NCBI RefSeq assembly: GCF_004360225.1
Contig: NZ_SNUA01000013.1
Location: forward strand, 62,001-126,000
DNA: 64,000 nt
Direction: 5' to 3'
From: Alcanivorax sp. 24
GTDB taxonomy: Bacteria; Pseudomonadota; Gammaproteobacteria; Pseudomonadales; Alcanivoracaceae
The notes under the pieces are model-generated. The model was not told the origin of the DNA. It did not search any database and was given only the letters and a program-made list of their open reading frames with translations. The translations under genes and the position numbers were made by a program. Shown in pieces: positions 1-64,000 of the stretch (position 1 is its first letter; every line of letters begins with the position of its first letter).

Positions 1-338
1 TGACCGTGGTCGCCATCGGCACCTCCCTGCCGGAACTGGCTTCCAGTCTGGTCGCCATCCGCAAAAACGAGCACGATCTGGCGCTGGGCAATGTGCTAGG
101 CTCCAACCTGTTCAATACCCTGGCGGTGGTGGGGATCGCCGGCGCGATTCATCCGGTGGCGGTGGAACCGGCGGTGCTTTATCGGGACTGGGCGGTGATG
201 ACCGGCCTGACCCTGCTGCTGTTCGTGTTCGGGTATGGCTTCCGTGGCCGGGGGCGAATCAATCGCTTGGAAGGCTCGGTATTGCTGGTTATTTATCTGG
301 CCTACACCGGTTATCTTGTGACCACCATGGTGCCTTGA
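1..338 (+). CDS. Calcium/sodium antiporter, C-terminal part (truncated by window edge)
   Basis: The open frame enters from the left edge, so only about the last 112 residues are present. The motif G-T-S-L-P-E-L-A-S-S near the start is the hallmark alpha-repeat motif of the Ca2+/cation antiporter (CaCA) superfamily, YrbG-like branch, and G-N-V-L-G-S-N-L-F-N follows it. Three to four hydrophobic segments complete the second half of the carrier. Family knowledge: these inner-membrane proteins exchange Ca2+ for Na+ or H+. The start codon and first alpha repeat lie outside the window, so substrate and length cannot be judged. Confidence 0.85.
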   Translation, partial: TVVAIGTSLPELASSLVAIRKNEHDLALGNVLGSNLFNTLAVVGIAGAIHPVAVEPAVLYRDWAVMTGLTLLLFVFGYGFRGRGRINRLEGSVLLVIYLAYTGYLVTTMVP

Positions 339-424
339 CGCGGTGACGATGGCGGCGAGCAAAAGAAGGTGGGCCGCCGGGGGGCGCCCGGCCGTGAAAG
401 CCACGGCGAAAAGAGGACAATGGA

Positions 425-1588
425 ATGCGTGAGCGTCTGGAGCAGCAGTCTTTTCTGGCTTTTCTGATTCTGGTGACGGTGGCCTTCTTGTTGCTGCTGC
501 GCCCTTTTTATGCGCCGGTGTTCTGGGCCTTCGCGGTGGCACTGATTTTTTTTCCGATGCAGCGCCGTCTGTTGGCGCGCTGGCCGGGGCGGCGCAATCT
601 GGCCGCCATGATCACCTTGCTGCTGAGCATCGTGGTGGTGGTCATCCCGGTGCTGGTGGTGGCGGCCTCCTTCATCCGGGAAGGGCTGGCGGTGTATGAC
701 CGCGTGCAACAGGGGGAATTTGATCCGGCCAGCTATCTGCAAAAACTGGAGATGGCCTTCCCTTCCGCCCATTACTGGTTGCAACGTCTGGGGGTGGATT
801 TCTCCGATCTGGGCGCGCAGTTGATGTCGGGTCTGAAGGCCGCCGGCCAGTTCCTGGCCAAGCGGGCGCTGGATGTGGGCCAGAATACGTTCCAGTTCTT
901 CGTCAATCTCGGCCTGATGCTGTATCTCACCTTCTTCCTGCTGCGTGACGGCCCCGCTTTGGTGAATCTGCTGATCCGGGCGCTGCCGCTGGGTGATGAC
1001 CGGGAGCGGATGATCTTCAGCAAATTCGCCGAGGTGACCCGGGCCACGGTGAAAGGTAATCTGGTGATCGCGGTGATCCAGGGGGCGCTGGGAGGGCTGA
1101 TTTTCTGGGTTCTGGGTATGCCGGCGGCGGTGCTGTGGGCGGTGGTGATGGCGCTGTTGTCGTTGATTCCAGCCCTGGGGGCGAGTCTGGTGTGGGTGCC
1201 GGTGGCGTTGTATATGTACGCCACCGGGGATGTGACTGAAGCGGTGATTCTGGTGCTGTTCGGTGTCTTCGTCATCGGGCTGGTGGACAACCTGCTGCGC
1301 CCGGTTCTGGTCGGCCGCGACACCAAACTGCCGGATTATCTGGTGTTGTTTTCCACCCTGGGCGGGTTGACGTTGTTCGGTATCACTGGCTTCGCCCTGG
1401 GGCCGTTGCTGGCGGGCCTGTTTGTTTCGTTCTGGCAAATTTTCATTCAGGAGTTCAATGTGGACGCCGATGAAAACGGGAACCCGGCCGTCGCGGACGG
1501 GTCCATGGAAGAACAGCCGGTACCGGAGCCTGAAGTCCGGATTCCGGGGGGTAATAAGGACGACAACGGCGATAACGAGAGAGAATGA
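425..1588 (+). CDS. AI-2E family transporter (PerM/YdiK-like permease)
   Basis: A 387-residue polytopic inner-membrane protein. Hydrophobic segments lie near residues 12-48 and 58-85, then a soluble stretch to about residue 150, then a run of membrane helices from about 150 to 345. This is the layout of the AI-2E/UPF0118 family. Members include TqsA (autoinducer-2 export) and Na+/H+ antiporters, so substrate cannot be predicted from family alone. The last 40 residues are a charged, acidic cytoplasmic tail. AGAGGA lies just before the chosen ATG. The stop overlaps the next start (ATGA), so it is translationally coupled to the lipoprotein gene downstream. Confidence 0.85.
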   Translation: MRERLEQQSFLAFLILVTVAFLLLLRPFYAPVFWAFAVALIFFPMQRRLLARWPGRRNLAAMITLLLSIVVVVIPVLVVAASFIREGLAVYDRVQQGEFDPASYLQKLEMAFPSAHYWLQRLGVDFSDLGAQLMSGLKAAGQFLAKRALDVGQNTFQFFVNLGLMLYLTFFLLRDGPALVNLLIRALPLGDDRERMIFSKFAEVTRATVKGNLVIAVIQGALGGLIFWVLGMPAAVLWAVVMALLSLIPALGASLVWVPVALYMYATGDVTEAVILVLFGVFVIGLVDNLLRPVLVGRDTKLPDYLVLFSTLGGLTLFGITGFALGPLLAGLFVSFWQIFIQEFNVDADENGNPAVADGSMEEQPVPEPEVRIPGGNKDDNGDNERE

Positions 1589-2364
1589 TGAAATTCCTGC
1601 TGCTGCCCATGATGCTGCCATTCCTGATGGCCATGACCATGTCCGGGTGCGAGGACGAGGACGGCGATGGTGGCCGCTTCCGGTCCAGCGCCACGGTGTA
1701 CTACTACAATCAGATCACGCATAACGGCAATGCCGATCAGACCGCGCTGACCGTGGATCTGACCATCGATGATGAGAGCATCACCGGGCAGGGCTATTCT
1801 GATGAAGCCGAGGGGCCGAGCCTGCAAGTCACCATCGATGACGCCAACGACAATCAGGACAATAGCGTGCAGATGACTGGCGTCAGCGGCAGCGGTTCGA
1901 CCCTGTTCCAGCAGCGTCTGCGTCTGGCCAACGATACCGGTTACACCTTGGTGTCTTACGGCGACCTTACCACGGGTGCCGCTCAGGCCAAGCTGTTGCC
2001 CCAGGAAATTGGCGATGTGCCCAGTGGCACGGTGCGCTTCCGGGTGATCAATACGGTGACGTTTTCCGATGCATTCTCCATAGATGTACGCGTTAACGGC
2101 GACGACACTGCTTTCGGGACGGATCTACAACGTGGTGATGTCACCGGTTACCAGACCATGAACAGCGGGCGCCTGAATATGGAAGTGCTGGTTAACGGCG
2201 TTTCCCCGGAACGTCGTATTACCCGGGTGGACTGCGCCATGAATGGTGGCCGCAGCTACGATGCCATCCTTGTGTTCAGTGACCCCCTGAATTTCCCGTT
2301 GAGTTACGAAGACGCCGACGACCAACTGGTGCTTTACTGCCACGAACACGACCGTAATCCCTGA
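1585..2364 (+). CDS. Putative lipoprotein, DUF4397-like, unknown function
   Basis: The N-terminus is a short hydrophobic signal ending in M-S-G-C (Cys22), a plausible lipobox, followed by an acidic D/E-rich linker. An ATG at 1588 is an equally good start. The mature part has beta-rich segments of the form VRFRVINT...SIDVRVNG...GYQTMNSGRLNMEV, reminiscent of DUF4397 domains (tandem beta-sandwich repeats of secreted proteins). That resemblance is from memory and not certain. Two late cysteines could form a disulfide. It shares an ATGA overlap with the upstream AI-2E permease, suggesting co-expression. No enzymatic motif is visible; function unknown. Confidence 0.65.
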   Translation: MMKFLLLPMMLPFLMAMTMSGCEDEDGDGGRFRSSATVYYYNQITHNGNADQTALTVDLTIDDESITGQGYSDEAEGPSLQVTIDDANDNQDNSVQMTGVSGSGSTLFQQRLRLANDTGYTLVSYGDLTTGAAQAKLLPQEIGDVPSGTVRFRVINTVTFSDAFSIDVRVNGDDTAFGTDLQRGDVTGYQTMNSGRLNMEVLVNGVSPERRITRVDCAMNGGRSYDAILVFSDPLNFPLSYEDADDQLVLYCHEHDRNP

Positions 2365-2497
2365 TTCCGGTCCGCTCCTCTATCCACGGATTTGCTGTGG
2401 CGCCTGCGGGCGAGGTCCCGCTATGGCGCCCGCCCGGCTCCGGTATATACTCGCGCTCCTTTGATCCTGTTCTCAGCCTGTTCCGTGGAGATCATCA

Positions 2498-2779
2498 ATG
2501 TTCAAGGTTAACGAGTATTTCGATGCCAAGGTGGCGTCCATTGCCTTCCAGACCGAGGATAAGCCCGCCACCGTCGGCGTCATGGCCCCGGGCGACTATG
2601 AATTCGGCACCAGCCAGCATGAAACCATGACCGTGGTCAGCGGTGCCCTTACCGTGCAGCTGCCGGGCGCGGAAGACTGGCGCACCTACGCCGCCGGCGA
2701 AACCTTCGACGTGGAGGCCGATCAGCGCTTCCAGGTGAAAGTGGCGGTGGATACAGCTTATCTGTGCCTGTACGGCTGA
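2498..2779 (+). CDS. ppnP: Pyrimidine/purine nucleoside phosphorylase PpnP
   Basis: A 93-residue single-domain cupin matching the PpnP (YaiE, DUF1255) family in length and in motifs: F-K-V-N-E-Y-F-D near the start, [15 protein letters not shown], and [13 protein letters not shown] in the middle. Family members phosphorolyse several nucleosides to a free base and ribose-1-phosphate in the cytoplasm. GGAG lies ten bases before the ATG. It appears monocistronic; a REP-like palindrome starts 15 bases after the stop. Confidence 0.92.
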
Positions 2780-2793
2780 TCGAAAAACGCTGT

Positions 2794-2865
2794 ATTCGCT
2801 GGCAAGCCAGCTTCCCACGGAGGGGTACTACGGAGCCGCTGTGGGAAGCTGCCTTGGCAGCGAAT
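2794..2865. repeat. REP-like palindromic repeat
   Basis: Two inverted half-units: the left starts ATTCGCTGGCAAGCCAGC and the right ends GCTGCCTTGGCAGCGAAT, joined by CCGCTGTGGGAAGC. The same layout recurs at 6910, 10084, 23830, 36761 and 37620. It can fold into a long hairpin. It is immediately followed by a second, unrelated inverted-repeat element. Confidence 0.85.
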
Positions 2866-2871
2866 CGGTAT

Positions 2872-3036
2872 TAGGGCCTGTTCACCCTATTTCCACCGCG
2901 CCTGTTGCGGCTAAAACGTCGCCACTCCGCGTTACTCGTCGTTCATTTGGAATGACCAAACCGCGCGGCCCTCCGCCTCGCTGGAGGCAAAAAGGGCATC
3001 CAGCAGGCGCGATGGAAATAGGGTGAACAGGTCCTA
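2872..3036. repeat. 165-bp element with 33-bp terminal inverted repeats (MITE-like)
   Basis: The left end (2872-2904) and the right end (3004-3036) are inverted copies matching at 31 of 33 positions; both begin TAGG(G/A)CCTGTTCACCC. The roughly 100-bp centre carries no credible gene. The structure resembles a miniature inverted-repeat element, but no target-site duplication is obvious and no transposase is nearby. With the adjacent REP it fills the 334-bp gap between ppnP and the patatin gene. Only one copy is in the window. Confidence 0.75.
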
Positions 3037-3113
3037 GCTTCATGCTTCCCAACTTTTGCTCCACCTCCCCATTCTGATTAGTATTGCCGGCTTTCCAACG
3101 CCAGGAGTTGACG

Positions 3114-4229
3114 GTGCCCGCTATCCATACCCGCGAACCGGCGCTGACCCTTCGTGCCGGCGATGAGGCCATCGCGCACATCCGCGAGCATGGACTGCGT
3201 GCGGCGGACATCGAGGTGCTGCCCGGTGCCGCCGGCGGACCCAAGGGCGTGGGGATCGTCGGCCTCGACCAGGCCATCTTCGGTGACTTTCTGTCGCGGG
3301 CGCCGCGCCAGCGCACCTTGATCGGAGCCTCCATCGGCAGTTGGCGTTTCGCCGCCGTCGCCAGCGGCAGGGATGGCGACGCCCGTTCCAGGGCGCTGGC
3401 GCGGCTGGCGGATCTGTATACCCGGCAGCGTTTCCCCAAAGGCATTACCGCCCACGAGGTCACCCGCCGTTGCGCCGCCATGCTTTCCGACCTGCTGGAT
3501 GAGCAGGACGGCACCATCCTCGACAACCCGGATTACCGGCTGGTGGTGGTGGTGATTCGCAGCCGTGGGCTGATGACGCGGGACGGTGGTCTGGGTCTGG
3601 GTCTGGGTCTGGCCGGCGTGATTGGCGGCAATTTGCTGAGCCGTCGGGCGCTGGGCGCTTTCATGGAACGCGGGCTGGTCTATAACGGTGGCAAGGAGAA
3701 TCTGCCGTTGGCGCCATTGGCGGATTTCGCCACCCACCATGTGACGCTGACGGGCGATAACCTGCGCGCCACTCTGCTGGCCAGCGCCGCCATTCCCATG
3801 GTGTTGGAAGGCGTACGGGATATTCCCGGGGCCCCGCCGGGCGTCTACCGGGATGGCGGCATGCTCGATTACCATCTGGATCTGCCGTATCGCACGGAAG
3901 GACTGGTGCTGTACCCGCATTTCACCGACCGGGTGATTCCCGGCTGGTTCGACAAGCCGCTACGCTGGCGCAATGGCGACCCCGGGCGTTTGTCCCGCAC
4001 TGTATTGGTGTCGCCGTCGCCGCAATATCTGGCCAGCCTGCCCCATGGCAAGCTGCCGGACCGCACCGACTTCAAGCGTTATCTCGATGATGACGCCGGC
4101 CGTGAACGCTATTGGCGCACGGCCATTGATGAAAGCCGGCGCCTGGGAGATGAATTTCTGGAGCTGGTGGAGAGCGGCCATGTCGCTGATCGCCTTCATC
4201 CGCTGTTGGGCCGCCGGCCCGCGAACTGA
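3114..4229 (+). CDS. Patatin-like phospholipase family protein
   Basis: 371 residues from a GTG start preceded at six bases by AGGAG; an in-frame TTG 30 bases upstream has no ribosome site and was not used. Patatin signatures are visible: a glycine-rich oxyanion loop (G-A-A-G-G-P-K-G-V-G), the nucleophile elbow G-A-S-I-G-S, and the D-G-G of Y-R-D-G-G-M-L-D, which supplies the Ser-Asp dyad. Such enzymes hydrolyse acyl chains from phospholipids or neutral lipids. No signal peptide is seen, so it is probably cytoplasmic. A (GGTCTG)4 microsatellite at 3588-3611 encodes GLGLGLGL in the middle of the protein. It stands alone, upstream of the cod genes. Confidence 0.85.
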   Translation: MPAIHTREPALTLRAGDEAIAHIREHGLRAADIEVLPGAAGGPKGVGIVGLDQAIFGDFLSRAPRQRTLIGASIGSWRFAAVASGRDGDARSRALARLADLYTRQRFPKGITAHEVTRRCAAMLSDLLDEQDGTILDNPDYRLVVVVIRSRGLMTRDGGLGLGLGLAGVIGGNLLSRRALGAFMERGLVYNGGKENLPLAPLADFATHHVTLTGDNLRATLLASAAIPMVLEGVRDIPGAPPGVYRDGGMLDYHLDLPYRTEGLVLYPHFTDRVIPGWFDKPLRWRNGDPGRLSRTVLVSPSPQYLASLPHGKLPDRTDFKRYLDDDAGRERYWRTAIDESRRLGDEFLELVESGHVADRLHPLLGRRPAN

Positions 4230-4288
4230 TTTGGCCCGCGGGTTGCACGGCCAGGCTCCGTGTTTCTCTGACCGTCACGGAGCTTGCC

Positions 4289-5545
4289 ATGTCTTCATCC
4301 GATGATTATCCGCTGAGCGCTGTTCCCGAGGACCAGCGTAAGGGGTTGTTGTCCACTTCGGTGGTGCTGCTCGGCTTCACCTTCTTCACCGCCACCATGT
4401 GGGCCGGCGGCAATCTCGGCACCGCGTTCTCGTTTCCGGAACTGCTCATGGTGATTCTGGTGGGCAATCTGCTGTTGGGGGCCTACGCCGCCGCGCTGGC
4501 CTACATCGCCTGCCGCAGCGGACTGAACACCGTGCTGATGGGGCGTTACTGTTTCGGGGATAAGGGCAGCAAGCTGTCCGACTGCCTGCTGGGCTTTACC
4601 CAGATCGGCTGGTACGCCTGGGGCACCGCCACCATCGCCATTGCTCTGGTAAAGATGACGCCGCTGCCGCAAGGGCTGGAGTTGCCGTTGATGGTGGTGT
4701 TCGGCTTTGGTTTTTGTGTCACCGCCATGGTGGGCTATCGCGGGCTGGACTGGCTGTCCCGGTTCGCGGTGCCGGCCATGCTGCTGTTCATCGGTGTCAG
4801 CCTTTACCGGGGCGTGGTCGATGTGGGCGGATTCGAGGCGCTGAGCGCTCGCGCCGGCGGCGGTGACATGGGTTTCGCCGCCGCCATCACCGTGGTGATC
4901 GGCACCTTTGTCAGCGGTGGCACCATGGCCACCAACTGGAGCCGGTTTGCCCGCAGCGGCCGTATCGCGGTAATCGCCACCCTGGCGGCGTTCTTTCTTG
5001 GCAACGGTTTAATGGTGTTGGTCGGTGCCATGGGCACCCTGATCTATCAGCAAGCGGATATTGTTGATGTGATGATCACCCAGGGCTTCGTGGTGCTGGC
5101 GCTGCTGATGTTGTTCCTGAACATCTGGACCACTCAGGACAATACCATCTATAACTTTTCGGTGGCCGGCTGCAATCTGCTGCGTACCGGCCGACGCCGG
5201 GTGGTGACCATCGCCGGGGCTGGTATCGGCACGCTGCTGGCGGTGTTTGGTATGTACGATCTGCTGGTGCCGTTCCTGATTCTGCTGGGCACTTTCATTC
5301 CGCCATTGGGCGGGGTGATCATGGCGGACTTCTGGGTGCGTTTCCGGGGTCAATACCCTTCTCTGGAGGGTACGGTATTGCCGGCTTTCCAATGGTCCGG
5401 TTTGTGCGCCTACGGTCTCGGCGCCCTCGCAGCCTGGAGTTCGCCGGTATTGCCGCCGGTGGTCGGGGTGGGGGTGGCCTTCCTGGCTCACGCTCTGATT
5501 TCCCGCCTGTTGCCGGCGGCCGATGAGGTCCCGGAGCAGCCTTGA
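4289..5545 (+). CDS. codB: Cytosine permease CodB (NCS1 family)
   Basis: A 418-residue membrane protein with about twelve hydrophobic segments. Its N-terminus (DYPLSAVPEDQRKG, then GFTFFTATMWAGG) matches CodB of the nucleobase:cation symporter-1 family. It would import cytosine, or a close analogue, across the inner membrane. GGAG precedes the ATG. The stop is 20 bases before the codA start, so codB-codA form the standard uptake-plus-deamination operon. Confidence 0.93.
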   Translation: MSSSDDYPLSAVPEDQRKGLLSTSVVLLGFTFFTATMWAGGNLGTAFSFPELLMVILVGNLLLGAYAAALAYIACRSGLNTVLMGRYCFGDKGSKLSDCLLGFTQIGWYAWGTATIAIALVKMTPLPQGLELPLMVVFGFGFCVTAMVGYRGLDWLSRFAVPAMLLFIGVSLYRGVVDVGGFEALSARAGGGDMGFAAAITVVIGTFVSGGTMATNWSRFARSGRIAVIATLAAFFLGNGLMVLVGAMGTLIYQQADIVDVMITQGFVVLALLMLFLNIWTTQDNTIYNFSVAGCNLLRTGRRRVVTIAGAGIGTLLAVFGMYDLLVPFLILLGTFIPPLGGVIMADFWVRFRGQYPSLEGTVLPAFQWSGLCAYGLGALAAWSSPVLPPVVGVGVAFLAHALISRLLPAADEVPEQP

Positions 5546-5565
5546 GCCCGTTTTTTGGAGTGAAC

Positions 5566-6822
5566 ATGGAAATCGTCAACGTTCGTCTGCGCCAGCAACC
5601 CGACCTGTACACCCTGCGTATCGAGGAGGGACGCTTCACCGCCATCGAGCGCCAGCCGGATTCGGTAACGGCGGCGGGGGATCAACGGGACGGTCAGGGG
5701 CGGCTGGCCTGCGCGCCTCTGGTGGAACCGCACATCCACCTGGACGCGGCCTTCACCGCCGGCGAACCGGCCTGGAACCAGAGCGGCACCCTGTTCGAAG
5801 GCATCGAGCGCTGGAGCGAACGGCGCCCCATGCTCAGCAACGAGGACGTGCGCCGGCGCGCGCTACGCACCATGGAACTGCTGGTGGGACGGGGTGTGCA
5901 GCACATCCGCACCCACGCCGACACCACCGATCCGGACCTGGTGGCGCTGCGGGCGTTGTGCGAATTGCGTGATGAGTTGAAGGATTATATCGACCTGCAG
6001 GTGGTGGCGTTTCCCCAGGAGGGGCTTCTGTCCAGCCCGGGCGGGTTGGAGCGCATGGAACAGGCGCTGGAAATCGGCGCCGACGTGGTCGGCGGCATTC
6101 CTCATTTCGAGTTCACCCAGGAGCTGGGCAACGCCTCGATGAAGAAAGTCATCGAACTGGCGATCCGTTATGACCGGCTGGTGGACGTTCACTGCGACGA
6201 GATCGACGATCCCAATTCCCGTTTCCTGGAAGTGCTGGCCAGCGAGGCGTTGTTCAACGGGCTCGGCGGGCGTGTCACCGCCAGCCACACCACGGCCATG
6301 CATTCCTATGACAACGCCTATTGCTCCAAGCTGTTCCGGCTGCTCAAGCAGTCCGGCATCAACTTCATTTCCTGCCCCACCGAGAGCCTGCATTTGCAGG
6401 GGCGTTTTGACAATTATCCGAAACGGCGCGGCCTGACCCGGGTGAAAGAACTGAACGCGGCGGGCATCAATGTGTGCTTCGGTGAGGACTCCATTTTTGA
6501 CCCCTGGTATTCCCTCGGTAACGGCAGCCTGCTGCGGACGCTGGATTTCGGTCTGCATATCTGTCACATGATGGGCTACCAGGACTTCAGCCAGGCGTTG
6601 GACCTGATCACCGACAACAGCGCGCGAACCTTGAACATCCATGACTGCTACGGCATCGCCGTGGGTAAGCCGGGTAATTTCATTCTGCTCGATGGCGAAG
6701 ACGACTATTCGGTGCTGCGGCGTCAGGGTGAGGTGCTGTTGTCGGTGCGCGGCGGCAAAGTGATCATGGAACGGGAACCCTCCCGTTTGCTGACGCCCGC
6801 CTATCTGCCCGGCGCGGAATAA
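5566..6822 (+). CDS. codA: Cytosine deaminase CodA-type amidohydrolase, probable 5-methylcytosine deaminase
   Basis: 418 residues from the ATG after TTGGAG; an in-frame start 24 bases upstream is less likely. It aligns with E. coli CodA throughout, and the metal and catalytic residues are present: His56 and His58 (EPHIHLD), Gln151 (FPQEG), His209 and Glu212 (VHCDEID), His241 (SHTTAMHS) and Asp308. The residue after Asp308 is Ser309, where E. coli CodA has Asp314 (FGHDD against FGEDS here). Published work on CodA homologues lacking that Asp found efficient deamination of 5-methylcytosine to thymine, so this substrate is likely here in addition to or instead of cytosine. The protein is cytoplasmic and supplied by CodB. 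Confidence 0.9.
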   Translation: MEIVNVRLRQQPDLYTLRIEEGRFTAIERQPDSVTAAGDQRDGQGRLACAPLVEPHIHLDAAFTAGEPAWNQSGTLFEGIERWSERRPMLSNEDVRRRALRTMELLVGRGVQHIRTHADTTDPDLVALRALCELRDELKDYIDLQVVAFPQEGLLSSPGGLERMEQALEIGADVVGGIPHFEFTQELGNASMKKVIELAIRYDRLVDVHCDEIDDPNSRFLEVLASEALFNGLGGRVTASHTTAMHSYDNAYCSKLFRLLKQSGINFISCPTESLHLQGRFDNYPKRRGLTRVKELNAAGINVCFGEDSIFDPWYSLGNGSLLRTLDFGLHICHMMGYQDFSQALDLITDNSARTLNIHDCYGIAVGKPGNFILLDGEDDYSVLRRQGEVLLSVRGGKVIMEREPSRLLTPAYLPGAE

Positions 6823-6833
6823 TCCGCGCCGGG
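6808..6833 (+). terminator. Hairpin overlapping the codA stop codon
   Basis: An 11-bp perfect GC-rich stem (CCCGGCGCGGA and its complement) with a four-base loop containing the codA stop codon. There is no T-run after it, so it may act as a transcript-end stabiliser or a Rho-assisted terminator rather than a classical intrinsic one. Confidence 0.5.
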
Positions 6834-6860
6834 AAACTGTGCTACTCTTGCCGGCGCCTC

Positions 6861-6887
6861 ACAATTTGCTTGCACGCTTGCAGGCCT
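6861..6887. repeat. Short GC-rich interspersed repeat (GCTTGCACGC type)
   Basis: Contains GCTTGCACGCTTGCAGG, a partial copy of the family with consensus GCGTGTTGCGTGCAAGCG on the other strand. A further fragment (GGCGTGTTGCGTGCC) lies at 6995-7016 beyond the REP, so the 260-bp codA-MATE gap is essentially filled with repeat sequence. Confidence 0.55.
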
Positions 6888-6909
6888 TGGGAACATGAAT
6901 TCGCGCCGT

Positions 6910-6979
6910 ATTCGCGAGCAAGCTCGCTTCCCACAGCAGGACCTACGGAGCCGCTGTGGGAGCTGCCTTGGCAGCGAAT
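6910..6979. repeat. REP-like palindromic repeat
   Basis: Same architecture as the copy at 2794, starting ATTCGCGAGCAAGCTCGC and ending TTGGCAGCGAAT, with CCGCTGTGGGAGC between the arms. It sits between codA and the MATE gene. Confidence 0.8.
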
Positions 6980-7082
6980 CAACGTATAGACGTGTCGGCG
7001 TGTTGCGTGCCAACGAATTGTGGAACAGCAATGGTCCAGTCCATCGACCGCGACAACCTGACCCTCAACCCTTGACCGATTC

Positions 7083-8423
7083 GTGCAATCACAGTCTCTG
7101 ACTCGCCAAATATGGCGGCAAACCTGGCCGATGACCCTGGGCGTGATGTCGCTGCTGGGGTTCAACCTGGTGGACAGCGTTTTTGTTGCCCGTCTGGGCA
7201 CCGAACCACTGGCGGCGCAGTCGTTCACCTTCCCGCTGGTGTTTCTCAGCATTGGCGTGCAGGTCGGTGTCGGCATCGCCATCGCCGCGCTGATTTCCCG
7301 GGCCATTGGTGCCGGCGAATCGCATCGTGCCGGGCGTCTGGGATTGCTGGTGCTGGCCGGCGGTGGCGGGTTGATGGCGCTGTTGCTGGCGCTGCTGTGG
7401 CTGGTGCAGGAGCCGGCGTTCTCCTTGCTCGGCGCCAGCGAGTCAATCCGTGAACTGATCCGGCCATTCTGGACCGTGCAGGTGGTCGCCTCCTGGCTGG
7501 GGGCGCTGGCGTACTTTGGCTACAGCTTGTTCCGGGCGCACGGCAACACCCGGTTTCCCGGCACCATGATGGTGCTGACCAGCCTGATCAACCTGTGCCT
7601 GGACCCGTTGCTGATCTTCGGGATCGGTCCCTGGCGAGGGCTGGGGTTGATCGGGGCCGCCTGGGCGTCGCTGGTGGCGTTTGGCTGCGGCGCGTTGGCG
7701 GTGGCCTGGTCGTTGCGCGGTCGTGGCTGGCTGGAGCGGGTGGGGGCCTGGCGCGAAGCGCGTGCCTCGGCGCTGCCGTTCGCCCACATCGCCGGCCCCG
7801 CCATGATCAGCCAACTGATGCCGCCACTGGCCTCGATGCTGGCCACCGGCCTGGTGGCGCGGCTCGGGGAGAGCGCGGTGGCGGCCTGGGGGCTGACCAG
7901 CCGTCTGGAAAGCTTTTCCATCGTCCTGGTGCTGGGTATGACCATGGCGCTGCCGCCCTGGCTGGGCCGCTGTTACGGTGCCGGCAACTGGGCCGAGGTG
8001 GAGCGGCTGATGGCCAGCGCCGCGCGCATGGTGCTGTTTTGGCAGCTGGCGCTGGGCCTGGTCTTTGCTCTGGCGGCGCGGCCGCTGGCGTCGGCCCTGG
8101 TGGCCAGCGGGGAAGTGCGCGATACCCTGACTATCCTGATTCGCTTCCTGCCGCCCAGCTATGGCCTGCTGGGTATCTGCATGCTGGTGGTGTCGGCCAG
8201 CAACGCCCTGGGCTGGCCCTGGCGGGCCATGGGCATCTCATTCCTGCGCCTGTTCGCCTGTTATCTCCCCTTGCTGTGGCTGGGATCGGGGCTGGCCGGA
8301 TTTACCGGTCTCGCGCTGGGGGCCGCCCTCGGCAACGTATTGGCCGGGGTGATGGCCTGGAGAATGTACCGCCGTGCGGTGGCGCCGAAGCTGGCGGAGA
8401 GGACGCCTGATGCCGGACGCTAG
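7083..8423 (+). CDS. MATE family multidrug efflux transporter
   Basis: 446 residues with about twelve membrane helices in two homologous halves; PMTLGVMSLLGFNLVDSVFVARLG is the N-terminal MATE signature. These carriers export cationic drugs and metabolites using Na+ or H+ gradients. The GTG start has no clear Shine-Dalgarno sequence, so the true start may differ by a few codons (ATG at 7131 is possible). The last codons (TPDAGR) are made of a degenerate copy of the heptamer found in tandem 100 bases downstream, so the C-terminal tail has been eroded or extended by repeat sequence. Confidence 0.88.
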   Translation: MQSQSLTRQIWRQTWPMTLGVMSLLGFNLVDSVFVARLGTEPLAAQSFTFPLVFLSIGVQVGVGIAIAALISRAIGAGESHRAGRLGLLVLAGGGGLMALLLALLWLVQEPAFSLLGASESIRELIRPFWTVQVVASWLGALAYFGYSLFRAHGNTRFPGTMMVLTSLINLCLDPLLIFGIGPWRGLGLIGAAWASLVAFGCGALAVAWSLRGRGWLERVGAWREARASALPFAHIAGPAMISQLMPPLASMLATGLVARLGESAVAAWGLTSRLESFSIVLVLGMTMALPPWLGRCYGAGNWAEVERLMASAARMVLFWQLALGLVFALAARPLASALVASGEVRDTLTILIRFLPPSYGLLGICMLVVSASNALGWPWRAMGISFLRLFACYLPLLWLGSGLAGFTGLALGAALGNVLAGVMAWRMYRRAVAPKLAERTPDAGR

Positions 8424-8569
8424 ACGCCGGACGCTTTAGAACACCGGATCGTCGAGCGTTGCGGATATAAAAAAGCGTTTTAGTGCTTGCCAGGGCGTTG
8501 TGTCTGGTTTTGCATTATCGGCGTCCGGCGTCCGGCGTCCGGCGTCCGGCGTCCGGCGTCCGGCGTCCG
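8409..8569. repeat. Seven-copy GCGTCCG heptamer array with an inverted partner
   Basis: Seven perfect tandem copies of the 7-bp unit GCGTCCG occupy 8521-8569. At 8409-8432, overlapping the end of the MATE gene, are two inverted copies (GCCGGACGC twice). The two could pair into a long hairpin enclosing about 88 bases. The tandem block lies 118 bases upstream of the M20 hydrolase start. Heptamer tracts are prone to slippage, so copy number may vary between strains. Confidence 0.85.
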
Positions 8570-8686
8570 GCCCCCTCCACCAATTCGTCGTCTTTTGCAC
8601 TTGGCAGACCCGCCAGTATGGGGAACAGTATTCTGATGCCTGTTGGCGTATCACAAGAACATAAAGAAGAGCACAAGGAGAGACCC

Positions 8687-10036
8687 ATGACCCTGAGATC
8701 CGCGATCCGAGCCCCTCTGGCCGCCGCTGTGCTGTTGGCGGGCACGGTTGTTCATGCCGCCGATGCCAACCTGGTGGAACGGGTGCAGCAGCTGGCCGAA
8801 GCCCAGAGCGGCGACCTGGAAAAGACCTTCAAGCATCTGCACGCCAATCCGGAACTGGGGTTCCACGAAACCGAAACCTCGGCGATGGTGGCCAAGCGGC
8901 TGAAGAAGCTGGGTTATCAGGTGCATACCGGTATCGGCGGCACCGGTGTGGCGGCGGTACTCAAGAATGGTGACGGCCCGGTGGTCATGTTCCGCAGCGA
9001 TATGGACGCGCTGCCGGTGAAGGAAGACACCGATCTGCCTTACGCCAGTGACAAGCAGGTGACTCTGCCGGATGGCGGCCAGACCTACGTGATGCACGCC
9101 TGCGGTCATGACAGCCACGTCAGCTGGCTGTTGGGCATCGCCGAAGTGATGAAGGAAACCCGCAAGGACTGGTCCGGCACCCTGGTACTGGTGGCGCAGC
9201 CGGCGGAAGAATTGATCGAGGGCGCCCAGGCCATGGTGGACGACGGGCTCTACGACAAGGTGCCCGAGCCGGAACTGCTGATCGCCGCCCACGTCTTCCC
9301 GATCTGGGCATCGGGCACGGTGGCGGTGCGCGCCGGCCGCCGAATGGCCGGTTCCGACGCCCTGGATGTGACCCTGCATGGCATCGGCGGTCACGGCTCC
9401 GCGCCGCAGCACACCATCGATCCGGTGGTGTTGGGAGCGCGTTCGGTAATGGCCTACCAGACCATTGTCAGCCGCAACGTGGACCCGCAGCAGCCGGCGG
9501 TGCTGACCGTGGGCAGTGTGCAAATCGGCGAAGCCAATAACGTGATTCCGGATAACGGCGTGCTCAAGTTGAACCTGCGCTGGTATGAGAAACCGGTCCG
9601 TGAGCAATTGCTCAGTGCGATCAAGCGGGAAACCAACGGTATTGCCAAGGCCGCCGGGGTGCCGGAGGACCGCATGCCCGAATACACCATGAAAGGGTAC
9701 GCCGAGCCAGTCTACAACGACGATGCGCTGGTGGACTGGGCCAAGCCGGTGCTGGCCTCGGTGTTGGGGGAGAAAGCGTTGATGCCGGGCTTTCCGCCGG
9801 TAATGGGGTCCGAGGATTTCCCGTTGCTGGTCTCCGGCCTGGAGAATACCAAGACGCTGTTCATGGAAGTCGGCGGGGGGGCTCCGGACGTGACCAAGGT
9901 TTACATGGAAACCGGCAAGTTGCCGCCGATGAACCACAATCCCAAGTTCGAGATCAAGAACCCGGCGCTGGCGATCACCACCGCGGTGAAGGCGGGCAGT
10001 ATGCTGCTGCTGGATTCGTTGAAGCCGAAAGGCTGA
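8687..10036 (+). CDS. Secreted M20 family amidohydrolase (AbgA/hippurate hydrolase-like)
   Basis: 449 residues from the ATG with AAGGAG six bases upstream; the frame stays open further upstream only through the heptamer repeat. An N-terminal Sec signal (hydrophobic AAAVLLAGTVVHAADA) indicates periplasmic export. The M20D metal-binding and catalytic motifs are present: H-A-C-G-H-D at 137-142 and the Glu pair in Q-P-A-E-E-L at 174-175, followed by the dimerisation domain with G-I-G-G-H-G-S-A-P. Family members cleave N-acyl amino acids or aminobenzoyl-glutamate. The exported form suggests scavenging of acylated amino acids. It appears monocistronic. Confidence 0.88.
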   Translation: MTLRSAIRAPLAAAVLLAGTVVHAADANLVERVQQLAEAQSGDLEKTFKHLHANPELGFHETETSAMVAKRLKKLGYQVHTGIGGTGVAAVLKNGDGPVVMFRSDMDALPVKEDTDLPYASDKQVTLPDGGQTYVMHACGHDSHVSWLLGIAEVMKETRKDWSGTLVLVAQPAEELIEGAQAMVDDGLYDKVPEPELLIAAHVFPIWASGTVAVRAGRRMAGSDALDVTLHGIGGHGSAPQHTIDPVVLGARSVMAYQTIVSRNVDPQQPAVLTVGSVQIGEANNVIPDNGVLKLNLRWYEKPVREQLLSAIKRETNGIAKAAGVPEDRMPEYTMKGYAEPVYNDDALVDWAKPVLASVLGEKALMPGFPPVMGSEDFPLLVSGLENTKTLFMEVGGGAPDVTKVYMETGKLPPMNHNPKFEIKNPALAITTAVKAGSMLLLDSLKPKG

Positions 10037-10083
10037 GCCGCTGGCGAGACGGATCGCGGCTCACGAGCCAGTGGTGTCCGATA

Positions 10084-10153
10084 ATTCGCTGGCAAGCCTG
10101 CTTCTCACAGAGGGGCTAGGAAGCCGCTGTGGGAAGCTGGCTTGCCAGCGAAT
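10084..10153. repeat. REP-like palindromic repeat
   Basis: Starts ATTCGCTGGCAAGCC and ends GCTTGCCAGCGAAT, with GCCGCTGTGGGAAGC before the right arm. It lies between the convergent M20 and fghA genes, where it may also act as a bidirectional transcript end. Confidence 0.82.
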
Positions 10154-10189
10154 CGGGCGAACCCACCAGCCGCGACCTCTTTTGACCGG

Positions 10190-11041
10190 TCAGGCGCTGC
10201 GCAGATGATGCGCGTGATAGCGCAAATGGTCGTCGATAAAGCTGGCGATGAAGAAATAGGAATGGTCGTAACCGGGTTGCATGCGCAACGTCAGCGGTAC
10301 TTCCGCTTCCTTGCAGGCGGCCTGCAGGGCTTCCGGCTTTAGTTGCCCGTCCTGATAGAAATTATCGGCGTCCCCCTGATCGACCATCAGCGCCAGATCA
10401 CTTCCGTGGCTTTTAACCAGCTCGCAGGCGTCCCATTCCCGCCAGTCCGTCTTGTCCTTGCCCAGATACCCGGTGAAGGCGAATTCCCCCCAGGGGCATT
10501 GGCTTGGATTACAGATGGGAGCGAACGCGGATACCGAAGTGTAACGGCCCGGGTTCTTGAGGGCGCAGATCAACGCGCCGTGCCCACCCATGGAGTGGCC
10601 GCTGATGGCCGCCTTGCCATTCAGCGGAAAGTGCGTTTCCAGCAAGGCCGGCAATTCCTCGGTGACATAGTCGTACATGTGGTAATGCCGGTTCCACGGT
10701 GATTCGGTGGCGTTGACATAGAAACCGGCGCCGGAGCCGAAATCGTAGCGTTCGTGCTCTCCGGGCAGCTCGGTGCCCCGGGGGCTGGTATCGGGGCAGA
10801 TGATGGCAATGCCCAGCTCCGCGGCGATGCGCTGGGCGCCGGCTTTCTGCATGAAGTTTTCGTCGGTGCAGGTGAGGCCGGACAACCACCACAGCAAGGG
10901 CACGGATTTTTCTTCCGCCGCCGGTGGTAAATAGATGGCGAAGATCATGTCGCAGTGCAGAGCGTCACTGCGGTGTTTGTAACGTTTCAGCCAACCGCCG
11001 AAGGACTTGGTGGCGGAGATCAGTTCCAGTTCGTCGGACAT
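10190..11041 (-). CDS. fghA: S-formylglutathione hydrolase
   Basis: 283 residues; the start at MSDELEL was preferred over one nine codons upstream because the family begins there. It is an esterase-D fold: nucleophile Ser150 in G-H-S-M-G-G, acid Asp224 in Q-G-D-A-D-N-F, and His260 in G-Y-D-H-S-Y. It hydrolyses S-formylglutathione to formate and glutathione, the second step of glutathione-dependent formaldehyde detoxification. It follows adhC on the same strand with a 110-bp gap containing repeats, so the two are probably co-transcribed. Confidence 0.95.
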   Translation of the reverse strand: MSDELELISATKSFGGWLKRYKHRSDALHCDMIFAIYLPPAAEEKSVPLLWWLSGLTCTDENFMQKAGAQRIAAELGIAIICPDTSPRGTELPGEHERYDFGSGAGFYVNATESPWNRHYHMYDYVTEELPALLETHFPLNGKAAISGHSMGGHGALICALKNPGRYTSVSAFAPICNPSQCPWGEFAFTGYLGKDKTDWREWDACELVKSHGSDLALMVDQGDADNFYQDGQLKPEALQAACKEAEVPLTLRMQPGYDHSYFFIASFIDDHLRYHAHHLRSA

Positions 11042-11060
11042 GTTCTTTCTCCGAAAGATT

Positions 11061-11145
11061 GCTTGCACGCAACACGCTTCACGCTTGCACGCAATGCGGT
11101 GACCCTGTGCCTGGCGTGCAAGCGCGTTGCGTGTATGCGTGCGGG
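11061..11145. repeat. Short GC-rich interspersed repeats in inverted pair
   Basis: GCTTGCACGCAACACGCTTC and further GCTTGCACGC copies face GGCGTGCAAGCGCGTTGCGTG, so the adhC-fghA gap can fold into a hairpin. This is the first full member of the family repeated between genes of several other operons in the window. Confidence 0.75.
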
Positions 11146-11151
11146 CGCGGT

Positions 11152-12303
<1,152 letters not shown>

Positions 12304-12452
12304 TCAACCCATAACGGAAAAACATGGTGTGTTTTCCGCGGACTACCAGGAAACACTCCGGGGGTATCAGCGCCGGGTTGAAGCATCCAGCATCCAGCCC
12401 ATTCTGCCCACAAGTGTACTGGCGGGGCCCGATTCTCTTAAGGCATCATGGC

Positions 12453-12467
12453 GCAATTGATTATTGC
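12453..12467. promoter_or_regulatory. Candidate LysR-type operator between adhC and lysR
   Basis: The inverted repeat GCAAT-N5-ATTGC contains the T-N11-A spacing typical of LysR-family sites. It lies 13 bases before the LysR start in the divergent control region, consistent with autoregulation. Only one site is clear, and its position so close to the start codon is atypical for activation of adhC. Confidence 0.4.
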
Positions 12468-12479
12468 CTGGGAGCAACA

Positions 12480-13352
12480 ATGCAGCATTGGGACCGTATC
12501 GAGGCGTTCGTGGAGGTGGTACGGCGGGGCTCCTTTGCTGGCGCCGCCAAGCGATTGGGGGTGTCCAGTTCCCATGTCAGCCGGCTGGTGGCGCGCCTGG
12601 AAACCCAGCTGGAAACCCAGCTTTTATACCGTACTACCCGCACCTTGCGGCTCACCGACGCGGGTTCGGTGTACTTCGAGCACTGTGCTCAACTGTTCGA
12701 TGGCTTCCAGGAAGCTCTGGCGGCGATTGATGATTACCAGCAACAACCTTCCGGGGTGCTGCGGTTAACCTGTGCGTCCACTTTTGGTGAGAAATACATC
12801 GCGCCGGTGGTCAACGATTTCCTCGCGCGGCACAGCCGCTTGCAGGTCCATATGGAGTTCACCAACCGGCGCGTGGATATCGTCGACGAAGGCTTTGATG
12901 TGGCGATCCGCACCGGCGCTTTGCCGGACTCGTCGCTGATTGCCCGGCGCCTGTGTGACCGCCGGGAGTACGTCGTCGGTTCCGCGGAATACTTCGAGCG
13001 CCATGCCCGTCCCCATACCCTGGGGGAGCTGGCGGCGCACAATTGTCTGCGCGGTTCCCTGGATCACTGGGCCTTCGACGTGGAAGGGCAGCACCGCACC
13101 CAGCGGGTTCAGGGCGGTTGGCGCGCCAATTCCGGTCTGGCCCTGCTTGACGCGGTGCGAAAGGGGCTGGGCCTGGCGCAGTTGCCGGATTACTACGTGG
13201 AAGAGGACCTGGCCTCCGGGCGGCTGGTGTCGGTGTTGGACCAATACGCCTGCGCCCACACCGCGGTGTGGGTGGTTTACCCTCGCCATCGGCACCTGTC
13301 GCCCAAGGTGCGTCAATTCGTCGATTTCCTCATCGAGAACCGGATCCGCTAG
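12480..13352 (+). CDS. LysR family transcriptional regulator
   Basis: 290 residues from the ATG with GGAG upstream; earlier in-frame starts would add an unrelated leader. Residues 1-60 form the winged helix-turn-helix (GSFAGAAKRLGVSSSHVSRLVARLE), and the rest is the periplasmic-binding-like effector domain beginning near G-V-L-R-L-T. It is divergent from adhC-fghA, a common arrangement for regulators of glutathione-dependent formaldehyde oxidation, so it probably controls that pair. The effector is unknown. Confidence 0.9.
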   Translation: MQHWDRIEAFVEVVRRGSFAGAAKRLGVSSSHVSRLVARLETQLETQLLYRTTRTLRLTDAGSVYFEHCAQLFDGFQEALAAIDDYQQQPSGVLRLTCASTFGEKYIAPVVNDFLARHSRLQVHMEFTNRRVDIVDEGFDVAIRTGALPDSSLIARRLCDRREYVVGSAEYFERHARPHTLGELAAHNCLRGSLDHWAFDVEGQHRTQRVQGGWRANSGLALLDAVRKGLGLAQLPDYYVEEDLASGRLVSVLDQYACAHTAVWVVYPRHRHLSPKVRQFVDFLIENRIR

Positions 13353-13389
13353 CGCCGGTCCCTGGCGGGTTGCGCGTCCCTGCCCGGCT

Positions 13390-13857
13390 TCAGTGATGCA
13401 TGGCGAAGGAGACGGATTCCGGCTGGCTCAATCTGAGGAAATCCCCCATGCCCATCTTGATCACTTCCGTATGGGAGCCGGCATTGAACGCCAGCCAGTC
13501 CTGCTTGAGCAGGTTTTCGTCGATGAAGACCCGCATGTTGTAAAGGTTGCCGAACGGCGGTTCGCCGCCCACTTCGCAGAGCGGGAAACGGTCCTTGAAC
13601 TGGTCTTCCCGAGCCAGGGACAGATGGCGGGCGCCCAGGGCCTGGCGCAGACGGTCCGGGTCCACGTACTCATTGGCGGGTAACACCGCCATGGCCAGTT
13701 CGCCGTCCACGGACACGATCACCGTTTTCGCCATGTGATCACCGGGAATGTGCGTGGATTGCGCGGTCTGCGCCGCGGTGGCGGTGGGGGGATGGTTATA
13801 GCAGTGGTAATTCACCTGGTTGCGGTCAAGCAACTCGGTCAAAGCGCGTACGGCCAT
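13390..13857 (-). CDS. YbaK/EbsC family aminoacyl-tRNA deacylase-like protein
   Basis: 155 residues covering a single YbaK/prolyl-tRNA editing domain: HPPTATAAQTAQ near the N-terminus, AKTVIVSVDGELAMAVLPA in the centre, and GGEPPFG followed by FIDENLL. Domain homologues hydrolyse mischarged aminoacyl-tRNAs in trans. The family conserves a lysine in the AK motif, present here in MAKTVIV. It converges with lysR. It follows metF on the same strand, but the 213-bp gap makes an independent transcript more likely. Confidence 0.85.
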   Translation of the reverse strand: MAVRALTELLDRNQVNYHCYNHPPTATAAQTAQSTHIPGDHMAKTVIVSVDGELAMAVLPANEYVDPDRLRQALGARHLSLAREDQFKDRFPLCEVGGEPPFGNLYNMRVFIDENLLKQDWLAFNAGSHTEVIKMGMGDFLRLSQPESVSFAMHH

Positions 13858-14070
13858 GATGCACCTCCTGCCGGTACCGAAAAACCGTGTCCCATTCAGA
13901 ATAAAAAGGGTGGGCTGGAGGGGAAAATACCGTTGGGCTATATGGGCATATCGGCATACAACCGTGGGGCATGAGCCCGCGGAGGCCTGCCGTGCCCCCT
14001 CCGAGAAAGGTCACGCCCGGGATGACGGCACGTTATTCAGAGGCCCCTTATTAAAGTACGGGGAGCGACA

Positions 14071-14898
14071 TTACCGGCCTAGATTATCCAGGATGCGCAG
14101 GCTCGCCTGGGCCTGGTTCATGGTGTAGAAATGCAGGCCCGGCGCGCCCATGGCCAGCAGACGCTCGCACAAGCGAGTCACCACTTCCTCGCCAAAGGCC
14201 TTCACCGCCTGTTCGTCGTCCTTGATATCGTCCAGTTTGCTGCGCAACCAACGTGGAATGTCGGCGCCACAGACGCCGGAAAAGCGGATCAGATTGGCGA
14301 CATTGAGGATCGGCATGATGCCCGGGTAGATCGGAGCGTCGCAGCCGGCACGGCGCAGGGCATCCATGTAGTAGCCGTAGGCGTCGGCGTTATAGAAGTA
14401 CTGGGTCAGCCCATTGTTGGCGCCGGCATCGACCTTGCGCTTGAAGTGAGCGATGTCGTCCTCGAAGCTGCGCGCCTGCGGATGCATCTCCGGATAGGCG
14501 GCCACTTCCAGGGTGAAATGGTCGCCGGTTTCCTCGCGGATCAGACGAACCAGGTCATCGGCGTATTTCACTTCACTTTGCGCGTAGCCCATGCCCGAGG
14601 GCAGGTCGCCGCGCAGGGCGACGATACGGCGCACGCCGCTGTCACGGTAACCGCGAACCAACTCCAGGATTTCCTCCCGGCTCTGCCCAATGCAGCTCAG
14701 GTGTGGCGCGGTATCGGCGTGCTGCTCGCGCAGTTTGCCGACCATTTCACGGGTGTTGTCACGGGTGGAGCCGCCGGCGCCGAAGGTGCAGGAGAAAAAC
14801 GCCGGCTTCTTCGCCAGCAACTTCTGCTGTGTGGTCAGCAGTTTGGTACGTCCTTCATCCGTTTTCGGCGGGAAGAACTCGAAACTGATGCGTTTCAT
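14071..14898 (-). CDS. metF: 5,10-methylenetetrahydrofolate reductase
   Basis: 275 residues beginning MKRISFEFFPPKT, the normal start of MetF; a 14-codon upstream extension is composed of repeat-derived sequence and was rejected. FAD- and folate-binding signatures include C-T-F-G-A-G-G-S-T-R-D-N and the R-G-D-L-P segment. It reduces methylene-THF to 5-methyl-THF for homocysteine remethylation. It is the last gene of the SAM-cycle operon after ahcY. The ribosome site is weak (GAAGCGAG), so translation may be low or coupled. Confidence 0.95.
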   Translation of the reverse strand: MKRISFEFFPPKTDEGRTKLLTTQQKLLAKKPAFFSCTFGAGGSTRDNTREMVGKLREQHADTAPHLSCIGQSREEILELVRGYRDSGVRRIVALRGDLPSGMGYAQSEVKYADDLVRLIREETGDHFTLEVAAYPEMHPQARSFEDDIAHFKRKVDAGANNGLTQYFYNADAYGYYMDALRRAGCDAPIYPGIMPILNVANLIRFSGVCGADIPRWLRSKLDDIKDDEQAVKAFGEEVVTRLCERLLAMGAPGLHFYTMNQAQASLRILDNLGR

Positions 14899-14920
14899 AA
14901 AAAACTCGCTTCGCGAGGCA

Positions 14921-14991
14921 TACACGCCAGCACGCAACACGCTGGCACGCTATTTTGGCGTGTATGCGTGTCAGCGTGCCGCGTGCAAGCG
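14921..14991. repeat. Inverted GC-rich interspersed repeats between ahcY and metF
   Basis: CATACACGCCAGCACGCAAC and CACGCTGGCACGC face TGGCGTGTATGCGTGTCAGC and GTGCCGCGTGCAAGCG. The whole 70-bp spacer is one long imperfect palindrome of this family, so mRNA here should form a stable stem. Confidence 0.8.
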
Positions 14992-16380
14992 TTAGTATTT
15001 GTAATGATCCGGCTTGTACGGCCCGTCGACGCTGACGCCGATGTAGTCGGCCTGTTCGGCGGTCAGGCGGGTCACCACGCCACCGAAGCCCTGCACCATG
15101 TACATGGCCACTTCCTCGTCGAGGTGCTTGGGCAGCACTTCCACCTTGAGCATTTTTTCCTTCACCGCGTCGGAGTGGTTGGCGTAGCCCTGATCGAACA
15201 GATACATCTGCGCCAGTACCTGGTTGGCGAAGGAACCGTCCATGATCCGGCTGGGGTGGCCGGTGGCGTTGCCCAGGTTGACCAGGCGGCCTTCGGAAAG
15301 CAGCAGCAGGAAGTCGGCGCTTTTCTTGTCGCGCCATACTTTGTGCACCTGCGGCTTCACTTCTTCCCATTCCCAGGTCTTGCGCATGAAGGCGGTGTCC
15401 ACTTCATTGTCGAAGTGACCGATGTTGCACACCACCGCGCCTTTCTTCAGCGCCTTGAGCATGTTCGCGTCGCAGACGTTGTAGTTGCCGGTGGTGGTCA
15501 CCAGCAGATCGGTGTTGCCGAGCAGGTCGGCATTGATGGACGCGGCGGAGCCGTCATTAACGCCATCTTTATAGGCGCTGACCACCTCAAAACCGTCCAT
15601 GCAGGCTTGCATGGCGCAGATCGGATCGACCTCGGTCACCTTGACGATCATGCCTTCCTGGCGCAGGGACTGGGCGGACCCTTTGCCCACGTCGCCGTAG
15701 CCCACCACCAGCGCTTTCTTACCGGAGAGCAGGTGGTCGGTGCCGCGTTTGATGGCGTCGTTGAGCGAGTGACGGCAACCGTACTTGTTGTCGTTCTTGC
15801 TCTTGGTGACGGAGTCGTTCACGTTCACCGCCGGCACCTTGAGCGTGCCTTTCTTGAGCATGTCATACAGACGATGCACGCCGGTGGTGGTTTCCTCGGT
15901 GATGCCGTGGATGTTGTTCAGCATCTCCGGGTAGGTATCGTGAATATAGGCGGTGAGGTCGCCGCCGTCGTCCAGGATCATGTTGGCGTCCCACAGGTTG
16001 CCGTCGCCGTTGCGGCAGGTCTGCTCGATGCACCACATGTACTCTTCCTCGGTTTCGCCCTTCCAGGCGAATACCGGCACACCGGCGGCGGCGATGGCGG
16101 CGGCGGCGTGATCCTGAGTGGAGAAGATGTTACAGCTGGACCAGCGCACTTCCGCGCCCAGTTCCTTCAGCGTTTCGATCAGCACCGCGGTCTGGATGGT
16201 CATGTGGATACAGCCGATGATGCGGGCGCCTTTCAGTGGCTGCTCGGCACGATACTTGTCCCGGATCGCCATCAGTGCCGGCATCTCGGTTTCCGCGATC
16301 TCGATCTCCGCCCGACCCCATTGGGCCAGGGAAATGTCGGCGACCTTGTAATCGGCGGTGGGGGTTGCGTTGGCGTTCAT
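14992..16380 (-). CDS. ahcY: Adenosylhomocysteinase (S-adenosylhomocysteine hydrolase)
   Basis: 462 residues from the ATG preceded by GGAGG; upstream in-frame sequence is repeat-derived. The NAD-binding [10 protein letters not shown], the active-site segment [19 protein letters not shown], and the C-terminal K-P-D-H-Y-K-Y are all present. It splits S-adenosylhomocysteine into adenosine and homocysteine, removing the inhibitor of methyltransferases. It lies between metK and metF in the operon. No SAH riboswitch is possible here, because the upstream spacer is only about 55 bp and is filled by repeats. Confidence 0.97.
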
Positions 16381-16390
16381 GTTTTCCTCC

Positions 16391-16423
16391 GCTTGCACGC
16401 AACACGCTTGCACGCATCACGCT
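16391..16423. repeat. GC-rich interspersed repeat, ahcY side of the S23-like gene
   Basis: GCTTGCACGCAACACGCTTG followed by CACGCATCACGC. With the copy at 16814 it brackets the four-helix-bundle gene. Confidence 0.75.
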
Positions 16424-16436
16424 AATAAAAACGTTG

Positions 16437-16781
16437 TCAGCTTAACCGGCGGATTAATGCCGCGAGTTGAGCAAACACCTTGTCAATGGGTTCTCGAAGC
16501 AACGTGATATCGAGATATCCCAGCTCTGAAGCAATCAGAGCCTGCGTTTCCAGCTCGAAAAGCGAACCTCTGGCAATATGGAGAAAGCGACGCAGATCCG
16601 CATCACTTCCCCGTCCGTATCCTTCCGCGATATTGGAAGGAATGCTTAGCGCTGAGCGCTGCATTTGTTGAGTCAGTACGAACCTTTCTTCAAGCGGAAA
16701 GGTTCTGGTGACCTCATGAGTGGCCAGGACCAGCTTGACGGCTGATTGCCACACTCGAAGCTCCTTGTAACGTCGATACAT
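16437..16781 (-). CDS. Four-helix bundle protein, S23/23S rRNA intervening-sequence type
   Basis: 114 residues starting MYRRYKELRVWQ, with Q-M-Q-R-S-A-L-S-I-P-S-N-I-A-E-G-Y-G-R and the central F-L-H-I-A-R-G-S-L-F-E-L-E-T-Q. This is the signature of the S23 intervening-sequence protein family, a small four-helix bundle. Such genes are known from insertions in 23S rRNA and from scattered intergenic sites; the biochemical role is unsettled. Here it is wedged between metK and ahcY and bracketed by GC-rich repeats on both sides. That suggests insertion into an older metK-ahcY operon rather than a function in methionine metabolism. Confidence 0.88.
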   Translation of the reverse strand: MYRRYKELRVWQSAVKLVLATHEVTRTFPLEERFVLTQQMQRSALSIPSNIAEGYGRGSDADLRRFLHIARGSLFELETQALIASELGYLDITLLREPIDKVFAQLAALIRRLS

Positions 16782-16813
16782 GGCTCCTCCCTGAGCCTTG
16801 TTTTGATCTTTTC

Positions 16814-16860
16814 TGGCGTGCGCCCCGAAGGGGCGGGCGTGCCGCGTGTTGCGTGTAAGC
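16814..16860. repeat. GC-rich interspersed repeat, metK side of the S23-like gene
   Basis: GGCGTGCGCCCCGAAGGGGC then GTGCCGCGTGTTGCGTGTAAGCG. It is in inverse orientation to the copy at 16391 across the S23-like gene. Confidence 0.72.
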
Positions 16861-16863
16861 GGC

Positions 16864-18012
16864 TTACAATGCCGCCTTCAACACCTCCGCCTTGTCGGTG
16901 TTTTCCCAGCTGAAGCCTTCCCGGCCGAAATGACCGTAGCTGGCGGTGGGGCGGTAGATCGGACGGCGCAGGTCGAGCATTTCGATGATGCCGCGCGGAC
17001 GCAGATCAAAGTGCTCGCGTACCAGTTGCGCGATCTTGTCGTCGCTGATCTTGCCGGTGCCGAAGGTGTTGATGGAAATAGAGGTGGGCTCGGCCACGCC
17101 GATGGCGTAGCTCACCTGAATCTCGCACTTGTCGGCGAGGCCGGCGGCAACGATGTTCTTGGCCACGTAGCGGCCGGCATAGGCGGCGGAGCGGTCCACT
17201 TTGGACGGGTCCTTGCCGGAGAAGGCGCCACCACCGTGGCGCGCCATGCCACCGTAGGTATCGACGATAATCTTGCGTCCGGTCAGGCCACAGTCCCCCA
17301 TCGGGCCGCCGATAACGAAGTTGCCGGTGGGATTGATGTGGTAGAGCGTGTCCTTGTGCAGCCAGTCGGCGGGCAGCACCGGTTTGATGATCTCTTCCAG
17401 CACCGCTTCACGCAGATCGCTCAGCTTGATCTCCGGAGCGTGTTGGGTGGACAGTACCACCGCTTCCACCGCTACCGGCTGGCCGTTTTCGTAGCGCAGC
17501 GTGATCTGGCTCTTGGCGTCCGGGCGCAGCCACGGCAGGGTGCCGTTCTTGCGCAGTTGCGCCTGGCGTTCCACCAGACGGTGAGAGAAATAGATCGGTG
17601 CCGGCATCAGCGTGTCGGTTTCATTGGTGGCGTAGCCGAACATCAGACCCTGGTCGCCGGCGCCGAGGTCTTTGTTGTCCGCCTCATCCACGCCCATGGC
17701 GATGTCCGCGGACTGCTTGCCGATACCGTTGAGCACGGCGCAGCTGGCGCCGTCGAAGCCCACATCGGAGCTGTCGTAACCGATGTCCAGGATCACCTGG
17801 CGGACGATATCTTCCAGTTCAACGTAGGTGTTGGTGCGCACTTCCCCGGCGACAATCGCCATACCGGTTTTCACCAGTGTTTCCACGGCCACGCGAGCGT
17901 GGGGATCGTCGGCGATGATGGCGTCCAGAATCGCATCGGAAATCTGGTCGGCCATTTTGTCCGGGTGGCCTTCGGAGACCGACTCGGAGGTAAAGATGCT
18001 GTATTCACTCAT
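16864..18012 (-). CDS. metK: S-adenosylmethionine synthetase
   Basis: 382 residues, close to E. coli MetK (384). ATP- and metal-binding motifs are present: G-H-P-D-K near residue 16, [11 protein letters not shown], and the P-loop-like [16 protein letters not shown]. It makes SAM from methionine and ATP in the cytoplasm. It follows the ArsR-methyltransferase gene by 45 bp and precedes ahcY and metF, so the operon encodes most of the SAM recycling path. Confidence 0.97.
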
Positions 18013-18057
18013 TACCGGTTTACTCCCTCGATTGGGGGTTGACGTTCCACACGGACC

Positions 18058-19071
18058 TCAGAGTCGCTTGTCGATCTCTGTGCCACCGCGTTGAAAGCTG
18101 CGCACCTGCACCTGGAACCCGTTGCGCAGGGCCAGGAACAGACTATCGCGTAAAACCAGGCCGGCACGACCAGCCCAACTCACCAGATCGGCTTCGTCGA
18201 AACCGAGCCAGAAATCACCGCAGGCCTCCACGGCCCACTTTTGGTTATGACGACACAAATCGGTGACCACCACCACCCCGTCCGGGGTCAATTGACGGGC
18301 AGCGGCTTGCAGGGCGGCGGCGGGGGAGGCCAGATGGTGCAGCACCATGTTCATCACCACCGCGTCCACCGCGGGGAGCGTCGTGCCCGCCTCCGGCCAT
18401 TCGCCCAGTACCAGCCGCACATTGTCCAGGCCTTGTTCCGCCACTTCCCGGCGGGCCCGCTCCAGCATGGCTTCGGCGTGATCCAGGGCCAGCACCTGTT
18501 TGAATCGCTGTGCCAGCGGTGCCAGAAAACGGCCATCGCCGGGGCCGATCTCCAGCACCGAGCCATTACCGCTGGTGGCCCGACTGCCCGCGGCCCGATC
18601 CAGTAACTCGCAGGCCTGTTCGGCGTACTGTTCGTGCTCGGCGATCAAGTCCTGATGGCGGGCAAGATCGTCGGCGTGGCGCACGAAAAACGCCCGACTT
18701 TGAGCTGCCCGCTGGGCCTGAACGCCTTGCAGACGTCGGGCGGTCACCGTCTCCAGCGGAGTTTGATCCAGTTGTTCGAACAAGGCTCCGTGCAAGGCGC
18801 TGGTCCGGGTATCCGCCGGCGGCAGCCGGCGCCGATAGAAGATGGAATTCCCCTCCCGGCGCTTCTCCACCAGACCGGCCTGGGCCAACACCTTGAGATG
18901 ATGGCTCATGCCTGACTGCTTCATGGCCATGATCTCGCACAGCTCCAGTACGCCGAAGCTGTTCTGGCCGAGCACCTGCAAAACCTCCAGACGCAAACCA
19001 TCGCCAGCGGCTTTGAGAAAGACCGTCAGATCGTCGAGTCCGGATTGTGTGGCTTCAGCGGGTGCCGTCAT
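18058..19071 (-). CDS. ArsR-family regulator fused to a SAM-dependent methyltransferase domain
   Basis: 337 residues. Residues 10-90 form an ArsR-type winged helix (KAAGDGLRLEVLQVLGQ, then MSHHLKVLAQAGLVEKRREG). Residues 165-310 form a class I methyltransferase fold with SAM motif I V-L-E-I-G-P-G-D-G-R. No metal-binding cysteine pair typical of arsenic sensors is visible. The same fusion sits just upstream of metK in pseudomonads, and an ArsR-type regulator responding to S-adenosylhomocysteine (SahR) is known in other proteobacteria. It therefore probably senses SAM or SAH and controls this operon, including itself. It is the first gene of the operon. Confidence 0.88.
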   Translation of the reverse strand: MTAPAEATQSGLDDLTVFLKAAGDGLRLEVLQVLGQNSFGVLELCEIMAMKQSGMSHHLKVLAQAGLVEKRREGNSIFYRRRLPPADTRTSALHGALFEQLDQTPLETVTARRLQGVQAQRAAQSRAFFVRHADDLARHQDLIAEHEQYAEQACELLDRAAGSRATSGNGSVLEIGPGDGRFLAPLAQRFKQVLALDHAEAMLERARREVAEQGLDNVRLVLGEWPEAGTTLPAVDAVVMNMVLHHLASPAAALQAAARQLTPDGVVVVTDLCRHNQKWAVEACGDFWLGFDEADLVSWAGRAGLVLRDSLFLALRNGFQVQVRSFQRGGTEIDKRL

Positions 19072-19102
19072 GGCGGCGAGTGTAGCCTATCCTCATGGCT
19101 GC

Positions 19103-19118
19103 ATCAAAATAAATTGAT
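19103..19118. promoter_or_regulatory. Inverted repeat upstream of the SAM-cycle operon, candidate operator
   Basis: ATCAA-N6-TTGAT is a perfect 5-bp-arm palindrome in an A/T-rich patch, 31 bases before the ArsR-methyltransferase start. The placement and base composition suit a dimeric ArsR-type site overlapping the promoter. Confidence 0.5.
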
Positions 19119-19129
19119 ATAGATTGGAC

Positions 19130-19263
19130 GCTAACACGCAACACGCTTCACGCTGCCCTGCGGGCACACGCAAAATTCTGCTCTTCCGTAGCCGGACTGT
19201 AGTGAGGTGGGAGGCATTTCGGCACAAGCAAATATGGCGTGCAAGCGTGTTGCGTGCCGGCGT
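19130..19263. repeat. Pair of GC-rich interspersed repeats facing each other
   Basis: CTAACACGCAACACGCTTCA at 19131-19150 and GGCGTGCAAGCGTGTTGCGT near 19236-19255 are inverted relative to each other across about 85 bp of sequence with no credible gene. They occupy part of the 442-bp divergent region between the SAM-cycle operon and the porin gene. Confidence 0.7.
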
Positions 19264-19414
19264 CCCGTTCCGGTGAGAACGTCCGCGAAGCCAGCCGTAG
19301 TCAAGTGTGAAGCGGATGTGGCCAATATGAACAAAACGCCTAAAACGCAAAGAACGCCCATTATCGCCATTACGTTCCCCCTCTTTTCAGCGGGGGGTAG
19401 CGTGCCGGTTGTAA

Positions 19415-19432
19415 GAGAAACGCTTGTTTCTC
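19415..19432. promoter_or_regulatory. Perfect palindrome upstream of the porin-tct operon
   Basis: GAGAAAC-GCTT-GTTTCTC, 7-bp arms, 82 bases before the porin start. No T-run follows, so it is more likely an operator (for example for the operon's own response regulator) than a terminator. Confidence 0.4.
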
Positions 19433-19513
19433 CGTTCAAGGCCGGGTGACCTGTCCGTTGCCCGGGTGGCCGGTGCGCTATGGCGCGCATAAGCAAAACA
19501 AAAGGATCGCCCG

Positions 19514-20773
19514 ATGATGCGAAGCTCCATGACCGTGGTGCTGGTGTTCGTTGGCCTCTGGCTGACCGCCGGAGCCCGTGCCGATGATGAACTGTCCCGC
19601 CTCAAGCAGCAGATCGAGGAACTGAATCAGAAAGTCGACGCGCTCAATCAGCGCGAAGCCGCGCCCTCGCCCTGGGAAGGCCTCGAGATCGGCGGTGCGC
19701 TGCAGCTCGACTACAACCATTTCGATGGCGCCTACAATGCCACCCACGAAGGGCGAACGGGCTCGGATCTGTTCCCACGACGGGTGCGTGCCTACATCGG
19801 TTCCGAACACGGCGACTGGGACTACAAATTGCTGATGGATTTCTCCGATGGCGCCGAGATCGTCATGGCGCGTCTGCGCTACAGCGGTTTTGAGCGCGGT
19901 CCGGTGGTGCAACTGGGGAAACTGCGTGAGGATATTTCCCTGGAAGCGCTGTCCAGCAGCGCCCACCTGGTGATGATCGAACGTTCCAGTCTGGCCAACA
20001 CCGTCTCGCCCTATTTTCGCTGGGGTGCCTCGGCCTATCAGTTTTTCCCCTCCAGCGGCTTGCGCTACGCCTTCGGTGTGTACAAGAACGATGCCTTCGG
20101 TGACAGCGGCAAGGACGACAGCGGGCGTCTCAACTACGCCACCAGTGGCCGGTTCACCTGGGCCCCCAAGCGTGATCAGGGGGAAGTGCTGCATCTGGGG
20201 CTCTGGGCCTCCTACCGGGACATGTCCGGTGATGAGCTGAGTGCGTCCTGGGCTCGCGGCGAGGTTCGCGAGACCCCTGTCAGACTGGTGGATTATGCCG
20301 CCGGTGGCGCGCCCGTGGCGGTGGACCACCTGACCCAGCAGGGGCTGGAGCTGGCGGCGCAATGGCACGGTCTGCTGTTCCAGGCGGAATACGCCCGCCG
20401 TGAACTGAGCACCGAGGATCGCGCTTCCGACCTGGACGGACGGGATTTCGACGGCTATTCCGCCTCCCTTAGCTACTTTCTGACGGGGGAATCCCGCGCC
20501 TATAAGGCCAGTCAGGGCGTATTCCGGCAGCCGGACGGGGTGCGCAATGCCTGGGAAGTGGCGGCGCGCACCTCGCGGGTGGACGCCAGCAGTGCCAACC
20601 AGGGCACCGACGTCACCAGCCACACCCTGGGCCTGTCCTACTACTACGACGCCCATCTGAAATTCATGCTCAACCTGATCCGCTCCCGGGTCAGTGGCCC
20701 CGGCGCGCCCGCGCTGGTGGGGGATGAGCGTGACGCCAATGCCGTGGTGTTGCGGACGCAATACCAATTCTAG
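19514..20773 (+). CDS. Outer-membrane porin, OprP/OprO-like (phosphate-selective porin family)
   Basis: 419 residues with a Sec signal (about residues 1-23 ending A-R-A-D). A short coiled-coil (DDELSRLKQQIEELNQKVD) follows, then alternating beta-strand sequence ending in the aromatic C-terminus L-R-T-Q-Y-Q-F typical of outer-membrane barrels. The coiled-coil and the G-L-E-I-G-G-A-L-Q-L-D-Y entry match the OprP/O family. It is nine bases upstream of tctC, so its cargo is probably the carboxylate taken up by the tct system rather than phosphate. Confidence 0.85.
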   Translation: MMRSSMTVVLVFVGLWLTAGARADDELSRLKQQIEELNQKVDALNQREAAPSPWEGLEIGGALQLDYNHFDGAYNATHEGRTGSDLFPRRVRAYIGSEHGDWDYKLLMDFSDGAEIVMARLRYSGFERGPVVQLGKLREDISLEALSSSAHLVMIERSSLANTVSPYFRWGASAYQFFPSSGLRYAFGVYKNDAFGDSGKDDSGRLNYATSGRFTWAPKRDQGEVLHLGLWASYRDMSGDELSASWARGEVRETPVRLVDYAAGGAPVAVDHLTQQGLELAAQWHGLLFQAEYARRELSTEDRASDLDGRDFDGYSASLSYFLTGESRAYKASQGVFRQPDGVRNAWEVAARTSRVDASSANQGTDVTSHTLGLSYYYDAHLKFMLNLIRSRVSGPGAPALVGDERDANAVVLRTQYQF

Positions 20774-20782
20774 GAGGTTGCC

Positions 20783-21760
20783 ATGACGTTGCCTGCTCAC
20801 GCCGGTTGCCGGCGTTTATGCCGCGCTCTGCTGGTCCTGCTGCTGATGCTCGGGACCGGAACGGTCCGGGCGGATCTCCATTTCCTGGTGCCCGGTGGGC
20901 CCGGCGGCGGCTGGGACACCACTGCCCGGGCCGCCGGTGAGGCGCTGATCAAATCCGGCCTGGAGAACAATGCCTCGTTCCAGAACATGTCCGGTGGCGG
21001 GGGCGGCCGCGCCATCGCCTACATGATCAAGATGGGCACCAAGCAGGGCGACATGGTGATGATCAATTCCACTCCCATCGTCCTGCGCGCCCTGTCCGGG
21101 CAGATTCCCAACAGCTTTCGCGATCTCAAGCCCGTGGCCAATCTGATTGCCGATTACGGCGCCTTCGTGGTGACCGCCAACTCCCCTTATCAGAGTTGGG
21201 AGGAGGTGATGGCGGCCTACCGTCGCGATCCTCGCCTGGTCAAAGTCGCCGGCGGTTCCGCCCGTGGCAGCATGGATCACCTGGTGGCGGCGCAGGCGTT
21301 TCAGGCCTCCGGTGGTGACGGCCGCAAGCTGCCGTACATCCCCTATGACGGCGGTGGCCAGGCCAAAGCGGGGTTGTTGTCGGGAGAAGTGCAGTTGCTG
21401 TCCACCGGCTTCAGTGAAGCGCTGGAGCTGATGCGTTCCAGCGATGCCCGCATTCTTGCTATCACCGCGCCCGAGGTCATCGCCGATTACCCGGAGATCC
21501 CGACTCTCAAATCGCTGGGCTATCCGATGAGCTTCGTGAATTGGCGAGGTCTGTTTGCCGCTCCGGATACCCCGGACGCCAAGGTGGCGGAGTACTCCGA
21601 AGCCTTCCGCAAGCTGCTCGGGACGCCGGAGTGGGAAGTGGTGCGTAAACGCAACGGCTGGCTCAACAACTACGAGACGCCGGAGCAATTCCTCGAATCC
21701 CTGAAACAGCAGGAAGAACAGATGGCGCGAGTGATGCGTGATCTGGGCTTCATCCGCTGA
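20783..21760 (+). CDS. tctC: Tripartite tricarboxylate transporter substrate-binding protein
   Basis: 325 residues with a Sec signal ending near T-V-R-A-D. The mature protein begins with the TctC hallmark F-L-V-P-G-G-P-G-G-G-W-D-T-T-A-R and contains PYDGGGQAKAGLLSGEV, the ligand-loop motif of the family. It is the periplasmic receptor that captures a carboxylate such as citrate or tricarballylate for TctAB. GGAGG precedes the ATG. It is part of the porin-tctC-tctB-tctA operon. Confidence 0.93.
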   Translation: MTLPAHAGCRRLCRALLVLLLMLGTGTVRADLHFLVPGGPGGGWDTTARAAGEALIKSGLENNASFQNMSGGGGGRAIAYMIKMGTKQGDMVMINSTPIVLRALSGQIPNSFRDLKPVANLIADYGAFVVTANSPYQSWEEVMAAYRRDPRLVKVAGGSARGSMDHLVAAQAFQASGGDGRKLPYIPYDGGGQAKAGLLSGEVQLLSTGFSEALELMRSSDARILAITAPEVIADYPEIPTLKSLGYPMSFVNWRGLFAAPDTPDAKVAEYSEAFRKLLGTPEWEVVRKRNGWLNNYETPEQFLESLKQQEEQMARVMRDLGFIR

Positions 21761-21770
21761 AGGAGAGGAC

Positions 21771-22235
21771 ATGTTCATCACCAAAGATCGCATCGGTGCT
21801 TTTCTGTTTCTGGTGTTCTCCTGTGCCTATGGCGTTTACGCCTGGCAAATCCCGTTGTTGCCCACCGAGCAAGGCATCGCGGTCAGTGCGTCGACCTTGC
21901 CGAAAATCTATGCCGTGGTCGGGGTAGTGGTAAGCCTGCTGGCGCTGGCCGGGTCCTTTCTGCAACAGGCGGCGCGGCCGCAAGGTGGCTCCGGTGCGCT
22001 GGCACTGGGGCGCACGGCGCTGCTGCTGGTGCTGATGGTGCTTTATACCCTGATGCTGGATCCGCTCGGCTTCCTGCTGGCCACCGAAGTGTTCCTGCTG
22101 GCCGGCTACCTGTTGATGGGTGAATACCGCCCGAAGGTGCTGTTCTGGGCCTCGGTGCCGGTGGTGGTGGTGTTCTGGTTGATCATGACCCGTGTGCTGG
22201 GGATTTACCTGGCGCCGGGCACGCTGTGGAGCTGA
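21771..22235 (+). CDS. tctB: Tripartite tricarboxylate transporter, small membrane subunit
   Basis: 154 residues from the ATG after AGGAGAGG, with four hydrophobic helices (about 8-25, 45-65, 85-110 and 115-150), as in the TctB/DUF1468 family. It pairs with TctA in the inner membrane. The spacing to tctC is 10 bp and to tctA 4 bp. Confidence 0.9.
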   Translation: MFITKDRIGAFLFLVFSCAYGVYAWQIPLLPTEQGIAVSASTLPKIYAVVGVVVSLLALAGSFLQQAARPQGGSGALALGRTALLLVLMVLYTLMLDPLGFLLATEVFLLAGYLLMGEYRPKVLFWASVPVVVVFWLIMTRVLGIYLAPGTLWS

Positions 22236-22239
22236 GACC

Positions 22240-23766
22240 ATGATGGAAGGCATGTTGACCGGTTTGTCCGCGGCGTTGAGCTGGCAGGGCATCCTCTACG
22301 TAATGATGGGGTGCCTGGTGGGCACCTTTATTGGCATGTTGCCAGGGCTGGGGCCGATCACCGCCATCGCCCTGATGATTCCGGTGACCTACAGTATCGA
22401 CCCTTCCTACGGCATGATCCTCATGGCCGGGGTGTATTACGGTGCCATTTTTGGTGGCTCCACGTCGTCGATTCTGATCAATGCACCGGGGGTCGCCGGT
22501 ACCGTGGCGACCTCGTTCGATGGCTATCCCCTGGCGCGCAAGGGGCAGGCCGGCAAGGCATTGGCGCTGGCCGCTTATGCCTCGTTCTCCGGCGGCACCC
22601 TGGCCGCGGTCTTTCTGATGGTGGCGGCGCCGCTGCTGGCGAAGGTGTCGCTGAGCTTCTGGTCGGCGGATTATTTCGCGTTGATGGTCATGGGGCTCAC
22701 CGCCATCGCCGCTTTTTCCAATCGGGGCCAGTTCCTCAAGGCGGTGATGATGACCCTGCTGGGCATCATGCTGGCTACCGTCGGCATCGATCCGTCCTCC
22801 GGCGCCGAGCGGTTCACCTTCGGCTCCAGCGATCTGCTCGATGGCATCAGCTTCCTGCTGGTGGCGATGTCGATCTTTGCCCTCTCCGAGGCGCTCTCCG
22901 GTGTTTTGCGTCCGGACGGCAAAAAGGCGCCGGCGCCGTCCTCGAAGATGGGCGATCTACGTTTGAGCAGGGAGGAAATCAGGGACGTGGCGCCGGTGAT
23001 CGGCCGTTCCTCCATTCTGGGGTTTCTGATTGGTATTTTGCCCGGCGCTGGCGCCACCATTGCCAGCTTTCTGGCCTATGCCACCGAGAGGAATCTGGCC
23101 CGGGGCGAGAAGAAAAAACAGTTTGGGCAGGGTTCCCTGCGTGGTCTGGCGGCGCCGGAAACCGCCAACAACGCCGCGTGCACCGGCTCCTTCGTGCCGC
23201 TGCTGACCTTGGGTATTCCCGGTTCCGGCACCACGGCGGTAATGCTTGGCGCTTTGATTGCCTACGGACTGCAACCCGGTCCGTTGTTGATGCACGATAA
23301 CCCGGATGTGTTCTGGGCGGTGATCATGTCCATGTATGTGGGCAACGTGGTGCTGCTGTTTCTTAACCTGCCAATGATCCCGTACATCGCCAAGACGCTG
23401 GCGCTGCCGAAACCGCTACTGACCGTGCTGATCCTGTTCTTCAGCCTGATCGGTGTGTATCTGGTGTCGTTCAATACCTTCGATCTGTATTTAATGGTGG
23501 GCTTCGCGGTGTTGTCGCTGATATTGAGGCAGTTGAATTTCCCCATGGCACCGTTGATTCTGGGCTTTATTCTCGGCGGCATGCTGGAGAGTAATTTCCG
23601 CCGGGCGATGATGATTGCCGACGGTTCCATCGCGTTCCTGTGGGAGCGGCCTTTGACGCTGTGTATCACGCTGGTATCCCTGGCGCTGCTGCTGGTGCCG
23701 CTGATGGATTTCCTGCGCGGATTGAAACGGCCCGCGTCGGAGGCGGAGCTGTCCGATAACCTGTGA
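22240..23766 (+). CDS. tctA: Tripartite tricarboxylate transporter, large membrane subunit
   Basis: 508 residues starting M-M-E-G-M-L; a longer frame overlapping tctB adds a non-homologous leader. TctA motifs include G-C-L-V-G-T-F-I-G-M-L-P-G-L-G-P, the Y-Y-G-A-I-F-G-G-S segment, and G-I-L-P-G-A-G-A-T-I-A-S-F followed by PETANNAA. It forms the 12-helix translocation channel driven by the ion gradient. It is the last gene of the operon before the regulatory pair. Confidence 0.95.
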   Translation: MMEGMLTGLSAALSWQGILYVMMGCLVGTFIGMLPGLGPITAIALMIPVTYSIDPSYGMILMAGVYYGAIFGGSTSSILINAPGVAGTVATSFDGYPLARKGQAGKALALAAYASFSGGTLAAVFLMVAAPLLAKVSLSFWSADYFALMVMGLTAIAAFSNRGQFLKAVMMTLLGIMLATVGIDPSSGAERFTFGSSDLLDGISFLLVAMSIFALSEALSGVLRPDGKKAPAPSSKMGDLRLSREEIRDVAPVIGRSSILGFLIGILPGAGATIASFLAYATERNLARGEKKKQFGQGSLRGLAAPETANNAACTGSFVPLLTLGIPGSGTTAVMLGALIAYGLQPGPLLMHDNPDVFWAVIMSMYVGNVVLLFLNLPMIPYIAKTLALPKPLLTVLILFFSLIGVYLVSFNTFDLYLMVGFAVLSLILRQLNFPMAPLILGFILGGMLESNFRRAMMIADGSIAFLWERPLTLCITLVSLALLLVPLMDFLRGLKRPASEAELSDNL

Positions 23767-23829
23767 TATTGCGGGACACTGGCAGGCGATTTGCTGATCG
23801 CGGTCCCTGGACCGCTGGTGTCCCACAAA

Positions 23830-23900
23830 ATTCGCTGCCAAGGCAGCTCCCCACAGCGGCTCTGTAGTTCCCTCTTTGGGAAGCTGCCTTGGCGGCGAAT
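23830..23900. repeat. REP-like palindromic repeat
   Basis: Starts ATTCGCTGCCAAGGCAGC and ends GCTGCCTTGGCGGCGAAT. It separates tctA from the sensor kinase gene and may reduce read-through or protect the tct mRNA 3-prime end. Confidence 0.82.
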
Positions 23901-23966
23901 GGACTGCCCCACAATTGTGGGGTGGGTCACGGACCGCTATGTATGGATTAGTGATCGGGAGTAACC

Positions 23967-25589
23967 ATGCGTCGCAGGCGTATTCAACGGTTGGAAACCC
24001 GGCTGATTCTGTGGGTGCTGGGCTTCAGTCTGCTGCAGGTGGTGCTGTTCGCGGCTTTGGGGCAGTACCTGCTGGAACGGGGCGTGCGGGAGGAGGCCGG
24101 CCGCAAGGCGCTGGATCTGGCGCAGCTGGTGGCGGAATTGCCGCAGGTGCGTCAGGCGCTGGCGGCCGGCATCGACTCTCCAGACGGCGCCGCCCTGGCA
24201 CCGTTCATCGACCATCTCTGGCGGCGGACCGATGCGGACTTTATCGTGGTCGGCGATACCCGGCTGCGGAGACTGGCGCATCCGCGGCCCGACCGTCTGG
24301 GCAAGACCATGCAGGGCGGTGACAGTCAGACGGTGCTGTCGGGCAACGCGCTTGTTTCCGAGGCCCAGGGTTCCCTGGGCTTTTCCGTGCGTGGCAAGGC
24401 GCCAGTGGTGGATGCCGGCGGTAATGTCATCGGTCTGGTCTCGGTGGGATTCCTTAATCGCTCGGTGGAATCCATCGCCGCCGGTCGTTATCTGCAATGG
24501 TTACCGGTGGTGCTGGCGGTATTCCTGGTCGGGATTTTGTCCTCGCTCTGGATCGCCCGCCGTGTGCGTGCCGCTTTGTTCGGTTGGCAGCCCCATGAAA
24601 TCGCCCGGGTATTCGCCGAGCAGAGCGCCATGCTGGATACGGTGCGCTCGGGCATTGTCGCTCTGGATCTGGACGGCTGGGTGCAGCGCAGCAATCGCCG
24701 GGCCCGGCAATTGTTGGGGGTGGACACATCACAGGAAAGCGCGTTGCACTTGCGGGATCTGCTTCCCGACCAGGCCGGTTTTCTGTTGCGGGATGTGGAG
24801 CAGGTGCTGGATGGCGTGGAGTTGTACGTCGCCGGCCAGGAACTGGTGCTGTTCCGGCGGCCGTTGCGGGTGGGCGGCACGGTGCGCGGCGTGTTTCTTA
24901 GTTTCCGTCCTCAAGACGAAGTTGCCCATGTGAGCCAACAACTGGCCCAGGTGGAAGCGTTCGCGGAGCTGCTGCGGGTGCAAACCCATGACTATTCCAA
25001 CAAACTCAACACCCTGGGCGCGTTGATCCAGATGGGCGCTTACGGCAAGGCGGTGGAGCTGATCGGCTTGGAAAGCCAGGGGCACCAGGCCATGGTCAAC
25101 CGGCTGTTGGACAGTACCGGGGAGCCGCTGCTGGCGGGGTTGCTGTTGGGCAAATACCACAAGGCCAAGGAGCAGGGCGTCACGTTCGAGGTGGCGGAAG
25201 AAAGCGTGCTGGATGCGTCCGCGCCCCGCGAACTGCTGGAGCGGCTGGTGTCGATCCTGGGCAACCTGATCGACAACGCCATCGAAGCGGCGCGCCTCGG
25301 GCCACGCCAGCCGGCACGGGTGCGGGTAACGTTCGACGATCTTGGCGACCATCTGATCTTCGATGTGGAGGACAGTGGTGTCGGCTTGCGCCCAGAACGG
25401 CTGGAGGCCATGTTCCGGCCAGACTATTCTTCCAAGAGCGGGCGTCAGCACGGCGTCGGTTTGTATCTGGTGAAGACCTACGTGAGTGCCCTGAACGGGA
25501 CCCTGGAAGTGGGCCAGGCCGATCTTGGCGGCGCCCGCTTTACGGTATATCTGCCCCGTCGGCCAACGGACGAGGACAACCCGGCATGA
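23967..25589 (+). CDS. Sensor histidine kinase, CitA/DcuS family
   Basis: 540 residues: membrane helix at about 12-34, periplasmic sensor domain 38-175 of the CitA/DcuS type (with L-A-H-P-R-P-D-R-L-G-K and G-N-V-I-G-L-V-S-V-G-F), second helix about 178-197, PAS-like region to about 315. The histidine motif V-Q-T-H-D-Y-S-N-K-L has His341. The ATPase domain has N-L-I-D-N-A-I-E-A and G-V-G-L. These kinases read extracellular di- and tricarboxylates. Position after tctA and an ATGA overlap with its response regulator indicate it senses the Tct substrate. Confidence 0.93.
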   Translation: MRRRRIQRLETRLILWVLGFSLLQVVLFAALGQYLLERGVREEAGRKALDLAQLVAELPQVRQALAAGIDSPDGAALAPFIDHLWRRTDADFIVVGDTRLRRLAHPRPDRLGKTMQGGDSQTVLSGNALVSEAQGSLGFSVRGKAPVVDAGGNVIGLVSVGFLNRSVESIAAGRYLQWLPVVLAVFLVGILSSLWIARRVRAALFGWQPHEIARVFAEQSAMLDTVRSGIVALDLDGWVQRSNRRARQLLGVDTSQESALHLRDLLPDQAGFLLRDVEQVLDGVELYVAGQELVLFRRPLRVGGTVRGVFLSFRPQDEVAHVSQQLAQVEAFAELLRVQTHDYSNKLNTLGALIQMGAYGKAVELIGLESQGHQAMVNRLLDSTGEPLLAGLLLGKYHKAKEQGVTFEVAEESVLDASAPRELLERLVSILGNLIDNAIEAARLGPRQPARVRVTFDDLGDHLIFDVEDSGVGLRPERLEAMFRPDYSSKSGRQHGVGLYLVKTYVSALNGTLEVGQADLGGARFTVYLPRRPTDEDNPA

Positions 25590-26299
25590 CCTATTCAGTG
25601 GTGATCGTGGAAGACGAGAGCGAGGTGGCCCGCCTGCTGGCGGAGTACCTGCAACGGGACGAACAGTTCCGGGTCACCGCGATGGTCGGTGATCTGGCCG
25701 GCGGGCGGGCCTTGCTGGAACGCTATCGGCCTGATCTGCTGCTGCTCGACGTCTACCTGCCCGATGGCAGCGGCCTGGATTTGCTGGCGGAGTTGCGTGC
25801 CGCCGGCCATGGCTGTGAAGTGATGATGGTGACCGCCGCTTCCGAAGTAGCCGCTTTGGAACGGGCCTTGCAGTTGGGAGCCTTTGACTTCCTGGTGAAA
25901 CCGGTGCTGTTGCAGCGGCTGGATCGGGCATTGAACACTTTCATGCAACGCCAGCGGCGCTTGCGCCAGTCACCGGCGATCACCCAGTCCATGGCCGATG
26001 CACTGTTTTCCCGGGACACGGAGGGCGAACCGGCGGCCCCGGCGAAGGGCGGGCAGGCACGCCTGCCCAAGGGGATCGATGCGCTTACTCTGTCCCGGGT
26101 TCGGGCGGTCCTGGCCAAGGTTCCCCGGGACTTTCTCAATGCCCAGGAGGTGGGCAAGCGCGCCGGCGTCAGTCGCTCCACCGCCCGCCGCTATCTGGAA
26201 TACCTGCTCCAGCGCCACGAACTGGAAGCCGATCAGACCTACGGCAGCATTGGTCGCCCGGAGCGCCGTTACCGGCCGCTTTACCGCCAGGACGGCTAG
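25586..26299 (+). CDS. Response regulator, CitB/DcuR family
   Basis: 237 residues. The receiver domain has acidic pocket Glu9/Asp10/Glu11, phosphoacceptor Asp55 (LLLLDVYLPDGSG) and the later F-L-V-K-P lysine. The C-terminal helix-turn-helix (A-Q-E-V-G-K-R-A-G-V-S-R-S-T-A-R-R-Y-L-E-Y-L) is the CitB/DcuR type. It would activate the porin-tctCBA operon when the co-encoded kinase detects carboxylate. It overlaps the kinase gene by four bases and converges on the ZIP gene with a 16-bp gap. Confidence 0.93.
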   Translation: MTYSVVIVEDESEVARLLAEYLQRDEQFRVTAMVGDLAGGRALLERYRPDLLLLDVYLPDGSGLDLLAELRAAGHGCEVMMVTAASEVAALERALQLGAFDFLVKPVLLQRLDRALNTFMQRQRRLRQSPAITQSMADALFSRDTEGEPAAPAKGGQARLPKGIDALTLSRVRAVLAKVPRDFLNAQEVGKRAGVSRSTARRYLEYLLQRHELEADQTYGSIGRPERRYRPLYRQDG

Positions 26300-26315
26300 G
26301 TCCGCATCCTGCTGG

Positions 26316-27059
26316 TCAGGAAAACGCGTGTGAAAGGATGAACGCGGTGGTGAAACCGGCGGCGGTGATCAGTCCGGCCGCGTTATGGGTTTCATCGAAG
26401 GCCTCGGGAATCATGGTGTCGGCGATCATCGCCAGCATGGCGCCGGCGGCCACGCCCTGGGCCACGGCGATGTATTGTGCCGGTGCGTTATCGAAGAGGA
26501 GGTAACCGCCCACGGCGCCGAGGCCGCACAGCAACGTGATGGTTGTCCACAGTCCGAATACATAGCCGAACGACATGCCGGCCCGTTTCATGCCGACGGT
26601 ACTGGACAGGCCCTCGGGCACGTTGGAGAGGAAGATGGCGGCGACGATCGGGATCGATACGCCATTACCCTCGAGCAGGCTCAGACCGATCACCATGGAT
26701 TCCGGTATACCGTCGAACACCGAGCCCAGGGCAATGACCAGCGCGGCACTGGCCGTGGCGGTATGGGATTTATTCGATCGCTTGCGGTGACGGGCGCCAT
26801 GGTTGGCGAGGATGACGGCACCGCCGGTGAAGGCGGCGGCGCCGGCCAGAAAGCCCGCCGCCGACGCCAGCAGGCCGCCTTTGTGCAACGCCTCATCCAT
26901 AAGGTCGAAGGCGATGGCCGAAACCAGCACCCCGGAGCCGAACGCCATCACTGCCGCGGTCACCCGCGCTGGCGGTTTGGTGAACCAGCCCAGCAGTGTC
27001 CCGACCAGTAGAGCACTGCCTCCCGCCAGTCCCCAGAACAGCGCGGTCATCAGATGCAT
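26316..27059 (-). CDS. ZIP family divalent-metal transporter
   Basis: 247 residues with eight hydrophobic segments. Metal-site motifs of ZIP carriers are visible in helix 4 ([13 protein letters not shown]) and helix 5 ([10 protein letters not shown]), and a third acidic site in [11 protein letters not shown]. The basic, histidine-containing loop ([12 protein letters not shown]) is the usual variable cytosolic region. The family imports Zn2+, Fe2+ or Mn2+. The classical His of helix 4 (HNxPE) is replaced by Asp (FDGIPE), so metal preference may differ. It is transcribed alone, opposite to tkt. Confidence 0.85.
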
Positions 27060-27248
27060 GGTGGTTTCCTCTTCAGCGTTGCACGAGAAAACCTTTGTAG
27101 GGGAAGGTCGCCTGTCTGGGCAAGCAAGACGTTCGCCGGATGCCGCCTCGCACGGGCTGAGGTGGCGCCATCTCTATATTTGCCCGCGACTCGCCCATGG
27201 GCGACAATAGCGCCCCTTTTTCAGCCACCAGTCAGTTTGGAGCCCTGC

Positions 27249-29255
27249 ATGTCCAGTGCCCCCGCCAGCCGTGATCTCGCCAATGCCATCCGTGCGCTCA
27301 GCATGGATGCGGTCCAGCAAGCCAATTCCGGCCACCCCGGCGCGCCCATGGGCATGGCGGACATCGCCGAAGTGCTCTGGCGCGGTTTCCTCAAGCACAA
27401 TCCCGGCAACCCGAAATGGCCGGACCGGGACCGTTTCGTGCTGTCCAACGGCCACGGTTCCATGCTGCTGTACAGCCTGCTGCACCTGACCGGCTATGGC
27501 GTCAGCCTGGAAGACATCAAGAATTTCCGGCAACTCGGCAGCCCCACCGCGGGCCACCCGGAATATGGTGATGCACCAGGCATCGAGACCACCACCGGCC
27601 CGCTGGGGCAGGGCATCGCCAACGCCGTGGGCATGGCGCTGGCGGAGAAGGTGCTGGCGGCGCAGTTCAATCGCGAAGGCCATGACATCGTCGATCATCA
27701 TACCTACTGTTTCCTGGGTGATGGCTGCATGATGGAGGGGGTTTCCCACGAAGTGGCATCCCTGGCCGGCACTCTGGGGCTGGGCAAACTGATCGCTTTT
27801 TATGACGACAACGGTATCTCCATCGACGGTGAGGTCGAAGGCTGGTTCACCGACGACACCGTGGAACGCTTCCGTGCCTATGGTTGGCAGGTGATCCCCA
27901 ATGTGGACGGCCATGATCCGGAAGAGATCCGCATGGCGGTGGAAACCGCGCGTAAGAACAGCGAACAGCCCACCCTGATCTGCTGCAAGACCATTATCGG
28001 CTTCGGCAGCCCCAACAAACAGGGCAAGGAAGAGTCCCACGGCGCTGCGCTGGGCGAGGGCGAAATCGCCCTGACCCGCGAAGCCTTGGGGTGGCAACAT
28101 GGTCCGTTCGAGATTCCCGAGGGTATTCGTCAGGCCTGGGACGCCCGCGACACCGGTGCCGGGCAGGAGGCCGAATGGCAGGCCCGGTTCGACGCCTACC
28201 GGGCGGAATTCCCGGAACTGGCGGTGGAGTTCCAACGCCGCATGGACGGCAAGCTGCCCACTGGATTCGATCTGGCCGCCCAGGCCTTCATCAAAGCGTG
28301 TCAGGAAAAGGGCGAGAAAGTGGCCAGCCGTAAAGCCAGCCAGAATGCCCTGGACGCCTACGGCCCGCTGCTGCCGGAACTGCTCGGTGGTTCCGCCGAT
28401 CTGGCCGGTTCCAACAACACGCTGTGGAAGGGCTGCAAGGCGGTGAACGCCGCCGACGCCAGCGGTAATTATGTGCACTACGGGGTGCGCGAGTTCGGCA
28501 TGACCGCGATCATGAACGGCGTGTGCCTGCACGGCGGCCTGCGCCCTTACGGTGGCACCTTCCTGGTGTTCATGGAATACGCGCGCAACGCCGTGCGCAT
28601 GGCGGCGCTGATGCACCAGCCCAATATCCTGGTCTACACCCATGACTCCATCGGTCTGGGCGAGGACGGCCCCACCCACCAGCCGATCGAGCAACTGGCC
28701 AACCTGCGCATGACGCCGAACATGAGCACCTGGCGTCCGTGCGACACGGTGGAAACCGCGGTGGCCTGGAAACACGCGCTGCAACGTCAGGACGGTCCTA
28801 CCTCGCTGATCTTTTCCCGCCAGGGGCTGGCTTGCATGCCCCGGGACGAGAGCGTGCTGGGCGAGGTGGAGAAGGGCGGCTACACCCTGTTGCAAACCGG
28901 TGAGGGCACTCCGGACGCACTGATCATCGCCACCGGCTCGGAAGTGGAACTGGCGGTGAAGGCCGCGGAAACGCTGGGCGCCGCTGGACGCAACGTGCGC
29001 GTGGTGTCCATGCCCAGTGTCGATGCCTTTCTGTCACAAAGCGCGGATTATCAGGAAAGCGTGCTGCCGGCGACGGTCAGAGCGCGAGTGGCGGTGGAAG
29101 CGGCCATCGCCGACTACTGGTACCGCTTTGTCGGCCTGGACGGCAAGGTGGTGGGCATGACCGGATTCGGAGCTTCCGCTCCCGCTGGCGATCTGTACAA
29201 GCATTTCGGCATCACCGCCGAGGCGGTGACCGAAGCCGTGGAGAGCCTGCTTTAA
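27249..29255 (+). CDS. tkt: Transketolase
   Basis: 668 residues starting [20 protein letters not shown], with GGAG upstream; a much longer frame upstream is non-homologous. The thiamine diphosphate motif runs G-D-G-C-M-M-E-G...N, and the transketolase signature [13 protein letters not shown] is present, as is the second-domain [10 protein letters not shown]. It moves two-carbon units between pentose-phosphate sugars. It starts the tkt-epd-pgk-fba cluster, a widespread proteobacterial arrangement. Confidence 0.97.
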
Positions 29256-29308
29256 ATGAGCAGCTTGCATGCACCAGGCACCATGCCTGCACGCTACACC
29301 GGGATTAA

Positions 29309-29335
29309 GCGTGTTGCGTGTTGCGTGTTGCGTGG
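29309..29335. repeat. Tandem GC-rich repeat between tkt and epd
   Basis: The unit GTGTTGC is repeated as GCGTGTTGCGTGTTGCGTG and so on, ending 15 bases before the epd start. It overlaps the place where the epd ribosome site should be; no good Shine-Dalgarno sequence remains. Confidence 0.75.
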
Positions 29336-29350
29336 GCGGAGCCGGCGTTT

Positions 29351-30379
29351 ATGAAGGTCGCCATCAACGGATACGGTCGTATCGGGCGCTCTTTCGTCAG
29401 GGCCTTGGCGGAGCGCTGGGAGCAGGGCTGGCAGGTGCCGTTCACGCTGACGGCGATCAACGACCTCGGCGAAGCCGAGGATCTGCTGTACCTGACCCGC
29501 TACGACACCACCCACGGCCGTTTGCCGCAGGAAGCCAGCCTGCGGGACGGCCGTTTGTCTCTGGCGGAGCAGACGCCCTTGCTGCTTAACGAGCCGCAAC
29601 CGGCGCGTCTGCCCTGGCGGGAGCTGGGCGTGGATCTGGTGTTGGAATGTTCCGGCCATTTCCGCGCTTACCGGGATGCCGAGCTGCACCTGGAGGCCGG
29701 TGCCGGACGAGTGATCCTGGGCGCGGTGCCGTTTGACCGCGCCGATCAGGTGGTGGTGTACGGCGTCAATCAGGGGCAGGTGGGCGCACAGGATCGAATC
29801 CTTTCCGCGGCCTCCTGCACCACGCATTGCATCGCCCCGTTGCTGCGGGCGCTGCACGCGGATTTCGGAGTGCGCCAGGCGCTGATGCAGGAAACCCACG
29901 CCTACACCTCCGATCAGACTCTTCTGGATCATGTGCACCGGGATCCCCGCCGTGGCCGGGCCGGTGCGCAGAACATCGTGCCGACCACCAGTAGCGCCAT
30001 CGGCGCGGTGCAGCAGGTATTGCCGGAATTGGCGGGACGTATCAGTGGTCACAGTATTCGTGTGCCGACGCTCAACGTGGCCATGGTGGAACTGACCCTG
30101 TCCCTGGAACGTTCCCCGTCCGATCTGGACCAATGGTTGCGTTGTCTGGCGGCGGACAGTGACGGACTGCTGGGCTACAACGATCAGCCTCTGGTCAGCG
30201 CTGATTTCAACCACCGGCCGGAGTCCGCCATCATCGATGGCTCCCTGAGCCGGGTGCAGGGCGAGCTGGTGCAATTGGTGGCCTGGTACGACAACGAGTG
30301 GGGTTATGCCAACCGGTTGCTCGACTGGGTAAGTGAGATTGCCGCTGGCGCGCGGCACGCTAGCACGCTTTTATCGTGA
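29351..30379 (+). CDS. epd: Erythrose-4-phosphate dehydrogenase (GapA-like)
   Basis: 342 residues beginning MKVAINGYGRIGRSF, the NAD-binding start of the GAPDH superfamily. The closing region (SADFNHRPESAIIDG, then WYDNEWGYANRLLD) resembles Epd more than GapA. The catalytic Cys156 and His183 are present, but the motif reads A-S-C-T-T-H-C where most members have A-S-C-T-T-N-C. Epd supplies 4-phosphoerythronate for pyridoxal phosphate. The last nine residues (ARHASTLLS) are encoded by a GC-rich repeat, so the stop codon has been moved by repeat sequence. It lies between tkt and pgk. Confidence 0.88.
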   Translation: MKVAINGYGRIGRSFVRALAERWEQGWQVPFTLTAINDLGEAEDLLYLTRYDTTHGRLPQEASLRDGRLSLAEQTPLLLNEPQPARLPWRELGVDLVLECSGHFRAYRDAELHLEAGAGRVILGAVPFDRADQVVVYGVNQGQVGAQDRILSAASCTTHCIAPLLRALHADFGVRQALMQETHAYTSDQTLLDHVHRDPRRGRAGAQNIVPTTSSAIGAVQQVLPELAGRISGHSIRVPTLNVAMVELTLSLERSPSDLDQWLRCLAADSDGLLGYNDQPLVSADFNHRPESAIIDGSLSRVQGELVQLVAWYDNEWGYANRLLDWVSEIAAGARHASTLLS

Positions 30380-30514
30380 CAACCCGGGAGCGGTGGAGTG
30401 TGTGGCTGTTTTATGCATGAAGGCGTGCAGGAGTGAAACCGGTAAACCGAACTGCCGGCTGAATCGTGGAATGGTATGTTGGTGCGCATGAGTGTCAGCG
30501 TACTCAATTGTTTT

Positions 30515-30550
30515 TGCGTGCAGGCGTGTCAGCGTGTTGCGTGCAAGCGA
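30515..30550. repeat. GC-rich interspersed repeat between epd and pgk
   Basis: GCGTGCAGGCGTGTCAGCGT followed by GTTGCGTGCAAGCG, ending 17 bases before the pgk start. The rest of the 188-bp gap shows no other feature I can support. Confidence 0.72.
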
Positions 30551-30567
30551 ATTGTTGAGGAAAGACC

Positions 30568-31731
30568 ATGAACTTCAAACGCATGACCGACCTGGATCTG
30601 AAGGGCAAGCGGGTACTGATCCGCGAAGACCTGAACGTGCCGGTCAAAGAGGGCAAGGTCACCAGTGGTGCGCGCATCCGTGCCTCCCTGCCGACCATTG
30701 AGCACGCGCTGAAGGCCGGTGCCCGGGTGATGCTGATGTCCCACCTGGGCCGCCCCAGTGAAGGGGAATACGAAGAGCAGTTTTCCCTGAAACCGGTGGC
30801 CGAACACCTGGGCACCCTGCTGGGCCGGGAAGTGCCGCTGGTGAAGGACTGGCTCGACGGTGTCGACGTGGCCGAGGGCGAGGTCGTGCTGTGCGAGAAC
30901 GTGCGTTTCAATAAAGGTGAAAAGAAGGACGATGAGGCGTTGTCACAGAAGATGGCGGCGCTGTGTGATATCTATGTGATGGATGCCTTCGGCACCGCGC
31001 ACCGTGCCCAGGCGTCCACCCACGGGGTCGGCAAATTCGCCCCGGTGGCTTGCGCAGGTCCGCTGCTGGCCAATGAGCTGGACGCGCTCTCCAAGGCTCT
31101 GGGCAACCCGGCCAAGCCGCTGGTGGCGATCGTTGGCGGCTCCAAGGTGTCCACCAAACTGGAAGTGCTGGAAGCGCTGGCTGACAAGGTGGATCAGTTG
31201 ATCGTCGGCGGCGGTATCGCCAACACCTTCCTGGCGGCGGAAGGTCTGCCGGTGGGTAAATCCCTGTATGAGCCGGATTTGCTCGACGCGGCTCGCAAGA
31301 TCGCCACCAAGGTGCACATTCCGCTGCCGGTGGATGTGGTGGTGGCCACGGAATTTTCCGCCGACGCGAACGCGGTGACCAAGAAGGTGGAAGAGGTGAG
31401 CGAGGACGACATGATCCTCGATGTGGGCCCGCAAACCGCCCACGTCTTCGCCGCGCTGATGAAGGAAGCCCGCACCATCATCTGGAACGGACCGGTGGGC
31501 GTGTTCGAGTTCGACCAGTTCGGTGAGGGAACCAAGGAGATGGCCGAGGCCATCGCCGACAGCGAAGCGTTCTCCATTGCTGGTGGGGGCGACACCCTGG
31601 CCGCGGTGGACAAGTATGAAATCGCCGACCGCATCAGCTACATTTCCACTGGTGGCGGCGCCTTCCTGGAGTTCGTGGAAGGCAAGACCTTGCCCGCGGT
31701 GGCCATGCTCGAGGCTCGGGCGAAGGATTAA
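30568..31731 (+). CDS. pgk: Phosphoglycerate kinase
   Basis: 387 residues, the same length as E. coli Pgk. The N-domain has the substrate site R-E-D-L-N-V-P and S-H-L-G-R-P. The C-domain nucleotide site includes G-G-S-K-V-S-T-K and G-P-V-G-V-F-E. It interconverts 1,3-bisphosphoglycerate and 3-phosphoglycerate with ATP formation. GAGG lies before the ATG. Its neighbours are epd upstream and fba downstream. Confidence 0.97.
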
Positions 31732-31797
31732 GACGCTGGCACGCAACACGCCAGCACGCGCCCACGCCAAAGCGTGACAGCGTGTTGCGTGTAAGCG
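31732..31797. repeat. Inverted GC-rich repeats between pgk and fba
   Basis: GACGCTGGCACGCAACACGC and CCAGCACGCG face AAGCGTGACAGCGTGTTGCG. They form a palindrome starting one base after the pgk stop codon. Confidence 0.78.
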
Positions 31798-31864
31798 AAA
31801 CGAGGTTACGGACGAAGTAATAGTGGTGTCGGTCACCACTAACGGATAATCAAGGGGTAAAACC

Positions 31865-32929
31865 ATGGCACTGATCAGCATGCGCCAATTACTGGACCAC
31901 GCCGCCGAGCACGGCTACGGCGTACCGGCGTTCAATGTGAACAACCTGGAGCAGATGCGCGCGATCATGGAGGCGGCGGATAAAACCAATTCGCCGGTGA
32001 TTGTGCAGGCCAGCGCCGGCGCCCGCAAATACGCCGGCGCTCCATTCCTGCGCCACCTGATTCTGGCGGCGGTGGAAGAGTTCCCCCATATCCCGGTGGT
32101 GATGCACCAGGATCATGGCACCAGCCCTTCCGTGTGCCAGCGTTCCATTCAACTGGGCTTTTCCTCGGTGATGATGGACGGCTCCCTGGGTGAGGACGGC
32201 AAAACTCCCACCGACTACGAGTACAACGTGCGGGTGACCCGTCAGACGGTGGATATGGCCCACGCCTGCGGCGTCTCGGTGGAAGGGGAGCTGGGATGCC
32301 TGGGCTCCCTGGAAACCGGCCAGGCCGGCGAGGAAGACGGCATCGGCGCGGAAGGCACCCTGAGCCATGAGCAGATGCTCACCGACCCGGAAGAGGCGGC
32401 GGACTTCGTCAAGGCAACCCATGTGGACGCCCTGGCCATCGCCATTGGCACCAGCCACGGCGCCTACAAGTTCACCCGTCCGCCCACCGGCGATATCCTG
32501 GCCATCGAGCAGATCAAGGCGATCCATGCCCGTATCCCGGATACCCATCTGGTCATGCACGGTTCCTCCTCCGTGCCACAGGACTGGCTTGCCATCATTA
32601 ATGAGTTCGGTGGCGAGATTCCGGAAACCTATGGCGTGCCGGTGGAAGAAATTCAGGAAGGCATCAAGTACGGGGTGCGCAAGGTCAACATCGACACCGA
32701 CCTGCGCCTGGCGTCCACCGGTGCCATTCGCCGGTTCCTGGCCACCAACAAGGCTGAGTTCGACCCGCGCAAGTATTTGAAGGAATCCGTCACCGCCATG
32801 CGCGACATCTGTATCGACCGGTACGAAGCCTTTGGTACCGCTGGTAACGCCGACAAGATCAAACCGGTAAGCCTGGAAGTGATGTTTCAGCGTTACGAGG
32901 ACGGCGAACTGGACCCGCGCATCAAGTAA
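31865..32929 (+). CDS. fba: Class II fructose-bisphosphate aldolase
   Basis: 354 residues of the Calvin-type/class IIB aldolase lineage (CbbA-like). The zinc site includes M-H-Q-D-H-G and later H-G-A-Y-K-F and H-G-S-S-S. The catalytic loop region [14 protein letters not shown] matches this subgroup. The C-terminal K-V-N-I-D-T-D-L-R is the phosphate site. It cleaves fructose-1,6-bisphosphate. It is the fourth gene of the tkt-epd-pgk-fba group. Confidence 0.97.
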
Positions 32930-32943
32930 GCCTGCAAGATCGC

Positions 32944-33080
32944 AAACACGCAACACGCAACACGCAACACGCAACACCCTGGTCCGCTGGCGCGGCCTTG
33001 CGGGCATGAATTTGCTCAGTATTCGCTGGCTTGCCAGCGAATCAGCGTGCAAGCGTGTTGCGTGCAAGCGTGTAAGCGAA
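32944..33080. repeat. Compound repeat region after fba
   Basis: Three parts: tandem AACACGC copies at 32944-32976; a compact perfect palindrome at 33021-33042 (10-bp arms ATTCGCTGGC) that is a minimal REP half; and AGCGTGCAAGCGTGTTGCGT with GCAAGCGTGTAAGCG up to 33080. Repeats thus take up most of the first half of the 330-bp fba-tetR gap; the second half holds the tetR promoter and operator. Confidence 0.78.
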
Positions 33081-33158
33081 TTCCACGGACCGCGATTTTC
33101 TCTCTTCCTCCAATAGCCTTCCTTTTCCCGTTCTGGCTTGCCTGAAACTGCCGTTCGC

Positions 33159-33187
33159 TTGGCGGATACTCTTGTCGGCGCTATGAT
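33159..33187 (+). promoter_or_regulatory. Predicted sigma-70 promoter of the tetR gene
   Basis: TTGGCG, a 17-base spacer, then TATGAT. The expected start of transcription (about 33194) is a few bases before the GTTACA-N12-CGTAAC operator, so a bound repressor would block the initiating polymerase. Confidence 0.6.
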
Positions 33188-33198
33188 GGTCGCTTGGC

Positions 33199-33222
33199 GT
33201 TACACATAACAATAGTCGTAAC
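33199..33222. promoter_or_regulatory. Candidate TetR operator, site 1
   Basis: GTTACA-N12-CGTAAC, an imperfect palindrome with the same half-sites and identical spacing as at 33899-33922. It lies 38 bases before the tetR start. Confidence 0.6.
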
Positions 33223-33259
33223 TCATCTAAGCGACGAGAGACTTCCAGGGAGAGCCTTC

Positions 33260-33886
33260 ATGGCGATCGACAGTAGCGAAACCCTGCCCGGACAACGCGG
33301 GCCCGCCGACCACGAGCGGCGTACACAGATCCTGCAGGTGGCGGATGAGCTGTTCCGTGTGCACGGCTACCGCAAGACCTCGGTGACCGACATTGCCAAG
33401 GCGATTGGTGTGTCCAGCGCCTATCTGTACCGTTTTTTCGACTCCAAGCAGGCAATTGGCGAGGCGGTTTGCGCCATGGCGCTGTCGTCCATGGGCGAAG
33501 CCGTCAGTGCGGTGGCAGAGCGGGACGTTTCCGCCACCCAGCGCCTGCGCGACATGCTGCAGACCTTGCTTTCCGAGGGGATGCGCCTGTTTCTCAAGGA
33601 GCGGCGTCTGCACGACATCATCGTCGTTTCCATCGAAAACCAATGGGCGGTAACCGAGGAGCACAACAACACGGTGTCCGAGGCGATCGAGAAGATTGTT
33701 GCCGATGGCCGTGAAAGCGGCGAATTCGAGCGCAAGACGCCACTGGATGAAGTGTGCATGGCGATACGCATCACCGCCGCGGCCTATGCCCATCCGGTGC
33801 TGCTCAGCCGGCTGGGTGACACCGATGAAATGGAGACCAAACTGTCGGCGGTCACCAACCTGATCCTGCGGAGTCTGGCACCCTGA
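33260..33886 (+). CDS. TetR/AcrR family transcriptional repressor
   Basis: 208 residues from the ATG after AGGGAGAG; a 22-codon upstream extension would run through the operator and was rejected. Residues 20-70 hold the TetR helix-turn-helix (ILQVADELFRVHGYRKTS, then VTDIAKAIGVSSAYLYRFF). The C-terminal ligand domain has no recognised effector. Near-identical operator half-sites occur before its own gene and before the small exported-protein gene downstream, so it likely represses both. Confidence 0.9.
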   Translation: MAIDSSETLPGQRGPADHERRTQILQVADELFRVHGYRKTSVTDIAKAIGVSSAYLYRFFDSKQAIGEAVCAMALSSMGEAVSAVAERDVSATQRLRDMLQTLLSEGMRLFLKERRLHDIIVVSIENQWAVTEEHNNTVSEAIEKIVADGRESGEFERKTPLDEVCMAIRITAAAYAHPVLLSRLGDTDEMETKLSAVTNLILRSLAP

Positions 33887-33898
33887 AAATAATCGCGA

Positions 33899-33935
33899 GT
33901 TACAAGTTGACAATAACGTAACCTGTAACTATACT
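33899..33935 (+). promoter_or_regulatory. Promoter embedded in TetR operator, site 2
   Basis: A consensus-quality promoter TTGACA (33907-33912), 17-base spacer, TATACT (33930-33935). It lies inside a palindrome with outer arms AGTTACA and TGTAACT and inner GTTACA-N12-CGTAAC. A repressor bound here would cover both promoter boxes. The promoter reads into the small exported-protein gene at 34023. Confidence 0.7.
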
Positions 33936-34022
33936 GGCTCCATCAGCGTGGGAGACCAGCAAGCACTCGCGAAATCGCCCTGACCTCCCGCGACATTCCC
34001 TGAATGTGAACGTGAGGAAAGG

Positions 34023-34478
34023 ATGATGAAAAACGTAGCCCGTTTGTCCGTTGCCGCCCTGGTCGTTGCTGGTCTGGCTGCCGCGCCGTTGGCCCAGGCC
34101 TCCAGCTTCGAAGATCAGGTCCGTGCCGATTACCTGAACGCCCGTGAGCAGATTGACTCCCCGGCATTGGTTGATGGTCAGGTGCAACGCGCCGCCAGCG
34201 ACCGCCTGCAAGCCGAGCAGCGTGGCCAGTCCCAGGGGAAAGGCCGTGATTTCCTGAGCATCCGTGAGAACATCGATTCCCAGGACTACATCGCGTACCG
34301 CTCCCAGGAAGCCCAGCGCAACCTGGCGGTAGCCAGGGAGCATGCTCCCCAGGCCGGCCAGACGCCGGTGGATCATCTGGGTCACCGCCTGAACCTGGAC
34401 TCTCCGGAGAATCTGCAACGTGTTATTTCCGAAGTTCAGGCTCAGCAAGCATTGCGGGCCCAGCAGGCACAGCTGTAA
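34023..34478 (+). CDS. Small exported protein with three YxxxRxNLDSP-type motifs, unknown function
   Basis: 151 residues, with AGGAAAGG upstream. A Sec signal runs to about residue 26 (A-Q-A|S). The mature chain is hydrophilic and glutamine-rich, with three copies of one motif: DYLNAREQIDSP at 36-47, DFLSIRENIDSQ at 76-87 and DHLGHRLNLDSP at 117-128. The consensus is D-[YFH]-x3-R-x-[NQ]-[IL]-D-S-[PQ]. The protein encoded at 36086 has the same motif three times. No enzyme motif or cysteine is present. Regulation is predicted by the upstream TetR operator. Function unknown; a periplasmic structural or binding role is conceivable. Confidence 0.8.
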   Translation: MMKNVARLSVAALVVAGLAAAPLAQASSFEDQVRADYLNAREQIDSPALVDGQVQRAASDRLQAEQRGQSQGKGRDFLSIRENIDSQDYIAYRSQEAQRNLAVAREHAPQAGQTPVDHLGHRLNLDSPENLQRVISEVQAQQALRAQQAQL

Positions 34479-34514
34479 GAGACTGGCCAGCAAACCTGTA
34501 AGCTTGTAGTTCCC

Positions 34515-34561
34515 GCCCGGCCTCTGGCCGGGCCATCAAAGCGCCCTTGATCGGGCGCTTT
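34515..34561 (+). terminator. Tandem hairpins, probable terminator
   Basis: Two consecutive stems after the exported-protein gene: GCCCGGCC-TCT-GGCCGGGC at 34515-34533, and AAAGCGCCC with GGGCGCTTT at 34538-34561. The second ends in a short T-run and is the better intrinsic terminator. Confidence 0.7.
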
Positions 34562-34645
34562 GTGGTTCGGGCGATGGCATGCCGGGCATGGAGTGCCTAT
34601 CATTGACGGTTGTCATACACCGCCTGAGCCGAGAGCTTCCCGCCT

Positions 34646-35629
34646 ATGTCGATACCGTTTTCCCGCGACGCCATCACCCGTAGTTGGCATCCCCTGAATT
34701 GGGAACGGTTCGTCCCTCTCGATGACCCCAGCCTGGATTACGTCAGCTACTACGGCATCGATTTTGCCGCCCGGTTGCCGTGTCTGGAGCACGGTTTCGG
34801 CTATTTCGATGCCGCCGGCCATACCCTCGGTATCCACGTCTGGCGTCCGCCGTCGCCGAAGGGCACGGTGTTCGTATGCCATGGCTATTTCGACCATGTC
34901 GGCCTTTACGGTCATGTCATCGGACATCTGTTGGAGCAGGGCTTCGCCGTGGTCGCTTACGATCTGCCCGGGCATGGTCTCAGTTCCGGTCCGCCGGCGG
35001 ATATCGACGACTTCAAGGTGTATCGGGACGTGCTGGAGCAGTGTCTGAGCCTGGCCCGGACACATTTGCCCAAACCCTGGCATGTGGTGGCGCAGAGCAC
35101 CGGCGGCGCCATTGTCATGGATTTCCTTCTGCATCACCGGTTCGACGCGGGCAGGGCGCCGTTTGAGCAGGTTATTCTGCTGGCCCCCCTGGTGCGTCCA
35201 TTCAAATGGGGCACCGCCCGCTGGCTGCATACCCTGATTCGTCCTTTTGCACGCTCGATAAAGCGGGTTTTCACCATTAACTCCGGAGATCCCGATTTTC
35301 TGGATTTCCTGGAAAACCGGGACCCCCTGCAGCCCCGGCGGCTGCCGGCCAGTTGGGTGACCGCATTGAAGCGCTGGTTGCCGGGGTTTGAGCGGGCCGC
35401 CCCGGTGCCGTTGTCGCTGGTGGTGATCCAGGGGGATCAGGATGAGACGGTGGACTGGCGCTATAACCTGGACATTATCCGCCGCAAATTCCAGGAACCC
35501 CGTATTCATATCCTGGAAGGCGCCCGTCATCAGTTGGCCAATGAACAGGCCGATTATCGGGAGCGCATCTTCCGTATCATTGATGACTGTTTGAACGTGC
35601 CGGGGCACCCGGCCCGGGCGAAGGCCTGA
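34646..35629 (+). CDS. Alpha/beta hydrolase, lysophospholipase-like
   Basis: 327 residues. The oxyanion H-G sits in V-C-H-G-Y-F-D-H (79-80), the nucleophile is Ser151 in V-V-A-Q-S-T-G-G-A, and a candidate catalytic His is in E-G-A-R-H-Q-L. The elbow reads A-x-S-x-G rather than G-x-S-x-G. No signal peptide is seen. Similarity is to serine aminopeptidase S33/PldB-like lysophospholipases; the substrate is unknown, an acyl ester is likely. It stands alone between two hairpin-bounded small exported-protein genes. Confidence 0.83.
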   Translation: MSIPFSRDAITRSWHPLNWERFVPLDDPSLDYVSYYGIDFAARLPCLEHGFGYFDAAGHTLGIHVWRPPSPKGTVFVCHGYFDHVGLYGHVIGHLLEQGFAVVAYDLPGHGLSSGPPADIDDFKVYRDVLEQCLSLARTHLPKPWHVVAQSTGGAIVMDFLLHHRFDAGRAPFEQVILLAPLVRPFKWGTARWLHTLIRPFARSIKRVFTINSGDPDFLDFLENRDPLQPRRLPASWVTALKRWLPGFERAAPVPLSLVVIQGDQDETVDWRYNLDIIRRKFQEPRIHILEGARHQLANEQADYRERIFRIIDDCLNVPGHPARAKA

Positions 35630-35749
35630 AGACGTGGAATTTTACCTTGTGTTACTTGCCTGCCGAGGCGCCAGAACTGGGACAATGGTACTGCTCGCAT
35701 TCATCGACTACCCGGACACGGTGCCCGGGTGCAAGCAGGAGGTAACGCC

Positions 35750-36037
35750 ATGAAGTTCAAACCAGTATGGATGGCCACGGGCGTGATGCTGGTGACGATG
35801 GCAACGCCGGCTCTGGCCCAACTGGATAGTCGGGCCACGCGGTCACCGGATCCCGCCGCCCAGGCGGAGCAGCGGCGGCAGGATTTGCAGAATCGTCTGG
35901 ACAATCAGCGCCGCGCGGCGGAAGAGCGCCGGAAAACCCAGCAGCAGCGAGCGGATGAGCGGATGGAAGCCGCCGAACAGCGCCGTAAGGAAATGGAGCA
36001 GGAGGCGTTGCGGCGTCGTGAGGCGCTGACGCGATAG
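35750..36037 (+). CDS. Small exported Arg/Glu-rich coiled-coil protein, unknown function
   Basis: 95 residues from the ATG after AGGAGG. The signal peptide ends near T-P-A-L-A-Q. The mature chain of about 70 residues is almost wholly charged (QRRQDLQNRLDNQRRAAEE and more), predicting one long helix or coiled coil. It opens with Q-L-D-S-R-A-T-R-S-P, weakly reminiscent of the LDSP motif of its neighbours. A perfect hairpin terminator follows. Function unknown. Confidence 0.75.
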   Translation: MKFKPVWMATGVMLVTMATPALAQLDSRATRSPDPAAQAEQRRQDLQNRLDNQRRAAEERRKTQQQRADERMEAAEQRRKEMEQEALRRREALTR

Positions 36038-36044
36038 GCCCAAA

Positions 36045-36067
36045 AAGCCCCGGGATAACCGGGGCTT
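36045..36067. terminator. Bidirectional terminator between convergent small genes
   Basis: Perfect 9-bp stem AAGCCCCGG / CCGGGGCTT with a GATAA loop. A-rich sequence on the left and a T/C-rich right side make it usable in both directions. Confidence 0.85.
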
Positions 36068-36085
36068 CTCGTTTCAGGAAGCGGC

Positions 36086-36520
36086 TTACTCTTTCGGTTT
36101 GATAGTGCCTTCCTTCACTTCCTGCAGGCGCTCCTTGATCTGGTCCGGATTATCCAGGTTTTCCCGGTCCTTGGCGTAGTTCGGGCTTTGCATGTCCTTA
36201 CCCATTTCCTTGGCTTCCTGGCGGGCCTTGTCGCGGGTTGCCCGGCCTTCCTCAAGCCGATCCTCGATATTCTTGTCGATCTTGCTGCGGTCCTCGCCGT
36301 AGTTTCTGGCCTTGTCCGAAACGCCTTCGGCGGCACGCCGCTTGGACTCGGTTTCGGCCTCGATCGCCTTCTTGTATTCCTTGGAGATGTGTTCCGGGCT
36401 GTCCAGATTACGCCGCTCAGTGGAGTAGTCCCGCCCGGAGGTATCATCAGCCATCGCGAGCGGTGCCGCCACGACACCGAGGGTGGCGAAGATAAGAGGG
36501 ATGAATGCTGACCGTTGCAT
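36086..36520 (-). CDS. Small exported protein, second member of the YxxxRxNLDSP family
   Basis: 144 residues with a Sec signal to about residue 24 (A-M-A|D). Three motif copies: DYSTERRNLDSP (31-42), NYGEDRSKIDKN (73-84) and NYAKDRENLDNP (114-125), each followed by a charged helix. This matches the motif in the 34023 gene, although that protein is Gln-rich and this one Lys/Glu-rich, so they look like diverged paralogues. No catalytic motif is seen. It is transcribed towards the bidirectional terminator; no TetR-type operator was recognised upstream. Function unknown. By direct counting the ATG may lie two bases outside the end given. Confidence 0.78.
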   Translation of the reverse strand: MQRSAFIPLIFATLGVVAAPLAMADDTSGRDYSTERRNLDSPEHISKEYKKAIEAETESKRRAAEGVSDKARNYGEDRSKIDKNIEDRLEEGRATRDKARQEAKEMGKDMQSPNYAKDRENLDNPDQIKERLQEVKEGTIKPKE

Positions 36521-36760
36521 GAGTCGTCTCCTTGTAGATCAATGGTTACTCCCTGAACATTCCGTGGAGTAGCGCTTTTTGGTTTCATTGTTTTAGTTCA
36601 CCGCGGAGGCTGGCATGGGGCGGTCCGTACCGGCGACACGGTGATATGTTCAAGATGCGCGAACTGTACAAAAATTCAAGTCATACATTAGTAAAAAAGA
36701 ATATCGCCGCCGGTGGAGCGCTGCTGACCCAAGGCGCCGGGGCGGTTCGCCCGCGGGTTG

Positions 36761-36831
36761 ATTCGCTGCCAAGGCAGCTTCCCACAACAAGTCCTGCGAA
36801 GCCGCTGTGGGAAGCTGCCTTGGCAGCGAAT
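36761..36831. repeat. REP-like palindromic repeat
   Basis: Starts ATTCGCTGCCAAGGCAGC and ends GCTGCCTTGGCAGCGAAT. It lies 74 bases upstream of rpiA in a 384-bp gap; the left part of the gap (36521-36740) is relatively A/T-rich and shows nothing else I can support. Confidence 0.83.
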
Positions 36832-36904
36832 TGAGGGGCGTATTGACGCAATATTCAGGTTAAACTGGGTGATCGTCGTGGAATTAATCGGTTTGAGGTA
36901 GGAA

Positions 36905-37558
36905 ATGGATCAAAATGCGTTGAAGCAGAAGGTGGCGGAGGCCGCCTTGCGCCATGTGCCCGAAGGCGAGGTCATCGGTGTGGGTACCGGCTCCACGGCA
37001 AACTATTTTATTGATGCTCTGGCGTCCATGAAGGACCGTCTGGCCGGCGCCGTGGCCAGTTCCGAAGCCACTGCCGAGCGGTTGCGCGGGCATGGTATCG
37101 AAGTGCTGGAACTGAATCAGGTGGACACTCTGCCGCTGTACGTGGACGGCGCGGACGAGGTTAATGATCACCGGGAAATGATCAAGGGCGGCGGGGGAGC
37201 TCTGACCCGCGAGAAAATCGTGGCGGCGGTGGCTGAGCGGTTCATCTGCATTGTCGACGGTTCCAAGCAGGTCAAGCGCCTGGGCCGCTTCCCCTTGCCG
37301 GTGGAGGTGATCCCCATGGCCCGGTCCTACGTGGCGCGTCGACTTGCCGCGCTCGGAGGGCAGCCCCAATACCGGGAGGGCTTTGTCACGGATAACGGCA
37401 ATCTGATTCTCGATGTGCGCAATCTGGATATTCTCAACCCCATCGAGCTGGAAGAGAAAATCAACAATATTACCGGGGTCGTTACCAACGGCCTGTTCGC
37501 CCGCCGTCCCGCCGACCTGGTGCTGGTTGGCCGTGGCGATGAGGTGATTTCGATTTAA
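36905..37558 (+). CDS. rpiA: Ribose-5-phosphate isomerase A
   Basis: 217 residues, matching RpiA (219 in E. coli). Motifs: [11 protein letters not shown] (phosphate loop), Y-V-D-G-A-D-E-V-N with the catalytic acidic residues, and [11 protein letters not shown]. It interconverts ribose- and ribulose-5-phosphate. In pseudomonads rpiA neighbours ilvA; here a 5-kb porin/lipoprotein module lies between them. Confidence 0.96.
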
Positions 37559-37619
37559 TTGCAAACCGGGGCAGTGCTGTCCATGGACCGGTGTTGCCCG
37601 GTAATTTGCCTGCACGTCG

Positions 37620-37689
37620 ATTCGCTGCCAAGGCAGCTTCCCACAGCGGCTTTGTAGGGCCCGTTGAGGGGAGCTGCCTTGGCAGCGAT
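37620..37689. repeat. REP-like palindromic repeat
   Basis: Starts ATTCGCTGCCAAGGCAGC and ends CTGCCTTGGCAGCGAT, with CCCACAGCGGC and GGGGAGC at the centre. It follows rpiA by 61 bases. The remaining 260 bp before the FadL-like gene are A/T-richer and contain no other clear element. Confidence 0.8.
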
Positions 37690-37952
37690 CATCAATTCTT
37701 CCGAGCCCCGTCACAGAGTGACACGGTCTGTTACAGCTGCTAACCATCCGCCATCCCTGAGTACGGTTTTCCACCTTTTTTCATACGCCAATGTCTGTGC
37801 ACATTTGTTTTACTGAGATTGCATAGAAAGGAAGTTCTGAATATTACCTTGTCCCCATTATTCGGAGCTTTCTTAAAAAGGGGGGTGCCGGTAATCGCTC
37901 CGGGCCCCGACCTGGATTACACAACAACAATGATCCGTACCGGAGGCAGTGT

Positions 37953-39302
37953 ATGTTCGGACTTTCCCCCCTGCGTCGCGGTGGCATCGCGGCCCTGTCC
38001 CTTTCGGTCGCCGCTTCGATTGCTTCCCCGGCTTTCGCCGCCATGGGTAACACCGCCAGCAGCTATGGCCTTTTTCCTGGTGATGTGGCATCCGCTCAGG
38101 CCCTTTCCATGTTCAATCCGCAGGCGTCGGCGCTGTATTACAACCCGTCCTACCTGATCAAGGACCCCCGTGGTGAGCTGACCATCGGCTTCCTGCATGC
38201 CGAGCAGGAGCTTGATGGCAGGAGTCTGGGGGGCGCGGCACCGGCCACGCGCGACGGTAACCTGCTCGACGACAGCCGCAGCCAGCAGCAATTGATCGCG
38301 CTGAAAACCGATCTGTCCAGCATCACCAAATTCGAACATCCAATTTACTTCGCCATCATCGCCGGCGTGGAAAAATACGGGAAAGAAATGCTCTCCTTTA
38401 ATTCCACCACGTCCATGGGCGGGCAATACATGGAGTACGGTCGTCAACCGTTATTCCTGAATATCGGCGGTGGTACCGAGTTGCTGCACGGGATCGCCGT
38501 CGGCGCCTCCGCGCACGTCTCCCTGCGCTCCGACGCTAAACTGGTGGCGAGCTCCAACCTGGCCGGTGAGACCCAGTATGAAACACTCGAGGTCAACGCC
38601 AAACCGGTGATCCGCCCGGTGCTCGGTGTCACCCTGGACTGGGGCAAGCTGATCTGCGGCAAGGGGGATTGCATCACCGACGGCCTGGAAACCGCATTCG
38701 CCTTTCGCGGCCATACCGAAGCGCGCACCTCGGTGGACTCGCGCATCACCATTCCCGGCACCGTGCCGTCGCCGGGTATCGCCTTGCTGATCGATACCGT
38801 GGATTCCTATCAACCGGACATTTACAGCGCCGGGTTGCAATACCGTTTCAATGACCGGCTGCGTGCCGGGGTGACGGTGGAACGGCAGAACTGGTCGGAC
38901 CTGATGGAGGTGCTGGAGGACGACACCGTCAAGGATCAGGCGGACATCCGCTTCAAGGACATCACCGTGCCCCGGGTCGGGGTTGAGTGGAGCGCGCTCA
39001 AGAATGTAAGCCTGACCGCCGGCGTGGCGTTCCGGGAATCACCGATGGAAAGCGATCGCAGCCTGGACGTCAATTATCTGGATGCGGACAAGACCATCTA
39101 CGGCGTCGGTGGCTCCTGGACCATCGAGCAACCCCCGATCCTTGCGTATCCCATGCGAGTGGATTTCGGCTACCAGTTCCATGATATCGACGAGCGCAAG
39201 TTTGATCTGACCAGTGACCGGGCCCCGGTGAATCCCTACGAAACCATCGAAACCGGCGGTGAAGTCCATGTATTCAGTGGTTCCGTCACCCTGAAGTTCT
39301 GA
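37953..39302 (+). CDS. FadL-like outer-membrane transport protein, copy 1
   Basis: 449 residues; GGAGG precedes the ATG. A Sec signal ends near S-P-A-F-A-A. The N-terminal region of the mature protein carries A-L-Y-Y-N-P-S-Y-L, the N-P element seen at the hatch of FadL/TodX channels, and the chain ends V-F-S-G-S-V-T-L-K-F with a terminal Phe, as outer-membrane barrels do. FadL relatives pass long-chain fatty acids, alkanes or aromatics. Its stop is 11 bp before a large lipoprotein gene, and the pair is duplicated at 54392-58954, where this gene's partner carries a stop codon. It is probably the only functional porin copy in the window. Confidence 0.82.
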   Translation: MFGLSPLRRGGIAALSLSVAASIASPAFAAMGNTASSYGLFPGDVASAQALSMFNPQASALYYNPSYLIKDPRGELTIGFLHAEQELDGRSLGGAAPATRDGNLLDDSRSQQQLIALKTDLSSITKFEHPIYFAIIAGVEKYGKEMLSFNSTTSMGGQYMEYGRQPLFLNIGGGTELLHGIAVGASAHVSLRSDAKLVASSNLAGETQYETLEVNAKPVIRPVLGVTLDWGKLICGKGDCITDGLETAFAFRGHTEARTSVDSRITIPGTVPSPGIALLIDTVDSYQPDIYSAGLQYRFNDRLRAGVTVERQNWSDLMEVLEDDTVKDQADIRFKDITVPRVGVEWSALKNVSLTAGVAFRESPMESDRSLDVNYLDADKTIYGVGGSWTIEQPPILAYPMRVDFGYQFHDIDERKFDLTSDRAPVNPYETIETGGEVHVFSGSVTLKF

Positions 39303-39313
39303 GGAGTGGTGTC

Positions 39314-42300
39314 ATGCGAAGCAAACTGATCATAGCCGCCTGCGCCGGTATCCTGGCCGGTTGCGGGGGGGGCGGTAGCAGCAATCCGAGTTTCGATGGG
39401 CCCCAGTACAATCCCAAGGAACTGTATTTCAACTACCCTTTCGACGGGCAGGCCTATGTGGCGCCGTCCGCTCCGGTGGTGCTGGAGTTCAGTGATCCCC
39501 TGGAGGTGACCGAGGACAACTTCCGTTTCACTGGTCCTGGTGGCGCGCCGGTGCCTTTCGATATGAAGGTGATGAACGATGGCCGTAACGTGGTGTTGCA
39601 ACCGACCACGCCGCTGGCGCCGATCAGCGACTACAAGGTCGCCATCATTGACCTGGCTCCGGACGGCCGGGTGGTCAATTTCCGTGACGGGGAACTGAAC
39701 TTTTCCACCCGTCCCGCTCTGGAAGGGCCGCTGTCGTGGCAGCGTGCTTCCGACACCTTTGAGGTCACTGAGATTTTCCCGGACGATGAGCAGTTTCCCA
39801 CCGTGGATTTCTCCACTTTCCGGCTGCGTATCTCCCAGCCGCTGGACTCATCTTCCGTGGTTTACGGGGATACCGTCAGCCTGAAACAGGGGGATGAGTT
39901 GGTGCCGGCGCTGGTGTTGAGCGGTCGCGATACGCTCACCGTGGATCCGCTGGAAGACATGACCCCGGGGCAGCAGTATGTGCTGACGGTGACCGGGCTC
40001 ACCAGCGTTGCCGGGGAAACACTGGCGCCGTTCGAGCGCACCGTGACACCGCTGAACACCAAGTCCAGCACCGGTGAACGGGAAGTGCTGGTGACCGAGG
40101 CGCCGGCCACCGACGACACCCTCGGCTGTCTTGATGACGGTGACCTGCGAACTTCGGAACTGACTGGTGATCCGATCAACTGCGTGCCGTTGATCAGCAC
40201 CCTGCTGGCCAATGGCACCGCTTCCAAACAGTCTGGTGATATCTACGCCGAACTGGCGTTCCCGCCCAACTTCCCGGATGTGACGCCGCTGCGTATCAAG
40301 CGTGGTGGGATTCTGGTGGGCGAACCGCTGGATGTGTTGATCGGCGGGGAAGTGCCGGTGGGCTTCGACTCCGGCGCGGTGACCATCCAGGTGATGTCGG
40401 ACGCCACCGGTTACCTGTTTCCCAATCCCAACTCCGATTCCCCCGATGCCGCCAAGAACGTGCGTCTGTTCATGGATCTCGCCGCCAACACCAAGGATGC
40501 CCGGGCCAACGGCGCCTTCACGCAGAACCTGATGCACGTGGAACTGGTCGGCAAGGCGATCGTCGAGGACGGCAAACTGGTCACCGACGCGCTCACCGTG
40601 GTGGAGCCCCGGGTGCTGGGCGTGGAAAACAGCCACGGTGTATTGAGCTTCCATATGGAGTCCTACCGCGACCAGGAGAACGCGCCGCCGCAACCGGCGG
40701 ATACCGTGCCGCCGACCTTGCTGGTGATGGACGACAATGGCGAGCAGCGGCTGTCCTGGACGCCGGGAGACGTGGCCGATCGTGCCGTGCCCGGTGAACC
40801 GATCACCCTGCTGTTCAGCGAGGCGCTGGATCCACTCAGCGTGCGACCGGGCGAGACCGTCCAACTGACCAAGGGCGGCACCGCGGAGCCGTTCTCCTGG
40901 AGCCTGGACGGTAACGCTTTGGTAATACAGCCGGAATCGCCACTGGCCTTCGGCGTGCCCTATGAAGTCAGCGCCACCAACGGCCTGACCGATCTGGCCG
41001 GCAACGGGTTGCAGGTGCTGGATCCACTGACCGGCCTCAACACCATTGGCTTCACCATGCCGGAATACGTGGTGGCACGGGACGGCGAGGATGTGCGCCG
41101 CGCGCCGTTTGCCATGGTGGTCTACCCGGGTTTCCCCTGCGCCAGCAGCGCCGCCACGGCGTCCGACATCGCCGCCGGCGTGCAGGGCGTGTGTGTCTCT
41201 TCGAGCTCTGAATCCGAGCAGGTGGAAGTGGATGAACTGCCGATCGTCGGCATGCCGGCGAACCGGCCGATCCGGGTGCGCTTCTCCCAGAACATGGAGG
41301 CCGGCAGCTTGACCCTGGGAACCGCCTGCGGTCAGGGCGCGTTCCGTGTCGAGCGGGTAAGCGAGGACGGTACCTGCCAGGGCGTGGTGGACGGCGATTT
41401 GAGACCGGAAACCCGGGCTCTGACTTTTACACCGGAGCAACCCTGGGAAGAGGGTGCTTTGTATCGCTATACCCTGGCTTCGCAAAGCGATGGCTGCGGC
41501 GGTGACGTCATATGTTCCACCGATGGGTTACCGCTGCAGACCGCCTTGCTGGAAGGCAGTGATGCCAAATCCGGCGGTCCCAACATGGACGTCCTGTTCC
41601 GGGGGGCCGGTGCCGTGACCACGGTGTTCCAGGAATTGAGCAACCTGCCGAGCGTCGATGCCAACAGTAACTTTGTCGTCGACGAAGGCGAGCCGAGGGT
41701 GCCGGCGGGTACCCCGGATCCGGCGACGCCGGCCAACGCCACGCTGATCCGTCCCAACGGTGATGGCGGTGGCGGCCTGGTCAGCACCGCCAACACCGGT
41801 TGCGGATTCGAGGGTACGCCACCCTATACCGAGGACGATCAGATCGATTGTGACAGTGAGCGGATTCTGTATCTCACCGGTGATCTGAATACGGAAATTC
41901 TCGATTACGATGGCGAGGCGGGCGGTGTCCCGGTGGTGATTTATCCGACCACCGTGGCGCTGAGCAACCTGGATGCCACGGCGGTGATCGGTCTGGATCT
42001 GGACACCTCCGACGGTGACAACTCGCTGAGTGATCTGCCGATTGTCGGCGGTCTGCTGGGCGGCCTGGTGCAGACTCTGGGGGATGTTCTTGGCATCCTG
42101 GGGCTGGAGGAAGCCGTGCTCGGCCAGGTGGGTAACCTGGGGCTGGTGCCGATCGAGACCCACACCGGGCCGAACATCATGCGGGTGCGTTATGACGAGG
42201 ACGGTGATGGCAATCGCACCATGCCGCCAGTGGGGCGCATCATCGCAACCCCGGACGGGCCGGTGTTCCGGATCACTTTTGATCTGCTGTTCGACGCGCC

Positions 42301-42541
42301 GGAGCTGAGTCTGCCGCTGGGGCTGCAGCACAACGTGAAAAGCCTGCCGATCGATAACGTGCAACTGGAAGGTCCCGTGGACTTCCTGCCCGATGGCCGC
42401 TTGTTCATCGGACTGGAAAATCTGGAACCGCTGAATGTGGATCTGGAAATCACCCTGGCCGGCTTGCCCGGTGGCCAGGTGAATCTGACCATTCCCACCA
42501 GCGGCATTAACCTGAGTTACCAGAGCGGCTCGATCAAATAG
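39314..42541 (+). CDS. Large Ig-like domain lipoprotein, copy 1
   Basis: 1075 residues with a lipobox I-L-A-G-C (Cys17) and a glycine-rich linker. Repeated SbsA-type Ig-like (Big_5) domains are recognisable near residues 34-135, 155-245, 485-580 and 650-740, with phrases such as P-V-V-L-E-F-S-D-P-L, L-T-V-D-P-L and Q-P-W-E-E-G-A-L-Y-R-Y-T-L. Cysteines occur in pairs shared with copy 2, suggesting disulfides. D-A-N-S-N-F-V-V-D-E could be a Ca2+-binding loop. There is no lipase G-x-S-x-G, unlike VolA, a FadL-linked surface lipoprotein of Vibrio. It is probably anchored in the outer membrane and works with the FadL-like channel 11 bp upstream. A hairpin terminator follows. Confidence 0.75.
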   Translation: MRSKLIIAACAGILAGCGGGGSSNPSFDGPQYNPKELYFNYPFDGQAYVAPSAPVVLEFSDPLEVTEDNFRFTGPGGAPVPFDMKVMNDGRNVVLQPTTPLAPISDYKVAIIDLAPDGRVVNFRDGELNFSTRPALEGPLSWQRASDTFEVTEIFPDDEQFPTVDFSTFRLRISQPLDSSSVVYGDTVSLKQGDELVPALVLSGRDTLTVDPLEDMTPGQQYVLTVTGLTSVAGETLAPFERTVTPLNTKSSTGEREVLVTEAPATDDTLGCLDDGDLRTSELTGDPINCVPLISTLLANGTASKQSGDIYAELAFPPNFPDVTPLRIKRGGILVGEPLDVLIGGEVPVGFDSGAVTIQVMSDATGYLFPNPNSDSPDAAKNVRLFMDLAANTKDARANGAFTQNLMHVELVGKAIVEDGKLVTDALTVVEPRVLGVENSHGVLSFHMESYRDQENAPPQPADTVPPTLLVMDDNGEQRLSWTPGDVADRAVPGEPITLLFSEALDPLSVRPGETVQLTKGGTAEPFSWSLDGNALVIQPESPLAFGVPYEVSATNGLTDLAGNGLQVLDPLTGLNTIGFTMPEYVVARDGEDVRRAPFAMVVYPGFPCASSAATASDIAAGVQGVCVSSSSESEQVEVDELPIVGMPANRPIRVRFSQNMEAGSLTLGTACGQGAFRVERVSEDGTCQGVVDGDLRPETRALTFTPEQPWEEGALYRYTLASQSDGCGGDVICSTDGLPLQTALLEGSDAKSGGPNMDVLFRGAGAVTTVFQELSNLPSVDANSNFVVDEGEPRVPAGTPDPATPANATLIRPNGDGGGGLVSTANTGCGFEGTPPYTEDDQIDCDSERILYLTGDLNTEILDYDGEAGGVPVVIYPTTVALSNLDATAVIGLDLDTSDGDNSLSDLPIVGGLLGGLVQTLGDVLGILGLEEAVLGQVGNLGLVPIETHTGPNIMRVRYDEDGDGNRTMPPVGRIIATPDGPVFRITFDLLFDAPELSLPLGLQHNVKSLPIDNVQLEGPVDFLPDGRLFIGLENLEPLNVDLEITLAGLPGGQVNLTIPTSGINLSYQSGSIK

Positions 42542-42557
42542 GTCAGTGAAGACGAGA

Positions 42558-42584
42558 AGGTTCGCGGCGCAAGGCCGCGAACCT
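42558..42584 (+). terminator. Rho-independent terminator after lipoprotein copy 1
   Basis: Perfect 11-bp stem AGGTTCGCGGC / GCCGCGAACCT with loop GCAAG, followed by CTTTGCC. Confidence 0.8.
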
Positions 42585-42672
42585 CTTTGCCGGTGGACGA
42601 CTTCCCTGCTCAAACCGTAAACTAGCTGCTTTCCGCCGGTCCGGCGGTCTCGCGCTGATTTTCGGAACCCCC

Positions 42673-44190
42673 ATGCTTGAAAAGTACGTCAAACGGATCC
42701 TGCAATCCCGCGTCTATGACGTGGCCCATGAGACCCCCATCCACGCCGCGCCGCTGATTTCCCGGCGAATTGGCAACCGGGTGCTGCTCAAGCGCGAGGA
42801 TCTGCAGCCGGTGTTCTCCTTCAAGCTGCGCGGCGCCTACAACAAAGTGGCCCAGCTTTCCGAGGCCCAGCGCGAACGCGGCGTGATCTGCGCATCCGCC
42901 GGCAACCACGCTCAGGGGTTGGCGCTGGCGGCCACCTCCATGAATGTGCGCTCGGTGATCGTGATGCCGCGCACCACGCCGGATATCAAGGTTAAATCCG
43001 TACGTCAGCTTGGCGGCAAGGCGGTGCTGGTGGGCGACAGCTTCGATGAGGCGCTGGCCCATGCCCGCAAGCTGGAAGAAAAGGAAGGCCTGACGTTCGT
43101 CCACCCCTACGATGATCCTGACGTGATCGCCGGGCAGGGCACCGTGGGCATGGAGATCCTGCGCCAGCAAAGCCGCGATCTGGATGCCGTCTTCATCCCG
43201 GTGGGTGGCGGTGGACTGGCCGCGGGGGTCGCCGCCTACGTTAAGTACGTGCGCCCGGATGTGAAGATCATTGCCGTGGAGCCGGAAGACGCCGCTTGCC
43301 TGAAAGCCGCCCTGGAGCGTAAACGCCGGGTAACGCTGCCTGAAGTGGGGTTGTTCGCCGATGGCGTGGCGGTGAAGCAGATCGGCAAGGAAACCTTCCG
43401 GGTGCTGAAGGACACGGTGGATGAGGTGATCACCGCCACCACCGACGAGATCTGCGCGGCCATCAAGGACACCTTCGAGGACACCCGCACCGTCTGCGAG
43501 CCCGCCGGAGCTCTGGCCCTGGCCGGCCTGAAAAAATGGGTGGCGCGCACCAAGTCGGAGAACAAGACGCTGGTGGCGATCCAGAGTGGTGCCAATGTCA
43601 ATTTTGATCGTCTGCGGCATATTTCCGAGCGGGCGGAACTGGGCGAGCAGCGCGAGGCGATTCTGGCGGTAACCATCCCCGAGAAGCCGGGCGCCTACCG
43701 TAATTTTCTGCAGGTGGTGGGGCGCCGCGCCATCACCGAGTTCAATTATCGGTACGCCGGGGAACACGAAGCGAATATTTTTGTCGGTATTCAGACCAGC
43801 TCTGGTGGCGCGGATCTTGCTCCGTTACTGGAAGAGCTGCGGGCTGCCGGTTATCCGGTGGTGGACATGACTGGCAACGAGATGGCCAAGCTGCACATTC
43901 GCCATATGGTGGGTGGGCACACCTCGCGCCAGGACCTGGACGAAATGCTGTTCCGGGTGGAATTTCCCGAGCGCCCCGGGGCGCTGCTGAAGTTCCTCAT
44001 GTCGCTGGGCCACAAGTGGAATATCAGCCTGTTCCACTATAGAAACCACGGCGCCGCCTATGGACGGGTGCTGGTGGGCTTCCAGGTGCCCTTCGGAGAA
44101 AGGGGCAACCTGCGCAAGGACCTCAAGAAAGTCCCCTATCCGATGGTGGAAGAGAGTGACAATCCAGCGTACCGGCTGTTTTTGAACTAG
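42673..44190 (+). CDS. ilvA: Threonine ammonia-lyase (threonine deaminase), biosynthetic
   Basis: 505 residues. The PLP lysine lies in F-S-F-K-L-R-G-A-Y-N-K, the glycine loop in S-A-G-N-H-A-Q-G, and V-G-G-G-G-L-A-A-G in the second lobe. From about residue 330 there are two ACT-like regulatory domains (ILAVTIPEKPGAYRNF and MLFRVEFPERPGALLKF), the long IlvA form under isoleucine feedback. It converts threonine to 2-oxobutanoate for isoleucine synthesis. Confidence 0.96.
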   Translation: MLEKYVKRILQSRVYDVAHETPIHAAPLISRRIGNRVLLKREDLQPVFSFKLRGAYNKVAQLSEAQRERGVICASAGNHAQGLALAATSMNVRSVIVMPRTTPDIKVKSVRQLGGKAVLVGDSFDEALAHARKLEEKEGLTFVHPYDDPDVIAGQGTVGMEILRQQSRDLDAVFIPVGGGGLAAGVAAYVKYVRPDVKIIAVEPEDAACLKAALERKRRVTLPEVGLFADGVAVKQIGKETFRVLKDTVDEVITATTDEICAAIKDTFEDTRTVCEPAGALALAGLKKWVARTKSENKTLVAIQSGANVNFDRLRHISERAELGEQREAILAVTIPEKPGAYRNFLQVVGRRAITEFNYRYAGEHEANIFVGIQTSSGGADLAPLLEELRAAGYPVVDMTGNEMAKLHIRHMVGGHTSRQDLDEMLFRVEFPERPGALLKFLMSLGHKWNISLFHYRNHGAAYGRVLVGFQVPFGERGNLRKDLKKVPYPMVEESDNPAYRLFLN

Positions 44191-44422
44191 GACGTGAGCG
44201 ATCACACACCTCGTAAACCACGGATCACGCCAGGTGAAAGTTGAGCGGTACTTTTGTTAAGAAAGGTGAGCATGTTGATGTAACCGCTTGACTTTTAAGA
44301 GGCAAGTGATCATTTTTCGATCCAGTTCTCGTTTTGTTACATAAAATTTGCATTAGTATTCCATGCTTCGGCATGGACAGCCTTTTGAGAGTGATGACTT
44401 TTTCTTGGGGATTGAAGACACA

Positions 44423-44575
44423 ATGAAGAAAAGACCAGATGCACTGGTTGTCCTGGCGATCATTTTTGCCACCGGCGTTTTGGTGAGCACCCTCACCCAC
44501 GGTGGCAATCAGCCGGATCTGGAGCGCTATGCCCAGTCCGCCGGCGTCAGTATCAAGGCCGATCAGTCACGCTAA
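44423..44575 (+). CDS. Small single-span membrane protein, unknown function
   Basis: 50 residues: M-K-K-R-P-D, one hydrophobic helix (ALVVLAIIFATGVLVSTL, about 7-24), then a short polar tail rich in charged residues. The upstream 230 bp are unusually A/T-rich for this genome (for example 44281-44360), consistent with a dedicated promoter. No strong Shine-Dalgarno sequence is seen. It ends one base before the fau stop on the opposite strand. Composition and codon use look coding, but the family is not recognised. Confidence 0.55.
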   Translation: MKKRPDALVVLAIIFATGVLVSTLTHGGNQPDLERYAQSAGVSIKADQSR

Positions 44576-45160
44576 TCAGTTGCGAGAATCCGTTATAATA
44601 AGGTCCAGCGGCTGATCCCAGGGGGCTTCCGGCACCCTGGACAGCCGTTGACACTCAAAAGCGACGCCCACCAGCCGGGGGCGGCGTGGTCGTCGCGCGA
44701 AATTCGCCAAAGTCCGATCGTAAAAGCCGCCGCCCATGCCCAGGCGATGGCCTCGATCATCGAATCCCACCAGTGGAATCAACAGAACATCCAGCGCCCA
44801 GTCCGCCCGTGCTCGCTCCGCGCATCGTGGCTCTCCGATGCCAAAACGATTGGCGCGCAGTCTTTTCTCCCGGCGCCAGAGATGAAAACGCAGACGGCCG
44901 CGGTAAACCGGGTCCAGCACCGGCAGATACAGACGGGTGCCCTGAAAGCGGCGCTGAGCCAGCCCCGGTAGCGGCGACAATTCGCCGTCGGCGGCATGAT
45001 AGACCGCCACATGGCGAGCCCGCCGCGGTCCCAGTTCCCGCCGCAAATTACGCGCGAACCGCCTCTCCGCCAGACGCCGCTCACCCGCACCCAAAGCCCG
45101 CCGCCGCGCCCGTAACTCACGGCGCAACTGCTTGCGATCGGTTAACTTGGGTTGATTCAT
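44576..45160 (-). CDS. fau: 5-formyltetrahydrofolate cyclo-ligase
   Basis: 194 residues starting MNQPKLTDRKQLRRELRARR; a GTG 14 codons upstream was not preferred. The 5-FTHF cyclo-ligase signature D-D-R-G-H-R-L-G-M-G-G-G-F-Y-D-R is present, and L-L-I-P-L-V-G-F precedes it. It converts 5-formyl-THF to methenyl-THF with ATP. The chain is very arginine-rich. It sits directly downstream of 6S RNA, as in E. coli (ssrS-ygfA), where the two are co-transcribed. Confidence 0.92.
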   Translation of the reverse strand: MNQPKLTDRKQLRRELRARRRALGAGERRLAERRFARNLRRELGPRRARHVAVYHAADGELSPLPGLAQRRFQGTRLYLPVLDPVYRGRLRFHLWRREKRLRANRFGIGEPRCAERARADWALDVLLIPLVGFDDRGHRLGMGGGFYDRTLANFARRPRRPRLVGVAFECQRLSRVPEAPWDQPLDLIITDSRN

Positions 45161-45263
45161 GCGAAGGAGGATTTTAAGAAGGGAGAACGACCCGAATAGC
45201 ACAGCGCTTTCTTACAAGCACCCAGCTGTCCACTGTCAACTATCAACTGTCCACTGTAATAAA

Positions 45264-45454
45264 GCGTGCCCCCCGGGCCGCCGCTGCGGGTGTGGCCCTT
45301 GAACCGTCAGGTTCAAGGCGGGAACCGCGGACCGGACCATCAGGCTTTCCGCTCGGTGGCGGACATGCGCACAGGCCGGCCAATATTGGTTCCCTTTTGG
45401 TACAACATCGGCTCAGGGACATAACCCGGCTGGCGAACGGACCAGGGGACACTT
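45264..45454 (-). ncRNA. ssrS: 6S RNA
   Basis: Read on the minus strand, this stretch has the conserved 6S elements in order: GTGTCCCCTGG pairing with CCGGGGGGCAC as the closing stem; CCCTGAGCCGAT (minus strand of 45407-45418); and the near-palindromic CCTTGAACC...GGTTCAAGG (45297-45318). Both internal elements match E. coli 6S RNA. Length of about 190 nt and location between zapA and fau agree with the family. 6S RNA binds sigma-70 RNA polymerase as a promoter mimic in stationary phase. The ends are estimates: a TATACT -10 box (minus strand, 45461-45466) places the 5-prime end near 45454. Confidence 0.92.
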
Positions 45455-45460
45455 GAGCGT

Positions 45461-45466
45461 AGTATA
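45461..45466 (-). promoter_or_regulatory. -10 box of the 6S RNA gene
   Basis: TATACT on the minus strand, about seven bases before the predicted 6S 5-prime end. The -35 region overlaps the end of zapA and is weak (CTGACC). Confidence 0.6.
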
Positions 45467-45485
45467 TCAGGGCGGGGGCAGCCGG

Positions 45486-45815
45486 TCAGGGCTTGACAGA
45501 AAAGCGGTTCTGGGGGGCGAGCTCCTCGAGCGCACGCAGCTCTCCCTCCAGCCGATCGATCAGCGCCTGCATACGGGCACTGCCGGTCTCATCGGAAGAG
45601 GCCTTGGAGCGGGCTTCCAGCAACTCGTGGCTGATATTCAAGGCCGCCATGATGGCGATGCGTTCCAGACCAATCACATTGGCCTGCTTCACTTCACGCA
45701 TTTGAGTGTCGAGATAGCGGGCGGCGCGCAGCAGATTGTCCTGCTCGCCAACCGGGCAGGCCACGCGGTATTCCTTGCCCAGCAAGTGAATCACCAGCGA
45801 ACTGCTATCGTTCAT
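45486..45815 (-). CDS. zapA: Cell division protein ZapA
   Basis: 109 residues: an N-terminal beta-rich part (LVIHLLGKEYRVACP), then R-A-A-R-Y-L-D and the long C-terminal helix, as in ZapA. It cross-links FtsZ protofilaments at midcell. It overlaps the upstream coiled-coil gene by four bases, and 6S RNA and fau follow, reproducing the zapA-ssrS-fau block of gammaproteobacteria. Confidence 0.93.
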   Translation of the reverse strand: MNDSSSLVIHLLGKEYRVACPVGEQDNLLRAARYLDTQMREVKQANVIGLERIAIMAALNISHELLEARSKASSDETGSARMQALIDRLEGELRALEELAPQNRFSVKP

Positions 45816-46027
45816 GAGTCCTCCTGCTCCAGGGATTGCAGGCGCGTTATGATCGCCTCCACCCGGGAGCGGGCCAAGTCGTTTTTACGGATGAGCTGGG
45901 CCCGTTCATCGAGAAGACGGTGTTCCCGCTCGCGCAGCAGGCGATTCTCTTCGCGCAAACGGTTGGACTGACGCAGCAGGGAGTCCACGTGGGCTTCCAG
46001 TTGCCGCAGTTGTTGTTCCGTCGTCAT
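45812..46027 (-). CDS. TIGR02449-type small coiled-coil protein (ZapB-like)
   Basis: 71 residues that are nearly all heptad coiled coil (LRQLEAHVDSLLRQSNRLRE, then ENRLLREREHRLLDERAQ). It resembles ZapB in length and character and matches the TIGR02449 proteins found before zapA in pseudomonads. The ATGA overlap with zapA predicts coupled synthesis and a role at the division ring. Confidence 0.85.
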   Translation of the reverse strand: MTTEQQLRQLEAHVDSLLRQSNRLREENRLLREREHRLLDERAQLIRKNDLARSRVEAIITRLQSLEQEDS

Positions 46028-46214
46028 GGCAAATCGGTCGCTGTTCGCCTAAGGTTAAGCCCCCGTGCCACTGTCGCTTGCTGCACGTACAGTAGGGAAG
46101 TGGAGGGGCCGCCGCCGGGAATGACGGCTTTTTGTACTATAGGTAGGGCCCTGGAAAGGGTCAATGGAATTCAAGACTTAGCGCCTGTTCATAAACCGTA
46201 ACGTGAAGAACCCC

Positions 46215-46805
46215 ATGTCTGACACCTACGATTTCGAAAGCTGCGCGCGGGCCTTCGCCGGCGCCGGTGTCGCTCACTCCCCCAGTGAAGTGCAGGGGGT
46301 GATCTGCGGACTGCTGGCCACCGGCCACGGTCGCCGCGACGATGAACTGCTGGGCGTGCTCGCCGCCCATGTGGAGTTGCCTTCCGGCTTTGATAATGAC
46401 GTCGCCGCTGTGTTGCTGACCTGCCGTGACCAGGCACTGTCCGCCTTCGCCGATACCGGGCTCGACCTCACCCTGTTGCTGCCGGAAGATGAAGAAGACC
46501 TGGGCCTGCGGGTGGCGGCCCTGGGACAATGGAGCGAAGGCTTCCTGGTGGGTTTCGGCACCGGTGCCGCCGGCACCAGCGACAGCGCCTTGTCCATGGG
46601 CATACAGGAAGCGCTGTCCGATCTGGCGGCGATCAGCCAGGTGGCGACGCCGGAGGACGATGATCCGGAAAGCGAGGATATGTTCGAACAGGTGGCGGAG
46701 CATTGCCGCATGGCCGCGCTGATGATCTACACCGAACTGGTGATGAAGGCGGAACGCAAAGGGCAGCCCGAGCCGAAACCGGAAACCCCGCCCCGGCAGC
46801 ATTGA
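46215..46805 (+). CDS. ygfB: UPF0149/YgfB family protein
   Basis: 196 residues from the ATG (MSDTYDF); a GTG four codons earlier is possible. The family pattern is seen: S-P-S-E-V-Q-G-V-I-C-G-L-L near the start, W-S-E-G-F-L-V-G-F-G in the middle, and a C-terminal acidic region before E-H-C-R-M-A-A-L-M-I-Y-T-E-L. It lies upstream of pepP-ubiH-ubiI, the conserved gammaproteobacterial order. In Pseudomonas the YgfB homologue modulates gene regulation; the function here is inferred only from family. Confidence 0.9.
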   Translation: MSDTYDFESCARAFAGAGVAHSPSEVQGVICGLLATGHGRRDDELLGVLAAHVELPSGFDNDVAAVLLTCRDQALSAFADTGLDLTLLLPEDEEDLGLRVAALGQWSEGFLVGFGTGAAGTSDSALSMGIQEALSDLAAISQVATPEDDDPESEDMFEQVAEHCRMAALMIYTELVMKAERKGQPEPKPETPPRQH

Positions 46806-46866
46806 TACCCGGCGGCGACACCGCCAGTGACTGACGTTTTTAAAGGTTCATGAGGAGGCCGCGTTC

Positions 46867-48189
46867 ATGTCTATTTCCGCGCAGGAATTCCAGCGCCGCC
46901 GGCGCGAGCTGATGGAGCAGATGGAACCCAACAGCATTGCCATTCTGCCGGCGGCGCCGGAGCGCACCCGCAACCGGGATGTGGAGCATCCCTATCGCCA
47001 GGACAGCGACTTCTGGTATCTGAGTGGTTTCCCGGAACCGGAAGCGGTGATGGTGCTGTTGCCGGGACGCGAGCATGGCGAGTTCGTCCTGTTCTGCCGT
47101 GAGCGTGATCGCGCCATGGAAATCTGGAACGGCTATCGCGCCGGCCCGGAAGGGGCGGTGGCGAACCACCATGCCGACGACGCCTTTCCGATCAACGACA
47201 TCGACGACATCCTGCCCGGTCTGATCGAAGGCCGTAACCGGGTCTATTACGACATCGGTCGGGATGACGATTTCGACCGGCAACTGATGAGCTGGGTCAA
47301 CGCCATCCGTGAGCGCGTGCGCACCGGCGCGCAGCCGCCCGGGGAGTTCGTCGCGCTGTCCCACCTGCTGCACGACATGCGTCTGTTCAAGAGCAAGGAA
47401 GAGCAGGCGGTGATGCGCCGCGCCGCTGCCATTTCCGCCGGCGCCCATGTGCGTGCCATGCAGTCGGTGCGGCCCGGTATGTACGAGTACCAGCTGGAAG
47501 CCGAGTACCTGCACGAATTCATGCGCCACGGCGCCCGCAGCCCGGCCTACCCCAGCATCGTCGGCGGTGGCGCCAACGGCTGCATCCTTCATTACGTGGA
47601 AAACAGCGACCAACTCAAGGACGGCGAGCTGGTATTGGTGGACGCCGGCTGTGAGCTGGACTGCTATGCCTCGGACATTACTCGTACCTTCCCGGTGAGC
47701 GGCACCTTCTCCGCCGAGCAGCGGGCACTTTATGAAGTGGTGCTGAAGGCCCAGTTGGCGGCGATTGACGCCACCCATCCGGACCATCACTGGAATTACC
47801 CCCACGAGGAAGCCGTGCGCGTGCTCACCGAAGGGCTGGTGGCGCTGGGGTTGCTGCATGGGGATCCGGCGGAACTGGTGGAAACCGAAGCCTATCGCCG
47901 CTTCTATATGCACCGGACCGGCCACTGGCTCGGCCTTGATGTGCACGACGTCGGTGATTACCGCGTCGGCGGTGCCTGGCGGCAGCTGGAGCCGGGTATG
48001 GTGCTTACGGTGGAACCGGGACTGTATGTGGCGCCGGATGACGACACGGTGGAGCCGCGTTGGTGTGGCATCGGCATCCGCATCGAGGATGACGTGCTGG
48101 TGACCGCTGACGGCTGCGAGGTCCTGACCCGTGATGTGCCCAAGGCGATCGATGATATCGAAGCGCTGATGCGAGAGGCGCGGGCATGA
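46867..48189 (+). CDS. pepP: Xaa-Pro aminopeptidase P
   Basis: 440 residues, the same size as E. coli PepP. The dinuclear metal ligands of the pita-bread fold are present: Asp pair in V-D-A-G-C-E-L-D-C-Y-A-S-D-I-T-R, His in H-R-T-G-H-W-L-G-L-D-V-H-D-V-G, Glu in L-T-V-E-P-G-L-Y, and Glu in I-R-I-E-D-D-V-L-V. It removes an N-terminal residue preceding proline. Its stop overlaps the ubiH start (ATGA). Confidence 0.96.
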   Translation: MSISAQEFQRRRRELMEQMEPNSIAILPAAPERTRNRDVEHPYRQDSDFWYLSGFPEPEAVMVLLPGREHGEFVLFCRERDRAMEIWNGYRAGPEGAVANHHADDAFPINDIDDILPGLIEGRNRVYYDIGRDDDFDRQLMSWVNAIRERVRTGAQPPGEFVALSHLLHDMRLFKSKEEQAVMRRAAAISAGAHVRAMQSVRPGMYEYQLEAEYLHEFMRHGARSPAYPSIVGGGANGCILHYVENSDQLKDGELVLVDAGCELDCYASDITRTFPVSGTFSAEQRALYEVVLKAQLAAIDATHPDHHWNYPHEEAVRVLTEGLVALGLLHGDPAELVETEAYRRFYMHRTGHWLGLDVHDVGDYRVGGAWRQLEPGMVLTVEPGLYVAPDDDTVEPRWCGIGIRIEDDVLVTADGCEVLTRDVPKAIDDIEALMREARA

Positions 48190-49358
48190 ATCCGAACGGG
48201 CCACTGATCGTTGGTGGTGGCATGGCCGGCGCCTTGCTGGCGTTGTTGCTGCGCCATCGCGGCTGCCCTTCGGTGACGCTGGTGGAAAGCCACCCTTTGC
48301 CCGCCGAGGCGCCGCCGGAAACGCCCAGCTTCGATGCCCGCAGTACCGCGCTGTCCGCCGGCAGCCTGAAGGTGCTGGAACAACTGGGGCTGCTGGCGCC
48401 GTTACTGGAACGGGCGGCCTCCATCAACGAGGTGCACGTGTCCCGCCAGGGGCGCCTCGGTCTGACCCGCATGCTCGCCGAAGAACATCGCCTGCCGCGC
48501 CTGGGCGCGGTGGTGGAGAACCGCTGGCTGGGCTATTTGCTGGTGAACGCGCTGTACCGGGATGACGCCATCGAAGTACGGGCGCCGGACGGTGTGCGCG
48601 CCGCCCGCCGGGTGTCCGACGGCTATATCGCCAAGTTCAACGACGGCGGCGAGCGTCACACGCCCTTGCTGATCGCCGCTGATGGCGCCAACTCGCAAAC
48701 CCGGGACTGGCTCGGCATCAGCGCCCGCCAGCAGGACATTGGCCATGATGCGCTGATCGCCAATGTGGCGGTGGCGGAGCCACACCAGGGGCGGGCCTTT
48801 GAGCGCTTTCTCGATGACGGGCCCATGGCGCTGCTGCCGTTGCCGGATCAGCGCATGGCGCTGGTGTGGACCGGCCCCCGTGATCAAGTGGACGCCTGGA
48901 TGGCGATGGACGACACGCAGGCCCTGGACGCCTTGCATCAACGCATGGGGGCGGCGCCGCCGGCGCTCACCGCCATCGGCGAGCGTCACCGTTATTCGCT
49001 GGTGCTCACTGAAGCCTGTGCCCAGGCGGTGCCGTTCGGAGCGGTGGTGGGCAATGCCGCCCATACCCTGCACCCGGTGGCGGGCCAGGGTTTCAATCTG
49101 AGTGTGCGCGATCTGGCGGCGCTGGCGGAAGCGGTGGGCGGTACCGCGCATCCGGGCGAACTGGCGTGCTTGTCGCGGTGGCAGCAAGCGCGGCGTGCCG
49201 ATCAGGCCTGGGTCACCCAGGCTTCGCGCCAATTGCCGGAATGGTTCCGGGTGCGCCAGCCGCTGTTCGCCCACAGTCGTCAACTGGGCCTGCTGGCCCT
49301 GGATCTGTTGCCCGGCCCGCGCCGGGATTTCGCTCGTCGCGCCATGGGATTGCAATGA
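48186..49358 (+). CDS. ubiH: 2-octaprenyl-6-methoxyphenol hydroxylase UbiH
   Basis: 390 residues of the UbiH/Coq6 flavin monooxygenase family. The FAD site is G-G-G-M-A-G-A-L-L-A near the N-terminus, D-G-A-N-S in the middle, and G-N-A-A-H-T-L-H-P-V-A-G-Q-G-F-N-L near the C-terminus. It hydroxylates a ubiquinone precursor ring at the membrane. It is coupled by 4-bp overlaps to pepP and to the second hydroxylase gene. Confidence 0.92.
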   Translation: MNPNGPLIVGGGMAGALLALLLRHRGCPSVTLVESHPLPAEAPPETPSFDARSTALSAGSLKVLEQLGLLAPLLERAASINEVHVSRQGRLGLTRMLAEEHRLPRLGAVVENRWLGYLLVNALYRDDAIEVRAPDGVRAARRVSDGYIAKFNDGGERHTPLLIAADGANSQTRDWLGISARQQDIGHDALIANVAVAEPHQGRAFERFLDDGPMALLPLPDQRMALVWTGPRDQVDAWMAMDDTQALDALHQRMGAAPPALTAIGERHRYSLVLTEACAQAVPFGAVVGNAAHTLHPVAGQGFNLSVRDLAALAEAVGGTAHPGELACLSRWQQARRADQAWVTQASRQLPEWFRVRQPLFAHSRQLGLLALDLLPGPRRDFARRAMGLQ

Positions 49359-50623
49359 CAGAGACCTCCTCTCATCACAGTGATGTTCTGATCGTTGGCG
49401 GCGGCATGGCCGGGGGGCTGCTGGCGCTGTTGCTGGCCGATCAGGGGCTGGCGGTGCGGGTGCTGGACGGCGCCGCCGAGCCGGTCTGGCCGGAAGGCGA
49501 GCCGGGCCTGCGTGTTTCGACCTTGAACGAGGCCAGTTACTGGTTGCTCAACCACGCCGGCGCCTGGCAATACCTGAACCCGCAACGGGTGCAGCCTTAT
49601 CGGCACATGCAGGTGTGGGATCACGATGGCACCGGCGAAGTGAATTTCGACGTGACCGAGGCCGGCGCGGAAGCGCTGGGCTGGTTGCTGGAAAACGATC
49701 ATATCGTCGCCGCCCTGTACCGGGCCGGTGCCGATCGGCCGGGCCTGGACTGGCGATGTGGCGCCAAAGTCGCCGCCGTCCGGCGCACCCCGGAGGGGTG
49801 GCGGGTGAGGGCCGGCGATGGTGACTACAGCGCCGGCCTGGTGGTGGGCGCCGACGGCGCCCGTTCGCTGGTACGCGAGGCGGCGGGCATTCCCGGTGGT
49901 CCCCGCGATACCGGTCACCATGCGCTGGTGGCTACCATCGAGACCGAACGGCCCCATGGCGGCTGCGCCCGGCAAGTGTTCCTGGAGTCCGGCCCTCTGG
50001 CTCTGCTGCCGCTGTTCAATGTGCCGTCCGACGCGCCGGAAAGCCGTGACGGCAGGCACTGCTCCATTGTCTGGTCCGGCTGGCCTGGATTTATCGAAGA
50101 GCGCCTGGCGGAAGACGATGACGCCTTCGCCGGTGCCCTGAACCGGGCCACCGCCGAAGTGCTCGGTCTGGCCCGGCCGGTGAGCGCGCGGCGCGTGTTT
50201 CCGATCCAGGAGCGGCATGCCAGCAGCTACCGGGCGCCAGGTCTGGCGCTGGTCGGCGACGCCGCCCATGTGATCCATCCGCTGGCCGGGCAGGGCATCA
50301 ATCTGGGCTTCCTGGATGTGGGGGTGCTGGCGGAAGAATTGGCCCGGGTTCGTCAGGCCGGATTGCCCCTGGCTGATCCCGTCGCGCTGGCCCGTTACGA
50401 GCGTCGCCGGCGTGCCGACAACCTGCTGATGCAGCAGGCCATGCGCGGTTTCAAGATGCTGTTCGAACGGCGGGAGCCGCCACTGCGCTGGCTGCGAAAT
50501 ACCGGCCTTGGCCTGGTGGACAAGCTGCCGCCGGCGCGGCGTCTGTTCATTGAGCATGCCCTGGGCCGGGCCGGGGACCTGCCGCAATTGGCACGTCCTT
50601 GCCAATCGATAATGGAGCCTTGA
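49355..50623 (+). CDS. ubiI: UbiI-like FAD-dependent ubiquinone hydroxylase (VisC)
   Basis: 422 residues starting [24 protein letters not shown] motifs: the N-terminal dinucleotide fold, V-V-G-A-D-G-A-R-S, and [22 protein letters not shown]. The last motif is typical of UbiI/UbiF/UbiH. The position after ubiH matches UbiI (C5 hydroxylation); UbiF or UbiM activity cannot be excluded from sequence alone. It is the last gene of the ygfB-pepP-ubiH-ubiI operon. Confidence 0.88.
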
Positions 50624-50660
50624 TAATCGCGAATCATTTTCGTTTATGGAGCCATGCCCC

Positions 50661-51671
50661 ATGACTGTCCTGCGCCGTTTGGCCCTGCCTGCGCTCGCCC
50701 TTCTTGTCGCCGCCTGTTCCGAGCAACCCGAGCCTAAAGACGAGGTGGTGGTTTACACCTCCCGTAATGACGAGCTGATCAAGCCGGTCTTCGACGCTTA
50801 CACCGAGCAAACCGGTGTTTCCATTCGTTATATCACCGACAACGCCGGTGCCCTGGCCGCCCGCCTCAAAGCCGAAGGCGAGCAGTCCCCGGCGGATCTG
50901 CTGGTCACCGTGGATGCCGGCAACCTGTGGCAGGCCACCCAGGAGGATCTGCTGCAACCGGTGGAGTCCACCGTGCTGGAAGGCAATGTGCCGGAGCATC
51001 TGCGTGACGAGCAGGGCCGCTGGTTCGGTCTGACTCAACGCGCCCGCACCATTGTCTACTCCACCGAGCGGGTGCAACCGTCGGAACTGTCCAGCTATGA
51101 AGCGCTGGCCGATGAACAATGGAAAGGCCGTTTGTGTCTGCGCACTTCCAAGAAGGTCTACAACCAATCCCTGGTCGCCACCATGATCGAGCGGCTCGGC
51201 GAAGAAGAAGCGGAGCGCGTGGTGCGCGGCTGGGTCGATAATCTGGCCACCGATGTGTTCGCCAACGACAACGCGGTGATGGAAGCCATAGTCGCCGGCC
51301 AGTGCGACGTCGGCATCGTCAACACCTACTACTTCGGCCGTCTGCAACGCGACAATCCCCAACTGCCTCTGAAGTTGTTCTGGGCCAACCAGGACAGCAG
51401 CGGCACCCATGTGAACATTTCCGGTGGCGGTGTCACCAAGAACGCGCCCAACCGGGAAGCCGCCGTGGCGTTGCTGGAGTGGATGAGCAAGCCGGAAGCC
51501 CAGAAGCTGCTCGCCGACGGCAACCTGGAGTACCCGGCCAGCTCCGGCGTCGAACCGGCGGAGCAGGTCAAGGCCTGGGGAGACTTCAAAGCCGACGACC
51601 TCAACGTCAGCGTGGCGGGCAGCCGTCAGGTGGAAGCCGTGAAGCTGATGGACCGTGCGGGTTACCGCTGA
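50661..51671 (+). CDS. Iron(III) ABC transporter substrate-binding lipoprotein
   Basis: 336 residues; the start after GGAG was preferred over one five codons upstream. The signal ends in a lipobox L-V-A-A-C (Cys19), so the receptor is membrane-tethered. It belongs to the FbpA/FutA branch: V-V-V-Y-T-S-R-N-D at the mature N-terminus, and the twin tyrosines of V-N-T-Y-Y-F-G-R-L that coordinate Fe3+. It delivers ferric iron to the permease encoded next, with which it overlaps by 17 bases. Pseudomonas has the same pair between ubiI and the gcv genes. Confidence 0.9.
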
Positions 51672-53247
51672 TCGCCGGGTCGATCGCTATCTGATCATCG
51701 CCGGGGTCCTGGCCCTGGCGGTGCTGTTACCGGTTTCCGTGCTGTTGTCCGCCTGGCGCGGCGACGAGTCGGAAACTTGGCGCCATCTGGTGGATACCGT
51801 GCTCTGGCGTTTGCTGGGGCATACCGCTTTGCTGGTGATCGGCGTGGGTCTCGGGGTGCTGCTGCTGGGCGTCAGTCTGGCCTGGCTGGTGGCCACCCAG
51901 GATTTTCCCGGCCGCCGCGTGCTGGACTGGGCTCTGCTGTTACCGCTGGCCATGCCGGCCTATGTGCTGGCCTTCGTCGTGGTGCAGGGGCTGGACTATT
52001 CCGGTCCGGTGCAATCGGCGTTGCGTCAGTGGTGGCCGGGGTTTTCCGGCTTCAGCGCGCGCCATCCGTTCTGGGTGATCGTCACCCTGTCCCTGGTGTT
52101 CTACCCCTATGTCTACATGCTGGCGCGGCTGGCGTTCCTGACCCAGGGCCGGGCCGTGATGGAACAGGCCCGGCTGCTTGGCCGCGGCCCCTGGGCGGCG
52201 TTCGCCCAGGTGGCGTTGCCGATGGCGCGCCCGGCCATCGCCGCGGGTCTGGCGCTGGCGTTGATGGAAACGCTGGCGGACTTCGGCGCCGTTTCCGTCT
52301 TCAATTTCGACACCTTTACCACCGCCATCTATAAGAGCTGGTATGGCCTGTTCAAACTGGCCGCCGCCGCGCAACTGGCCTCGTTGTTGTTGCTGTTCGT
52401 CTTGTTGGCGCTATGGCTGGAACGGCGTGGCCGGGGGCGCGCCCGCTACGGAGAGCGCGGTGGCCGCCCGATGGCGGCGGCGCGCTCACGGTGGGCCTGG
52501 CTGATGACCGGCTACGCCGGGCTGGTGGTGACGCTGGCCTTCCTGTTGCCGGCGGGACGCTTGCTGTACTGGGCCCTGGACGAAGTGGCTCGCGGCCTGG
52601 ACGCGCGATTCGTGTCCATGGCGCTGCGCACTCTGACATTGGGTATCAGTGCCGGTGTGCTGGTGGTGGGGCTGGCGTCGGTGCTGGCCTGGCTGCAGCG
52701 TCTGCGGCCGCACCGGTTGATGCGCGTGTTGGTACGCACGGCGACGATGGGATATGCGTTGCCCGGTTCGGTGCTGGCGGTGGGGATCGTCATCGGCTTC
52801 GCCGCCATCGACCGCCAATTGGGGCACTGGTTTGGCTGGAAGCAACTGTTGGTGGGCAGTCTCGGGGCGCTGTTCCTGGCCTATGTGATCCGTTTCATGG
52901 CGGTGGCTTTCGGCCCGGTGGAAAGCGCCTTGGAGCGGGTTCGTCCGGCTCTGCTGGAGGCGGCCCGCACGCTCGGCGCTCCGCCGCTGGAAGCGGCGAG
53001 GCGGGTGCTATTGCCGATGGTGGCGCCGGGGCTGGTCACGGCGTTGTTGCTGGTGGGCATCGATATCATGAAGGAAATGCCGGCCACGCTGTTGCTGCGT
53101 CCCTTTGGCTGGGACACCCTGGCCGTGCGCATCTATGAACTCACCGCGGAAGGGGAGTGGCAACGTGCCGCTCTGCCATCCCTCGCCCTGGTGGCGGTGG
53201 GTTTGCTACCCGTCTACCTGCTGGTCCGCCGCCTGCGTCATTTCTGA
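51655..53247 (+). CDS. Iron(III) ABC transporter permease (fused FbpB-type)
   Basis: 530 residues and about 12 helices; two fused permease halves, each with an EAA loop ([20 protein letters not shown] and [21 protein letters not shown]). The GTG start lies inside the binding-protein gene, so the two are translationally coupled. No ATPase gene follows; instead the repeat array starts about 40 bases after the stop. An ATP-binding subunit must be encoded elsewhere. Confidence 0.92.
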
Positions 53248-53284
53248 GGGCGAGAGCCCTGGGCAGCAATCCACGAATTGCCAT

Positions 53285-53970
53285 GAAGCCGCTGCAGGGA
53301 GCTTGCTTGCAAGCGAATGTGCCAATGCCGAAGGCCGGTAATTCGCCAGCAAGCTGGGTCCCACAGTTTTGCTACGAAGCCGCTGTGAGAGCTTGCCTGG
53401 AAGCGAATGTGCCTACGCTGGGGGCTGGTAATTCGCCAGCAAGCTAGCTCCCACAGTTTTCGCTACGGAGCCGGTGTGAGAGCTTGCCTGGAAGCGAATG
53501 CGCCTACGCTGGGGGCCGGTAATTCGCCAACAAGTTGGCTCCCACAATTTCTGCTACGGAGCCGCTGTGAGAGCTTGCTTGGAAGCGAATGTGCCTACGC
53601 TGGGGGCCGGTAATTCGCCAACAAGTTGGCTCCCACAGTTTCTGCTACGGAGCCGCTGTGAGAGCTTGCTTGCAAGCGAATGTGCCTACGCTGGGGGCCG
53701 GTAATTCGCCAGCAAGCTGGCTCCCACAGTTTTGCTACGAAGCCGCTGTGAGAGCTTGCTTGCAAGCGAATATGGCAATGCCGGAGGCCGGTAATTCGCC
53801 AGCAAGCTGGCTCCCACAGTTTTTGCTACGGAGCCGCTGTGGGAAGCTTGCCTGCAAGCGAATGTGCCTACGCTGGGGGCTGGTAATTCGCCAGCAAGCT
53901 GGCTCCCACAGTTTTGCTACGAAGCCGCTGTGGGAGGCTTGCTTGCAAGCGAATATGCTAGTGCCGGGGA
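53285..53970. repeat. Eight-unit tandem array of a 91-bp REP-type unit
   Basis: Units start at 53285, 53376, 53467, 53558, 53649, 53739, 53830 and 53921, so the period is 91 bp with one 90-bp step. Each unit runs (G/A)AGCCGCTGTG, an AGCTTGC(T/C)TG hairpin arm, GCGAATGTGCC, then GGTAATTCGCCAGCAAGCTG and CTCCCACAG. Inner units differ at few positions. The arms match the dispersed REP elements of the window, so this is an amplified REP/BIME-like cluster. Frames that stay open through it are artefacts of the period. Confidence 0.92.
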
Positions 53971-53975
53971 TGCGT

Positions 53976-54391
53976 CCGCGTTGCAGATACCATGGCGCCT
54001 CTTCCCGTACTGCCAGTAACCCTTATGTAACTTCCGGTAACGGATTTGCGCAAAATGTATAACTAAAATCGGGATCACTTCAGTGAACAAATGATAACTA
54101 TTTGAGTTTTCATATAAAAATAATGAGTAGCAATCGCATCACTTTTCCCGAAAATTTCCGAAATTTTGCCACTTTTTCTAATTATAAATAACCATATGGC
54201 CCTATATGACCGGATCCAAAGTAGTAAATTCAAGGATCAGTTAACAAATGAAAACTAAAGGTCGCTCAGAGCGTCTCCCTCTCGTTATCCTGTAGACGAT
54301 ACTTGGCAGATTGTTACCCCCTCCAGGTATCCCTTTACCTCGAATAACAAGCGTCTTGCCGTTTCCCGAACGGCTGTATGGAGATGTACCC
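53976..54391. other. A/T-rich control region before the second porin/lipoprotein module
   Basis: From about 54030 to 54260 the sequence is far more A/T-rich than its surroundings (21 of 60 bases G or C at 54121-54180). It holds A/T tracts such as CATATAAAAATAATGAG and AATTATAAATAACCATATGG. No gene is credible in it. It probably contains the promoter of the module, and possibly sites for a nucleoid protein such as H-NS/MvaT-type silencers; no specific operator was identified. Confidence 0.5.
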
Positions 54392-55750
54392 ATGAAAAAG
54401 AACAAGGTGCTTCAGGGAGCTGCCCTGGTGGCTTCCATGGGCATGCTCGGTGGTCAGGCCATGGCGAGCATGGGCAACATCGGAACGACCTATGGCGTGC
54501 TGCCGTCCGACATCGCTTCCGCTCAAGGGCTTTCCCTGTTCAATACCCAGGTTTCCGCCGTCTACTACAACCCGGCTTACCTCGCCAAGGACCCCCGTGG
54601 TGAATTGACCTTCGGCTTGCTGCACGCGGAGCATGAGCTGCGCGCCAACAGCCTGGGTGGCGCCGCGCCGCCAATCCGCAACGGCGACGTGTTGCAGGAC
54701 TCCCCGTCTCAGCACGTTCTGGTGGGGATGAAAACCGATCTGAGTTCCATGACCCGTTTCAAACATCCGATCTACATGGGTGTGATGCTGGGTGTGGAGA
54801 AATACGGCGAGGAGATGATGGCGTTCGAGTCCGCCACCTCCAACGAGGGGCAGTACTTCGAATATGGCCGCTAGCCGTTGTTCCTGGTACTCGGTGGCGC
54901 CACGCAGATCTGGCGTGGCCTGGACGCCGGCGCCTCCGCCCGGTTGACCCTGCATTCCGATGCGGAACTGCGCGCCACCACCACCCTGGGTGGCGAGACC
55001 AGCTATGAATCCCTGAACGTTTCCGCCAAACCCTCGATCCGCCCGATTCTCAGCATGAACATGGACTGGGGGGAGAGCTTCTGCCCCGATGGCGAGTGCT
55101 GGTACAACGGCCTGGAAACCGCGTTGTCCTATCGCGGCTACTCCAATACCAAGACCACCGTTGATGCCAACACGGTGATTCCCGGCACCATCGGCGAACC
55201 CGGCCTGTCCCTGGCGGTGACTACTCTGGATTCCTATCAGCCGGATATCTTCGCTCTGGGCATGCTTTACGGTAAGGAGCGCTTCCGCGTCGCCGTTGGC
55301 GTGGAGCTGCAGCGCTGGTCCGACCTGGAAGAGGAATTCGAAGGCGACACCATCAAGGATCAGGCCGTGGAAGACGGTATTGGTGTGCTCGAATTCAAGG
55401 ACATCGTGATTCCGCGCGTCGGCGCCGAGTTCAAGCTATCGCCGAACTACACCGTCACCGGTGGGGTGGCCTACAGCAAATCGCCGCTGGACTCCGACGC
55501 CTCGCTGGACGTGAACTACCTGGATGCGGACAAGCTGATCGTCGGTCTCGGGCTCACCGCTCAATTCGATGATCCCCACTTCTTTGCCTTCCCGGTGCGC
55601 TTCGACTTGGCCTACCAGTATCAGAAGCTGCGGCCGCGGGACTTCGACTTGTACGCCACCAATTCGCCCAGTTACCCGCAATCCTACGAGCGGGTGGAAG
55701 CGGAAGGCGACGTTCACGTCTTCGCCGGTTCGGTAACCCTGAAGTTCTAA
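54392..55750 (+). pseudogene. FadL-like outer-membrane protein, copy 2, interrupted by an amber codon
   Basis: The reading frame is continuous over 453 codons except for TAG at codon 161 (54872-54874). Copy 1 has Gln165 (CAA) at the matching place (Y-G-R-Q-P-L-F-L), so a single C-to-T change in CAG explains it. Signal peptide, V-Y-Y-N-P-A-Y-L and the C-terminal V-F-A-G-S-V-T-L-K-F are all intact and no frameshift is seen, so the lesion looks recent. The truncated product (160 residues) could not form a barrel. The lipoprotein partner follows after 12 bp and remains open. Amber suppression, a sequencing error or strain-specific loss are alternatives. Confidence 0.85.
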
Positions 55751-55762
55751 CGGAGGCCTCCC

Positions 55763-58700
55763 ATGAACATGCGTATCGTATTGGCGCTGTGCGGCGCCGC
55801 GTTATTGAGCGCCTGTGGCGGCGGTGGCGGCAGCAGTCAGTCCGTGGACTTCAGTCCCTGGGAACAGATCACGCTGTATTACAGCTACCCCTATAACGCC
55901 CAGACCGGTGTGTCCCCGAACGCGCCGCTGGTACTGGCGTTTTCCGACGCCGTGCCGCAATTGAACGCGGACCAGTTCTCCCTGCGGGGCCCGGATGGCG
56001 CCGTCGAGCTGACGCTGGAACAGGTCAACGGCGACAAGAGCGTGGTGCTGACGCCGGCCGTGCCGCTGGCGGTGAACAGCGAATACACCCTGACCCTGAA
56101 CGGGATCGGCGAGGAGGGCGATAAGGCCCTGCTGCCCGGCGGCCAACTGGTCTTCATCACCCGACCGGCTTTGGAAGGGGCAAAGGAAGAGCGCAGTAGC
56201 GCGGCGGCTTTCCAGATGGAACGCATCATCCCCAATGGTGACGATCTGCCGTTCCTGGATTTCTCCTCGGTGCAACTGACCCTGTCCCAGCCCATCGACC
56301 CCACCACGGTGAAGTACGGGGAGACCGTGCGTCTGACCCAGGGTGGCGAACTGATACCGGCCACGGTGTTGACCAGTGGCCGCTTCCTGACCGTGGACCC
56401 CGCCGACAGCGAGGACGCCGACGGCAACCCGGTGGACGCCCTGAAAGCCGGTGAGAAAGTCACCCTGGAAGTGACCAGCGACGTGAAAAGTCTGTTCGGT
56501 GAATCGCTGACCGCCATCAATCGCAGCTTCACCCCGCTGGACACCAAGCCCCGCTCGGTGATGGTGCAGGAAGCCGCTCAGGCGGGCGATCCCGCGGCCG
56601 GCTGTCTGGCGGACGGCACCACCCGATCGCCGCTCAACAATGAGAGCATCAACTGCGTGCCGGTGAAGTCGAACCTGCTGGGTGACACCACCGTCTCCAT
56701 GCTCTCCGGCGATGTTTTCGCCGAACTGGCGTTCGCCCCCAACTTCCCCGATACCACACCACTGCGCCTGCCGCGTGGCTCGCTGCTGAACGGTGAGCCT
56801 TTGGACGTGCTGATCGGCGGCCAGGTGCCGGCCGGTTTCGATTCCGGTGACGTCACCGTGACCATCCTTTCGGATGCCAATGGGTACTTGATGAACGCCC
56901 CTTACAGCACGGACCCCAATGCGCCCCGGCGCCTGGTGCTGACCATGGACGTGGCGTTCGATACCGCCGACTCCCGCGCCAACGGCGCCTTCAACCAGGA
57001 CCTGATGCAAGTGGAACTGGTGGGCACCGCCATCGTCGAGGGCGACCGCCTGGTGGTCGATGCCATCGGCGTGGTGGAGCCGCGCGTGCTGGGTGTGGAA
57101 AACGCCTACGGCGTGCTCAGCTTCCACATGGAGTCCTACTCCGACCAGACCATCCCGCGCGAACCGGCGCCGGATGTGGACGGACCGGTACTGAGCTCCT
57201 GGGTCCCCGGCGATCACGTCGATAAACACCGCCCCGGCGACCCGGTGATCCTGACGTTTGATCATCCGCTGGATCCACAATCCGTTGAGAAAGACGTGAG
57301 CTTGCAATTGATCGGTGCGAATACGCCGGTGGAATTCGATTACGTGGTGGACGGCTCCTCCATCGTGATCCGTCCGAAAATACCGCTGCGGCACAACACC
57401 GATTACCAAGTGCTGTTCGACGATCGTCTCACTGACGTGGCGGGCAACCCGGCGCAGCCGCAAACCCTGGATTTCCGGCTGCCGGAATACGTTGAGGGCG
57501 AGCAACAGTCTCCGGTGGTGCTCACCGCCTACCCGGGCTTCCCCTGCGTTACCGTTGACCGCAATCTGGCTGCCAACGATGCGGGCCGTTGTGCGGGTGG
57601 CCAGGACGGCAGCGGTGGAAAGGATAAACCCGAAGACGACCACCTGCCGGTATTGCCCTTGGCCGCCAACCGCCCCATCGCGGTGACCTTCTCCCAGGAA
57701 ATGAATGAACAGTCCATTCGCGACCATTTCGTTGTGGAAAGCGTGGATGATGCCGGCAATGCCTTGGACGAAGTCACGGGTAAGCTGACCTACATGGGCC
57801 GCAAGATCGTTTTCGAACCCGACCAGCCCTGGGAAGAGGGCGTGCTGTATCGATATACGCTGCCCTCCCAGGAAGGCAGCGTGGACGCCGCCAGTTGCGC
57901 GACGAACGGAATTTGTGACGTTCGTGGCCTGCCGCTGCAAACCCAATTGCTGGCGCAAAGCGCGGACGACGCCCCGGCGGCCACCGACGGCGGCCCAAGC
58001 CTGGAAATCTTCTTCCGTGGCGCGCCCAACACCACCGCGACCCTGCAGCCGCTGCGCAACCTGCCGACTTCGGATGTGAACGCGAACTTTGTTTGGGACA
58101 AAGGTGGCGACAATAGTCCAGGTGAGGTTCCGCCTTCACAGAGTGGAGAGGCGTTGCGTAACAGCGCGAATCTTGTGCCAGACGATCCCTCCGCGGAAGG
58201 GGAAATGATTGAGAGCGCCAACGTAGGGTGCGCGGTTGGAGAGGTGTGTCCGGACAATCAATTCCTTTATTTGTCGGGCAATCTGGATGTGGAAATCGTG
58301 GGTTATATGTCGGGGCCGGAAGTGAATGAAACTTATCCGCCACCTCAGCCCGTGGGCGATGAGGAAGAGGGTGAGAAAGATCCGATTCCGGAGGAGGTGC
58401 GTACAAATGGTGGTGTATTGGTTTACATCAATCCCACCATGCTGATTACTTCTGGTACCACTGTGGAAGTGGAAACCGAAGGGTTGGGAGATTTGACCAA
58501 CGTGCCTCCGGTCCCTACTGGCCCCCAATTAATGCGCATCCGCTACACCTGCGATGCTGCTACGAGTGAGGGCTGTGTGGCCCCGGATTACGGTCGCGTC
58601 AAAGGCTGGATTGTGCCGGGTGAAAGTAACCCTCGTTTTGTCACTGACCTCAGCTTGTATCTGGATGCGCCGCAATTACAACCCATCGTGGAAATACTGG

Positions 58701-58954
58701 GCACCCATAAACTTGGGCATAACCTGCACAGTAAGGCGTTAGAGTTGAAGCTGGAGGGAGATGTGACTTTCCTGGACGACGGAAGACTCCAAATCGAGCA
58801 GATCAGCCAAAATTCTCTGGATCTGGACGTGCAGCTCGATGGCAGAGTTTCGGTTCTGGGAATCATTAATATCGATGTGGAAGACCAAATCTTTCTGACT
58901 ATCCCAGAGGGCGACACCTTCCTGAACTACCTCAGCGAACCCATCAAGCAATAA
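55763..58954 (+). CDS. Large Ig-like domain lipoprotein, copy 2
   Basis: 1063 residues with lipobox L-L-S-A-C (Cys18) and a Gly/Ser linker. It is colinear with copy 1 over most of its length (for example E-L-A-F-A-P-N-F-P-D-T-T-P-L-R, V-L-I-G-G-Q-V-P-A-G-F-D-S-G, Y-P-G-F-P-C and Q-P-W-E-E-G-V-L-Y-R-Y-T-L), with Ig-like Big_5 domains and conserved cysteine pairs. From about 58080 the coding sequence turns markedly less GC-rich, and similarity to copy 1 falls until a short related C-terminus. The last 290 residues may therefore have come by recombination. It is probably an outer-membrane lipoprotein cooperating with a FadL-type channel; its own channel gene is interrupted. Confidence 0.75.
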   Translation: MNMRIVLALCGAALLSACGGGGGSSQSVDFSPWEQITLYYSYPYNAQTGVSPNAPLVLAFSDAVPQLNADQFSLRGPDGAVELTLEQVNGDKSVVLTPAVPLAVNSEYTLTLNGIGEEGDKALLPGGQLVFITRPALEGAKEERSSAAAFQMERIIPNGDDLPFLDFSSVQLTLSQPIDPTTVKYGETVRLTQGGELIPATVLTSGRFLTVDPADSEDADGNPVDALKAGEKVTLEVTSDVKSLFGESLTAINRSFTPLDTKPRSVMVQEAAQAGDPAAGCLADGTTRSPLNNESINCVPVKSNLLGDTTVSMLSGDVFAELAFAPNFPDTTPLRLPRGSLLNGEPLDVLIGGQVPAGFDSGDVTVTILSDANGYLMNAPYSTDPNAPRRLVLTMDVAFDTADSRANGAFNQDLMQVELVGTAIVEGDRLVVDAIGVVEPRVLGVENAYGVLSFHMESYSDQTIPREPAPDVDGPVLSSWVPGDHVDKHRPGDPVILTFDHPLDPQSVEKDVSLQLIGANTPVEFDYVVDGSSIVIRPKIPLRHNTDYQVLFDDRLTDVAGNPAQPQTLDFRLPEYVEGEQQSPVVLTAYPGFPCVTVDRNLAANDAGRCAGGQDGSGGKDKPEDDHLPVLPLAANRPIAVTFSQEMNEQSIRDHFVVESVDDAGNALDEVTGKLTYMGRKIVFEPDQPWEEGVLYRYTLPSQEGSVDAASCATNGICDVRGLPLQTQLLAQSADDAPAATDGGPSLEIFFRGAPNTTATLQPLRNLPTSDVNANFVWDKGGDNSPGEVPPSQSGEALRNSANLVPDDPSAEGEMIESANVGCAVGEVCPDNQFLYLSGNLDVEIVGYMSGPEVNETYPPPQPVGDEEEGEKDPIPEEVRTNGGVLVYINPTMLITSGTTVEVETEGLGDLTNVPPVPTGPQLMRIRYTCDAATSEGCVAPDYGRVKGWIVPGESNPRFVTDLSLYLDAPQLQPIVEILGTHKLGHNLHSKALELKLEGDVTFLDDGRLQIEQISQNSLDLDVQLDGRVSVLGIINIDVEDQIFLTIPEGDTFLNYLSEPIKQ

Positions 58955-58988
58955 CCCTTCCTTTGTGCATTACTTCTGTGCACCCTCC

Positions 58989-59014
58989 GCCGGCCCCTCG
59001 GGGCCGGCTTTTTT
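58989..59014 (+). terminator. Rho-independent terminator after lipoprotein copy 2
   Basis: GCCGGCCC stem with its complement GGGCCGGC followed by TTTTTT. Confidence 0.9.
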
Positions 59015-59052
59015 ATGCCCCCGAGCCATCCATTCGAGACTCCTGTCTGTCC

Positions 59053-59085
59053 GAAGCCGCTGTGGGAGCGGGCTTGCCCGCGAAT
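59053..59085. repeat. REP half-unit
   Basis: GAAGCCGCTGTGGGAGCGGG then CTTGCCCGCGAAT: one arm of the REP family without its partner, upstream of gcvT. No glycine-riboswitch core was recognised in the rest of the 58955-59212 gap. Confidence 0.7.
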
Positions 59086-59212
59086 GGCCGTTACTCCCAG
59101 CCACCGGAAAGCTCTCGATAGCTCAAAAAACAACCACCCCCGGGCGCTGCCGTCCTAGGCGTTCCCGGCCAGGTTCGTTATCCTTCACTTTCCCTTACTG
59201 AGTGGCTTCAAC

Positions 59213-60307
59213 ATGGGTCATCGCACACCGCTTTATGACGAACACGTCGCCGCCGGCGGCAAAATGGTGGATTTCGGCGGCTGGGACATGCCCATCCACT
59301 ACGGCTCCCAGATTGAGGAGCACCACGCCGTGCGCCAGGACGCCGGCATGTTCGACGTCTCCCACATGACCGTGGTGGACGTCTCCGGCACCGGCGCCCG
59401 TGATTACCTGCGCCGCCTGCTCGCCAACGACGTCGACAGCATCGAGACCGGCCGCGCCCTGTACTCCGGCATGCTCAACGAAGGCGGCGGCGTGATCGAC
59501 GATTTGATCGTCTACAAGGGCGACAAGGATTACCGGCTGGTGGTAAATTGCGCCACCCGCGACACCGACTTGGAATGGATGGAGCAGCAGGCCGGCGGCT
59601 TCGCCGTGGACATCCGCGAGCGCCCGGAACTGGCCATGATCGCCGTCCAGGGCCCGCGGGCCCGCGCCCAACTGGCCGCCCTGCTGGACGGCGAGCGCCA
59701 TGACGCGGTGGAAAACCTGCCCGCGTTCGCCTTCGCCGATTGCGGGGACTGGACGATTGCCGGCACCGGCTATACTGGCGAGGATGGCGTGGAAATCATC
59801 CTGCCCGGCCATCACGCGGTGGCGCTGTGGAAACAACTGGCGGACGCCGGCGTGCGTCCGGCCGGCCTCGGCGCCCGGGACACCCTGCGTCTGGAAGCGG
59901 GCATGAACCTCTACGGCAACGACATGGACGGCACCGTCTCGCCGCTGGAAGCCGCCATGGGCTGGACCGTGAAGTTCAACGAAGGCCGTGATTTCATCGG
60001 CCGGGACGCGCTGGAGCGCCAGAAGGAAAAAGGCCACCACCGGCTGGTGGGTCTGGTGCTGGAAGGCAAGGGTGTGCTGCGCGCCCACCAGAAAGTCATC
60101 ACCGGGGACGGCGAAGGAGCGGAGTTCGAGGGTGAAATCACCAGCGGTACTTTCTCGCCGACCCTGGGCAAATCCATTGCCCTGGCCCGGGTGCCCGCCG
60201 GCACCAAAGGCCAGGTGCAGGTGGAGATTCGCAAGAAGCACCTGCCCGCGCAGGTGGTACGGCCGCCGTTCGTGCGCAACGGCAAAACGGTGTACAAACC
60301 GCTATAG
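59213..60307 (+). CDS. gcvT: Glycine cleavage system T protein (aminomethyltransferase)
   Basis: 364 residues, the same as E. coli GcvT. It opens [10 protein letters not shown] and has the folate-site [16 protein letters not shown], and the C-terminal barrel with A-R-V-P. It transfers the aminomethyl carbon from the H protein lipoyl arm to tetrahydrofolate and releases ammonia. It is the first gene of gcvT-gcvH-gcvPA-gcvPB. No clear Shine-Dalgarno sequence precedes the ATG. Confidence 0.96.
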
Positions 60308-60348
60308 CCGCGTTGTCACGCCTCACGTTTGCAGCATCGCCCTTGTTG

Positions 60349-60385
60349 GCGTGCCGGCGTGAAGCGTGTTGCGTGTAAGCGTTTT
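60349..60385. repeat. GC-rich interspersed repeat between gcvT and gcvH
   Basis: GGCGTGCCGGCGTGAAGCGT followed by GTTGCGTGTAAGCG, ending 17 bases before the gcvH start. It is the same family as in the formaldehyde, SAM-cycle and glycolytic operons. Confidence 0.72.
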
Positions 60386-60402
60386 TTAACAGGAGACATA
60401 CA

Positions 60403-60789
60403 ATGAGCGAGATTCCTGCCGAGTTGCGCTATCGCACCAGCCACGAATGGGTACGCGTGGAAGACGACGTGGCCGTGGTGGGCATCACCGACCACGCCCA
60501 GGACGCCATGGGCGATCTGGTCTATGTGGAACTGCCGGAAGTGGGCCAGGTGCTGGCCACCGGGGAAGAAGCCGGCGTGGTGGAATCGGTGAAAGCCGCC
60601 TCCGACATTTACGCCCCGGTATCCGGTGAAGTCGTGGCCATCAACGACGCCCTGGAAGACGAGCCCGAGCTGGTCAACCAGGAAGCCTTCGGCAACGGCT
60701 GGCTGTTCAAGATCAAAATGGCCGACCCCGGCGAGCTCAAGGAAATGCTCACCGCCGACCAATACCAGGAACAGCTCGACAGCGAGTAA
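60403..60789 (+). CDS. gcvH: Glycine cleavage system H protein
   Basis: 128 residues, the usual length. The lipoylated lysine sits in [12 protein letters not shown], and Y-R-T-S-H-E-W-V is the N-terminal signature. It shuttles the aminomethyl group between P and T proteins. AGGAG lies before the ATG. Confidence 0.97.
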
Positions 60790-60796
60790 CCCTGGT

Positions 60797-60848
60797 CTGT
60801 GGGAGCTGGCTTGCCGGCGATTATTCGCGGGCAAGCCGGCTCCCACAC
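60797..60848. repeat. REP-type palindrome between gcvH and gcvPA
   Basis: CTGTGGGAGCTGGCTTGCCG then ATTCGCGGGCAAGCCGGC and TCCCACA form a full inverted pair in the 99-bp gap. Confidence 0.78.
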
Positions 60849-60888
60849 ATGTTCAACCCCCGCCAACACCCACCCGGTAACGCCAACC

Positions 60889-62247
60889 ATGCCCTACATC
60901 CCCCATACCCCGGACGATGTCTCCGCCATGCTCGACGCCATCGGCGCCGAACGCATCGAGGACCTGTTCGATGAAATTCCCGCTCACCTGAAAGCCGGCA
61001 GCAGCCTTGACGCCCTGCCCGAAGGCCGTGGCGAGATGGAAGTGACCCGGCTGATGGCCGAGCGCGCCGAACAGGACCGCTACGCCCTGAGTTTCCTCGG
61101 CGGCGGTGCCTACCAGCACCACATCCCGGCGGCGGTATGGGAAATCGCCACCCGTGGGGAATTCTACACCGCCTACACCCCGTACCAGGCGGAAGCCAGC
61201 CAGGGCACCCTGCAGGTGATCTACGAATACCAGACCCTGATCGCCCGGCTCACCGGCATGGACGTGGCCAACGCCTCGGTCTACGACGGCGCCTCCGGCC
61301 TCGCCGAAGCGGTGCTCATGGCCCTGCGCGCCAACCGCAAATCCAAGAGCAACCGGGTGCTGGTGCCGGAAGCCCTGAACCCGCGCTACCGCAGCGCCTG
61401 CGACGCCATTGTCCGTAACCAGGACGTGGCCCTGGACACCGTGCCGTTCTGCGGTCAGGCCGGCCAGACCCTGACGGACAGCCTGAGCAAATACGAGGGC
61501 GAGGACTACGCCGCCCTGGTGATCAGCCAGCCCAACTACTTCGGTAGCCTGGAAGACGTGGACGCCCTCACCAACTGGGCCCACGCCAACGGCATGCTGG
61601 TGATCGCCGTGGTCAACCCGACCTCTCTGGCTCTGCTCACGCCTCCCGGCGAGTGGGGCTCTGAAGGCGCCGACATCGTCGTCGGCGAAGGCCAACCTCT
61701 GGGCATCCCGCTCAGCTCCGGCGGCCCTTACTTCGGCTTCATGGCCTGCAAACAGAAGCACGTGCGGCAAATGCCCGGCCGTATCATCGGCCGCACCGTG
61801 GACCTGGAAGGCAAGCAGGGTTTCACCCTCACTCTGCAAGCCCGTGAGCAGCACATCCGCCGCTCCAAGGCCACCAGTAACATCTGCACCAACCAGGGCC
61901 TGGCGATGACCGCCGCCACCATCTATATGTCCCTGATCGGCCCGGACGGCCTGGCCAGCGTCGCCGGCCACTGCCATGCCAACACCCAGAAACTGGCGGA
62001 CAAACTCACCGCCATCGATGGCGTCGAGCGCGCCTTCACCGCGCCTACCTTCCACGAAGTGGTGCTGTTCCTGCCCCAGGACGCGGACACCGTGCTCGCC
62101 CGTCTCGCGGAAAAAGACATCCTCGGCGGCCTCGGCCTGGCCAAGGATTACGGCATGAAGAACGCGATCTTGGTGAACGCCACCGAAGTACACACCGAGG
62201 GCGACCTCGATCTGTTCGTGGCCGCTATGAAAGAGGTGCTGGCATGA
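60889..62247 (+). CDS. gcvPA: Glycine dehydrogenase (decarboxylating) subunit 1
   Basis: 452 residues starting [15 protein letters not shown]; the longer frame through the REP was rejected. It has the GcvPA pattern [12 protein letters not shown] near residue 65, [18 protein letters not shown], and S-N-I-C-T-N-Q near the C-terminus. It is the N-terminal half of a split P protein; the PLP lysine is on subunit 2. Its stop overlaps the gcvPB start by four bases. Confidence 0.95.
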
Positions 62248-63716
62248 GCAACGAAACCAAATTGATCTTCCAACATTCCCGCCCTGGTCGTAGCGCCAAC
62301 GCCCAAGCGCCCAGGCCAGTGAGTGAGGGCCAACTCTCGGCGATCCCCGCCAGCCTGCGCCGCAAACAGAAACCCGGCCTGCCGGAAGTCAGCGAACTGG
62401 ACGTGGTGCGCCACTACACCAACCTCTCCAGCAAGAACTTCGCCATCGACAAGCAGTTCTACCCGCTGGGCTCCTGCACCATGAAGTACAACCCGCGCGG
62501 CGCCAACCGTGCCGCCATGCTGCCCGGCTTCCTGGCCCGCCACCCGCTGGCCCCGGCCAGCCACAGCCAGGGCTATCTGGCCTGCCTGTACGACCTGCAG
62601 AACTTCCTCAAGGAAGTCACCGGCATGAAAGGCGTTTCCCTCGCCCCCATGGCCGGCGCCCAGGGTGAATTCGCCGGCGTCGCCATGATCCGCGCCTACC
62701 ACGACGCTCGTAACGACGACGGCCGCACCGAGATCCTGATCCCGGAAGCCGCCCACGGCACCAACCCGGCCACCGCCGTCATGTGCGGCTACAAAGTCCG
62801 CGAAGTGCCCGTCGGCAAGGACGGCGACGTCGACCTGGAAGCCCTGAAACAAGCCTGCGGCCCGCAAACCGCCGGCCTGATGATGACCAACCCGTCCACC
62901 TGCGGCGTGTTCGAACGGCAAATCGAAGCCATCGCCAAAACCGTCCACGACGCCGGCGGCCTGCTCTACTACGACGGCGCCAACCTCAACGCCATCCTCG
63001 GCAAAGTGCGCCCCGGCGACATGGGCTTCGACGTCATCCACATGAACCTGCACAAAACCTTCGCCACCCCCCACGGCGGCGGCGGCCCGGGCGCCGGCCC
63101 GGTGGGCGTCTCCCAACGCCTGCTGCCGTACCTGCCCACCCCCATGGCGGGCCTGGACGAAGACTCTGGCGAATACAGCTGGATCGACACCGACACCCTG
63201 CCCACCAGCATCGGCCACCTGAGCGCCTTCATGGGCAACGCCGGCGTCCTCCTGCGTGCCTACTTCTACGCCATGGTCCTCGGCCGCGAAGGCATGATCC
63301 GCGTCGGCGAATACTCCACCCTCGCCGCCAACTACCTGCTCAAGCGTCTCCAGCACGTCGGCTACACCGCCGCCTACCCGGAACGCCGCGCCAGCCACGA
63401 GTTCATCCTCACCCTGGCCAAGGAAGCCAAGGAACTCAACGTCACCGCCATGGACGTGGCCAAGCGCCTGCTCGACTACAACCAGCACGCCCCCACCACC
63501 TACTTCCCCCTGCTGGTGCCGGAGTGTCTGCTCATCGAGCCCACCGAAACCGAAAGCAAGGAAGCCATGGACGACTTCATCGCCGCCATGGAAGCCATCC
63601 TCCACGAAGCCAAAACCGACCCGGACATGGTCAAGGAAGCGCCGTTCACCCAACCGGTGCGCCGCCTGGATGATGTCAAAGCCGCCCGGGAACTCGACCT
63701 GACCTGGAGCGAATAA
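62244..63716 (+). CDS. gcvPB: Glycine dehydrogenase (decarboxylating) subunit 2
   Basis: 490 residues with the PLP lysine in [21 protein letters not shown], and [13 protein letters not shown] near the N-terminus. With GcvPA it decarboxylates glycine and loads the H protein. The split form differs from the single-chain GcvP of E. coli and of the Pseudomonas gcvP1 locus. GC content is very high. Confidence 0.95.
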
Positions 63717-63738
63717 CCTCGCAATAGAGCCCCTCCCC

Positions 63739-63765
63739 CTGTGGGAGCGGGCTCGCCCGCGAATT
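63739..63765. repeat. REP half-unit
   Basis: CTGTGGGAGCGGGCTCGCCC then GCGAATT, a single arm of the family, 22 bases after gcvPB. Confidence 0.65.
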
Positions 63766-63880
63766 CTTTTCCTTCATTGCCCCCCCCTTTCAAACGCTGC
63801 CTCACCTCATACCGAACCCAATCTGTCCCCTTTTGTCCTCCCGCGACACAGACACAACACGGCCCCAACGAACCTTGACT

Positions 63881-63896
63881 TGTGATGTGTGTCACG
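63881..63896. promoter_or_regulatory. Candidate CRP/Vfr-type binding site
   Basis: TGTGA-N6-TCACG, one base off the consensus palindrome TGTGA-N6-TCACA. It lies 73 bases before the start of the gene cut by the right edge, in an A/T-richer stretch. A TTGACT box directly precedes it. Confidence 0.45.
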
Positions 63897-63968
63897 TTTA
63901 TTTATTGAACGTGCGTCCCGGAACGGCGCGTTTGGGGAAATAACATCAAATAAAAAGAGTGCAGAGTC

Positions 63969-64000
63969 ATGCCTAGATTCATAATAAATCAGAATGCTCA
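63969..64000 (+). CDS. Start of an unidentified gene (truncated by window edge)
   Basis: ATG followed by nine further complete codons (M-P-R-F-I-I-N-Q-N-A) before the window ends, with AGAG upstream and a promoter-like A/T-rich region. Too short to assign a family. Confidence 0.4.
   Translation, partial: MPRFIINQNA

What the first reader, a model, noticed from the sequence alone, without database searches (positions are those of the whole stretch)
37953..58954. Duplicated module of a FadL-like channel plus a giant Ig-like lipoprotein at two separate sites
The pairs 37953-42541 and 54392-58954 have the same order, spacing (11-12 bp) and lengths (449/453 codons and 1075/1063 residues). Each encodes a FadL-type barrel and a roughly 1070-residue outer-membrane lipoprotein with Big_5 domains and conserved cysteine pairs. 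The lipoproteins lack the lipase motif of VolA, the known FadL-linked lipoprotein. From memory of Pseudomonas gene order, rpiA is next to ilvA and the iron ABC pair is next to the gcv genes; here each module interrupts one of those junctions. This suggests a two-part hydrophobic-substrate capture system acquired or copied into conserved blocks, with no described name that I know.
Basis: partly seen in the sequence, partly recalled or inferred. Interest (0 to 1): 0.72.

Follow-up and report, generated by a model that had tools for sequence, protein, structure and literature searches.

The report
Alkane-uptake gene pairs with swappable tips
The two gene pairs are relatives of a known bacterial oil-uptake system (aupAB), but comparing related genomes shows that one of its two proteins has a C-terminal half that, in some copies, is swapped between lineages like an exchangeable tip.

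Summary
The pair is not unnamed: the barrels are relatives of AupA and the pairs match the aupAB alkane-uptake operon of Marinobacter (mBio 2018), known as multi-copy in Alcanivorax. The genome is Alloalcanivorax-like and holds five aupB. New here: AupA orthologues (copies 1-3) are 96-99% identical between close species while AupB diverges faster. In copies 3-5 (outside the window) the first ~470 residues stay 96-99% identical but the rest falls to 45-59%, with a sharp DNA break in copy 3 and a ~16-point GC drop in that class; tips are shared across different stems. A gene for a small secreted protein, distantly related to PraA/PraB alkane-oxidation activators, lies beside this class (15 of 16 loci against 0 of 15 others). 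The window's copies belong to the stable class; only aupB2's tail varies. A second genus shows tip replacement without the Pra-like gene; other genera show none. Best reading: AupA channel plus outer-membrane, probably surface-facing AupB. The Pra-like protein as AupB's carrier is a bold, untested extension.

The parts
37953..39302 (+). aupA1: FadL-type outer-membrane channel, intact, 449 aa
   Evidence: NF041571 AupA E 1e-154, 515 bits, below NCBI cut-off 840; PF03349; orthologues 98% identical, dN/dS 0.03-0.05
39314..42541 (+). aupB1: 1075-aa Ig-like lipoprotein, stable-tip class
   Evidence: lipobox LAGC, Big_5 x4; orthologues 94% identical to it, 40-residue blocks 82-100%; GC 62/63 stem/tip
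54392..55750 (+). aupA2: FadL-type channel interrupted by one in-frame stop
   Evidence: TAG inside; both halves match NF041571 and are 98-99% identical to intact copies in two relatives
54872..54874 (+). in-frame TAG in aupA2, seen only in this genome among the three compared
   Evidence: natural mutation and assembly error not distinguished
55763..58954 (+). aupB2: 1063-aa Ig-like lipoprotein
   Evidence: lipobox LSAC, Big_5 x4; orthologues 85-87% identical; AlphaFold2 mean pLDDT 85.2, pTM 0.85, nearly all beta
58163..58882 (+). variable tail of aupB2 (about residues 801-1040)
   Evidence: 25-75% identity per 40-residue block against two relatives, where most earlier blocks are above 85%; GC after codon 600 is 56 against 65 for the stem
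36905..37558 (+). rpiA, flank of module 1
   Evidence: PF06026
42673..44190 (+). ilvA, flank of module 1
   Evidence: PF00291 + PF00585
50646..53247 (+). ABC binding protein and permease, flank of module 2
   Evidence: SBP_bac_6 and BPD_transp_1
59213..60307 (+). gcvT, flank of module 2
   Evidence: PF01571

Best explanation
The window holds two of at least five aupAB-family loci of an Alloalcanivorax-like oil degrader. AupA is a FadL-type outer-membrane channel that lets hydrocarbon enter sideways into the membrane. AupB is a lipoprotein made of a chain of Ig-like domains, anchored in the outer membrane, whose conserved N-terminal half (stem) works with AupA and whose C-terminal half (tip) most likely faces outward and contacts something external: hydrocarbon, surfactant micelles or a carrier protein. 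Recombination swaps the tip in the fast copies while AupA and the stem stay nearly fixed. Shown here: gene pairs, homology, stem/tip contrast, sharp DNA break in copy 3 and GC breaks in its class, tips shared across stems, the linked Pra-like gene, the stop in aupA2. Shown by others in Marinobacter: AupA and AupB bind each other and are needed for uptake of micellar hexadecane. Inferred: function in this species, surface exposure, and what the tip touches.
For: AupA and FadL family matches (PDB profile hits 3dwo, TodX, FadL). Operon layout, 11-12 nt gap, multi-copy habit as in PMC5989066. Among three species AupA1-3 are 95.7-98.7% identical, AupB1 93.6-96.7%, AupB2 84.8-87.7%, AupB3-5 67.3-73.5%. 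Own copies 3-5 against the two relatives: residues before ~470 96-98%, the rest 46-59%. G010/G004 stem 100, middle 46, tip 39, DNA 92-100% then 46-60%. Class 3-5: 21 pairs with stem >=90 have tip median 43 (37-99), best tip match in the same stem cluster 7 of 22; class 1-2: 50 pairs, median 98, 29 of 31 (28 of those 50 pairs come from one near-identical group, without it 22 pairs, 74-99, median about 88, counted). GC stem/tip 65.2/49.4 in 28 class 3-5 genes, 65.5/63.6 in 38 class 1-2 genes. Second genus: 3 of 3 species pairs with AupA >=93% have AupB tips of 49-55%, and two of them regain DNA identity soon after the aupB stop.
Against: The 2018 paper found most AupB with the inner-membrane marker. 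Two of 20 homologues in other genera have Asp after the lipobox Cys, an inner-membrane sorting signal in E. coli (recalled rule). The barrels score below NCBI's AupA cut-off. Surface exposure is inferred from variability only. The window's own copies are the stable ones. In the second genus one pair (G495/G543) diverges over nearly the whole mature AupB, not only the tip. In further genera, 4 of 4 pairs with AupA >=96% have tips 96-100% identical. One class 3-5 pair (G002/A. xenomutans) shares its tip at 99%.
Confidence: 0.62

Rival explanations
1. AupB is a periplasmic or inner-membrane shuttle that moves alkanes from the outer to the inner membrane, as proposed in the 2018 paper; the variable half is a lipid-handling domain tuned to different hydrocarbons.
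For: [quoted passage not shown] the authors propose this transfer role.
Against: An internal shuttle is not expected to lose half of its identity between species whose AupA is 96-98% identical, nor to carry tips of foreign GC. Lipobox followed by Gly in the window copies fits outer-membrane sorting (recalled rule).
Confidence: 0.2
2. The tip is an outward target of phages, predators or toxins, and swaps because escape is selected; alkane capture is not what drives the diversity. This concerns the driver and is compatible with the anatomy of the best explanation.
For: Mosaic, sharply bounded variation beside a fixed partner is usual for surface antigens (established knowledge); it also occurs where no Pra-like gene was found nearby.
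Against: No link to phages or predators was looked for; a Pra-like gene beside 15 of 16 fast loci is not explained by it.
Confidence: 0.3
3. A new unnamed FadL plus lipoprotein capture system inserted into conserved gene blocks.
For: Gene order, size and absence of a lipase motif are as described.
Against: The family is described and named.
Confidence: 0.04
4. A FadL-VolA type system in which the lipoprotein is a lipase that feeds fatty acids to the channel.
For: Same kind of pair; weak TIGR03502 score of 10.5 bits for aupB2.
Against: No GxSxG; cut-off 383.9 far from met; the aupB2 model is nearly all beta, and no hydrolase is among the 50 Foldseek rows shown of 1217.
Confidence: 0.02

Closest known systems
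AupA-AupB alkane uptake operon, Marinobacter hydrocarbonoclasticus SP17 (PMC5989066; read: abstract, the sections on the operon, localisation and distribution, part 1 of 2 of the discussion, and passages)
   Same: FadL-like gene followed after about 11 nt by a large aupB gene; multi-copy in Alcanivorax; 20 of 20 fetched aupA loci of other families have a homologous aupB next to them
   Different: Below the NCBI AupA cut-off here; AupB is a lipobox protein, in some copies with an exchangeable C-terminal half ('lipoprotein' occurs 0 times in the paper's main text); five aupB; one aupA with a stop
PraA/PraB alkane-oxidation activators of Pseudomonas (NCBIfam NF041561/NF041562; PMC5410065, passages only)
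   Same: Small secreted proteins beside the fast aupAB loci are distant relatives (hhalign 97.3%, E 2.1e-11); PraB-type genes stand directly beside a FadL-like gene in two family-f3 genomes, in one also near an AlkB-like gene (AlkB recognised by eye, no NCBIfam hit)
   Different: Below PraB cut-off (best 40.6 bits of 120; that model finds none in G000); mostly convergent to aupB, and in copy 3 inside the exchanged segment
VolA-FadL pair of Vibrio cholerae (recalled; search listings only)
   Same: FadL-type channel paired with a large lipoprotein
   Different: No lipase motif or fold
Pyoverdine and its receptor FpvA (recalled; search listing only)
   Same: Analogy only: a secreted scavenger and a surface receptor that diversify together
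   Different: No homology; here the scavenger would be a protein

Membership tests
FadL outer-membrane channels | Pfam PF03349 above gathering score | tested here: met
   50 bits (copy 1), 36.6 bits (second half of copy 2), cut-off 29.7; PDB profile hits to FadL/TodX
AupA equivalog (NF041571) | score above NCBI cut-off of 840 bits | tested here: not met
   515 and 615 bits; so called an AupA-family relative, not the NCBI equivalog
aupAB operon family | aupA-like gene followed by aupB-like gene, same strand, short gap | tested here: met
   gaps 11 and 12 nt; aupB beside over-cut-off AupA is 34-38% identical to its best genus homologue
aupAB operon family | needed for growth on, or binding of, micellar alkanes | not testable with these tools
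   shown for strain SP17 (PMC5989066)
aupAB operon family | AupB mainly in the inner membrane | not testable with these tools
   reported for SP17; sequence here suggests the outer membrane
VolA/Pla-1 lipases (TIGR03502) | family score and lipase motif | tested here: not met
   10.5 of 383.9 bits for aupB2, no listed match for aupB1; no GxSxG
PraB (NF041562), for the neighbour proteins of copies 3-5 | score above 120 bits | tested here: not met
   best 40.6 bits, in genome G012; distant homology only

The most novel reading that the evidence does not exclude
AupB is a cell-surface receptor with a swappable tip, and the Pra-like protein encoded tail-to-tail with it is its own secreted hydrocarbon carrier or emulsifier. 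One recombination cassette (tip + mature Pra-like part, bounded by the conserved stem and the conserved signal peptide) exchanges the receptor and its carrier together, so each lineage keeps its secreted oil-solubiliser private, as siderophores and their receptors do.
Probability: 0.2. Interest if true: 0.85.

Novelty: new variant of a known kind. Interest (0 to 1): 0.6.

Why it matters
How water-insoluble alkanes get from oil through the outer membrane is an open step in oil biodegradation, and AupB's role and place are unclear. A partner whose C-terminal half is swapped between species while the channel stays fixed suggests that AupB meets something variable outside the cell, which can be tested directly. 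If the linked Pra-like protein is its carrier, this would be a protein-based, kin-specific scavenging system for oil.

Tried and rejected
VolA-type lipase: no motif, no family score, all-beta model. Silent spare tips: a tip profile found no match outside the five aupB genes in G000, nor outside the aupB loci already known in G002. NCBIfam and Pfam scans of the three neighbour proteins of this genome gave nothing meaningful (best E 0.093); the Pra link came by profile. In one search, run at E up to 1, 3 of 14 control genomes also gave a match, none over the cut-off. Plasmid search: no hit for the neighbour protein; one Marinobacter adhaerens plasmid with an aupAB pair. Fold search of aupB2 gave Ig-domain chains (S-layer proteins, LdtMt2), query TM at most 0.12 in the 50 rows shown, so no global match. 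The tip-Pra link (partial r 0.55 given stem, permutation p 0.0002, 25 pairs) is no proof of function: the two tails are physical neighbours, so linkage alone would give it. Rows dropped: L104 and L109 (broken aupB frames) left out of the 67-sequence set; L132 (cut off) also left out. Downstream stretches of 14 further fast loci: 11 had a Pra-like gene, 3 not; of these 3, one stretch was short, one belongs to the broken aupB of L109, and one (G002 copy 3) ended inside the gene, which was found later and is nearly identical to that of A. xenomutans; it is not among the 25 pairs. The stem/tip border in the second genus was first set by an automatic motif match (residue 607 of G467's frame); other borders (520, 600) give the same picture. 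Literature: the listings showed no paper on AupB tip variation or on Pra-like genes beside aupAB; apart from the papers cited I saw titles and abstract starts only. AupA was not folded (second structure job unused).

Full report
What is there. Two gene pairs lie at 37953-42541 and 54392-58954, same strand, 11 and 12 nt between the genes. The barrel of pair 2 has an in-frame TAG at 54872-54874; intact copies exist in Alloalcanivorax balearicus and A. xenomutans. The rest of aupA2 is as well conserved as the intact channels (aa identity 98%, dN/dS 0.04-0.06), so the stop is recent or an assembly error; this was not resolved. The lipoproteins are 39% identical to each other, carry lipoboxes and four Big_5 stretches each, and three cysteine pairs (595/610, 712/718, 823/829 in aupB2) that are invariant or nearly so in 42 homologues.

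Name. NCBIfam AupA, NF041571, covers barrel 1 and both halves of barrel 2, below its cut-off of 840 bits (515 and 615 bits). The paper behind that name (PMC5989066) describes an operon with an 11-nt gap, growth and micellar-uptake defects of mutants, AupA-AupB co-immunoprecipitation and up to six copies in Alcanivorax. A search with an AupB alignment found 36 loci; 32 bear the names Alcanivorax or Alloalcanivorax, two are Alcanivoracaceae, one Salinisphaera, one a Desulfobacteraceae MAG. In a class-wide sample of 369 genomes no match outside the window's own genome exceeds 36.2 bits; in an order-wide sample 35 of 293 genomes have E <= 1e-30 and 9 pass the cut-off. Those 9 lie in one unnamed genus, presumably Marinobacter. 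So the pair is an aupAB-family operon.

Copy number. The genome (G000, 4.76 Mb, 99 contigs) has five aupB genes, one further intact aupA, and aupA pieces at contig ends; two contig ends are identical over their last 127 bases, which hold an aupA end. Homologues of aupB occur in 13 of 13 genomes of the genus. In the genus loci an aupA match is directly upstream of aupB in 47 of 61; 14 have none, one of these a broken frame; 3 further loci were too short to tell. Of the 24 places outside the own family, 20 were fetched and 20 of 20 have aupB next to aupA.

Fixed channel, moving lipoprotein. Between this genome, A. balearicus and A. xenomutans, AupA orthologues (copies 1-3) are 95.7-98.7% identical; AupB1 93.6-96.7, AupB2 84.8-87.7, AupB3-5 67.3-73.5. 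AupA of copies 4 and 5 is cut by contig ends here and was not compared. The true genes flanking the modules (picked from the ORF list by eye) are about 88-99% identical. In copies 3-5 the loss is confined to the later part: up to residue ~470 the three species share 96-99%, after it 45-59%; block by block the fall comes near residue 480-520 in copy 3, 600 in copy 4 and 560 in copy 5. At DNA level the own and A. balearicus copy-3 loci are 86-100% alike through aupA and the stem, fall between about codons 490 and 540 to about 45-60%, stay low past the aupB stop, and return to 76-99% from the signal-peptide part of the neighbouring secreted-protein gene on. G010 and G004 are 92-100% alike up to the stem end, then 46-60% to the end of the stretch.

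Foreign tips, reshuffled. In 28 class 3-5 genes GC falls from a mean of 65.2% in the stem to 49.4% in the tip (drop 3.9 to 22.3 points); in 38 class 1-2 genes the means are 65.5 and 63.6. Among class 3-5, 21 pairs with stem >=90% have tip median 43% (range 37-99), and the best tip match lies in the same stem cluster in 7 of 22. Among class 1-2, 50 pairs have median 98% (74-100), and 29 of 31. Of those 50 pairs 28 come from one group of eight near-identical genes; the other 22 range from 74 to 99 with median about 88 (counted from the list). Some tips are more alike than their stems: stem 45 / tip 70, 55 / 69, 51 / 61. Window copy 1 is stable; window copy 2 is intermediate, with a variable tail at about residues 801-1040.

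Other genera. In the over-cut-off genus, three pairs have AupA of 93-98% and AupB stem/tip of 83/55 (G467/G436), 64/49 (G495/G543) and 84/49 (G582/G622). In G495/G543 nearly the whole mature AupB is replaced. DNA identity returns to 91-98% (G495/G543) or 80-92% (G582/G622) after the aupB stop; for G467/G436 there was no downstream sequence. No Pra-like gene was found in the up to ~1.9 kb downstream available at these loci (one had almost none), so tip replacement does not need it. In further genera 4 of 4 pairs with AupA >=96% have tips 96-100% identical, so it is not universal.

The linked secreted protein. Beside class 3-5 aupB lies a gene for a 130-290-aa secreted-type protein, mostly convergent (same strand in L045 and L054); in the copy-3 locus its signal peptide is conserved between species while the mature part is not. 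It was found at 15 of 16 class 3-5 loci and 0 of 15 other loci with at least 1.5 kb downstream, and not in the window. A profile of the family finds relatives in 8 of 244 genomes of the order: five of the own genus, one of the own family (four others of that family none), and two of another family. Those two have NCBIfam PraB proteins (173.6 and 204 bits, cut-off 120), one with a PraA (240.7, cut-off 150) beside it; each PraB gene stands beside a FadL-like gene, and one locus also has an AlkB-like gene (AlkB recognised by eye, no NCBIfam hit). Profile comparison gives 97.3%, E 2.1e-11. The PraB model itself finds members in G002 and A. xenomutans (E 2.5e-9 and 4.4e-10) but none in G000. P. aeruginosa pra is described as an emulsifier that improves growth on hexadecane (PMC5410065, passages). 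Tip similarity goes with similarity of the mature Pra-like part (r 0.57; partial 0.55 given stem; p 0.0002; 25 pairs) more than stem does (r 0.25). Physical linkage alone can give this.

Structure. AlphaFold2 of aupB2 gives mean pLDDT 85.2, pTM 0.85, nearly all beta strand. Foldseek's best rows are Ig-domain chains (S-layer proteins, LdtMt2) with low whole-chain TM. The model does not say on which side of the membrane the tip is.

Mechanism. AupA as channel and AupB as its capture partner follow from homology and the SP17 genetics. Outward-facing tips are inferred from the variation and from lipobox plus Gly, which fits outer-membrane sorting (recalled rule); the published inner-membrane fractionation speaks against it. 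A lipobox pattern was found in 54 of 65 genus sequences that were not cut at the start (3 misses read LFGC, 8 were untrimmed upstream reads) and 18 of 20 others, two with Asp after the Cys.

Novelty. The pairs are known in kind. I found no paper, in the searches, on exchangeable AupB tips or on Pra-like genes beside aupAB.

Noticed in passing
window 53299-53954: Tandem array of a 91-bp unit, 7.2 copies, between the ABC permease gene and aupA2; relatives align to it with several overlapping hits, units not counted.
   Followed up: partly
window 45266-45451 (-): 6S RNA (SsrS), 103 bits.
   Followed up: no
L101, L107, L113, L122, L128, L138, L144, L150: An aupAB class 97-99.98% identical in DNA over about 5.5 kb in eight genomes of the genus, far more alike than other copies; recent spread or strong constraint.
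   Followed up: partly
L116, L131, L148: aupB without a detectable aupA, behind a same-looking other gene; in L131 that gene is lipase-like (Lipase_2, alpha/beta hydrolase).
   Followed up: partly
L117, L127, L143 (also L106, L112): aupB1-type genes without a detectable aupA, after an rpiA-like gene read by eye in L117, L127 and L143; in L106 and L112 only the ilvA-like neighbour was read.
   Followed up: no
L104 (G002): aupB copy-4 relative whose frame breaks near codon 472-490, close to the stem/tip border.
   Followed up: no
L201, L209: Three to four Pra-like genes in a row beside aupB.
   Followed up: no
L027: aupAB pair on a contig filed under a Desulfobacteraceae MAG; possibly misbinned.
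   Followed up: no
L197, NC_017507.1 70839-75369: aupAB-like pair on plasmid pHP-187 of Marinobacter adhaerens HP15.
   Followed up: no
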